Source of the DNA: Maribacter sp.
GTDB taxonomy: Bacteria; Bacteroidota; Bacteroidia; Flavobacteriales; Flavobacteriaceae
DNA: 43,423 nucleotides
Reading direction: 5' to 3'
Assembly: GCA_029287355.1 (NCBI GenBank)
Contig: JARFRH010000026.1
Span: 1 to 43,423 of the forward strand
Shown: one piece after another, positions 1 through 43,423 of the stretch
Layout: each line of letters opens with the position of its first letter
Position numbering within the stretch: position 1 is the first letter of the stretch
The notes under the pieces: generated by a model
What the model saw: only the letters and a program-made list of their open reading frames with translations
Told to the model about the DNA's origin: nothing
Databases searched by the model: none
Made by a program: the position numbers and the translations under genes

Positions 1-1945
1 CAGGTAGTCCATTCATGGCCTCAAAAATGCCCTCAAAATCTTCGCGCTGCATGGGCAAAAGGTCTTCCAATGCATGTTTTCGGCCTTTTACGGTATCTGA
101 CAGGATCATTTCCCTCATGGCCTTAATACGATCCACCTCAAAGAACATATGCTCGGTACGGGTCAAACCGATACCTTTGGCCCCAAATTTTCTAGCCACC
201 TTGGCATCTTTCGGGGTGTCTGCATTGGTTCGTACCTCCATGGTAGTATATTTTTCCGCCAAATACATCAGCTCGGCAAATTCGCCACTTAAGGTGGGCT
301 CGATAGTGGCTACTTTTCCTTCTATAATATTTCCGGTTGAGCCATTCAACGAAATCCAGTCGCCTTCGTGGTATTCCTTGTCATCTACAGTCAGGGTGCG
401 GTTTTTGTAATCGATTTTCAAGGCACCTGCTCCTGATATGCAACATTTACCCATTCCCCTTGCAACAACCGCTGCGTGGGAGGTCATTCCACCTCGGGCA
501 GTCAAGATCCCTTTGGCCATGTTCATGCCTTCCAAGTCTTCGGGGGAAGTCTCGATACGAGTCAAAATAGTATTTCGAAATTTTTTGGCCTCATCCGCGA
601 AAAATACGATTTGACCAGTTGCCGCTCCTGGAGATGCAGGCAAGCCTTGTGCGATGATATGTGCTCTTTTAATGGCCTTTGGATCAAAGACCGGATGCAA
701 TAATTCATCCAACTTATTGGGCTCTATGCGGAGTAGGGCCTCTTTGTCATCCAACGATTCGTCCTTGAGCAGATCTATGGCAATTTTAACCATGGCAGCC
801 CCAGTGCGTTTACCATTGCGGGTCTGCAGGATCCAAAGTTTTCCTTCTTGTATGGTGAACTCCATATCCTGCATATCGCGGTAATGGTTCTCCAGTTTGT
901 TTTGGTATTCAAAAAGCTCCTTATAAATGGATGGCATCAATTCCTCTAATGACGGATAGTTTTCCGCTCGATCCGGTTCCTCGATTTTTGCCAATTCAGC
1001 CCATCGCTCTGAACCTAATTTGGTAATTTGTTGTGGAGTTCGAACACCAGCAACTACATCTTCGCCTTGGGCGTTGATCAGGTATTCGCCATTAAAGACG
1101 TTCTCGCCTGTACCTGCATCCCTGGTAAAACATACCCCTGTACCTGAAGCTTCTCCCATATTACCATACACCATGGCCTGTACGTTGACAGCAGTACCCC
1201 AATCGGCCGGGTATCCATGCATTTTTCGGTAGTAAATGGCTCGATTTCCGTTCCAACTATTGAACACGGCGATTACCGCTCCCCAAAGCTGCTGCCAAGG
1301 ATCTGACGGAAAATCATGTCCTGTACGTTTTTTGACCGCATCCTTAAAGTCATAGACCAGGTCTTTTAGATCTTGTATGGTAAAGTCCGTATCGAGCTGA
1401 ATCTCCCTTTTTTCCTTGAGGTGCTCCATGATTTCCTCAAAGGGATCGATATCATCTTTTGATTCGGGTTTCATCCCCAAAACAACCCCACCGTACATTT
1501 GGATAAAACGACGATAAGAGTCCCAAGCAAAACGATCATTTTTGGTCTTGGCCGCCAAACCTCTCACCACCTCATCGTTAAGACCTAGATTTAGCACTGT
1601 GTCCATCATACCCGGCATGGATACCCTGGCTCCGGAACGTACCGAAATCAATAAGGGATTCTTTTTGTCCCCAAAGGTCGTCCCCATAATATCCTCAATA
1701 TTTTCAACCGCTTTTTCAATATCCTCTTTGATTAAAGCCAAAACAGCTTCTTCGCCAAGTGCGTTGTATTCCGTGCAAACCTCAGTCGTAATTGTAAAAC
1801 CTGGTGGAACTGGAATACCGATGGCACTCATTTCCGCCAGATTGGCTCCTTTACCTCCAAGGAGGTTTTTCATTGTGCTGTTTCCGTCGGCGGTCTTGTT
1901 GCCGAACCGATAGACTCGGGTGCAGATGTCTTCCATTACTTCCAT
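1..1945 (-). CDS. ppdK: Pyruvate, phosphate dikinase (C-terminus cut by window edge)
   Basis: Reverse-strand translation from ATG at 1945: MEVMEDICTRVYRFGNKTADGNSTMKNLLGGKGANLAEMSAIGIPVPPGFTITTEVC...; contains the GGMTSHAAVVARGMGK phospho-His region. Not in the supplied ORF track because it runs off the edge. Confidence 0.95.
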   Translation of the reverse strand, partial: MEVMEDICTRVYRFGNKTADGNSTMKNLLGGKGANLAEMSAIGIPVPPGFTITTEVCTEYNALGEEAVLALIKEDIEKAVENIEDIMGTTFGDKKNPLLISVRSGARVSMPGMMDTVLNLGLNDEVVRGLAAKTKNDRFAWDSYRRFIQMYGGVVLGMKPESKDDIDPFEEIMEHLKEKREIQLDTDFTIQDLKDLVYDFKDAVKKRTGHDFPSDPWQQLWGAVIAVFNSWNGNRAIYYRKMHGYPADWGTAVNVQAMVYGNMGEASGTGVCFTRDAGTGENVFNGEYLINAQGEDVVAGVRTPQQITKLGSERWAELAKIEEPDRAENYPSLEELMPSIYKELFEYQNKLENHYRDMQDMEFTIQEGKLWILQTRNGKRTGAAMVKIAIDLLKDESLDDKEALLRIEPNKLDELLHPVFDPKAIKRAHIIAQGLPASPGAATGQIVFFADEAKKFRNTILTRIETSPEDLEGMNMAKGILTARGGMTSHAAVVARGMGKCCISGAGALKIDYKNRTLTVDDKEYHEGDWISLNGSTGNIIEGKVATIEPTLSGEFAELMYLAEKYTTMEVRTNADTPKDAKVARKFGAKGIGLTRTEHMFFEVDRIKAMREMILSDTVKGRKHALEDLLPMQREDFEGIFEAMNGLP

Positions 1946-2016
1946 ACTATAAAGTTTTAATTGTATTTCCGTTCATACGGGAGGTCAAAATTATGCACTT
2001 CAGAGAAGCATTTTCA

Positions 2017-2028
2017 TGACTATTATCA
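2017..2028 (-). promoter_or_regulatory. Crp/Fnr-like dyad TGATAATAGTCA (minus) for ppdK
   Basis: Centre 2022.5; perfect -7 TAATTTTG starts at 1993 (29.5 bp). Confidence 0.65.
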
Positions 2029-2139
2029 TACAATTTTGAATTGTTTTTCAAAGTATAGATATAAGGAAGGATTTTAAAAAACGGATGCCTTCTTATGTAA
2101 CAAAGGTTACACATAACCCCCATATTTATTGACTTTAGC

Positions 2140-2151
2140 TGACCTATGTCA
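2140..2151 (+). promoter_or_regulatory. Crp/Fnr-like dyad TGACCTATGTCA for DUF6799-like gene
   Basis: Centre 2145.5; -7 TATTTTTA at 2175 (29.5 bp). Confidence 0.65.
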
Positions 2152-2215
2152 TTGTAGGGGGTAGTTCTGTGCAATATTTTTACCTCATTATTAATCTAAA
2201 AAATGAAATGAAAAG

Positions 2216-2875
2216 ATGAAAAGAATACATTTTTTACTAGCATTTATAGTACTAGGAACTGCTGCACTAACAGCCCAAGATCAAGATAGAGATCAAGACC
2301 GGTTAATGTTGGTAGATGGCGATGTGCTCCAAATACGAGATCGTGATCAAATACGATTACAAGACCCTATTACCCTTGCTGACGGAACCATTGTAAACCC
2401 CGATGGTTGGTATACTACTCGAGATCGGGATCGCTTGCGTCTTCAAGATGGCGAATGTCTCGACAATGACGGTATAAAATATCGTAATGAATATCAATAC
2501 CGTTACAAGGTAAAACAGGAGAACAAAGGCTTGACCGATGCCCAAATTCAGGAACGCAATCAAAATCGATATCAGGTAATGTTGATTGATGGCGAAGCCT
2601 TTCAAATTAGAAATCGCGAACAGCACCGAATTCAAGAACACGTAAATCTCGGAGATGGAATTATCGTCAATCCTGACGGCAGCTACCAAAATTCGCAGCA
2701 AAAACAATTGCGCCTTAAAGATGGCGAGTGCATCAACATGGACGGTGCGATGTTTAAAAACACCTACCAACATCGTAAAATGATGGTTCAAAAAAACATG
2801 AAGGCGAACAAAATGATGAAAAAGGGAACAAAAAAGCCTATGACCAAAAAAAAGATAGGTAAAAAATCCTCCTAA
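2216..2875 (+). CDS. Secreted protein with two tandem DUF6799-like repeats (RDRDQ-rich)
   Basis: Signal peptide MKRIHFLLAFIVLGTAALTAQ; two about 85-aa repeats with (L/I)xDG...IVNPDG...LR LxDGEC. Confidence 0.75.
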   Translation: MKRIHFLLAFIVLGTAALTAQDQDRDQDRLMLVDGDVLQIRDRDQIRLQDPITLADGTIVNPDGWYTTRDRDRLRLQDGECLDNDGIKYRNEYQYRYKVKQENKGLTDAQIQERNQNRYQVMLIDGEAFQIRNREQHRIQEHVNLGDGIIVNPDGSYQNSQQKQLRLKDGECINMDGAMFKNTYQHRKMMVQKNMKANKMMKKGTKKPMTKKKIGKKSS

Positions 2876-2886
2876 TAATCCCTAGT

Positions 2887-2924
2887 GGGGCTTTAGCATA
2901 GGAATTTGATAAAGCCCCTTTCTA
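2887..2924 (+). terminator. Rho-independent terminator after the DUF6799-like gene
   Basis: GGGGCTTTA (2887-2895) / TAAAGCCCC (2910-2918) followed by TTTCT. Confidence 0.7.
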
Positions 2925-2945
2925 TTGACTTAATTTGTCCGCGCC

Positions 2946-3845
2946 ATGAAAATAAGACTCTTATGCTATTCACTTATAGCGTTTTTGATAAGTAAAGGCC
3001 TTATGGCCCAAAACAATCCACAATCAATTAAGGAAAAATCTAGCGAAGACAAATCGTATGTTTTGATGGATGTTAGTTACATCAATGACGCCGTATTTAT
3101 GGGAAGACGTGATTCAATTGCTGCCCCTTATCTATATCCTTCTATTGGATATTATGATAAATCGGGATTCTTTGCCGATGCTTCCGTCTCATATCTCACA
3201 GGTTCTGAAGAGAACCGAGTAGATTTATTCTTGATTACCGTAGGTTATATAGTCGACACCAAAAAATGGAGGGGTGGCATTTCGGGAACTGGCTATTTTT
3301 ACAATGAAGATAGCTACAATGTATTGTCGGAAGTTGTGGGCGACTTCACAGGTATCCTCAGCTATGACCTAAAGGCATTCGAACTGTCAATATCTGCCAG
3401 CAGTTATTTCAGCAACAGCTCAGCAGATATATTTGTTGGATTTATGGTCGATCGCACCTTTTATGCCGCGGAAAATAAACTCTTGATCGACCCTCGTATA
3501 TCATTATATGCAGGGTCACAATATTTTTATGAAGAATACTACAGCACCAGCCGTTTGGGCAACCGAAAAGGCGAGGGTAAGGGTTCTGGCAGTTCTGAAC
3601 CAACCATGGTTACTTCCGTTGAAATTACCGAAGCTTCCGAATTCAATTTTTTGGCGGTGGAGCTGAGTCTTCCTTTGCAATACTATCACAATTCATTTAT
3701 TTTTTCCGTTACCCCTGTTCTGGCCATTCCGCAAAGCAGTGCCACAATCACTAGCGAGGACGCCGTAATTAGTGAAAATTTGGAAAGTGTTTTCTATTTT
3801 TCTGCGGGAATCAGTTACTGGTTTAATACCAAGAAAAATGATTAA
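2946..3845 (+). CDS. Hypothetical secreted/outer-membrane protein
   Basis: 299-aa ORF with signal peptide and alternating beta-strand-like pattern ending in an aromatic/polar C-terminus. Confidence 0.6.
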   Translation: MKIRLLCYSLIAFLISKGLMAQNNPQSIKEKSSEDKSYVLMDVSYINDAVFMGRRDSIAAPYLYPSIGYYDKSGFFADASVSYLTGSEENRVDLFLITVGYIVDTKKWRGGISGTGYFYNEDSYNVLSEVVGDFTGILSYDLKAFELSISASSYFSNSSADIFVGFMVDRTFYAAENKLLIDPRISLYAGSQYFYEEYYSTSRLGNRKGEGKGSGSSEPTMVTSVEITEASEFNFLAVELSLPLQYYHNSFIFSVTPVLAIPQSSATITSEDAVISENLESVFYFSAGISYWFNTKKND

Positions 3846-3879
3846 TACTTATCTATTAATTCCTCATGACTGTAAGTTG

Positions 3880-3893
3880 GTAACAATAGTTAC
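3880..3893 (+). promoter_or_regulatory. Second-type dyad GTAACAATAGTTAC for the RND operon
   Basis: Centre 3886.5; perfect -7 TAATTTTG at 3916 (29.5 bp). Related dyad GTAACAAAGGTTAC at 2097-2110. Confidence 0.6.
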
Positions 3894-3942
3894 TCTGCAG
3901 ATGAATTTACCACAGTAATTTTGTCATAAATAAATTGATACA

Positions 3943-5244
3943 ATGAAGTACAGATTAATAGGGTTGTTGTTATTCGTTTTTTATTCAATACAGGCCCAAG
4001 AGGCGAGATTGATTACCAAAGATGAAGTTCTAGCCAAGGTACAGGAGAATAACAATACCCTTAAAATGGCCCAGCAAGATGTACTGGCCGCAAAGGGTGA
4101 TTTTAGACAGACGAATGCTATTTTGTTGCCGAATATCAGCGTTTCACATACAGGAATTGCCACTACCAATCCTTTGATGGCGTTTGGTTCAAAACTCAAC
4201 CAAAAGATACTTACGGCCGCCGATTTCAATCCTGGTTTATTAAACGAACCCAGTCAAATTGAAGATTACGCCACGCGTATTGAAATACGGCAACCACTAT
4301 TGAATTTCGACGGAATTTTTCAGCGCAAAGCAGCTAAGGCCAAATGGAACGCTACAGAACTGCAATCAGAACGTACACAAGATTATCTGGCGCTTGAGGT
4401 TGAAAAAGGTTATATGCAATTGCAACTCGCCTATAAAACGGTAGAAGTTTTGCAGAAAGCCCAAGAAAACGCCTTGGAAAACAAACGCATCGCGGACAAC
4501 AGTTTCAAACAGGGCTACTTACAAAAAGCGGATGTGTTGGCGGTTGAAGTGCGGGTAACCGAAATCGATAACCAAATACAATATGCCAAGAGCAATATTA
4601 AGAATGCAAGTGATTACTTATCGGTTTTGATGAATGATAACAACAATCTAATTTTAAAGCCTACAGATTCATTATCGCTGGTTGACCACACGATTGCAAC
4701 TAGTGACTTTTCTGAGAACCGAAAGGATATTTTGGCGATGAATTCAGCCACCGCTGCGTTTCTGCAAATGCACAAAGCCGATAAAATGAGCTTCTTACCT
4801 CAATTAAATGCTTTTGGAACCTACGAGCTTCATGATGATGAAATTTTTCAAGGAGACGCCAGTGGCTATTTATTCGGAGCCGAATTCAAATGGAATATTC
4901 TTGAAGGGAGCAAACGCTTCGGAAAAGCACAGAAAAGTAAGGCAGAATACAAAAAATCAATACTGGAGCTTGAACAATATAAAGCGGAAAGTCAGGTAGA
5001 GCTGAACAGGGCCAAACGGTCACTCCAAGATGCCAAAAACAGCGTTGGACTAACGGCCCTTGCACTAAGGCAATCAAAAGAATCACTTCGCATACGCGCA
5101 AATCGTTTTGAACAGGGCTTGGAAAAAACCACCGATTTGTTAATGGCCGAAACCCAATTCTCTCAAAAACAACTTGAATATTATACGACCATTTTTCAAC
5201 ACAATTACGCTCTGGCGTATGTGCGGTTTTTAACGAAAGAATAA
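3943..5244 (+). CDS. TolC-family outer membrane efflux protein
   Basis: 433-aa ORF, TolC-like heptad organisation, followed by adaptor and RND permease. Confidence 0.9.
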   Translation: MKYRLIGLLLFVFYSIQAQEARLITKDEVLAKVQENNNTLKMAQQDVLAAKGDFRQTNAILLPNISVSHTGIATTNPLMAFGSKLNQKILTAADFNPGLLNEPSQIEDYATRIEIRQPLLNFDGIFQRKAAKAKWNATELQSERTQDYLALEVEKGYMQLQLAYKTVEVLQKAQENALENKRIADNSFKQGYLQKADVLAVEVRVTEIDNQIQYAKSNIKNASDYLSVLMNDNNNLILKPTDSLSLVDHTIATSDFSENRKDILAMNSATAAFLQMHKADKMSFLPQLNAFGTYELHDDEIFQGDASGYLFGAEFKWNILEGSKRFGKAQKSKAEYKKSILELEQYKAESQVELNRAKRSLQDAKNSVGLTALALRQSKESLRIRANRFEQGLEKTTDLLMAETQFSQKQLEYYTTIFQHNYALAYVRFLTKE

Positions 5245-5291
5245 ATACAAACGATAACATCAATAACAAGAAGTACCTAATATAAAATGAT

Positions 5292-6371
5292 ATGAAACAT
5301 AAAAACCATATTGTCGGACTTTTCGTAATAGCCTTACTGGCAGTGAGTTGCGGTGGAGAAGACAAAAAAGCGGTAGCCGATACTTCCCCCGCGGTGGCCG
5401 TTGAAGTAAAGACCGTTTCTGAAGACAATAGCAGTCCTTTTTTGACGGTTAGTGGCAAAGTAGAAGCAATCGAAAGCGCTGACATCAGTACCCGTATGAT
5501 GGGTTATGTGGACAAAATCTATGTTCAAGTGGGAGATAAAGTGCGAAACGGACAACTATTGATAAGTGTAAACAATGCCGATGTTTCTGCGAAATTGGCT
5601 CAGGTGAATGCAGGCATTGTCGAAGCAACGGCAGCCTTCACGAATGCTGAAAAAGACTATAACAGATTCACCGTATTGTTTCAAGAGAACAGCGCGACAC
5701 AAAAAGAATTGGATGATATAACCGCAAACTACAACATGGCAAAAGCACGTTTAGAGTCTGCCAAGCAAATGAAGAACGAGGTAAACGCTCAATTATCATA
5801 CGCGAACATTCGGGCTCCGTTTAACGGTGTAGTAACCAACAAATTCATCGATGCAGGTGATATGGCAAACCCCGGAGTACCATTGTTGGAAGTAGAGTCA
5901 CCAGGAAAGTATCAAGTTTTGGCAATGGTGCCCGAATCAGAAATTCTGGAAATAAAAAAAGACTCTGAAGTAACCATAGAAATAAAAGCATTGAACGAGA
6001 CCTTACCGGGCAAAGTAACTGAGGTAAGCACTTCGGCTAAAAATACTGGAGGGCAATACTTGGTAAAAGTTATTTTGAATAAAACCAATGCCCGAATACG
6101 ATCGGGTATGTATGCGACAGTACAGTTTCCGGTCGCTCGAAAAACTACTAGTTCAGCGGTTATGATTCCAGTAAACGCTATTGTAAATAATGGACAATTA
6201 ACAGGAGTTTATACGGTTAGCCAAAGCAATACCGCACTATTGCGTTGGTTACGCCTGGGAAGAACTTTCGGTGACAAAGTAGAAGTGCTATCTGGACTCT
6301 CCCCTGATGAACAATACATTGTTTCATCAGAAGGAAGACTATATAATGGTGTGAGAATCACAAAACAATAA
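5292..6371 (+). CDS. RND efflux periplasmic adaptor subunit (lipoprotein)
   Basis: Lipobox AVSCGG; barrel-sandwich/coiled-coil pattern (GYVDKIYVQVGDKVRNGQLL, NIRAPFNGVVTNKFIDAGDM). Confidence 0.9.
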   Translation: MKHKNHIVGLFVIALLAVSCGGEDKKAVADTSPAVAVEVKTVSEDNSSPFLTVSGKVEAIESADISTRMMGYVDKIYVQVGDKVRNGQLLISVNNADVSAKLAQVNAGIVEATAAFTNAEKDYNRFTVLFQENSATQKELDDITANYNMAKARLESAKQMKNEVNAQLSYANIRAPFNGVVTNKFIDAGDMANPGVPLLEVESPGKYQVLAMVPESEILEIKKDSEVTIEIKALNETLPGKVTEVSTSAKNTGGQYLVKVILNKTNARIRSGMYATVQFPVARKTTSSAVMIPVNAIVNNGQLTGVYTVSQSNTALLRWLRLGRTFGDKVEVLSGLSPDEQYIVSSEGRLYNGVRITKQ

Positions 6372-6480
6372 ACGGGCCTGCATTAGGCATGCCCATCGGC
6401 AGGCAGGGATTGTAGCGGTTACCCCGCTTCCATCAGTTGGCAGAGAGGGGTAAGAGCGGAAAGCTCGCCCGAACGCTCAA
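6372..6480. repeat. Structured intergenic element between adaptor and permease genes (REP-like)
   Basis: GCCTGC...GGCAGGC and TTACCCC...GGGGTAA inverted repeats plus AGGGATTGTAGCGG / GAGCGGAAAGCTCGCCCGAACGC blocks. Confidence 0.45.
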
Positions 6481-6498
6481 ATTAAACAAGTAGAAAGA

Positions 6499-9400
6499 AT
6501 GAAGGAAGGTTTAGCTGGCAAAATTGCCAAAATGTTCATAGGAAGCAAGTTAACGGTGCTTCTGATGATTGTTTTCATGGTCATCGGAGTATATAGCTCG
6601 TTTTTGATTCCGCGGGAAGAGGAGCCTCAAATTGATGTGCCCATGGCGGATATTTTTGTGGGATACCCAGGGGCGAGCCCCACAGAAGTGGAGTCGCGCG
6701 TCATTAAGCCTTTAGAGAAACTGATTTCGAATATCAAAGGAGTGGAATACGTGTATTCCACGTCGATGAAGGAGCAGGGAATGGTCATCGTACAGTTTTA
6801 TGTAGGTGAGGATATTGAACGTTCGTTCGTGAAACTGTACAACGAAATCAACAAGCACATGGACCAAATGCCGCAGGGGGTAACGTTTCCATTAGTTAAA
6901 ACGCGCGCTATCGATGATGTTCCCATGCTTGGTCTGACTTTGTGGAGTGAAAATTATGATGGGTATCAGTTGAGCCAAATGGCGCAGGAATTGGAAAGTG
7001 AGATCAAGAAGGTGAGCGAAGTGGCGATTACCCATAAGATTGGTAACCAAAACCGTCAGTTACGTGTAGTTTTGGACAAGGACAAATTGGCTGCCAGCGG
7101 ACTGGATTTCTTGTCGGTTTCTGAAATGATCAAGGCGAATAACGTGCAGTTAAGCTCCGGTAGTTTTGATAAAAACGACACGGAGTTTTTGGTCAACACG
7201 GGCAAGTTTTTAGCATCGGTTGCCGATGTAGAAAATCTAGTGGTTGGGGTACAACAGAATCAACCTATTTATTTGAAGCAAATAGCAAGCATCATCGACG
7301 GCCCTGAAATTCCGCAAAGTTATGTGTCTTTAGGGTTCGGACAGGCGAGTGATAAAATTACTGATTACAAATCCGAATATCCTGCGGTTACTATATCAGT
7401 TGCGAAAAGAAAAGGTGCGGATGCGATGAAAATTGCCGATATCGTTATTGATAAAGTAGACCACTTACGTTCCACCTTAATTCCCGATGATGTACATGTA
7501 GAAATTACCAGAAACTACGGGGAAACTGCGTCTCATAAAGTATCGGAATTACTACTGCACCTTATAGGCTCTATTATTGCGGTTACCCTTGTGGTTATGT
7601 TAGCAATGGGCTGGCGAGGTGGTTTGGTGGTTTTCTTATCGGTTCCCATTACGTTTGCCTTAACGTTGTTGAGCTACTATATGTTAGATTATACCCTGAA
7701 TAGAATTACTCTTTTCGCATTGGTGTTTGTTACGGGTATAGTGGTTGATGATTCCATAATTATTGCCGAAAATATGCACAGGCATTTCAAAATGAAACGC
7801 CTTCCTTTTAAACAAGCTGCTCTGTATGCGATTAACGAAGTTGGTAACCCTACCATTTTGGCCACGTTTACGGTAATCGCCTCGGTATTACCAATGGCTT
7901 TCGTATCTGGATTAATGGGGCCATATATGGCTCCGATGCCCATTGGTGCTTCGATTGCGATGATTCTGTCCTTATTTGTGGCTTTGACCATTACGCCATA
8001 TTTAGGTTTTGTTTTCTTAAGGGGGAAAGACAAGAAAGGGAAAGTTGAGAAGAAAGAAAAGCCTTTGGAGGACACTTTTATTTACAGGCTATATAACAAA
8101 TTTGAACGCCCGTTAATAGAAAGTAGCCGCAAACGCTGGTTGTTTTTAGGATTGACCTTTTTATTGCTCATAGGCTCTATGGTCTTGTTTTTTACCAAAT
8201 CCGTAGCCGTAAAAATGTTGCCCTTCGATAACAAAAATGAGTTTCAAGTAGTCATCGATATGCCTGAAGGTACAACGCTCGAACGTACAGGAGTGGTGGC
8301 ACGGGAAATTGCACAATATCTGGCTACGCGCCCAGAAGTGGTAAACTATCAGAATTACATTGGTACATCCGCACCCATTACCTTTAATGGTTTGGTTCGT
8401 CATTACGATTTACGCGGGGGTAGTAATATGGCTGATATTCAAGTGAATCTTATTGACAAAGGAGAACGTTCTGCTCAAAGTCATGACATCGCAAAGTTGT
8501 TGCGACCGGAAATTCAAAAAATCGCAAGTACATTCAATGCGAACGTGAAAATAGTGGAGGTGCCACCGGGTCCTCCAGTGCTATCGACTATTGTTGCGGA
8601 AGTCTACGGACCAGATTACGATGAGCAAATGAAGATTGCCAACAATGTTCAAGAAATCTTGAAAAATACTGACGATGTGGTTGATATCGATTGGTTGGTG
8701 GAAGCCGACCAAACCGAATATCAATTCGACATCGATAAAGAAAAAGCAATGCTTTACGGGGTTGCACCACAGCAAATCGCCTATACTATGAACATGGCCA
8801 TGTCTAATAGGGCAATTACCAATTTGTATGACGAGGATGCCACCAATCAAGTTGCATTGGTATTGGCTTTGGATGAAAAGGAAAAATCAACTATTACGGA
8901 TATATCACAATTGAAGGTTACTTCTAAACTTGGCAATATGGTACCTATTGCAGATTTGGTCGATATCAAAGAAACGATAAGTGCCAAAAGCATCTACCGT
9001 AAAAATCAAAAACGTGTGGTATATGTGATGGCAGATATGGCGGGGAATTTGGAGAGTCCCGCCTACGCAATTTTAGGCATGGAAGAAAAACTGAAAGAAA
9101 TTGTCTTACCACAAGGGTATAAGATCAATGAAATGTATTTAGGTCAGCCTGATTTTGAAGATGACTATACGGTGAAGTGGGACGGGGAATGGCAAATTAC
9201 ACTGGAGGTTTTTAGAGATTTGGGAATCGCATTTTTAGGAGCCATTATCTTGATTTACATCTTAATAGTAGGTTGGTTTCAAAACTTCAAAGCACCAATA
9301 GTTATGATGGTTGCCATACCCTTATCTTTGATAGGAATTGTTTTGGGACATTGGATTATGGGCGCATTTTTTACAGCAACCTCTTTTATTGGAATGATAG

Positions 9401-9732
9401 CACTAGCGGGTATTATGGTTCGTAATTCGGTATTGCTTATCGATTTTATCAATTTACGCTTAGCTGAAGGAGTACCCTTAAAACAAGCTGCGATTGAGGC
9501 TGGAGCAGTAAGAACCACCCCGATTTTGTTAACTGCTGGAACGGTAGTCATTGGCGCATTCGTCATACTATTTGACCCCATTTTTCAAGGACTGGCTATT
9601 TCGTTGATGGGTGGAACGATAGTTTCAACTGTGTTGACCTTATTAGTGGTGCCTTTGGTATATTATATGATAGAGCGCAAGAATTATCCTGAGGAGGTGG
9701 TAAAAGAAATCAAAGATCATATTCAAGACTAA
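6499..9732 (+). CDS. Efflux RND transporter permease subunit
   Basis: 1077-aa ORF with typical AcrB/CusA-family TM blocks (VVDDSIIIAENMHRHF, GIMVRNSVLLIDF). Confidence 0.95.
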   Translation: MKEGLAGKIAKMFIGSKLTVLLMIVFMVIGVYSSFLIPREEEPQIDVPMADIFVGYPGASPTEVESRVIKPLEKLISNIKGVEYVYSTSMKEQGMVIVQFYVGEDIERSFVKLYNEINKHMDQMPQGVTFPLVKTRAIDDVPMLGLTLWSENYDGYQLSQMAQELESEIKKVSEVAITHKIGNQNRQLRVVLDKDKLAASGLDFLSVSEMIKANNVQLSSGSFDKNDTEFLVNTGKFLASVADVENLVVGVQQNQPIYLKQIASIIDGPEIPQSYVSLGFGQASDKITDYKSEYPAVTISVAKRKGADAMKIADIVIDKVDHLRSTLIPDDVHVEITRNYGETASHKVSELLLHLIGSIIAVTLVVMLAMGWRGGLVVFLSVPITFALTLLSYYMLDYTLNRITLFALVFVTGIVVDDSIIIAENMHRHFKMKRLPFKQAALYAINEVGNPTILATFTVIASVLPMAFVSGLMGPYMAPMPIGASIAMILSLFVALTITPYLGFVFLRGKDKKGKVEKKEKPLEDTFIYRLYNKFERPLIESSRKRWLFLGLTFLLLIGSMVLFFTKSVAVKMLPFDNKNEFQVVIDMPEGTTLERTGVVAREIAQYLATRPEVVNYQNYIGTSAPITFNGLVRHYDLRGGSNMADIQVNLIDKGERSAQSHDIAKLLRPEIQKIASTFNANVKIVEVPPGPPVLSTIVAEVYGPDYDEQMKIANNVQEILKNTDDVVDIDWLVEADQTEYQFDIDKEKAMLYGVAPQQIAYTMNMAMSNRAITNLYDEDATNQVALVLALDEKEKSTITDISQLKVTSKLGNMVPIADLVDIKETISAKSIYRKNQKRVVYVMADMAGNLESPAYAILGMEEKLKEIVLPQGYKINEMYLGQPDFEDDYTVKWDGEWQITLEVFRDLGIAFLGAIILIYILIVGWFQNFKAPIVMMVAIPLSLIGIVLGHWIMGAFFTATSFIGMIALAGIMVRNSVLLIDFINLRLAEGVPLKQAAIEAGAVRTTPILLTAGTVVIGAFVILFDPIFQGLAISLMGGTIVSTVLTLLVVPLVYYMIERKNYPEEVVKEIKDHIQD

Positions 9733-9742
9733 ATAATAAGCT

Positions 9743-10048
9743 ATGAAATTATTAATTGTAACCGTGGTGGCGGAGTTCGAAAAGGACATTTTACGACTCT
9801 TTAAAAAAGCCAAGATCGAGAGTTTTAGCGAGAGTCAAATCGATGGGTATAAGACTTCCACACCACTGGTTCGAACAGCAAGCTGGTTCCCTAGTGAAAA
9901 GGGTGGAATCGAATCGAGTTTGTTCTTTTCGTTCACGGAAGATGAAAATATTACTACCCTTTTTGAGCTAATTAAGACATTCAATAAAAATCTGGAAACC
10001 AACAATCCGATCAAGGCAGTGGTGGTTCCAATTGAAAAATCAATTTAA
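9743..10048 (+). CDS. Small cytosolic protein, possibly PII-like/DUF3240-like
   Basis: 101-aa ORF immediately downstream of the RND permease; ferredoxin-like beta-alpha-beta pattern. Confidence 0.55.
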   Translation: MKLLIVTVVAEFEKDILRLFKKAKIESFSESQIDGYKTSTPLVRTASWFPSEKGGIESSLFFSFTEDENITTLFELIKTFNKNLETNNPIKAVVVPIEKSI

Positions 10049-10065
10049 TCTTAAAAAATCATAAA

Positions 10066-10275
10066 ATGTTAAATACTTATTTTAGAGTTATCGTTGGCAC
10101 ATTAGTTTTAGTAAGTGTTGCCCTGTCCGTTTATGTGCATATGAACTGGTTGTGGTTTACTGTTTTCATTGGTGTTAATTTAATACAATCCGCATTTACG
10201 AAGTGGTGTTTATTGGAGATAATTCTTTTGAAATTAGGGGTAAAAAAAAATGAAGGTAGTCGTATAGCACAGTAA
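10066..10275 (+). CDS. DUF2892/YgaP-like transmembrane protein
   Basis: 69-aa ORF with two hydrophobic segments (FRVIVGTLVLVSVALSVYVHMNWLWFTVFIGVNLIQSAFTKWC). Confidence 0.75.
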   Translation: MLNTYFRVIVGTLVLVSVALSVYVHMNWLWFTVFIGVNLIQSAFTKWCLLEIILLKLGVKKNEGSRIAQ

Positions 10276-10439
10276 CTAAATTCAAATCCGTTATTACACA
10301 GACCCTGTACTTACATGAATTTCATCTAGCATATCCAATTGCCCGGATTAATAGTTCCTTGTAATTCAAAAACAATATAACCTGTAAATCAAAGATTTAA
10401 AGGCTATTTGAGTGTTTTATGTAGTCTAAAAGTGAGCTC

Positions 10440-10737
10440 GATAGGGTTTGAATTCCCCTTGCATGAATTTCTCGCCATGGGATAGGACATAAAAAACCTG
10501 ACGACATCGTCAGGGTTCATATTTCGATTTTTAATTTGGCTGGTGCTCGAATCGGACCGAGGGATTCAAAAAATACCGGTGCACATATGCCGTTCTGGGC
10601 CAGTTGGCTTAGGGCCTTTAATTATTTTATAATCAAAAAATTAAAACTGGGCCTGGCAAAGTATGCACTGAATGGCGCACCGAAATGTACCTGAATTTTA
10701 TATGAACTTGTTTGTAGGAAAATGAAATAAACTTACT
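10440..10737. repeat. Left copy of diverged direct repeat (putative att-like boundary)
   Basis: Blocks shared with 41750-41998: CTGAC..ATCGTCAGGGTTCATATTTC.ATTT, GGCTGG.GCTCGAA, GCACYGAATRGCGCACCG, GAACTTGTTTGT.GG. Confidence 0.6.
10491..10514 (-). terminator. Terminator for minus-strand transcription
   Basis: CCTGACGA CA TCGTCAGG stem; minus strand continues with TTTTTT. Confidence 0.65.
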
Positions 10738-10850
10738 AGGCATTTATAATTATAGACCTCTTTTATTTTATATCCAATACTTCTTTTCTTCGATTGTTTT
10801 GATATGTTTTATCCTTGTTGCTTTTACTAAATTTATCTAAAAGATCAATC

Positions 10851-11246
10851 CTAAAAATCGTTTTCATCACTATAGGCTTGGTTGCATTTTCCAATTTCCT
10901 CATTTGCCCTATCCGTTGTAAAACCGAGTCCAATGGCATATTTAAAAATCAATTTTCGTTCCTCTTCATCGATTTTATGGTCGGCATAGATAATGCGACA
11001 CAAATCATGGAGTCGCTCAATACGTTCTTCCAAGGAATAGGGCGGAATCAATGGATATTTCTCTGGATGTTTCAATATGGGTTTGACCTCCTCTTCGGAA
11101 ACATCGAGCTTTAAAGCCAAACGTTTCAAAACGGTTTCTTCTTCCGGGTTGATTGGGCCGTCGATGCTGGCCAACTTCACTATGGCCGCAAAGTGGGAAA
11201 CATTACTTTGGTGTTCGCCTGATTCGTAAGCTTCTAAGATTGACAT
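10851..11246 (-). CDS. TerB-family (tellurite-resistance-like) protein
   Basis: VKLASIDGPINPEEETVLKRLALKLDVSEEE...IIYADHKIDEEERKLIFKYAIGLGF. Confidence 0.75.
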   Translation of the reverse strand: MSILEAYESGEHQSNVSHFAAIVKLASIDGPINPEEETVLKRLALKLDVSEEEVKPILKHPEKYPLIPPYSLEERIERLHDLCRIIYADHKIDEEERKLIFKYAIGLGFTTDRANEEIGKCNQAYSDENDF

Positions 11247-11304
11247 TTTCTTTATTTTTAGGTTACTATGTATTCAATATTTAGTTTTCAACCTGAAGGA
11301 TAGC

Positions 11305-11703
11305 CTAAAGAAATCCTCCTATATAATTGTAAATCCTTGTTTTGTAATCGTTAATACCTGCATAGAATTCCTCAAAACAATCTTTTAACACCTTATGGTT
11401 TTCCAAGTAGTAGGTATCGCAAGAAATGTCCTGACACTCCAAAAAACCGCGCAATTTGTCCTCATATTCGGTGATTTCTTTTTTTAGATTCTTCGCTTCC
11501 AATGTTCTGGTACCTACTTCTTGCTTGAACTGTTGTAATCGCTCAAAAAGATTGGGTGTGTTATTCTTGTATATATGGGCATTCAATAACTTTTCTATAA
11601 ACTGGGTTTCAGTCTCAATAGATTCAAGGGTTGATTTCCACCATTGGGCATCACGTTGAAAAGCGGTCAATAGTTCTTCCTGTGTATTTTGTTCGCCCAA
11701 CAT
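11305..11703 (-). CDS. Hypothetical coiled-coil protein
   Basis: 132-aa ORF, helix-rich; preceded by Crp/Fnr-like dyad and -7 element. Confidence 0.65.
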   Translation of the reverse strand: MLGEQNTQEELLTAFQRDAQWWKSTLESIETETQFIEKLLNAHIYKNNTPNLFERLQQFKQEVGTRTLEAKNLKKEITEYEDKLRGFLECQDISCDTYYLENHKVLKDCFEEFYAGINDYKTRIYNYIGGFL

Positions 11704-11756
11704 TTTTAATATTTTAAAATTAATCTAAAATTACGTTTTGTGACGTCTTCTTAAAA

Positions 11757-11768
11757 TGATCGTTGTCA
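11757..11768 (-). promoter_or_regulatory. Crp/Fnr-like dyad TGACAACGATCA (minus) for 11305-11703
   Basis: Centre 11762.5; -7 TAATTTTA starts at 11733 (29.5 bp). Confidence 0.65.
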
Positions 11769-11786
11769 TTTCAATTGATTATTTTT

Positions 11787-12815
11787 CTAAAGGATTTGCA
11801 ACACTTTAGCACCTCTGATCTTTTGTTCCTTGAGCTCAATGAGTACTTCGTTGGCTTGTTCCAAAGGATATATTTGGTACGCTGGTTTGATGGAAGCCTT
11901 TACAGCCAGTTCCAAAAAATCGGCTACGTCTTTACTTGTTACATTGGCGACCGACTTGATTTCCTTTTCCATCCAAAGATGGTCTCGGTAAGACAGATTT
12001 TGAAGATAGAGCATATCATTTTTCTCTTTACGGATGGCATTGATGACCAATCGGCCACCTTTTTGGAGATTGCCAAGGGCTTCCACAGTGGGTTTCCATG
12101 CGGGCGTGGTATCGATAATGGCATCTAGTTTTTCAGGGGACGGGTCGGCAGTATCGCCCGACCAGACGGCCCCAAGTTCCTTGGCGAACTGCCTTTCCTC
12201 GGCATTTCTTGCGAACACAAAAACTTTTGTATTCGGATAGCTGTGGTTGACCATTTTGAGCACTAAATGTGCAGAAGCCCCAAAACCCGTTAGTCCCAAA
12301 TTATCCCCATCCTTGATTAGTGCAAGTTGAAGGGAGCGGTAACCGATGGCCCCTGCACATAGCAAAGGGGCTGCTTCGGCATCTGTAAAAAAGTTGGGAA
12401 TGGCATGGGTGTATTGTTCGGGAACTGTCATATATTCGGTATAACCACCGTTCACGTCCTTTCCAGTGCCTATAAAATCATCACATAGGTTTTCATTGCT
12501 CTCCAGACAAAATTTGCATTTACCACAGGCGGAAAATATCCATGCTACCCCAACTCGATCGCCGACCTTGAATTTTGAAGTGCTTTTGCCTAATTTCTCC
12601 ACAATACCAATAACTTGATGCCCAAGGACCACGGGAAGTTTTGGCGGTACCAACCTTCCCTCGATTTCATCGAGTTCGGTATGGCAGACGCCACAGACCG
12701 AAATTTTAATACGTACTTCCCCATTCTTTGGTATGGGTATAGGAATATCGACCAAATCAAGGGGTAAACTATTCTCTTTTACCAAAGAAATCCTATTAAG
12801 AACCATTGCTTTCAT
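11787..12815 (-). CDS. Zinc-dependent alcohol dehydrogenase family protein
   Basis: CGVCHTELDEIEGRL...LGHQVIG and structural Zn motif CGKCKFCLESNENLC. Confidence 0.93.
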   Translation of the reverse strand: MKAMVLNRISLVKENSLPLDLVDIPIPIPKNGEVRIKISVCGVCHTELDEIEGRLVPPKLPVVLGHQVIGIVEKLGKSTSKFKVGDRVGVAWIFSACGKCKFCLESNENLCDDFIGTGKDVNGGYTEYMTVPEQYTHAIPNFFTDAEAAPLLCAGAIGYRSLQLALIKDGDNLGLTGFGASAHLVLKMVNHSYPNTKVFVFARNAEERQFAKELGAVWSGDTADPSPEKLDAIIDTTPAWKPTVEALGNLQKGGRLVINAIRKEKNDMLYLQNLSYRDHLWMEKEIKSVANVTSKDVADFLELAVKASIKPAYQIYPLEQANEVLIELKEQKIRGAKVLQIL

Positions 12816-12963
12816 ACATCGATTTGTTGTCGTCCCATATTCACTTTACCATAAGAATCAAATGAGGGTAATTAATAAGGGCGCTTTTTATCATAAGCCA
12901 TCAGTGTGGGAATCCTTAAAGATTAATTATCATAAATGTAATTGAAACAGTCCCGGTTCTATA

Positions 12964-12975
12964 TGATGTCCGTCA
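12964..12975. promoter_or_regulatory. Bidirectional Crp/Fnr-like dyad TGATGTCCGTCA
   Basis: Centre 12969.5; plus -7 TAATTTTA at 12999 and minus -7 TACATTTA starting at 12940, both 29.5 bp away. Confidence 0.7.
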
Positions 12976-13031
12976 TTTTAACTATTAGGGCATTTCGTTA
13001 ATTTTATCCGGAAACCAAAGTGAAATCACAA

Positions 13032-13700
13032 ATGAAGACAGAACAGGAATATAAATCCGTAAATATTACCTTAGATGGGCTTACGCTAAAAGGAAATCTC
13101 GCTATTCCCAAAAACGCAATCGGGATGGTCATTTTTTCACATGGGAGCGGGAGTAGTCGTCTAAGTCCTAGAAATAATTATGTGGCCGGGGTTTTACAAG
13201 AAAAGGGGTTGGCCACCTTATTGTTCGACTTATTGACCGAAAAGGAAGATGGGGTTTATGAAAATAGGTTCAATATCGATTTGATTACCATGCGCCTTAT
13301 TGATGTTACGCAGTGGGTACAGCATCAAAAAGAAGTCAAGGGTTTGTCAATCGGATATTTTGGGGCGAGTACAGGAGCTGCTTCGGCATTACGGGCAGCC
13401 GCTTTTTATGGCAATGACATTATGGCCGTGGTCTCAAGGGGAGGTAGGCCGGATCTCGCACTACAGGATCTATACAAAGTAACAGCACCTACACTCTTGA
13501 TTGTTGGAGGTCGGGACAATGTGGTCATCGAACTAAATGAAAAAGCCTATCAAAAACTACAATGCGAAAGGAAACTGGAAATTATACCCAAAGCCACACA
13601 CTTGTTCGAAGAACCGGGCAAATTGGAAGAAGTAGCTCGGATATCGGCCAACTGGTTTGCCGCACATTTACAACCAGAAAAAAAAGCGAAAGATGTTTAA
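13032..13700 (+). CDS. Alpha/beta hydrolase (dienelactone hydrolase-like)
   Basis: IFSHGSGSSRLSPRN...IGYFGASTGAASAL...ATHLFEEPG; ATG at 13032 preferred over GTG at 13020. Confidence 0.88.
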   Translation: MKTEQEYKSVNITLDGLTLKGNLAIPKNAIGMVIFSHGSGSSRLSPRNNYVAGVLQEKGLATLLFDLLTEKEDGVYENRFNIDLITMRLIDVTQWVQHQKEVKGLSIGYFGASTGAASALRAAAFYGNDIMAVVSRGGRPDLALQDLYKVTAPTLLIVGGRDNVVIELNEKAYQKLQCERKLEIIPKATHLFEEPGKLEEVARISANWFAAHLQPEKKAKDV

Positions 13701-14334
13701 GAACAGAACGGATGCCGGTATACAATTAGCGAAAAAGCTAGTCAAGTTCAAAAATGAAAATATAGTGGTCCTGGCCATTCCAAAAGGGGGACTACCACTC
13801 GGTGCGATTATTGCAAAAACCCTGAATGCACCACTCGATGTGGTACTGACCAAAAAAATTGGACACCCTTTCCAAAAAGAATATGCTATTGGAGCGGTAA
13901 GTCTTGAAGACATTATACTGACCGAAGATAAAGCGATTACCAAAAGTTATATCGATAAAGAGACCGCCCGTATACGGGAAAAACTAAAAGAGCAATACGA
14001 TCAATATTATAAAGATAGGCCTCCCGAAAGCCTAAAGGACAAAACGATAATCATTGTTGACGATGGCATCGCTACAGGAAATACCCTTATGGCTACGATA
14101 AAGCTAGTTAGCAAACAAACCCCAACTAAAGTCATAGTTGCTATACCTGTTGCGCCTTCAACAGCCATCCACAGATTGGAAAATAACCCCGATGTGAGTA
14201 AAGTAATCTGTTTATTGGTTCCTAATAATTTTCAGGCAGTTGGCCAGTTTTATGAAGAATTTCATCAAGTTTCGAGTCAAGAGGCCATACAATTATTAAT
14301 CGAAGCCAATGCGCCTACGAAGTCTGGGCTCTAA
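13693..14334 (+). CDS. Phosphoribosyltransferase
   Basis: PRPP motif IIIVDDGIATGNTL; start overlaps the preceding hydrolase stop by 8 bp. Confidence 0.9.
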   Translation: MFKNRTDAGIQLAKKLVKFKNENIVVLAIPKGGLPLGAIIAKTLNAPLDVVLTKKIGHPFQKEYAIGAVSLEDIILTEDKAITKSYIDKETARIREKLKEQYDQYYKDRPPESLKDKTIIIVDDGIATGNTLMATIKLVSKQTPTKVIVAIPVAPSTAIHRLENNPDVSKVICLLVPNNFQAVGQFYEEFHQVSSQEAIQLLIEANAPTKSGL

Positions 14335-14401
14335 TAATGGGGAACTAGCACTTTTTTTGTACACCCCCACTTTAAGTGTAGGTTACTATTCGTTATGATT
14401 T

Positions 14402-15046
14402 TCATTTTTTAGTCGCTTTCACAACCACAAAAGACCCTTCCCCATAGCCTGCCTTCGGCATTTGTACTTCTTTGATTTCGTCTAAATCGCCAAACAGCGT
14501 CTGTATGAATTCCAGATTCTTGAATCCATTTTCCTTAAGCAATTTCTCTATTCGGTCAACAGAATAGAAAGTGGCCTTTCCAAAAAAGGTACTGCGGTGG
14601 CGCTTTCCCAAATATTGTTTTGCCACGCTTTGGTCCTTATCCAAAAAACCGATCAAGATGGCACCCTTGTGTTTCAATACCCTATGAGCCTCTGCCAAGG
14701 CTTGCTTAATTTTATCAAGGTGGCATACGGTCACAAAAAGCACAAAATCGAATTGCAAATCGCTATAGGGAAGACTTTCCGCAACGCCATCTATTACCTC
14801 GATTCCCCTTCCTATGGCTTTTTTGGCCATGGCCTTAGAAGGTTCAACACCTTCTTTGATACCTAAAGGAAGTGCAAACTGTCCTGTACCAAGACCCACT
14901 TCGATACCCCGCAAGTTTTCGGGTAATTTCTGTAACTGTTCCCTTATGGCCATTATCTCCGATTGATAGACCTCGGCATAGGCTTCATACCATTTTTCGT
15001 ATGCTTCAACATTTTTGTCGAATATTTCTGTCTGTAACATAATCAT
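14402..15046 (-). CDS. Class I SAM-dependent methyltransferase
   Basis: GIEVGLGTGQFALPLG...; start moved to ATG 15046 (or 15040) because a putative promoter lies at about 15071-15064. Confidence 0.85.
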   Translation of the reverse strand: MIMLQTEIFDKNVEAYEKWYEAYAEVYQSEIMAIREQLQKLPENLRGIEVGLGTGQFALPLGIKEGVEPSKAMAKKAIGRGIEVIDGVAESLPYSDLQFDFVLFVTVCHLDKIKQALAEAHRVLKHKGAILIGFLDKDQSVAKQYLGKRHRSTFFGKATFYSVDRIEKLLKENGFKNLEFIQTLFGDLDEIKEVQMPKAGYGEGSFVVVKATKK

Positions 15047-15094
15047 CTTGTTTTTAATTTTTCCAAATATCCCAACCAGTGGGATGATAAGCAA

Positions 15095-15106
15095 TGACCT
15101 TGATTA
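15095..15106 (-). promoter_or_regulatory. Weak Crp/Fnr-like dyad TAATCAAGGTCA (minus)
   Basis: One mismatch in dyad; -7-like GATATTTG starts at 15071 (29.5 bp). Confidence 0.4.
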
Positions 15107-15150
15107 GGCCTGGAATACTAACCACATTGAACTATACCTGAGAATGACCA

Positions 15151-16323
15151 TCAAAACCTAAAAAGCGCATTCATCGAACTACCTGTTACGGGCATTTCTT
15201 CGGAATTCAAAAAATATGCTTGGCCACCTTGGCGAAAGGTTTCCAATGCGGCAAGGTTGGTCAATGAGGTATTGTACGTTTCTTGTTGGTCGTCAATGGT
15301 AACTTTGTTGCTCTCGATATCATAAATACCGAAAAGATCAATGTCATTTTCAATGAAAAGGGTATCGACCTTTCCGTTCAAGGCAGCGTTGATAATCTCA
15401 TCAATCTCATAGGATGTCTTTTGGGTATGGTACAATTCCTTAAATTGCGTTAACTTCTCTGCTAGGGGTTTTGCGAAATGGGGTTCCATCAAATCCCAAG
15501 ATGCCTGGTGCAAACTTGTCTTCACTTTGAACTCTGGATCACCCCCTATGTTTTCTTGGTAAAGTTCAGTATATGTGCTCGCCTGCTTATAGAGATCGAA
15601 CAAATAGTCTACACAAGCTAATACCAAGGGCGCACTTTTATCTGAAATGGCCTTTTTCACTCCTTGATCAACTGCCTTGAAAAAGGTAAGCAGTTCTTTT
15701 CTATGATCATCCTTACCCTCACCGTGGCCGTGAAATACGCCAGCGCCATGTACGTTCTGACCGCTTCTAAACTGTAGCATTTTTGGCTTGTAGTCAAAGC
15801 CTACAGCCTCCTCTAGTCGATTTGGGGCAAAATCCTCAATGTTCATATCCTTAAAACCGTATCTAGATGCTTTATAGAGACGTATATAGTCTTGACTCAG
15901 CTCCAAAAGATAATATCGGCCATTATTATGGTAAAGTGCCAACAAGGGATTTAGATAAAAACGACTGGACACGTAAGTCTTTGCCTTGAATGCTATGGGT
16001 ACCTGATACAAGCGCATTCCTTCTTCCGGATCTAAGAAAATGACCAACCCTTCTGACGGATTCCTCCAGAGTTCAACCTGATCAAGAAGTTGCACTACGG
16101 GTTTAAGATAGTTAGCTATTTCGTCCTTATGCATTTGATGTTCCGTCAAAGTCACCTTCACTTTATTGATACTTTGTTTAAGTGAGGCTTGTGCCAGGTG
16201 CATGTTTTGCTCCTTTCCCTTTTTATCCATGGGGAGGTAGATGGAAATACAATGGAGTGCACGTTTCTCCATTAAGGATTCAAAAATTTCTTTTGGTAAC
16301 GGATGTGTTTCAGAAGTATGCAT
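15151..16323 (-). CDS. baeRF3-like (bacterial archaeo-eukaryotic release factor family) protein
   Basis: CISIYLPMDKKGKEQNMHLAQASLK...; start at ATG 16323 inferred from promoter position. Confidence 0.7.
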   Translation of the reverse strand: MHTSETHPLPKEIFESLMEKRALHCISIYLPMDKKGKEQNMHLAQASLKQSINKVKVTLTEHQMHKDEIANYLKPVVQLLDQVELWRNPSEGLVIFLDPEEGMRLYQVPIAFKAKTYVSSRFYLNPLLALYHNNGRYYLLELSQDYIRLYKASRYGFKDMNIEDFAPNRLEEAVGFDYKPKMLQFRSGQNVHGAGVFHGHGEGKDDHRKELLTFFKAVDQGVKKAISDKSAPLVLACVDYLFDLYKQASTYTELYQENIGGDPEFKVKTSLHQASWDLMEPHFAKPLAEKLTQFKELYHTQKTSYEIDEIINAALNGKVDTLFIENDIDLFGIYDIESNKVTIDDQQETYNTSLTNLAALETFRQGGQAYFLNSEEMPVTGSSMNALFRF

Positions 16324-16371
16324 GGCCAAACTATTTTGGGCCAATGTACCGATTGGATGGTATACTCAAAA

Positions 16372-16383
16372 TGATTTCAATCA
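16372..16383 (-). promoter_or_regulatory. Fnr-like dyad TGATTGAAATCA (minus) for the baeRF3-like gene
   Basis: Centre 16377.5; -7-like TACATTGG starts at 16348 (29.5 bp). Confidence 0.55.
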
Positions 16384-16456
16384 GCTAGGAAAAAGAAAAT
16401 AAGCAAATTTTAGACGCTGACAAAAAGAAGTAAGGAAGTATACTACACACAGCATC

Positions 16457-16837
16457 TCATTTGAAAAGGCTTTTGCCCTTTAGGCATTTTTCGATTGATG
16501 CCAAAAGTTCCTCTAATTCAAAGGGCTTAGTGATGTAAGCATCTGCTCCTGCATCCATACCCTTATTAACTTCCATTTTTTCGGATTTGGCACTAAAGAA
16601 AATAAAGGGAATTCTTTTAAGATCGGGATGTTGCCCTAGATTTTTGAGTACGGTAAAGCCATCCATTTCCGGCATAAGGAGGTCGCATAAAATCAAATCG
16701 GGCATGTGAAGTTTGATTTGTTCGAGGCCTATCTTCCCATTCGAGGCGGTCAAAGTAGCGTAGCCCTCAAGTTCCAGAAGTTCTGCCGTATTTTCTCGAA
16801 TGGTCGTGCTGTCCTCGATAATAAGGATTCTAATCAT
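16457..16837 (-). CDS. Response regulator receiver-domain protein (CheY-like)
   Basis: MIRILIIEDSTTIRENTAELLELEGY...PDLILCDLLMPEMDGF...YITKPFELEEL. Confidence 0.92.
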   Translation of the reverse strand: MIRILIIEDSTTIRENTAELLELEGYATLTASNGKIGLEQIKLHMPDLILCDLLMPEMDGFTVLKNLGQHPDLKRIPFIFFSAKSEKMEVNKGMDAGADAYITKPFELEELLASIEKCLKGKSLFK

Positions 16838-16994
16838 TGCCAAAGCGAATATTATAAAATTTGAGGGAGGAAAAAGATACAAAAAATAGTATAATTTGAA
16901 GGAATATTCTTCTTGTTTATGAAGCCTTGGATTATACCCGTCTTAAACTCAGGGGCGATATCAAGCTGTTATTTATAGGACAATTATCCCCAAC

Positions 16995-17006
16995 TGATGT
17001 GTGTCA
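16995..17006 (+). promoter_or_regulatory. Crp/Fnr-like dyad TGATGTGTGTCA for the GT3-GT35 gene
   Basis: Centre 17000.5; -7 TAGTTTTA at 17030 (29.5 bp). Confidence 0.65.
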
Positions 17007-17076
17007 TACCAAAAGTCTTTTCCTCCTCATAGTTTTATCCTTCAAATACCCTAATTAAATATATAGGTCTCCAAGC

Positions 17077-20000
17077 ATGGAAAATAACAATGAAGCACAC
17101 CAAACGCCGGATTTTGTCTTTGAGGTAAGCTGGGAAGTATGCAATAAACTTGGTGGCATTTACACCGTGGTATCCACCAAGGCATCTTTAATGAAGGAGA
17201 AATATGGTGATAACTTCATCATGATCGGTCCAGACTTGTACAAAGAGGAAAACGGAAACAAGGAATTCTTAGAAGATACCGAGCTCTTCCAAACCTGGAA
17301 AGATCAGTTCAATACCGACTCCCTAAAAATTAGGACAGGCCGATGGAATATTCCAAGTAAACCGATTGTCATCCTTATTGATTTTTCACCATTATTCGTT
17401 AAAAAAGACCAAATCTTCAGCGAGTTGTGGGCAAAGAACGGACTGGATTCGCTCATGGGTGGATGGAATTATATCGAACCTGCTCTGTTCGGTGTGGCAT
17501 CGGGTAAGGTCATCGAACGTTTTTGCCAGTTTAATCTTCAGCGTGACCAGCATGGCCTAGCACATTTTCATGAATGGATGACCGGTGCCGGTGTGCTATA
17601 TCTTGAAAATTTAGCACCGGAAATTTCTACCGTATTTACTACCCATGCCACCTTTACCGGTAGGGTACTGTGTAGTAACGGTGAACCATTTTATAGCCGA
17701 TTCGAAACGTACGACGGTAATCAAGTTGCTAAGGAATTTAATGTCGTGGCACAACATTCCCTTGAAAAAATTGCAGCCATAACTGCGGACGCCTTTACTA
17801 CGGTTAGCGATAATACGGCACAAGAATGCCAACAATTACTTGGTAAGGCCGTAGACCTGGTAACGACCAATGGCTTTGACGATTCGTTTTTGCCCCAGAA
17901 AGACCAGTTTGCAAAAAAACAAACAGAGGCTAGAAAAAAAATAGTGCAGGTAGCTTCGGCGGTTTTAGGATACGAGGTGAACCAAGACAGTTTTCTAGTA
18001 GCCACTAGCGGAAGATACGAATACAGAAACAAGGGCATTGACATCTTCGTTGACGCCATGGCAAATTTGGAGGGCAAAAAAGATGCGAAACGGCAGGTAA
18101 TCGCTTTTGTACTGGTACCGGCACCGCATACCAATGCAAGGCCGGAGGTAACCGATGGTCTTGCTTCCAACCATTTTGAACGCGCAGACGAACCATCGCC
18201 ACTGACCCATTATTTACAAAATCCGGATAAAGATCTTATTCTCCAACAAATCAATAACAGCGGCCTATTCAACTACCCTACATCCAATGTAAAGATTATC
18301 TACGCCCCAATCTATTTAAATGGTAGCGATGGAGTATTCAATATGACCTACTATAATCTTTTAATTGGTTTTGATCTTACCATTTTTCCTTCGTATTACG
18401 AACCTTTTGGATATACTCCTTTAGAGAGCCTAGCCTTCCACGTTCCCACGGTCACTACTACTTTAACGGGCTTTGGTAAGCAGGTAAAATCAAAATTGAC
18501 CAATTTCAAGCAAGGCATGCAGGTTATAGAACGTTCCGATTATAACGATCGGAGCGTTACCGACCAGATTACCAACCATATCTATGAATTAAGCAATCAA
18601 GATGCGAAAGAAATGCAATTGGCTAGGGAGAAGGCTTTCGAAATTTCCCAATCCTTTTTATGGAAGAATCTGATTCATCATTATGATGCTGTTTATTCCT
18701 TGGCATTGAGACGACAGGCCTTACGAACAGTTTCCTTTGAACGCCTTAGAAAGCTGGCTCCGGCGGTCGACGTTGAAATGGCAAAATCGAATGATCCTAT
18801 TTGGAAAAAAGCTATGGTTAAATTTAAGCTGCCAAAAGCCTTGAAAAATCTAGAAAAATTATCGAAAAATCTCTGGTGGACATGGCATCAAGAGGCAAGT
18901 GAGCTATTCGCCTCCATTGATGAAGAAATATGGGAGACGAAAAAACACAACCCTATCGCACTGCTCAGCGCGTTGGATTATAACCGGCTTCTAGAACTGG
19001 AAAAGGATACAGGTTTTATGGAAAGCCTCCAAAGAATTTCAGCAAAATTTGATGATTATATGGCAAAAGCACCTAAAAAAACAAATTTCAAGGTAGCTTA
19101 TTTATGCATGGAATACGGGCTACACGAATCCATCCCCATATATTCTGGTGGATTAGGAATTTTGGCGGGTGACTATCTAAAAGAGGCAAGTGACCAAAAT
19201 ACCGATGTAGTGGCGTTTGGTCTGCTATACAGGTACGGCTATTTTGATCAGGGGCTTACCTTGCATGGCAATCAGGTCGCACAATATATCAAACAACATT
19301 TTACAATGTTACCCATTAGCCCTGTATGTGATGCAATGGGCAAGCGATTGATCTTACCGCTTCCTTTCCGTGGTCCTATTATTAGCGCACAGGTATGGAA
19401 AATGGAGATAGGCCGTATTGCGTTGTATTTATTCGATACCGATATTCCCGAAAATAGCGATGAGAATAAGAAGATAACGCACAATTTATATGGTGGCAAT
19501 ACTGAGAACCGATTTCGGCAAGAGCTTTTATTGGCCGCAAATTCACTAGAGCTCATGGAAATACTTCAAATAAAACCTGATTTGTTTCATTATAACGAAG
19601 GCCATACCGCTTTTACGGGCTTGATTCGGATTGTCAAACTTGTGGCACAGGAAAATTTAAGTTTTGAGGAAGCAGGCCAATTCGTAAAGGCATCCACACT
19701 TTTCACGACACATACCCCTGTACCTGCCGGACAGGACATTTTTGGCGAAGATTTGCTTAGAAGCTATCAGGCACATTTTGCGGATAGCATGAACATGACC
19801 TGGGATCGGTTCTATGGCCTAGGGAAAATAAATCCTAATGACCCAAAAGAAAATTTTTCAATGACTTATTTGGCTGCTAAACTGGCCGGGGAAATTAACG
19901 CAGTGAGTAAGATACATGCCGAAGTTATGCAAAAAATGTTCTGTCCCATTTGGAAAGGGTTCCTGTCCGAAGAACTTCAGATCAATAACGTCACCAACGG

Positions 20001-21327
20001 GGTACATTTTACAACTTGGACAGCTCCGGTATGGCAAAAACTGTTCATCGATACCTTTGGAAAGGATTTTTTGAAGGATGCTTCAAATGTAGCATATTGG
20101 TCAAAAATCAAGGAGATACCCAACGAACAAATCAGAAGTATTAAAACCAAACTAAAAAAGAAGCTGATCAAGGCATTGGAAAATAGGTTTCGCCAAGGAT
20201 TGAAAAATTTGCATCCTGGTCCCAAACATATTTACGGTACACTCGACGCTTTGAAAGAAGGTGATTTGATTATTGGTTTTGCTCGCCGTTTTGCGACGTA
20301 TAAGCGAGCCGACCTCTTGTTCAGGGATATCGGTAGACTCTCTAAAGTGATGGGCCATAAAACACGGACTGTGAAATTGATATTCGCAGGTAAGGCGCAT
20401 CCGGCAGATAAGGAGGGGCAGGCAATGATAAAACGGATCATTGAAATTTCTGAACGGTCGGAATTTCGGGGTAAAGTCATTTTCATCCAAAATTATGATA
20501 TGGCTTTGGCCCGATTAATGGTGCAAGGCGTGGATATTTGGCTCAATACCCCAGAAAGAGGTAAGGAAGCTTCAGGTACAAGCGGAATGAAAGCCGTATT
20601 CAATGGCACGCTTAACTTCAGTGTACAAGATGGTTGGTGGGCCGAGGGATATAGAAGCGATTCGGGCTGGGCACTTTCAAAAGAAAAGGTTTATGAAAAC
20701 AAAGAAGATCAAAATGACTTGGATGCAGAGACCATTTATAATATTCTAGAACATGAGATCATTCCTGAATACTATGAATTAAATGATAAAGGCATTCCTG
20801 AAAAATGGATAGATCGAATTAAGAATGCATTGACCCATATAGCCCCGAACTTTAGCACTACAAGAATGCTTCGTGAGTACACCGATAACTATTATACAAC
20901 AATGTACGGGCGCGTGAAAAAGATGAAAAAAAACAATTATGAAGGAACTAGGAAAATGGTGGGCTGGATGAAGAACATCAATGCCTCATGGGATGCTATT
21001 TCGGTGGTGGACGTTCAGGTGTCGGATAGCATAAAACCCTTAGAACTTGGCGAAAAGTTCGAAGCTGAAGTCACCCTAGACCTTGGAGGGCTTCCCGCTG
21101 AAGATATTGGGGTAGAATTGGTATTTGCCAAACGCTCTGAAAATGGCGACTATCGAATCCGGAATATACAAGAACTAAAATTCCAATCACAAAAAAAACA
21201 CCATGTACGCTACAAGGGCCAAGTTACTGCTTCGTTGACCGGGGCTTTTCAGTATGGAATCCGTTTTTTCCCAAAAAACCCTTGGTTGACCTATCGTAGA
21301 GACCTGCCTTTGGTAGAATGGATCTAG
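17077..21327 (+). CDS. Glycogen synthase (GT3-like) fused to alpha-glucan phosphorylase (GT35, DUF3417)
   Basis: N-terminal EVSWEVCNKLGGIYTVVSTKA...YYEPFGYTPLESLAF; C-terminal NLWWTWHQEASELF...YSGGLGILAGDYLKEASD...GTSGMKAVFNGTLNFSVQDGWWAEG. Confidence 0.93.
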   Translation: MENNNEAHQTPDFVFEVSWEVCNKLGGIYTVVSTKASLMKEKYGDNFIMIGPDLYKEENGNKEFLEDTELFQTWKDQFNTDSLKIRTGRWNIPSKPIVILIDFSPLFVKKDQIFSELWAKNGLDSLMGGWNYIEPALFGVASGKVIERFCQFNLQRDQHGLAHFHEWMTGAGVLYLENLAPEISTVFTTHATFTGRVLCSNGEPFYSRFETYDGNQVAKEFNVVAQHSLEKIAAITADAFTTVSDNTAQECQQLLGKAVDLVTTNGFDDSFLPQKDQFAKKQTEARKKIVQVASAVLGYEVNQDSFLVATSGRYEYRNKGIDIFVDAMANLEGKKDAKRQVIAFVLVPAPHTNARPEVTDGLASNHFERADEPSPLTHYLQNPDKDLILQQINNSGLFNYPTSNVKIIYAPIYLNGSDGVFNMTYYNLLIGFDLTIFPSYYEPFGYTPLESLAFHVPTVTTTLTGFGKQVKSKLTNFKQGMQVIERSDYNDRSVTDQITNHIYELSNQDAKEMQLAREKAFEISQSFLWKNLIHHYDAVYSLALRRQALRTVSFERLRKLAPAVDVEMAKSNDPIWKKAMVKFKLPKALKNLEKLSKNLWWTWHQEASELFASIDEEIWETKKHNPIALLSALDYNRLLELEKDTGFMESLQRISAKFDDYMAKAPKKTNFKVAYLCMEYGLHESIPIYSGGLGILAGDYLKEASDQNTDVVAFGLLYRYGYFDQGLTLHGNQVAQYIKQHFTMLPISPVCDAMGKRLILPLPFRGPIISAQVWKMEIGRIALYLFDTDIPENSDENKKITHNLYGGNTENRFRQELLLAANSLELMEILQIKPDLFHYNEGHTAFTGLIRIVKLVAQENLSFEEAGQFVKASTLFTTHTPVPAGQDIFGEDLLRSYQAHFADSMNMTWDRFYGLGKINPNDPKENFSMTYLAAKLAGEINAVSKIHAEVMQKMFCPIWKGFLSEELQINNVTNGVHFTTWTAPVWQKLFIDTFGKDFLKDASNVAYWSKIKEIPNEQIRSIKTKLKKKLIKALENRFRQGLKNLHPGPKHIYGTLDALKEGDLIIGFARRFATYKRADLLFRDIGRLSKVMGHKTRTVKLIFAGKAHPADKEGQAMIKRIIEISERSEFRGKVIFIQNYDMALARLMVQGVDIWLNTPERGKEASGTSGMKAVFNGTLNFSVQDGWWAEGYRSDSGWALSKEKVYENKEDQNDLDAETIYNILEHEIIPEYYELNDKGIPEKWIDRIKNALTHIAPNFSTTRMLREYTDNYYTTMYGRVKKMKKNNYEGTRKMVGWMKNINASWDAISVVDVQVSDSIKPLELGEKFEAEVTLDLGGLPAEDIGVELVFAKRSENGDYRIRNIQELKFQSQKKHHVRYKGQVTASLTGAFQYGIRFFPKNPWLTYRRDLPLVEWI

Positions 21328-21352
21328 AATACTTTTAATTAAAAAGAATATC

Positions 21353-21808
21353 ATGATAAAAAATTTGATCGTTAAAGAGTGCATAGAAATCCTAAGCAAC
21401 AATTACATCGGTCGTTTGGCCTATATAGCTCAAGGGCAACCTTTCGTAGTGCCAATAACCTATTATTACGACCGCCACAACAACAGTATCATCAGCTATT
21501 CTGCGGGAGGCTTTAAAATTGAATCGATGCGAAAAAACAGCCTGATTTCGTTGGAAGTGGATGAAATTAGATCTGTAAATCGTTGGCGTTCCGTACTTGC
21601 GCATGGTCTTTTTGAAGAACTGAGTAGCATTGATGCAAAACACCAACTACATCAGTTTGCACAAGGTGTGAAAAACATCATAGCTACCAAGGAAAAGGAA
21701 AATCCTCAATTTATAGGTGAATTTTCAAGCAAACTTGAAGCAGAAGGCATTCCTATAGTTTACCGCCTCAATATCGACAAAATTACGGGGAAACAAAGAA
21801 ATTGGTGA
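21353..21808 (+). CDS. Pyridoxamine 5'-phosphate oxidase-like (PNPOx/flavin-binding) protein
   Basis: RLAYIAQGQPFVVPITYYYDRHNNSIISYSAGG...SLEVDEI...WRSVLAHGLFEEL. Confidence 0.85.
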   Translation: MIKNLIVKECIEILSNNYIGRLAYIAQGQPFVVPITYYYDRHNNSIISYSAGGFKIESMRKNSLISLEVDEIRSVNRWRSVLAHGLFEELSSIDAKHQLHQFAQGVKNIIATKEKENPQFIGEFSSKLEAEGIPIVYRLNIDKITGKQRNW

Positions 21809-21930
21809 GTAGCAGTCCTACTAAATTTTAGTTTTTACCGAGGGCGGTGCAAAACAAAAGGGATTTTAACAAAAATGAGGAATGGTCTTTCCTGCAGAAA
21901 GACCATAACCGTATCAAAGCGTATCAGGAA

Positions 21931-21942
21931 TGATGCATATCA
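21931..21942 (+). promoter_or_regulatory. Perfect Fnr-like palindrome TGATGCATATCA
   Basis: Centre 21936.5; -7-like TTTCTTTG at 21966 (29.5 bp, one mismatch). Confidence 0.5.
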
Positions 21943-22196
21943 TTTCACAAAAATGGTATCAATACTTTCTTTGCATTAGAACATTTTACAAACTGAAATT
22001 CAGAAAAAGCGAAGACTTTGAATACCCTTGCCCTAATCAGCAAGGAAAACCTCATAAAGGCTTGGTCTATTTTACAGGGCTTAAATTTGGGGATACCCGA
22101 AAATCGACGATTCTAAGAAAAGGTCATAAAAGTATCGTCAAAAAATAACAGAAAGGCAAAACAACGATACAAATTGATCCATACCAAATCTAACAA

Positions 22197-23147
22197 ATGC
22201 ACAAAATAGTCACCCTTACAATGAACCCCCTTGTAGAAAAGGATACTTCTGTCGCGAGTATCAGGCCAAATACCAAGTTACGTTGTGCTTCACCTACCTA
22301 CCAAGCGGGAGGAGGAGGCATCAATGTATCTCGTGCTTTGAATAAATTAGGAGGAAAATCACTTTGTATTTATTTGGCAGGCGGGTACAGAGGAGATCAC
22401 CTTAGAGAGCTGGTGGCGAATGCAGGCATAGCACAAGAAGTGATTTCGGTAGAAGGCCGGACCCGTGATTACCTTTCGGTAACCGATACCATTACGAACT
22501 TACAATACCGGTTCGGGGTACCGGGCCCCCACGTGAAAGAAAAAGAATGGGAACATGTCCTGAAGCTACTGGAAGAACACATTCAGAAAGGTGATTACTT
22601 GGTGGTCAGCGGTAAACTACCGCCGGGAGTTCCCCCGAATTTTTATGTAATGGTCTCTAAAATTACAGAAAAAAATGAGGCAAGACTTGTTCTGGATACC
22701 TCCGGTAAAGCATTGTTGCCAAGTATGGAAGCTAATATTTTTATGATGAAGCCAAATTTAGCGGAGCTTAGTATTCTAAATGGAGTAAAATCTATCTCGG
22801 CTATGGAATTGGAATCTTTTGCCATAAAGTTTCTAAAAGATTATTCCTGTGAGGTGCTGGTAGTTTCGTTAGGTGCAAACGGGGCCTTGCTAGCCACAAA
22901 AAATAAAATGGAACACATTTCCGCCCCAACGGTACTTCAAAAAAGTACTTTAGGAGCCGGGGATAGTATGGTGGCAGGAATGGTGCTAAGCCTAGTTCAA
23001 GGCAAATCCTTAGATGAAATGTTGCAATACGGAGTGGCCTGCGGTACTGCGGCTACCCTGCGCCCTGGCACACAGTTATGCGACAAAAAGGATGTGGATA
23101 GTTTATATGAATTGATAACTAAAGAGACAAAAATAAACCAAAACTGA
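22197..23147 (+). CDS. PfkB-family hexose kinase (1-phosphofructokinase-like)
   Basis: MNPLVEKDTSVASIRPNTKLRC...GGGGINVSRALNKLGG...STLGAGDSMVAGMVLSL. Confidence 0.92.
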   Translation: MHKIVTLTMNPLVEKDTSVASIRPNTKLRCASPTYQAGGGGINVSRALNKLGGKSLCIYLAGGYRGDHLRELVANAGIAQEVISVEGRTRDYLSVTDTITNLQYRFGVPGPHVKEKEWEHVLKLLEEHIQKGDYLVVSGKLPPGVPPNFYVMVSKITEKNEARLVLDTSGKALLPSMEANIFMMKPNLAELSILNGVKSISAMELESFAIKFLKDYSCEVLVVSLGANGALLATKNKMEHISAPTVLQKSTLGAGDSMVAGMVLSLVQGKSLDEMLQYGVACGTAATLRPGTQLCDKKDVDSLYELITKETKINQN

Positions 23148-23156
23148 CCTAGGTCA
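23145..23156 (+). promoter_or_regulatory. Perfect palindrome TGACCTAGGTCA upstream of a non-coding region
   Basis: Centre 23150.5; -7-like TACTTTAG at 23180 (29.5 bp). Confidence 0.65.
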
Positions 23157-23190
23157 TTTTAAAGTCAAAAGAGGGTATGTACTTTAGTAC

Positions 23191-23406
23191 CTTAATTAAT
23201 ACAACGTAGTTCTTTGAAAAAAAGTTGGGTCTTGTTCGGGGGAACTCAAGACCCAAAAAGCAAGAAGAGGTTACAGACACCCTTTCATACCTTTTGAATC
23301 GTGAACGGATCTAGTGATAGGTTCAAGTAGGGATCAGTATAAGTGGAAATCGGGTTGATTAACGTCTTCTAGGAGACCGGAACGTTTCGGCGTTCCGGTT
23401 TCTTTT
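23191..23406 (+). ncRNA. Candidate Crp/Fnr-controlled sRNA
   Basis: No convincing ORF; 5' hairpin TTGGGTCTTG...CAAGACCCAA (about 23226-23255); ends in ACCGGAACG TTTCGG CGTTCCGGT (23376-23399) plus TTTCTTTT. Confidence 0.55.
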
Positions 23407-23567
23407 AAAGAACAGCAAATTATTGATCGGTACGGTCGCAAGACGGTAGCGCTCATAGTAAAGAAGAAGGATGCAGTTGGTATCAAAGTTGATCCGCTAG
23501 ATTATTTTAGCAATAAGGTGGTTTTAAAGATTAATGACCGATATAGATGAATTCCATTTCTTTATGG

Positions 23568-23600
23568 AAAACAGGAAGTTTCGGCTTCCTGTTTTTTCTC
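23568..23600 (+). terminator. Terminator-like hairpin 2 of cluster
   Basis: AAAACAGGAAG TTTCGG CTTCCTGTTTT then T-rich tail. Confidence 0.7.
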
Positions 23601-23763
23601 TTTGACATGATAAATAAAGACAAAGGCTTCTAAGCAGTAATGCCTTAGCGGCCATACAATGGTATCGAAGCTATTTCTTTGATTTTGATAATCCAAGTAA
23701 TTGCGTAGCTAGTACGTTCCTGCTTGGTCTGCACTCAAGAATTAAGGGAAATCGATACCTAAA

Positions 23764-23798
23764 AAAAGACCGGAATACTCCACTATTCCGGTCTTTTA
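23764..23798. terminator. Bidirectional terminator-like hairpin 3 of cluster
   Basis: AAAAGACCGGAATA CTCCAC TATTCCGGTCTTTT, 14-bp perfect stem. Confidence 0.7.
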
Positions 23799-23823
23799 TA
23801 AAATATGATGAACACTTCAAAAG

Positions 23824-23856
23824 GAAACAGGAGACCTCGGGTCTCCTGTTTCTGTT
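23824..23856. terminator. Terminator-like hairpin 4 of cluster
   Basis: GAAACAGGAGACC TCG GGTCTCCTGTTTC, 13-bp perfect inverted repeat. Confidence 0.6.
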
Positions 23857-24023
23857 TAGGATCGAAACAAGTATTTCATGATAAAGAATTTTGAAAATAA
23901 CCACCTTAATAGCCGAGTTTCGAAAAATTCAATATGGTCTATAAATTCATGGTTCTACAGATGCTAGAGATTATCGTTGTCAAGAGCTCCAATCTATACT
24001 TTTATGTTTTAGATATTGATATC

Positions 24024-24293
24024 ATGAAAAAAATAGCTTTGAAGATCGGAATGCTAAAAATGACCGCACGTTCCTCTACATGATTTGTGGATCGCTTGAA
24101 AAACAAGGCGATAGCAGCGCTTCGCTTCCAAAAGCTCTTGGTCATCGGTATGACCGAAAATCTTACTGCACGAAATATTTTTGAGGTAGAACTCAAAAAA
24201 TAGTTCATCAAACACGGAATCAATGCTTAATAAAGCAGTATGACCATAGATCATTCTTTCACAGCCTCGAAAAGAAGCGAGTTAGAAATAGAA
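24024..24293 (+). pseudogene. Decayed small secreted/lipoprotein-like gene with several in-frame stops
   Basis: One frame gives MKKIALKIGMLKMTARSST*FVDRLKNKAIAALRFQKLLVIGMTENLTARNIFEVELKK*FIKHGINA**SSMTIDHSFTASKRSELEIEV*. Confidence 0.55.
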
Positions 24294-24416
24294 GTGTGAA
24301 GCAAAAACTTTTGCAAGAAGCTATTGGTTGGTTTATTTGTTTGGATATTGCCTTGTATCGCAAAATAAACATGTTACTAAAGAAAGCGGCCTAGTGACTT
24401 AAATGGGCACATTTGG

Positions 24417-25546
24417 CTATTCTTTTCTTTTCTCAAAAAAAAGATTAAGTATACGATACTTGTCCCCGTCGAACTGCGTTTTGAAAACATCCTTTTTACG
24501 GGCAAGACCATCTTCCATTAAATAGCTTAGTGGTTCAAAGATGTCAAAACTCCTAAAAATTTCTTTCGAGATGGCCAATATGGGCAAAGCTAAGATCATT
24601 CCTGAGATGCCCCACGTGATTCCACCAACGAACAGACCGAGAATAACAAACAAAGGGTTTATCCTAATACTTTTTCCCATAATATTCGGGGAGATAAAAT
24701 TACCCTCGATTTGTTGAACCAAAATGTAGAGCCCAATTACAGCTAAAGGTTGCCAGATGGTTTCGGATACCATCATCATGTAAAAAAATGGCAAAATTCC
24801 ACCAATGGATGTTCCGACATAAGGGATGATTTCAAGAAATCCGGCCAAGAATCCCCAAAAGAATGGATAGGGGACGCCTATTAACCACAGTCCCGAACCA
24901 ATTAAGAGACCAAGGATAATAATGACCAATCCCTGTCCAAACATATAGCGTTTGGTAAGATTTTGAATTTGATGTAAAAGTTGTTCCACTGTTTCCCTCC
25001 GTTTGGCATTTACTTGAACGAGAAGAAAGTTTTTAAAAGCGGTCCGGTACAATAGCATAAAATAGGTAATTAAGACGATTAATACCATATTGGCCAAAAC
25101 GATGGTGGTTGATTGTAGGCTTTCCCGAATTAAGCCCAGTGAACTGTCGGATGCCGCCATAATGTTGTCGGAGATCCAACTGAAAGTAGCATCGGCCTCC
25201 AAGTTGAATTTTTGATCTGACCAACCGGAAAGCGACACCAACACTTTATTTAACCCTTCTCTAACCGAAGGAAGGTCATTGAACAAAATCCTTGTTTGGT
25301 TGTAAAAGAAGAAAAGCACTGCGAATAAAGGTCCCACGGCCAATAGGTACGAGGTAAGTATAGCCAATATCCTGCTGCGTAATTTTAGTTCGAAAAAGCC
25401 AACTATGGGCTTTAGCATCAGGGCAAAAAAAAACTGAATACTAGCGGGACAAAAATCACCTTGGCTACAATTAAAATCCAGATTAGGACCGTTAGGGTAA
25501 AAACAAAGTAAAAGGTATTTGCCAGATTGAACGTATATTTTCGCAT
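24417..25546 (-). CDS. AI-2E family transporter, interrupted by a frameshift at a 9-nt homopolymer
   Basis: ORF 24417-25418 lacks the N-terminal TM. Upstream frame from ATG 25546 encodes MRKYTFNLANTFYFVFTLTVLIWILIVAKVIFVPLVFSFFLP*; one extra T in the T9 run joins them (...FSFFFALMLKPIVGFFE...). Confidence 0.8.
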
Positions 25547-25567
25547 GGGTTTTTGATTTTATACGAG

Positions 25568-26239
25568 TTAAACCAGTTTAAATCGTTCCTTGACCTTGAA
25601 CAGGATTCGGTCAACAATCTCCTTGGGCACCTCTAATATTTCGGAGATTTCGTGAGTATCCTGATTACCAAAAACGAGTAATTCGATGACCGTTTTACTT
25701 CTCAAGGGAATGGTGGTATACAATATCCCTAAAAGCCGTCTTTTTTCATCGGAAAGCAAGGAGGCTTCATGAAGTTCAAGTTTTCCCACCAATAGCTTTT
25801 CGAAGTATTCATCTAAATAAATCTGTTTGGACCAACCCGGTTTTTGTTGATAGGAAATATCGTCCAATTCTTCGTAGAGTATTCGATCGCCATCACCATC
25901 GGTAGTAAATTCTTCGTCCAAAGATTTCAATTCGGCCTTTAAAAGGGCATGGGTATTGACCTCATCGGGAACCTCTTCCGCCTTTTTACCTTCTATTTTT
26001 TGAATGGCCTTTTTAAAAAGCGATCTTCTCAGTTTTATGATGTCCGATTCAGCCGAAAAAGCATTAAAAGCTTCCAAGTAGACTTCATCCAACATTTCAT
26101 CAGTACTATAAAACCCCCTGTCAAGCAGTCCTTGGTTCTCCGTAGCTTTGAGGCTTCCGGTCATAAAATTCTTCAATTCGGGAACTAGAGCGGCAATTTT
26201 TTTATAAAACTGCTCAAAGTTGTTTTCCTGCTTATACAT
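25568..26239 (-). CDS. Sigma-70-like / HTH protein of unknown class
   Basis: C-terminal TIPLRSKTVIELLVFGNQDTHEISEILEVPKEIVDRILFKVKERF resembles sigma region 4; likely start MYKQENN at 26239. Confidence 0.5.
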   Translation of the reverse strand: MYKQENNFEQFYKKIAALVPELKNFMTGSLKATENQGLLDRGFYSTDEMLDEVYLEAFNAFSAESDIIKLRRSLFKKAIQKIEGKKAEEVPDEVNTHALLKAELKSLDEEFTTDGDGDRILYEELDDISYQQKPGWSKQIYLDEYFEKLLVGKLELHEASLLSDEKRRLLGILYTTIPLRSKTVIELLVFGNQDTHEISEILEVPKEIVDRILFKVKERFKLV

Positions 26240-26358
26240 ATGCAATTCTTTGGGCGACATAGTGTTTAGGATTAAAAAGTTGATATCGAATAATTCATTA
26301 ACAATTGGGGATTCGCATAAAAATATCGATAAATCAATCGAATAAATATGATATCCAT

Positions 26359-26384
26359 CAGTCTCCTTCAGTCTCCTTCAGTCC
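26359..26384. repeat. Short tandem repeat CAGTCTCCTT (2 full copies plus a partial third)
   Basis: CAGTCTCCTTCAGTCTCCTTCAGTCCCC. Confidence 0.7.
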
Positions 26385-26602
26385 CCATCAAGTGAAATGA
26401 TTCATTGAACGACCAAGAACAAAGAAGCATCTAATGATTTATAGTATTGAACCCCATTCATTGCGTCCATATCTTTGAAAGACAGCCCTAAAAAATGTAA
26501 AACAAATGAAAAATGCTATGTTCTTTTTGTCGTTTCGGGGGCCACTATTGTGTGATTGAAGTAATGGATCATTTGAATACTATTAATTTAAAATACCGAA
26601 TC

Positions 26603-27786
26603 ATGAAAAAAATAATGTTATTCCTAGTCATTGGGTTATTTCTTCAGGCGCCGATTGTAGCCGAAGCCCAAATTTTAAAAAGGTGGTCAAAAAGGTGAAG
26701 AATAAAACCGAGTAGGAAGTTGGGAAAGTCTTTGAAGAAAAAAGGGGGGATTCTATACCTAAAAAAATACAGGCGAAAGAAAAAGAAGGGGTACAAGAAC
26801 CTGTGTTAGCCTCACAAGAGCCTCAATTGGTCTGGGCAAAATATGATGTAGTGCCCGGAGAACATATTATTTTTGAAGACAACCAAGAAAATGAGGAAAA
26901 TGGGGAATTTCCGTCTAGATGGGACCTGAAGGAGGGTAATGTTCAGAATGCGGCATTTGGTGACGAGAAGGTCATTATGTTCAGAGGTGGCTTTCCTATG
27001 ATTATTCCATATTTGAAAAACCCGGAGAAGGACTATCTTCCAGATGTTTCTACCGTGGAATTCGATCTCTTCTTGCCCGACAGGAATTACTTCACCGTAT
27101 TTTTCTATGACCGGAAGAACCAGAGACCGCCCTCCAACAGTGTTACTGCCAAATTGCTTATTCGCCCGGAGTCTATGGAACTCAGGCCGGCGAAAAGTAG
27201 TATCCCCGACAAGGGATCGATCCAAAACCAATGGGCCCATATTTCCATTGCCCATACCAATGATAAAATGAAGGCCTATATTGATGATACCAGACTTATC
27301 AATATACCTCATCTGAATTATAACCCTACCGGTATTTCGCTCCATGCCTGCTTTGCCAAGGATGATAGACGCTACTACATAAAGAATTTCAGGTTGGCCG
27401 AAGGTGGTGTAAAATACTACGATAGATTTCTACAGGAAGGTAAAATTGTAGCCAACGGCATCCGTTTTGATGTGAACAAGGCCACCCTAAGACGGGAGTC
27501 TATGGGCGTTATAAATGAGATTCACGACCTCCTGACAGATCATTCAGAAATAAAATTCAGTATTGAGGGCCATACGGATAGCGATGGTGAAGATGACTTT
27601 AACCAGCGGCTCTCCGAGGAAAGGGCGAATACCGTAATGAAGCAACTCATCGCTATGGGGATAAGCACCGACCGATTGAGCACTAAAGGTTTTGGGGAAA
27701 GCAAGCCGATACATACGAACGATACGCCTGAGGGTATAGCGGCGAATAGACGCGTGGAGTTTGTGAAAATGTCGGATGAAGGTTAA
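26603..27786 (+). pseudogene. OmpA-family protein gene with frameshifted and nonsense-interrupted N-terminus
   Basis: Signal peptide MKKIMLFLVIGLFLQAPIVAEAQ at 26603 in another frame; restoring one A gives ...ILKKVVKKVKNKTE*EVGKVFEEKRGDSIPKK...; intact OmpA domain (IEGHTDSDGEDDFNQRLSEERANTV) in ORF 26803-27786. Confidence 0.75.
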
Positions 27787-27927
27787 TACCAGGACAAAGA
27801 TGGAATTGGGGATTGTCAAAATAATTTTCCCGCCGATCTTAATCTTATCGCAATTGAACTATTGAACGGTCTGATTGAGATATCAAAGAGGAGCAAAATC
27901 ACCAAGCCCTTTCCATTTTCTAAGTCC

Positions 27928-28491
27928 TTATTCCTTTATAGGTCTGTATTTGAACTTTTGTCCCCCAAGGGAAGCTTCGTACATAAGGCCTGCTTTGGTC
28001 ATGGTAAATACGGCGACGCCATTTTGATAGGCGACGTCGGCTGACACACCCAGCGTTACCGCTACGGCGGAGACCTGGCCGGCAAATTTAAGTTTTCCCC
28101 TCTTAAACCTCCTCATCGCCTGTTCATTCTCAAAAAATATAAGCTCGCTATAGGCCTGTCCGCCAAACTGGAATCCCACAGTAATCTGAGTCATAGTGAC
28201 CTTTCCTATAGGCTCGTCCGATTGGAAAACAATCCCTGATCCATGGGCGCCACCCACACCTACCGCACCTTTTCCCACTCCGGGCAAGACAGCATAACCA
28301 TGGGCTGCCTTAAAAAAATTCGCCAATCCCGGATCTTTTTCCATGAACAATTCTATGGTCTCACGTGCCTTAGTTTCAAGCCCTGGATCCCATCCGCCTA
28401 TCTGTCCCTGTGCGTAGGTGCCCATGCCTATTAGGAATGCGGTTATATTTAAAAATAATAAACGATTTCTATACACTGTTTTAGTTTTCAT
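27928..28491 (-). CDS. Lipid-binding SYLF-domain (Ysc84-like) protein
   Basis: AHGYAVLPGVGKGAVGVGGAHGSGIVFQ...TMTQITVGFQFGGQAYSELIFFEN. Confidence 0.9.
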   Translation of the reverse strand: MKTKTVYRNRLLFLNITAFLIGMGTYAQGQIGGWDPGLETKARETIELFMEKDPGLANFFKAAHGYAVLPGVGKGAVGVGGAHGSGIVFQSDEPIGKVTMTQITVGFQFGGQAYSELIFFENEQAMRRFKRGKLKFAGQVSAVAVTLGVSADVAYQNGVAVFTMTKAGLMYEASLGGQKFKYRPIKE

Positions 28492-28580
28492 GATTTTTTA
28501 ATTACTACTTTTCATTAGGATGGTTGTAGTTTTCTGTATCCGGCAATACACCCAGTGCTACCGTGTTATGTTCGATCATG

Positions 28581-28949
28581 CTACTTTTCCTTGACTTCCA
28601 TAAGGCCAAAGACATTCCCCTCGGTATCTTTGCAGCCAGCGATGTATCCTATATTTGGGATGGTGGACTTGGGTTCAACGATTTCCCCTCCTAGTTCCCT
28701 CACTTTGGCAATAGCCTCGTCTATGGAATCGACTTCAATGAAGTTTGTGATTTGCTCATGGGCCTTTTCCCTTTTGGCGATTCCGCCACTAATACCTTTT
28801 TTGCCTGTCTTCGCCAAGGTTTCAATAAGGTAATATTCCGTAGGACCGGAAGGAAATTTTTCAATTTTCCATCCGAATAAATTTTCATAAAAATTCTTTG
28901 CCCTAAGTACGTCGTCCGCTGAAATATCAAAATGTATGATGGAAGCCAT
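28581..28949 (-). CDS. VOC family (glyoxalase-like) protein
   Basis: IIHFDISADDVLRAKNFYENLFGWKIEKF...GCKDTEGNVFGLME. Confidence 0.92.
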   Translation of the reverse strand: MASIIHFDISADDVLRAKNFYENLFGWKIEKFPSGPTEYYLIETLAKTGKKGISGGIAKREKAHEQITNFIEVDSIDEAIAKVRELGGEIVEPKSTIPNIGYIAGCKDTEGNVFGLMEVKEK

Positions 28950-28993
28950 TTCTTGTCTTTTTAGTATGTATTAATCCGTTTTAAATACCTGTC

Positions 28994-29497
28994 TCATTGG
29001 TTGGAACCTACAGTAACCGTAGCATTCCCATCGCCAACCATAATCATCACGGTACGTTTCCCTTTTTCGCCAGCGAGATGGCCGCCCGTACCTGCAGTGG
29101 TAGTATACTTAATTTCAAAACCTTCGTTCTCCAGTTGCTCTTTGTATTTCACCAAGGCGGTTTGGGGCACATCTTCAAAAATGACCACCCAGTTCTTGTT
29201 CCCGTCCATTTCTTGTGTAGTAACACTGATTATAGTACCGTCCTTGAATTCAGGCACATCTCTTGGAATTTCTTTAGGCCAACTATTTACTGTACCGTCT
29301 GTGGTAAAGGTTCCCTCATCGGTTTTGATGACCACTTTCTCATCATCGATAGCTACTTCCGCCTCATCACCTATAGACTTTTCTATAATCTTTTCAGTGG
29401 TCTTTTCCACAGCTCTCTTACAGGAAACGGATGTTATGCCCATGACTAGAAATAATGTCAGCGCGTATCTAAAGTTGAATTTTTTGGAATGTTTCAT
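28994..29497 (-). CDS. Hypothetical lipoprotein
   Basis: Lipobox GITSVSCK; start at MKHSKKFNF (29497) fits promoter position. Confidence 0.7.
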   Translation of the reverse strand: MKHSKKFNFRYALTLFLVMGITSVSCKRAVEKTTEKIIEKSIGDEAEVAIDDEKVVIKTDEGTFTTDGTVNSWPKEIPRDVPEFKDGTIISVTTQEMDGNKNWVVIFEDVPQTALVKYKEQLENEGFEIKYTTTAGTGGHLAGEKGKRTVMIMVGDGNATVTVGSNQ

Positions 29498-29595
29498 TAT
29501 TACTTGTTTTAGAATGATTATTATTTGCATCACCCGTTAGTACAGAATCCCAGTGCGATGGTCTTAAAATTATGACGTCAATAGGCGTTCTACAA

Positions 29596-29607
29596 TGATG
29601 TAGGTCA
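29596..29607 (-). promoter_or_regulatory. Crp/Fnr-like dyad TGACCTACATCA (minus) for lipoprotein-VOC-SYLF operon
   Basis: Centre 29601.5; -7 TAATTTTA starts at 29572 (29.5 bp). Confidence 0.7.
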
Positions 29608-30071
29608 TTTTAACCGGCTGACTATAATCATTGAATGGCACTTCGGTTTTATCAATTTCGCAGGAAACATTTCTATTCCTTCAAATAAAAATGAACACTA
29701 CCAAAAACCTGATTTTCGCCAAATGTTACAATAAAGCTTTTGGAGCAAGGGTCGCAAAAATGATAGGTTGGGTTTTTAGTGCATACGAGGAAAGAGACTT
29801 TTTAGAATAGGAACTGAAGATAAGATCTTTGTTCGGTTAAAGGAGCATGGCCATATACATTTTACAAAGTCTCTTTGGTGAATCCGCACTATGTCCAGAA
29901 GAAAGAAATGACACTTGACGATTTAAGACAAAATATTGTATTGGAAAATTACCGAAAAGAACTAAATCTTAATTAATTGGAATTGGACCTTATCCGCGAT
30001 CTGATTTTTAAGACTGAAGTGCTCCTTCCGTTGCTTCCAATGCTTCCAAAAAATAGATTAGGTTTACTTTC

Positions 30072-30341
30072 CTATACCGTTGCCGTTTTTGATGCGTCAT
30101 TTCCATTAAGCAGGGGTAGGTCGGAAACTTGAAATTTGCACGATTGAATGTGGTATCCCAATCGTGACAGTTCTTGACGCACTTTTTGAAGCGCTATCGG
30201 AACCGCATACAATAAAAGCAGTAATCCTCTATCCACATCAATATCAATAATTCGTACGTCCATGATGCGGCATAAATTTCTCAATATGATTCTTTTATCT
30301 TCGGGGCAATTCAAATTTTCTAATTGTACCAGGGCTTTCAT
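30072..30341 (-). CDS. Small HMA-like (ferredoxin-fold) protein
   Basis: 89-aa ORF: VQLENLNCPEDKRIILRNLCRIMDVRIIDIDVDRGLLLL...LSRLGYHI; preceded by a dyad at the conserved distance. Confidence 0.55.
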   Translation of the reverse strand: MKALVQLENLNCPEDKRIILRNLCRIMDVRIIDIDVDRGLLLLLYAVPIALQKVRQELSRLGYHIQSCKFQVSDLPLLNGNDASKTATV

Positions 30342-30403
30342 AGTCTACTGAATTCGTTTTTAAGTAGGTTTCTCAATATAGGCCAACTCATTATGCTTTA
30401 AAA

Positions 30404-30415
30404 TGATGTAGGTCA
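30404..30415 (-). promoter_or_regulatory. Crp/Fnr-like dyad TGACCTACATCA (minus) for 30072-30341
   Basis: Identical dyad to 29596-29607; -7-like TATATTGA starts at 30380 (29.5 bp). Confidence 0.6.
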
Positions 30416-30605
30416 TAAGCGCGTATTTTAATTTCCTATTTCGGACAATTCTCTTTTTTGGATAATTTTGGATAAGCTTTTTTCAGCTGGCTATGACATG
30501 GTCAGTCGAATTTTCCATGACCCAATGGCCTTACTTTTATCATACCAGCATGTTTTTACTAATTAGTGGGTTCAAGAAATAGGTTTATAGTTTGCTAAGG
30601 CAGTC

Positions 30606-31481
30606 CTAAAGTGCTGCCTTAAAGTAAAATAACTGGTGGTTGCCCTCCCTAAAACTCAAAAGGGGCACCTTGCCATAGGTCTCCATTTTTTTGACCAGGT
30701 CCCGATGGAACCATTTTTTGGACAAACCCTTTTTTTTGCGTTCCAACATGACTATTAAATCCGCGTTGACCTCTCCAAGATAGAGCCGTAACGATTCAAA
30801 GACATCCTCTGAAAATAATAGTTCAAAACCTATTCTTGAATAGGTTACCTTCTTTTTTAGCTGATCTTTGAACCATTCCATGTGCATCTCTCCCACATAT
30901 TCTTTTTTGGTGGAAATATGGACAACCTTTATTTCCGCATCTAACGATTCGGCCATTTCGGCCAATTTTCGGATGGCGTAGATATCCTCTTCCTCAAAAT
31001 CGGATGCATATACGATCGTCTTCGGGTGCAAATAGCCTGCATCTGTGGGTACGGCCAAAATTGGACATGGTGCTTTCTCCATAAGGTGCTTTGTAGTGCT
31101 ACCCACTAAAAGCTCCCGTACGGCACTTTCGCCCTTAACACCTACGATGATCAAATAGGCATGCCAGTCTATTGCCTTCGAAATGATACCTTGTACAACC
31201 GACTTTTCAGTGACTGGCTCAACTTGCACATTAGGCGATTTCCATTGGTTCCCCAAATGTTCCGCACAGAATTCCTCCAATTGTTCTCGGTGATGTAAAA
31301 AGGCATTTTCCTCAGAATGCGGAAAGGGTTTATTCAGGTCTTCCAGTCCCAAAATTATTGGGTATCCGAATACATGGGTAACTACCAAACGCGTACCCAT
31401 TTCTTCGGACATTTTATGGGCGTATTTCAAAGCGGCTACGGAATTGATAGAATAATCTGTGGCGTACAGTATCGTTTTCAT
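30606..31481 (-). CDS. Universal stress protein (two tandem Usp domains)
   Basis: MKTILYATDYSINSVAALKYAHKMSEE...IIVGVKGESAVRELLVGSTTKHLMEKAPCPILAVP; second domain TIVYASDFEEEDIYAIRK. Confidence 0.93.
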   Translation of the reverse strand: MKTILYATDYSINSVAALKYAHKMSEEMGTRLVVTHVFGYPIILGLEDLNKPFPHSEENAFLHHREQLEEFCAEHLGNQWKSPNVQVEPVTEKSVVQGIISKAIDWHAYLIIVGVKGESAVRELLVGSTTKHLMEKAPCPILAVPTDAGYLHPKTIVYASDFEEEDIYAIRKLAEMAESLDAEIKVVHISTKKEYVGEMHMEWFKDQLKKKVTYSRIGFELLFSEDVFESLRLYLGEVNADLIVMLERKKKGLSKKWFHRDLVKKMETYGKVPLLSFREGNHQLFYFKAAL

Positions 31482-31534
31482 GATTTAAGGATTTTTCTAG
31501 CAGTAAAATTACCATCTCTCGGTCTAAAAATTTA

Positions 31535-31546
31535 TGACTTAGGTCA
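31535..31546 (-). promoter_or_regulatory. Crp/Fnr-like dyad TGACCTAAGTCA (minus) for Usp
   Basis: Centre 31540.5; -7 TAATTTTA starts at 31511 (29.5 bp). Confidence 0.7.
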
Positions 31547-31744
31547 TTAGAGGCGGCCCCTCCTTATCAATACATCTTCTGGAAACCTATAATTATCGGG
31601 GGCCGATATAGCCAATATTTGTAACGATGCCGTTTTAATTTCTGCGCGAAAAAAAAGCCACAAATAGAACCGATAGTTTTTATGGAAACTCGGGATCGGG
31701 TCGGCCGTAGCATCTGACGTAAGAGCAAAATCGTCTCGCCCACA

Positions 31745-32160
31745 GAGAAGGAATTTGCCGTACACCACGAAATGGGGCGTGCGGTGGCAAGCTGTTATTT
31801 GGAGCATTTGGAATCCTTAGTCAGGGTCTCCATTAGCCCTAGAGGGAAATTGTTGGGTTCCGCATGGTATTTGCCCTAGGAAAGCCATAATGTGACCAAG
31901 TCACAGTTCATGGGTCAAAACTGTGCCTCCCTTGGTGGCCGTGCCGCAGAGGAAATCATTTTTGGTGAACCTTCTTAGCTCTGGACGATTTGGAAAAAGT
32001 GGCCAAGCAGGTCATGTTATGGTAGCATACTAGGTATTGGATGAGGAGGTAGGCCTTATCCGTTTTTACGATTCCTCCTGTCAAAATGAACGATTATTGG
32101 CAAAACCATATAGCGAAATAAGGCACGACTAATCGACAAAGAAGTACATGAAACCCGAAG
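31745..32160 (+). pseudogene. ftsH peptidase-domain remnant
   Basis: EKEFAVHHEMGRAVASCYLEHLESLVRVSISPRGKLLGSAWYLP*ESHNVTKSQFMGQNCASLGGRAAEEIIFGEPS*... then frameshifted continuation ending LIDKEVHE; HEMGR replaces HEAGH. Confidence 0.8.
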
Positions 32161-32247
32161 CGCTGGCCAAAGCAAATCAGGTTATGATACCTTCGATACC
32201 ACAATGGTCAAGAAACATATCGAATTCCGAAACAAAATGGAGAACTC

Positions 32248-32259
32248 TGATCTAAGTCA
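32248..32259 (+). promoter_or_regulatory. Crp/Fnr-like dyad TGATCTAAGTCA for BON protein
   Basis: Centre 32253.5; -7 TACATTTA at 32283 (29.5 bp). Confidence 0.7.
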
Positions 32260-32318
32260 TTTAGAACGGCTACCCATAGCTGTACATTTAGGGTTAAATT
32301 AATTTAAAGTAAGATATC

Positions 32319-32987
32319 ATGAAAACAGATGCACAGATCAAACAGGATGTTTTGGATGAATTAGTATTTCACCCCAACATCGACGAGACCCAAATCGGGG
32401 TCATTGTTGAGGACGGAGTGGTTACTTTAAGTGGGGTGGTAAATGAGTACTCCAAGAAAGCAGCGGCAAATAAAGTAGCGAAAAGCGTGGTCGGGGTGAA
32501 GGCGGTTGCCGAGGATATAGAAGTCAAATATGGCGACGACTTTAAGAAGACCGATAAGGAAATCGCAAAAGCGGCGGTCAATGCTTTAGAATGGAATGCC
32601 ACCGTGCCCAAGGAAAAGGTCATGGTATTTGTAGAGGATGGATATATTTATCTAACGGGTGAAGTTGCTTGGGACTACGAACGGAATGCCGCTAAAAGAA
32701 CCCTACAAAACCTATTGGGCGTTAAAGGGGTAATCAATAATATCGAGATTGCGCCGAAAGTGAAAGCTCATAATATCGAAGAGCGGATTAAAAAGGCCTT
32801 TGAGCGTTCCGCAGATTTGGAAGCCAAGGGTATAAGGGTTCAAGTCGATGGCCATACACTACAGCTCAAAGGCAGGGTACATTCAATGAGAGAGAAGGAG
32901 TTGGCAGAAAAAACGGCCTATAAAGCCCCTGGCGTTCTTAAGGTACAAAATGACCTAGTTGTTCAGTATTATCCTGAATTCGCTTAG
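32319..32987 (+). CDS. BON-domain protein (three BON repeats)
   Basis: Three repeats such as DGVVTLSGVVNEYSKKAAANKVAKSVVGVKAVAEDIEV / DGYIYLTGEVAWDYERNAAKRTLQNLLGVKGVINNIEI / DGHTLQLKGRVHSMREKELAEKTAYKAPGVLKVQNDLVV. Confidence 0.92.
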   Translation: MKTDAQIKQDVLDELVFHPNIDETQIGVIVEDGVVTLSGVVNEYSKKAAANKVAKSVVGVKAVAEDIEVKYGDDFKKTDKEIAKAAVNALEWNATVPKEKVMVFVEDGYIYLTGEVAWDYERNAAKRTLQNLLGVKGVINNIEIAPKVKAHNIEERIKKAFERSADLEAKGIRVQVDGHTLQLKGRVHSMREKELAEKTAYKAPGVLKVQNDLVVQYYPEFA

Positions 32988-33010
32988 TTGATATTGGTCC
33001 GGAATTAAAC

Positions 33011-33259
33011 ATGAAGAGCAGCATGCAAAGCATTGCGGCATCAAAAAAGAATAAATTCTTGTTACCCAAATAGGGAAATGTCAAAAGCGAACAGATTCAT
33101 TATTATGAGCACGTAGCGCATTGCATGCTACCCTATCTAAATAAGCGCCCTTTGACTATGAATCGATTTTCAAGTGACATTGCAAAGGATGGGTTCTACC
33201 AAAAGAACACACCGTACAATTTTCCCGATTGGAAAAAATATCAAGATAATAAAGAATAG
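33011..33259 (+). pseudogene. LigD-type DNA polymerase (primase) domain remnant
   Basis: In frame: ...KKNKFLLPK*GNVKSEQIHYYEHVAHCMLPYLNKRPLTMNRFSSDIAKDGFYQKNTPYNFPDWKKYQDNKE*. Confidence 0.75.
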
Positions 33260-33376
33260 TTGTTGGGTAAATCAGGTCATCTGCGATACCACGGAAATAC
33301 TTGTTCATCCGCCCAGGCCAAGGTCATCACTTCAAAGTAATACCTAAATTTAATAATAATAAATTTTCGTCAGTAA

Positions 33377-36058
33377 ATGAAGAAGCCCATTGAGAATCCT
33401 CATTCATTTGACGTGCAGGACGTTATTGTCGCCTTGTCAAGTAAGAGTGATGGCCTCGATACCGAGGATGCTAAAGAACGTTTAGAAAATTACGGTCCTA
33501 ATGCACTTCCTGAGGCACAACGAATTTCATTGCTCAAGTTGTACATAAGACAGTTTAAAAACCTAATGGTACTTATCTTGATACCCGCGGCGATTATCTC
33601 ATATGCCGTCGGACAAGTTGTAGACTGTTGGATAATTGTTTTTATAATATTTACGGATACGGTTTTTGGTTTTTTTCAGGAATATCGTGCAGAAAAAGCC
33701 ATTACATCCCTTCAAAAAATAATTGTAAAAACGGCAAAGGTATTAAGGGATGGAAAACAAAAAACCATACTTTCTTCTGAGGTGGTTCCAGGTGATGTAT
33801 TAGTCCTGGAAGAAGGCGACCGTGTTGCTGCAGACGCCAGAATCATTCAATCTAAAAATTTTAGAACCATGGAGGCCTCGCTTACCGGTGAATCACTACC
33901 CGTAAGTAAGAATATTGATTCATTAAGCGCTGATACGTTGCTTGCCGATCAAAAGAATATGGTTTGGAGTGGAACGTTTGTGGCTGGTGGGTACGCTAAA
34001 GTAATTGTTACCTCAACAGGCACTGGCACCGCTATTGGGGAGATATCCAGGGCACTCACCAAGATTGCTATTCGTAAGACGAATTTCATACAAAAGACAA
34101 ATGTTCTAGCCAAACAAATGTCCATTATTGCCATAATCAGTGCCGCCACCTTATTCCTAACAGGATATTTTATACGACACCTCGAACTAGATGAAATTCT
34201 ACTCACATCGATTGCCGCATTGGTCGCTGCCATACCAGAAAGTTTACCAGCACTCATTACGGTGGTTTTGGCTATCGGTGCTCACCGTATGTCCAAACGA
34301 AATGTAATTATTCGCGATTTTACCGCTACAGAAACACTCGGAGCAGTATCCGTAATTCTTACGGACAAGACTGGAACGCTTACGCAGAATTCGCTTACCG
34401 TGAAAAAAGTTTTTGTTTTTGGCACAGAAGAATATTCAGTTTCTGGAGAAGGTTGGTTCCCTGTAGGGAATTTCATATATGATAATGCCATAATTGAGGT
34501 AGACCGAAACAATGTCTTATCGCATCTTTTGAAGATAGCGGTCATTTCAAATAATTCGGAAATAATTCACAATAAAGAACAGAATAAACACGAGCTGATT
34601 GGAGACCCAACAGAGGGTGCCTTGTCAGTTCTGGGGAGAAAAGGGGGATTACTGCCCGAACAATTCAATCAACTTAAGTCAGATGATTTACCATTTAGTT
34701 CGATTACTAAGTTAAGAGCAACTTTAATAAAACAGGTAGGTCAATTTGAACTATGCGTGATTGGGGCGCCAGAGGAATTACTCGACCGCTCAATTAGTGT
34801 TTTAACGCCTCAGGGTGAAACAGCATTGACCGAAGCGAAAAAAAATAAAATTGAACAAAAAATAACGGAATGGTCTAATCAGGCTATGCGCGTACTCGCC
34901 CTGGCGTACAAAAAACAAGCAGCAGAATCGATAGATGAAGGTGCAATTGATGGGTTGGTGTTTGTTGGTGTCGTAGGTATGATTGACCCTCCCAGATCAG
35001 ATGCTAAAGAGTCCGTAAGAAAATGTAAAGAAGCGGGCATACGAGTAATCATGGTAACAGGAGATCACGTAAATACTGCCGCAGCAATTGCCCGGGCTAC
35101 CGGTATCATTACAGAAGATCCTAAACATGAAGTAAAGGCAATAAGCCAGCAACAACTTCTTCAATTGGACGAAGATGAATTTGATGATACCATCAAGAAT
35201 GTTTCTGTATTTGCTCGCCTCACACCCCAAATGAAACTAAGGATCGCTGGACGATTACAAAGTATGGGACATCTGATAGCGATGACCGGTGACGGTGTCA
35301 ATGACGCACCTGCGTTAAAGCAAGCCGATGTTGGTATAGCCATGGGAATTATGGGCACGGATATGGCTCGGGAAACATCTGATGTAATTTTAGCGGATGA
35401 CAATTTTGCGACGATAGTCAACGCAATTGAAGAAGGAAGGATCGTCTTCACTAATTCGCGAAATACAAGTTTCTTTCTGGTGACGACAAATATTGCAGAA
35501 AGTGTTACACTACTTGTTTCCATTATGATAGGACTTCCAATACCCTTAACGGCAACCCAACTCCTTTGGCTGAACATTGTCACCGATGGCGTTACGGATA
35601 TGGCTCTTGCTACCGAACCAGGCCATGAAGGAATAATGAAGGAGAAACCTATTGCGAAGAAGGAAAAAATAATGAATCGTAAGGTCTTGCCTCACATATT
35701 GATCAATGTTGGCGTTATGACTATACTTACAATCGGTGCTTTTTTCCATTACATTGATGAAGATTTGGAAAAAGCGCGTACGGTAGCTTTTGTTATAATG
35801 TCTTTTACGCAACTGTACAATGTATTCAACCTAAGATCCCTTAAAGGATCAGTATTCAAACTAGGTTTCTTCACAAACAAGTATATTAATTGGGGGGTTG
35901 GCCTTTCGGCGCTACTTTTGATAATTATTACACAGGTACCAATACTGTCATCACTCTTTCATTTTCAACCGCTTGACTTCGTTGAGTATATGATGTTCTT
36001 CGGAATTTCTTCGCTTGTTCTATGGATGAGTGAACTTTATAAATTAGTAAAAAAATAA
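33377..36058 (+). CDS. Cation-translocating P-type ATPase
   Basis: SLTGESLPV, ILTDKTGTLTQNSL, MTGDGVNDAPALKQADVGIAMG. Confidence 0.96.
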   Translation: MKKPIENPHSFDVQDVIVALSSKSDGLDTEDAKERLENYGPNALPEAQRISLLKLYIRQFKNLMVLILIPAAIISYAVGQVVDCWIIVFIIFTDTVFGFFQEYRAEKAITSLQKIIVKTAKVLRDGKQKTILSSEVVPGDVLVLEEGDRVAADARIIQSKNFRTMEASLTGESLPVSKNIDSLSADTLLADQKNMVWSGTFVAGGYAKVIVTSTGTGTAIGEISRALTKIAIRKTNFIQKTNVLAKQMSIIAIISAATLFLTGYFIRHLELDEILLTSIAALVAAIPESLPALITVVLAIGAHRMSKRNVIIRDFTATETLGAVSVILTDKTGTLTQNSLTVKKVFVFGTEEYSVSGEGWFPVGNFIYDNAIIEVDRNNVLSHLLKIAVISNNSEIIHNKEQNKHELIGDPTEGALSVLGRKGGLLPEQFNQLKSDDLPFSSITKLRATLIKQVGQFELCVIGAPEELLDRSISVLTPQGETALTEAKKNKIEQKITEWSNQAMRVLALAYKKQAAESIDEGAIDGLVFVGVVGMIDPPRSDAKESVRKCKEAGIRVIMVTGDHVNTAAAIARATGIITEDPKHEVKAISQQQLLQLDEDEFDDTIKNVSVFARLTPQMKLRIAGRLQSMGHLIAMTGDGVNDAPALKQADVGIAMGIMGTDMARETSDVILADDNFATIVNAIEEGRIVFTNSRNTSFFLVTTNIAESVTLLVSIMIGLPIPLTATQLLWLNIVTDGVTDMALATEPGHEGIMKEKPIAKKEKIMNRKVLPHILINVGVMTILTIGAFFHYIDEDLEKARTVAFVIMSFTQLYNVFNLRSLKGSVFKLGFFTNKYINWGVGLSALLLIIITQVPILSSLFHFQPLDFVEYMMFFGISSLVLWMSELYKLVKK

Positions 36059-36190
36059 GGTTCTTTCCCAGGTTTCCGAATCCTGCCCGGCACTGTAAGT
36101 GGCATTTTCAATTGTAGCGTCTAAAAGATGAAGCAACGCTTCAACATTTCGATAGCCCAGACGAATACCAATTGAATATTTGTGAGTCAC

Positions 36191-36202
36191 TGATCAATAT
36201 CA
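36191..36202 (+). promoter_or_regulatory. Fnr-like dyad TGATCAATATCA for acs-pdh-acp operon
   Basis: Centre 36196.5; -7-like TACATTAG at 36226 (29.5 bp). Confidence 0.6.
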
Positions 36203-36267
36203 TTATTAAAGCCATAATTGTAAACTACATTAGTTGCGCTAACAATAGATTTTAGCCACAACTATTT

Positions 36268-38001
36268 ATGAAAGATAAAGTACATACATCCCTTCAGAAA
36301 ACACCAAATATGCCTGAATACGATTCTTTTTGTAGGCAGTTTAGTTGGGAGAATGAAAAGGATAGTTTAGAAGGGCTACCTGGAGGAGGGATCAATATCG
36401 CACACGAAGCGGTCGACCGACACGTTAATAGTGGTAAAGGCAATACTATCGCTATACGATGGATTCGGAAGGACCGATCTTTTGATGATCTCACCTATGC
36501 CGATTTAAAAGTACAGACTTCACGTTTTGCTAATGTTCTGGAAAAGTTGAATGTAGCAAAAGGCGAAAGTGTATTTAGTCTTGCAGGAAGGATTCCATCG
36601 CTATATATCGCAGCATTAGGGACACTTAAAGCCGGAGCCGTATTTTGCCCGATGTTTTCAGTATTCGGTCCAGAGCCCGCATTTCAACGCTTAGGTAAGG
36701 GAAAAGCCAAAGTTCTGGTCACAACTACCGGATTGTACGAGAAAAAAATCAAACAACTGTTAGATCGGCTCCCACTTCTTCAGTACATTCTATTGACAGA
36801 TGCCAAACAAGATATTGACGATAAGGTATTGTCCCTATCCACACTTATGAAACAAGCATCGGATGATTATGTGATCAAAAACACGCAACAGGAAGATCCT
36901 GCTTTATTACATTTTACGAGCGGTACCACAGGCATGCCAAAAGGAGCTCTTCATGTTCACCAAGCGGTCCTTACCCATTATGTGACCGGGAAATATGTTC
37001 TCGATCTTCGACCTGGTGATGTATTCTGGTGTACTGCCGATCCAGGATGGGTAACAGGTACTTCCTATGGAATCATTGCTCCACTGGTAAATGGTGTCAC
37101 CAATATCGTTGATGAAGAAGAGTTCGACGCAACACGTTGGTATTCCATTCTTGAAGAACATTATGTTAATGTATGGTATACCGCACCAACGGCAATCCGA
37201 AGATTAATGCGCTTGGATTTTAAGCCGACGGACAGATATGATCTATCAAACTTACGCCTGATCCATAGTGTTGGGGAACCTTTACAAGCAGACGAAGTGA
37301 TTTGGGGTGAGAAAACCTTTGGAAGGCCTATTTGTGATAACTGGTGGCAAACCGAGACGGGTGGAATAATGATTTCCAACTACGCCACAATGGAAGTACG
37401 ACCCGGCTCTATGGGCAAGCCTTTGCCAGGGATCGAGGCCGCAATTGGAGAAGTCGAAGCGGAAGCGATACGTCTCCTGACAAAACCGGGAGAACCGGGG
37501 CATCTTTTGTTAAAAACCGGATGGCCGTCAATGTTCAGGGCATATCTTGATGAAGAGGAACGCTATAAGAAATGCTTTAAAGGGGCGTGGTATATTACCG
37601 GCGATCTGGCAAAGAAAGATGCCGATGGTTACTTCTGGTTTGTGGGTAGGGCCGATGATATAATCAAAACATCCGGTCATATGGTCGGGCCTTTCGAAGT
37701 GGAAAGCACATTAATGGAGCATCCAGCGGTCGCCGAAGCTGCCATCATAGGTAAACCAGATCCTATTATCGGAGCATTGGTCAAAGCGTTCGTCGTACTC
37801 GATTCAGGCTACGAGGCGAATGAAAAAACACGCTTGGATATCAAAGGGTTTTCACGTAAAAAATTAGGCCCAGCGGTAGCTCCGAAAGAAATAACCTTTA
37901 TCGACAGTTTACCAAAGACAAAAAGTGGTAAAATTCTGAGACGCTTGTTAAAGGCGAGAGAATTGGGATTGCCAGAGGGAGACACCTCAACATTGGAATA
38001 A
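36268..38001 (+). CDS. acsA: Acetate--CoA ligase / acetyl-CoA synthetase
   Basis: LHFTSGTTGMPKGALHVH...WWQTETGGIMISN...YITGDLAKKDADGYFWFVGRADDIIKTSGHMVGPFEVES...KTKSGKILRR. Confidence 0.95.
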   Translation: MKDKVHTSLQKTPNMPEYDSFCRQFSWENEKDSLEGLPGGGINIAHEAVDRHVNSGKGNTIAIRWIRKDRSFDDLTYADLKVQTSRFANVLEKLNVAKGESVFSLAGRIPSLYIAALGTLKAGAVFCPMFSVFGPEPAFQRLGKGKAKVLVTTTGLYEKKIKQLLDRLPLLQYILLTDAKQDIDDKVLSLSTLMKQASDDYVIKNTQQEDPALLHFTSGTTGMPKGALHVHQAVLTHYVTGKYVLDLRPGDVFWCTADPGWVTGTSYGIIAPLVNGVTNIVDEEEFDATRWYSILEEHYVNVWYTAPTAIRRLMRLDFKPTDRYDLSNLRLIHSVGEPLQADEVIWGEKTFGRPICDNWWQTETGGIMISNYATMEVRPGSMGKPLPGIEAAIGEVEAEAIRLLTKPGEPGHLLLKTGWPSMFRAYLDEEERYKKCFKGAWYITGDLAKKDADGYFWFVGRADDIIKTSGHMVGPFEVESTLMEHPAVAEAAIIGKPDPIIGALVKAFVVLDSGYEANEKTRLDIKGFSRKKLGPAVAPKEITFIDSLPKTKSGKILRRLLKARELGLPEGDTSTLE

Positions 38002-38002
38002 T

Positions 38003-38992
38003 ATGGAAAACGAAGAAACAAACCCTTCTCCAACTATCGATGCGAAACTCGGTCTAGCACTGCTTTACCAGATGATTCTGATCAGGAGGTTCGAAGAGAA
38101 GTCCGCTGAATTGTATACCAAAGAAAAAATCCGCGGTTTTTTACACCTGTATGTTGGGGAGGAAGCTGTAGCTGTAGGAGTGATGCAGTCACTAACAGAA
38201 GATGACAATATCCTGAGCACCTATCGCGAACATGGTCATGCGTTGGCGCGAGGCGTTGATCCAGGAAGTATTATGGCCGAGATGTACGGCAAACGAGAGG
38301 GGTGTAGCATGGGGCGTGGAGGGTCGATGCATCTGTTTGATGTAGCTAAAAAGTTTTACGGTGGAAATGCGATTGTTGGAGGTCATTTACCCTTGGCAGT
38401 GGGTATGGCGCTGGCATCAAAAAAACAAGGCCAGAATAATATAACCTGCTGTTTCTTTGGTGAGGGCGCAATTGCTGAGGGAGAATTTCACGAATCGATG
38501 AACCTTGCTGCCTTATGGAAGGTATCTGTCCTTTTTTTATGTGAAAACAACCTTTATGGTATGGGAACGGCGCTACGTTTTTCACATTCGATTCAGGAAC
38601 TGGAAAAAAAGGGGGATGCGTATGGTGTTGAATCGGCCGCGGTCAATGGAATGGATGTGCTGGAGATGAAGAAAGCGGTTGAGAAGGCAACAGCATATAT
38701 CAGATCATCAGGGAAACCATATTTCCTGGTTTGCAATACCTATCGCTTTAGAGCTCATTCGATGTTCGATGCCCAGCTGTACCGTAATAAAAAGGAAGTT
38801 GAGGTATGGAAAGAACGCGATCCAATTTCAACATTAAGAAATCAACTATTAGAAAAGAACTTAATTTCTAATGATGATATTGATCTTATTGAGGAAAAGG
38901 TAAAAACCGAAGTGCAAAAAGCCGTTGATTTTGCGGAGGCGGGAACATTTGAACCCATTGGGGAATTAACCAAGTATGTCTATAGCAGCTAG
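38003..38992 (+). CDS. pdhA: Pyruvate dehydrogenase E1 component subunit alpha
   Basis: TPP motif region [50 protein letters not shown]-like block. Confidence 0.93.
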
Positions 38993-38994
38993 AA

Positions 38995-39990
38995 ATGAAT
39001 ACTAAAACAACATTGAGAATCACCTATAGAGAAGCACTGAAACACGGCCTTCGTGAAGCCCTGATCAATGATGACATGGTATTCTTAATGGGAGAGGATG
39101 TTGGTCGCTATGGAGGAGCCTTTGCAGTTAGCAAAGGATTTCTTGAAGAATTTGGTGAAGATCGTATTATGGACGTTCCACTATCAGAATCAGGTTTTGT
39201 AGGAGCCGGTATAGGTGCTGCTTTGGGCGGCATGCGGCCCATAGTGGAAGTTATGACAGTAAACTTCAGCCTACTGGCACTAGATCAGATCATTAATAAT
39301 GCATCGACCCTATTACATATGTCGGGCGGGCAGATCAACGTACCCGTGGTGATTCGAATGAATTCTGGAATCGGTAATCAGCTTGCAGCTCAGCACTCTC
39401 ATAGTTGGGAGCCTTTTTATGCCCATGTTCCAGGATTAAAGGTGGTTTCGGTAGGAACACATGAAGATGCAAGGGGAATGCTCTTAACCGCTTTGGAAAG
39501 TCCTGACCCGGTAATCATTTTTGAATACACTTCCTTGCTCAATATGGAATCGGAGATTCCATTGGATTCAGGCGCAATGGATATTGATAAGGCAAAAGTA
39601 AGGAGGGAAGGAAAAGATGTATCGATTATTACTTATGGTCCTGGCGTATACAAAGCATTGGCGGCGGCAGAAGAATTGAATTTATCAGGAATTGATGCGG
39701 AAGTGGTGGACCTTCGCGTACTCAATCCTATCGACAATGAAACGATCTTAACTTCCGTAGCCAAAACCCATAGGGTCTTAATCGTTGAGGAGGCCTGGCG
39801 TTCGGTCAGCATATCGTCCGAAATCATCTCCAGAATTATGGAGCATGCCTTTTTTGATTTGGATGCACCGGTCCAGCGTCTGTGCGGTGTTGAGGTACCT
39901 ATACCATACCCTAAACATTTGGAGGATGCATCGATACCACAGAAAGAGGACATAGTCAACTCTATTTTAAATATGGTTCAGTATGATTGA
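38995..39990 (+). CDS. pdhB: Alpha-ketoacid dehydrogenase E1 subunit beta
   Basis: [59 protein letters not shown]. Confidence 0.94.
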
Positions 39991-41185
39991 GTTTAAGATG
40001 CCAAGTCTTGGTGCGGATATGGAGGATGGTACCCTTGTCGAATGGAGGGTGAAATCAGGTGAAGCAGTTAAGCGCGGTGATATCATAGCAGATGTGGACA
40101 CCCAAAAAGGATTGATTGAAATAGAGGTCTTCGAGGAAGGTACGGTCGATCGACTTGTGGTCAAGGAAGGTGAGAAGGTTCCTGTAGGAACGGTGATGGC
40201 CACAATTATACCAATAGGGGCCTTAGAATCATCAAGAAAGGAATCCGTTCAAGTCAAGGCGGTATCCGAAGTAAAGCAAAAAGCGAAAACCCAAATTACA
40301 ACAGAACCTGCAAAGCAACCACTAAAAGAAGGTTCGATAGTTTCACATAAGCACCTGAAGATTTCGCCGCTTGCGAAAAGAATGGCTGTCGAAAAAGGAA
40401 TCGATTTAACAACCATAAAAGGAAGCGGACCGGAAGGTAGTATCGTCAAAAAGGATATAGAACTAGCTGCCAAAACCAAGGAGGAATCACATATGGAAGC
40501 TTCCGAAGAAAAAAAGGAAATAGCTTCGCGGGGCATACGTGATGCTATTGCCATGGCAATGAGCAGATCCAATAGGGAGATTCCCCATTTTTATCTGGAG
40601 ACAAGAATCGACATATCCAAAGCACTTGAATGGTTAAAGGAAACGAACAAGGAAAGGGAGCTAAAAGATAGATTGCTGTCAGTAGTTCTGCTGATCAAAG
40701 CAACGGCCAGAGCGATAAAGGAAGTACCAGTAGTCAATGCGTATTGGGAAAATGGTTTACAACTGAAAGATGTCATTAACATTGGGTTTGCTGTTTCTTT
40801 GCGAAAAGGGGGCGTTGTGATTCCAGCGATACACGATGCTGATCAAAAATCCCCAGCTGAACTAATGACGCTTTTAAAGGATTTGATTCCTCGGGCTAGG
40901 GCCTTGAAATTAAGAAGTTCGGAACTAAGCGAATCCACAATTACTTTGACCAATGTTGGTGAAGGCAATGTGGATAAAGTTTTCGGGGTAATTTATCCTC
41001 CCCAAGTGGCGATTATTGGATTTGGAAATATCGTAGAAGAGGCATGGGCTGAAAACGGTGCAATAAGTGCCCGACCTGTTATTCATGTTACGCTTGCCGC
41101 CGACCACAGGGCCATCGATGGGTATCTGGCAGGAAGGTTTTTAACGGCTCTAAAGCATCATCTTCAAAATCCCGAAACACTATGA
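39983..41185 (+). CDS. pdhC: Dihydrolipoamide acetyltransferase (E2)
   Basis: Lipoyl domain [22 protein letters not shown]3-binding [16 protein letters not shown]; catalytic ADHRAIDG. Confidence 0.94.
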
Positions 41186-41424
41186 ACGATCAGGAAGTAA
41201 AAGCGACTATTTTTAAATTATTGCATAAGATCGCACCGGATATTGATCCAGAGGAATTGGAAATGAATGACAATATCAGGGAAGTGTTCGGTATTGACTC
41301 ATTTGACTTTCTACAATTTATTATTGGTCTCGATGAAAAGTTCGGCGTTACAACCCCAGAAGACGATTACGGTAAAATCACTACCCTTAACGCTTTGATC
41401 AGCTACATAAAATCTGCAAAATAG
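41182..41424 (+). CDS. Acyl carrier protein
   Basis: Phosphopantetheine motif FGIDSFDFLQFIIGLDEKFGV; overlaps pdhC stop by 4 bp. Confidence 0.9.
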   Translation: MNDQEVKATIFKLLHKIAPDIDPEELEMNDNIREVFGIDSFDFLQFIIGLDEKFGVTTPEDDYGKITTLNALISYIKSAK

Positions 41425-41436
41425 TTACGGGCAATT

Positions 41437-41601
41437 TCAATTCATTTTTATTGATAAGGCCCATAACATCATTGGTTCTGAGTTCAGACCAACCTTGTTT
41501 TTGCTTACTGCATAAGCCCTAACAAATCCATAAACCGGATAGGGGACTGCTCCCATTTGGAATAATTCATCTAAATAGTTACTCGGCACATTGCCCTTCA
41601 T
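41437..41601 (-). CDS. Small hypothetical ORF (54 aa), possibly a gene remnant
   Basis: MKGNVPSNYLDELFQMGAVPYPVYGFVRAYAVSKNKVGLNSEPMMLWALSIKMN; below the ORF-track length cut-off. Confidence 0.25.
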   Translation of the reverse strand: MKGNVPSNYLDELFQMGAVPYPVYGFVRAYAVSKNKVGLNSEPMMLWALSIKMN

Positions 41602-41749
41602 TTTAGTTCAATTATAACACTTCTTATCAAAGTGTTGGACAGAGTTCGGATATTTCAAAATGGGAAACAAGTTCAACTGTCAGCTTAAGCAATATAGATA
41701 CCTAGTTTCATACAGGTTTTTTGTTGAAATGAAGGTCTTAAAGTCAACC

Positions 41750-41998
41750 AGCTGAGGTTTGAACCCAGTGCGTTCGGCATAAATATCTCGACTTTGAAAA
41801 GTTTAGTCAATAAAAAAACCCTGACTATATCGTCAGGGTTCATATTTCAATTTGTGACCTGTGGCTGGGGCTCGAACCTCAGATGTAATCATTTGATATT
41901 CAATAAGTTAAAATCTGCCTTTTCAAAGCGGGCACCGAATAGCGCACCGGAATATACTTTTATTTTAAATGAACTTGTTTGTTGGTATTTGGCATCAA
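41750..41998. repeat. Right copy of diverged direct repeat (putative att-like boundary)
   Basis: See 10440-10737; includes CTGACTATATCGTCAGGGTTCATATTTC, GGCTGGGGCTCGAA, GCACCGAATAGCGCACCGG, GAACTTGTTTGTTGG. Confidence 0.6.
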
Positions 41999-42029
41999 CT
42001 AATACCAAAATACAAATATAGGATTACTT

Positions 42030-43115
42030 TTATTGCTTATCCAGTATCTCCATTAATCTATAATTCAGATATAATTTCTCTTTGCCGACTTTGACCGATT
42101 TTAGAAAACCTTCTTGCTCTAAATCCCTTAAATAATTACCGACGGTTTTCAGAGTACCTAGTTTTGCATCGATCAAATGTTGTCTCTTGGTGTAGGGCAA
42201 ACGGAAAAGGATTTCTATCAATTCTTTGGAATATGCCTTGGGCAATTTTTCCTTTACTTCTAAAGACATGGTTTCCATTAGGGCAAGGATTTCTTCTAAA
42301 CGAATTAGCCCTTTCTCAGCGGTTGTTTCAACCATATCTAACATATAGAGTATCCAGCCCTCCCAATCTTCTTTTTCTGTTACCAGTCTAAGTTTCTTAT
42401 AATACGAAGCTTTATTCTTGATAATATATTCACTTAAGTAGATTGCAGGTATATCCAACAACTTTTCTAATTTAAGGTAGAGTAGGAGTAGTATGCGCCC
42501 TGTTCTACCATTACCATCTGAGAATGGATGTATAGCTTCAAATTGATAATGCATTAGAGCCATTTTTATAAGTGGGTCTAGCTTGTCTTTATTATTAATG
42601 AATTTTTCAAGATTTGCTAGTTTATCTCTAATGATCTCCTCGCCTGATGGTGGGGTGTAAATTGATTCTCCTTTGGTATTTGATAAAGTTGTACCGGGAG
42701 TTTTTCTAATTTCAGAAGTGTTTTGCTTGATACGTTGAACAATTTCGATACACAGGTTGGTTGTTATAATCGGTTTTTTTTCAAGTTGCTCCAACCCATG
42801 CCATAGGGCTTCTTTATAGCTTATTACTTCCTTGGCTGCGGGATTGTCAAATTTTTTATCGGCTACAAGGGCCTGATACAAATCGTCGTTTGTTGTAATG
42901 ATGTTTTCTATTTCAGAGCTTGCTTTTGCTTCTTGTAAATGAATGGTGTCCAGAAAAAGTCTAGGGTTAGGTAAATTAGTTATTGCTCCATTTAGTTTGG
43001 ATAATGCCCTACTTGCTGTAATGGTTTTGCGAAGAACCGCTGTAGTTTCCAAATCCTTTTTTGGGGGGAGTAATGGTAAATCGTTGTATGGAATATCTTT
43101 GTTAAACGCAGCCAT
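42030..43115 (-). CDS. Fic family protein
   Basis: HPFSDGNGRTGR catalytic motif; N-terminal (S/T)xxxE(G/N)-type SSEIENI inhibitory helix motif; C-terminal winged-helix-like region. Confidence 0.93.
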   Translation of the reverse strand: MAAFNKDIPYNDLPLLPPKKDLETTAVLRKTITASRALSKLNGAITNLPNPRLFLDTIHLQEAKASSEIENIITTNDDLYQALVADKKFDNPAAKEVISYKEALWHGLEQLEKKPIITTNLCIEIVQRIKQNTSEIRKTPGTTLSNTKGESIYTPPSGEEIIRDKLANLEKFINNKDKLDPLIKMALMHYQFEAIHPFSDGNGRTGRILLLLYLKLEKLLDIPAIYLSEYIIKNKASYYKKLRLVTEKEDWEGWILYMLDMVETTAEKGLIRLEEILALMETMSLEVKEKLPKAYSKELIEILFRLPYTKRQHLIDAKLGTLKTVGNYLRDLEQEGFLKSVKVGKEKLYLNYRLMEILDKQ

Positions 43116-43423
43116 TTGTTAAGGGTCGAATTTACACTCGTTCTGAGTACGAGGGTAAATATACGTAAAAATTACCCTTGTTTAGCTGTCAAATGTAAAT
43201 TTTACTCCCATTAGATTTCTACCACAGTAGTTTGGGGGAAGAGCAAGATGGTAACGCGCTCAAGCGGCGTTACGTTCTAGCGGTTTCTTATTTCCAGCAC
43301 CTTACTTAAAATACAAACCCTTGGGAAAGCCCATATTTGCGGCAAATGAAGCGGGAACCCCAATAAAATCGTAGAAATTTGCGGCAAATCGTCTTCTTGA
43401 ATAAATGTATAGATTTTATGAAA

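Follow-up and report, generated by a model that had tools for sequence, protein, structure and literature searches.

The window analysed here, 43,423 nucleotides of a Maribacter sp. genome (contig JARFRH010000026.1), holds a recurrent element in which a dyad TGAYN4RTCA is followed by a -7-like promoter box. The dyads listed in the initial annotation are all present at their coordinates, the one at 15095 being imperfect, and in every listed case a -7-like octamer, read in the direction given, indeed begins 29.5 bp from the dyad centre. Nine strict elements were in that list, but a tenth was overlooked on the minus strand at 26319..26360 (dyad 26349), in front of a gene for a 230-aa protein without Pfam match (25568-26260). 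At the left end, the strict minus-strand element 1987..2028 (dyad 2017-2028, -7 TAATTTT from 1993) faces a PPDK-like gene that starts at 1945 and runs off the window edge, and the plus-strand element 2140..2181 precedes a DUF6799 protein gene (2216-2875). Element 11727..11768 (minus strand, dyad 11757) belongs to a gene for a 132-aa protein without Pfam match (11305-11703), and the single dyad 12964-12975 serves two strict elements in both directions (12934..13005), leftward to a zinc-type alcohol dehydrogenase gene (11787-12815) and rightward to an alpha/beta-hydrolase gene (13032-13700). The other strict elements are 16995..17036 (plus strand), before a 1416-aa glycogen synthase/phosphorylase fusion gene (17077-21327); 29566..29607 (minus strand, dyad 29596), before a predicted 178-aa protein gene (28994-29530); 31505..31546 (minus strand, dyad 31535), before a universal stress protein gene (30606-31481); and 32248..32289 (plus strand), before a triple-BON protein gene (32319-32987). 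Element 29566..29607 has a second dyad (29619-29630) 23 bp upstream of its own.

The remaining elements carry one mismatch in the -7 box. On the minus strand, 16342..16383 (dyad 16372, -7 TACATTG) serves a baeRF-domain protein gene (15151-16344) whose ATG lies about 25 nt past the first T of the -7, and 30374..30415 (dyad 30404, -7 TATATTG) serves a small ORF of 89 aa (30072-30341) that starts 39 nt past that T. A weak minus-strand element, 15062..15106, combines the imperfect dyad TAATCAAGGTCA with the in-register -7 GATATTTG near a methyltransferase gene (14402-15094), the annotated start of which overlaps the element, so that translation would begin at a later ATG. On the plus strand, 36191..36232 (-7 TACATTA) precedes an acyl-CoA synthetase gene (36268-38001) followed by dehydrogenase genes for E1-alpha, E1-beta and E2 (38003-41185). 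The short leaders noted earlier are the rule, with 57 of 72 genomic leaders, measured between the first T and the start codon, falling within 5-70 nt (median 34 nt), but two plus-strand elements of the window depart from it: 21931..21973 (-7 TTTCTTTG) is followed by an ATG, that of a PfkB kinase gene (22197-23147), only after 231 nt, and 23145..23187 (-7 TACTTTAG, TACTTTA) precedes a gene-free stretch. Downstream of the latter lies a predicted structured RNA (about 23192-23406) with a terminator at its end; an Rfam search of the window gave no match at the gathering threshold, and within the RNA region only a sub-threshold L20_leader match on the other strand.

Counted strictly as TGAYN4RTCA-N23-TANNTTT, the window contains 10 elements, where 200 Markov-resampled windows predict 0.02 (never more than 1), and 17 dyads against 2.9 expected. 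The large regulon proposed in the initial annotation is borne out by a scan of the 4.23-Mb genome, which returned 74 strict N23 elements and a single match for the reversed-pattern control. When the spacing was opened to N22-25, 82 matches were obtained (4 for the reversed pattern), of which 74 had exactly N23, and the whole range N8-38 gave 161, thus about three per spacing other than N23. Positions outside the selection pattern are conserved nonetheless: the base just 5' of the dyad is A or C in 96% of N23 sites (A 56%, C 40%, T 1%), a T stands just 3' of the dyad in 91% of them versus 34% at 47 off-register dyads, and a purine follows TTT in 93%, giving the extended consensus MTGAYN4RTCAT for the dyad and TAnnTTTR for the -7 box. 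Seven dyads are bidirectional. Since -7 boxes have been mapped at -12 to -5 in Flavobacterium (PMC9723704), the dyad centre would fall at -41.5, and with the start position taken from that study the spacing agrees with class II Crp/Fnr activation at sigma-A promoters, as had been suggested.

Genes behind the element in this genome include ccoNO (cbb3 oxidase), PPDK, POR, 12 universal stress proteins, thioredoxin, FtsH, DnaJ and one Crp/Fnr gene itself, a set that fits oxygen limitation and stress. The ccoNO promoters have the element upstream in 17 of 25 genomes, and F. psychrophilum switches cbb3 on when oxygen becomes limiting (PMC9723704). For the 1416-aa glycogen fusion no full-length counterpart was found in the 30 element-rich genomes searched, so that this target could not be footprinted.

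The regulator gene is absent from the window, as stated in the initial annotation, but its single Crp/Fnr-family activator gives way to four Crp/Fnr-fold proteins in the genome with near-identical recognition helices, one Fnr-like and three with a receiver-cNMP_binding-HTH_Crp_2 architecture in one polypeptide, both kinds carrying the signature ATE[ST]xIR. The Fnr-like protein (contig 9), whose gene adjoins cbb3 genes and has the element in its own promoter, is probably an Fe-S oxygen sensor, judging from its CxxC and two later conserved Cys; this layout, shared by most Fnr-like relatives, is unlike that of E. coli Fnr. Ten aligned fusions keep the receiver residues typical of response regulators without variation, D52 as phospho-acceptor Asp, E8/D9 as the acidic pair and K104 as Lys, and when aligned with E. 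coli CRP the fusions lack its cAMP contacts Arg82/Ser83. Two of the three fusions adjoin PAS histidine kinases. The nearest PAS structures to that of the C275 kinase are DosP and FixL; a clear FixL-like heme motif was seen in the kinase of one relative only (G173), and the C231 kinase has none.

Across Bacteroidia, the N23 element was counted 1341 times against 187 for the control. A receiver-Crp fusion is present in 27 of 30 element-rich and 5 of 30 element-poor genomes, and an Fnr-like protein in 22 of 30 and 2 of 30, counts that ignore phylogeny and come from genomes chosen by element number. Near fusion genes 22 elements were found (2.0 expected), and in 14 of 45 cases the element lies at most 150 bp behind the fusion gene (0.02 expected). 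A kinase is encoded directly upstream of the fusion gene in 26 of 29 cases, with an H-box in 25. The initial annotation could not see the seven bidirectional dyads, the conserved cbb3 target or the dyad pairs of relatives, which stand in tandem at -63.5 and -41.5 with 22 bp between them; a search for this tandem/N45 form in the genome studied here gave a single match, making it a feature of the relatives instead.

We consider it likely that each element combines operator and promoter for a class II regulon geared to oxygen limitation and stress, and that it is read by the Fnr-like protein as well as by phosphorylated receiver-Crp proteins. Two or more kinds of regulator probably use it in common, since it lies immediately behind the genes of three of the four regulators and both kinds co-occur with it class-wide. 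A dimer on MTGAYN4RTCAT at -41.5, beside the sigma-A -7 box TAnnTTTR, would recruit polymerase, and in many relatives two dimers may sit in tandem at -63.5 and -41.5. The fusions, whose genes mostly follow those of PAS histidine kinases, would have their DNA binding governed by phosphorylation of the receiver Asp and not by cAMP or an Fe-S cluster, and thus the FixJ and FixK steps of the rhizobial FixL-FixJ-FixK cascade would be merged in one polypeptide. Dyad binding, activation, phosphotransfer and oxygen as the signal are what we infer here. Several observations run against the two-reader explanation, namely the 31 of 45 fusion genes without a strict element directly behind them and the occurrence of the fusion in five element-poor genomes, together with BON promoters of relatives, in which no strict element was found, the want of a tandem form in the genome itself and the uncertain heme binding of the PAS domains.

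It is unlikely, in our view, that the dyads are read only by the Fnr-like protein while the fusions bind other sites and are mere targets or neighbours. Such a reading would draw on the element in the Fnr-like gene's own promoter, the adjoining cbb3 genes, the co-occurrence of this protein with the element, and two genomes (G020 and G122) that are element-rich without a fusion; however, eight element-rich genomes lack a close Fnr-like match and yet have a fusion (split in one of them), the element follows 14 of the 45 fusion genes directly, and the recognition helices of the two kinds match. That only the fusions read the dyads, the Fnr-like protein having another operator, is quite improbable: linkage and co-occurrence are stronger for the fusion, yet G020 and G122 do without it, the Fnr-like gene has its own element, and the helix signature is identical in both kinds. 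We give very little credence to a cAMP-Crp or NO-sensing HcpR/Dnr-type regulon in place of an oxygen regulon, for which the common protein superfamily, similar palindromes and the proposal that Flavobacteriales Crp/Fnr homologues sense carbon (PMC8510549) could be cited. The cAMP-Crp reading was rejected because the fusions lack Arg82/Ser83, and HcpR because its boxes, TTGACN4GTCAA or GTAACN4GTTAC with hcp as target (PMC1274295), differ from an operator with an outer T in 1% of sites, and hcp is not among the annotated targets. Chance matches are practically ruled out, for despite the shortness of the parts and a genomic A+T content of 59%, neither the reversed-pattern, the off-spacing nor the resampled controls reproduce the elements.

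The two-reader regulon resembles several known systems in part. The E. coli FNR box is TTGATN4ATCAA, and FNR class II promoters share with the element the TGA...TCA palindrome at -41.5, as well as the recognition-helix Glu and Arg and, in the Fnr-like protein, the N-terminal CxxC; the element nevertheless departs from that box, with T before TGA in only 1% of sites, Ser212 is replaced by Ile, and the Cys layout differs, the second C29-type Cys being missing from the Fnr-like protein. FixL-FixJ-FixK/FnrN of Alphaproteobacteria (PMC4999443) likewise combines a PAS kinase, a response regulator and a Crp/Fnr protein; the last, devoid of Fe-S Cys, governs cco genes alongside a true Fnr. That system has a separate FixJ (receiver and LuxR-type domain) and FixK, whereas the fusions join receiver and Crp/Fnr protein in a single chain, hence no separate FixJ; the box here has A/C, not T, outside TGA, and the promoters are of Bacteroidota type. 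HcpR of Bacteroides and others (PMC1274295) also exemplifies Crp/Fnr-family control in Bacteroidota, but with its own box, hcp target and NO signal. NmpRSTU of Myxococcus xanthus (PMC11841059) also places an oxygen-utilisation regulon, which includes cbb3 oxidase, HemN and universal stress proteins, under two-component control, although its NtrC-type regulator and protoglobin sensor are unlike the system here.

Oxygen-limitation sensing and cbb3 activation in Bacteroidota are poorly described, and a full-text literature search found no published motif for this low-oxygen/cbb3 switch. Neither was a description of receiver-Crp fusions found in the full-text literature, with subscription journals outside its coverage, so their novelty is not proven. 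We lean, with modest confidence, towards hypoxic control throughout Bacteroidia by a PAS-kinase/receiver-Crp system in which one phosphorylation-gated Crp-fold protein performs the FixJ and FixK steps and shares its operators, single (-41.5) or tandem (-63.5 and -41.5) dyads, with an Fe-S Fnr, and which may have expanded in this lineage to three paralogues, more than 70 promoters and a small-RNA family. The operator, spacing rule, target list and candidate regulators can now be tested for the whole class. The fusions seem to offer a natural case of a Crp fold gated by phosphorylation, not by ligand or cluster, and in these genomes they should face competition for their sites from an Fnr whose recognition helix is the same.

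Every dyad in the initial annotation of the window was found at the position assigned to it, its centre 29.5 bp from where a -7-like octamer begins in the proposed direction. The strict form of the element (TGAYN4RTCA-N23-TANNTTT, a Crp/Fnr-type dyad 23 bp from a Bacteroidota -7 box) occurs 10 times, whereas 200 windows resampled to keep the dinucleotide composition held a mean of 0.02 and a maximum of 1; one strict site, at 26319-26360(-), is new. The annotation also held that dyad plus spacing should exceed a control genome-wide, and this survived a scan of the 4.23 Mb assembly, of which the window is contig 251. Spacings of N22-25 gave 82 matches versus 4 with the reversed pattern, with exactly 23 bp in 74 of the 82, and N8-38 gave 161 in total, leaving about three at each spacing other than N23. 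Outside the search pattern, the base before the dyad is A or C at 96% of N23 sites, the base after it is T at 91% (versus 34% at off-register dyads) and TTT is followed by a purine at 93%; the fuller element is MTGAYN4RTCAT-N22-TAnnTTTR. Start-site mapping in Flavobacterium places TAnnTTTG at -12 to -5 (PMC9723704), so that the dyad centre lies at -41.5; a class II activator dimer at this position would be the likeliest mechanism.

An ORF was assigned to 72 N23 sites; its distance from the first T is 5-70 nt at 57 of them, and the median is 34 nt. Pfam assignments of the targets include 12 Usp proteins, ccoNO of cbb3 oxidase, a molybdopterin oxidoreductase, flavin reductases, a radical-SAM protein assigned at superfamily level and possibly HemN, two PPDKs, pyruvate/2-oxoacid:ferredoxin oxidoreductases, FtsH, DnaJ, thioredoxin, OsmC, peroxiredoxin, a Crp/Fnr gene on contig 9, a glycogen synthase-phosphorylase fusion and BON proteins. 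These assignments fit the profile of a regulon for low oxygen and stress. Of 25 genomes, 17 have a strict N23 or N45 element ahead of their ccoNO orthologues, at a distance of mostly 200-290 nt, and two more have a relaxed tandem there; BON genes of other genomes carry either strict form in 0 of 13. The regulon core is respiratory, and much of the membership found in the window looks lineage-specific. The glycogen protein (17077-21327) joins glycogen synthase, DUF3417 and phosphorylase regions in a single chain of 1416 aa, and 30 element-rich relatives have its parts only separately, or none.

Searching the genome with HTH_Crp_2 and cNMP_binding profiles gave four strong regulator candidates. 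The one on contig 9 resembles Fnr, with a CxxC close to the N terminus and two more Cys, a pattern retained in most relatives examined; its gene has the element in its own promoter and is flanked by Usp and cco genes. The others, on contigs 128, 231 and 275, are receiver-cNMP_binding-HTH_Crp_2 fusions by domain matches, whose receivers retain the acidic pair, Asp and Lys, and in which alignment found the CRP cAMP contacts Arg82/Ser83 absent. PAS histidine kinases precede fusions 231 and 275, and elements lie directly 3' of the Fnr gene and fusions 128 and 275, followed by Usp genes. All four share the recognition helix ATE[ST]xIR, which keeps Glu and Arg of the E. coli FNR helix VETISR but has Ile for Ser, a change that would suit a TGA core lacking the outer T. 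In the window, a receiver-only protein gene (16457-16882, -), 52% identical to the contig 128 fusion receiver over 120 residues, adjoins a baeRF (bacterial archaeo-eukaryotic release factor-like) gene at 15151-16344(-), itself a candidate target.

In 246 other Bacteroidia genomes, strict N23 elements number 1341, versus 187 for the reversed control; our genome has the highest count (74, the next 42). Among 30 element-rich and 30 element-poor genomes, chosen by element count, a full-length fusion is present in 27 (17 families) versus 5 (Fisher p ~1e-8, ignoring phylogeny). Named matches to the fusion include Aquimarina, Salinimicrobium, Chitinophaga, Jiulongibacter, Arcticibacter, Flavobacterium and Sphingobacterium. 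The Fnr-like protein (E < 1e-38) is present in 22 versus 2, its p-value likewise ignoring phylogeny. Eight element-rich genomes have the fusion without a close Fnr-like protein (in G054 it is split in two pieces) and two, G020 and G122, the reverse, so either kind can accompany the element alone. The neighbourhoods of fusion genes in other genomes, 554 kb in all, hold 22 N23 elements where each genome's own element density predicts 2.0. The element follows the stop within 150 bp on the same strand in 14 of 45 fusion genes (expected 0.02), and a same-strand gene lies directly upstream of 26 of 29, with a histidine-kinase H-box in 25 of the 26. A second spacing peak in these 554 kb, N45 (21 matches), mostly reflects dyads repeated in tandem at a distance of 22 bp, of which the second is often degenerate; this places sites at -63.5 and -41.5; class-wide, N45 gave 681 matches versus 268 in the control, and one in our genome. 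In the window, a dyad pair at 29596-29630 is spaced 23 bp, 1 bp more than these tandems.

What the analysis shows is the sequence, the register, the targets and the linkage; we infer that a dimer would bind and activate at the element, with phosphorylation presumably involved and oxygen as the probable signal. In one relative, G173, the PAS sensor contains a motif of the FixL type (MPEPHHSGHDGYI...IIGIGR). For the contig 275 kinase, DosP and FixL are the closest solved PAS structures, but its residues match only in part, and the contig 231 kinase does not match. The FixL-FixJ-FixK plus FnrN system (PMC4999443) is alike in working, but membership in it is ruled out, FixJ and FixK not being separate here. 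The NmpRSTU regulon of Myxococcus (PMC11841059) is parallel in function with different components. HcpR is ruled out by box and target (PMC1274295), and an E. coli-type Fnr system by box.

Seven dyads in the genome serve both strands, at 12964-12975 in the window and on contigs 9, 20, 78, 231, 239 and 336, with exact N23 both ways in four. A single Crp site can activate divergent promoters in E. coli, and one dimer may do so at these dyads.

The element at 23145(+) has a gene-free stretch downstream, with a predicted 215-nt structured RNA ending in a strong terminator. Two relatives in the genome (contigs 78 and 215; 69-72% identity) have the TGACCYRGGTCA dyad at the matching position, in register; the regions span 23192-24400 of the window, L051:4190-4397 and L074:2680-3370. 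Rfam gave no family matching the region. Among the three sequences, 12 predicted pairs changed on both sides, which is suggestive at most. Three further terminator-like hairpins follow the ~215-nt RNA in the window, parts of which are also repeated on contig 215. At the cluster edge lies a SoFic-like Fic-domain protein gene (42030-43115, -).
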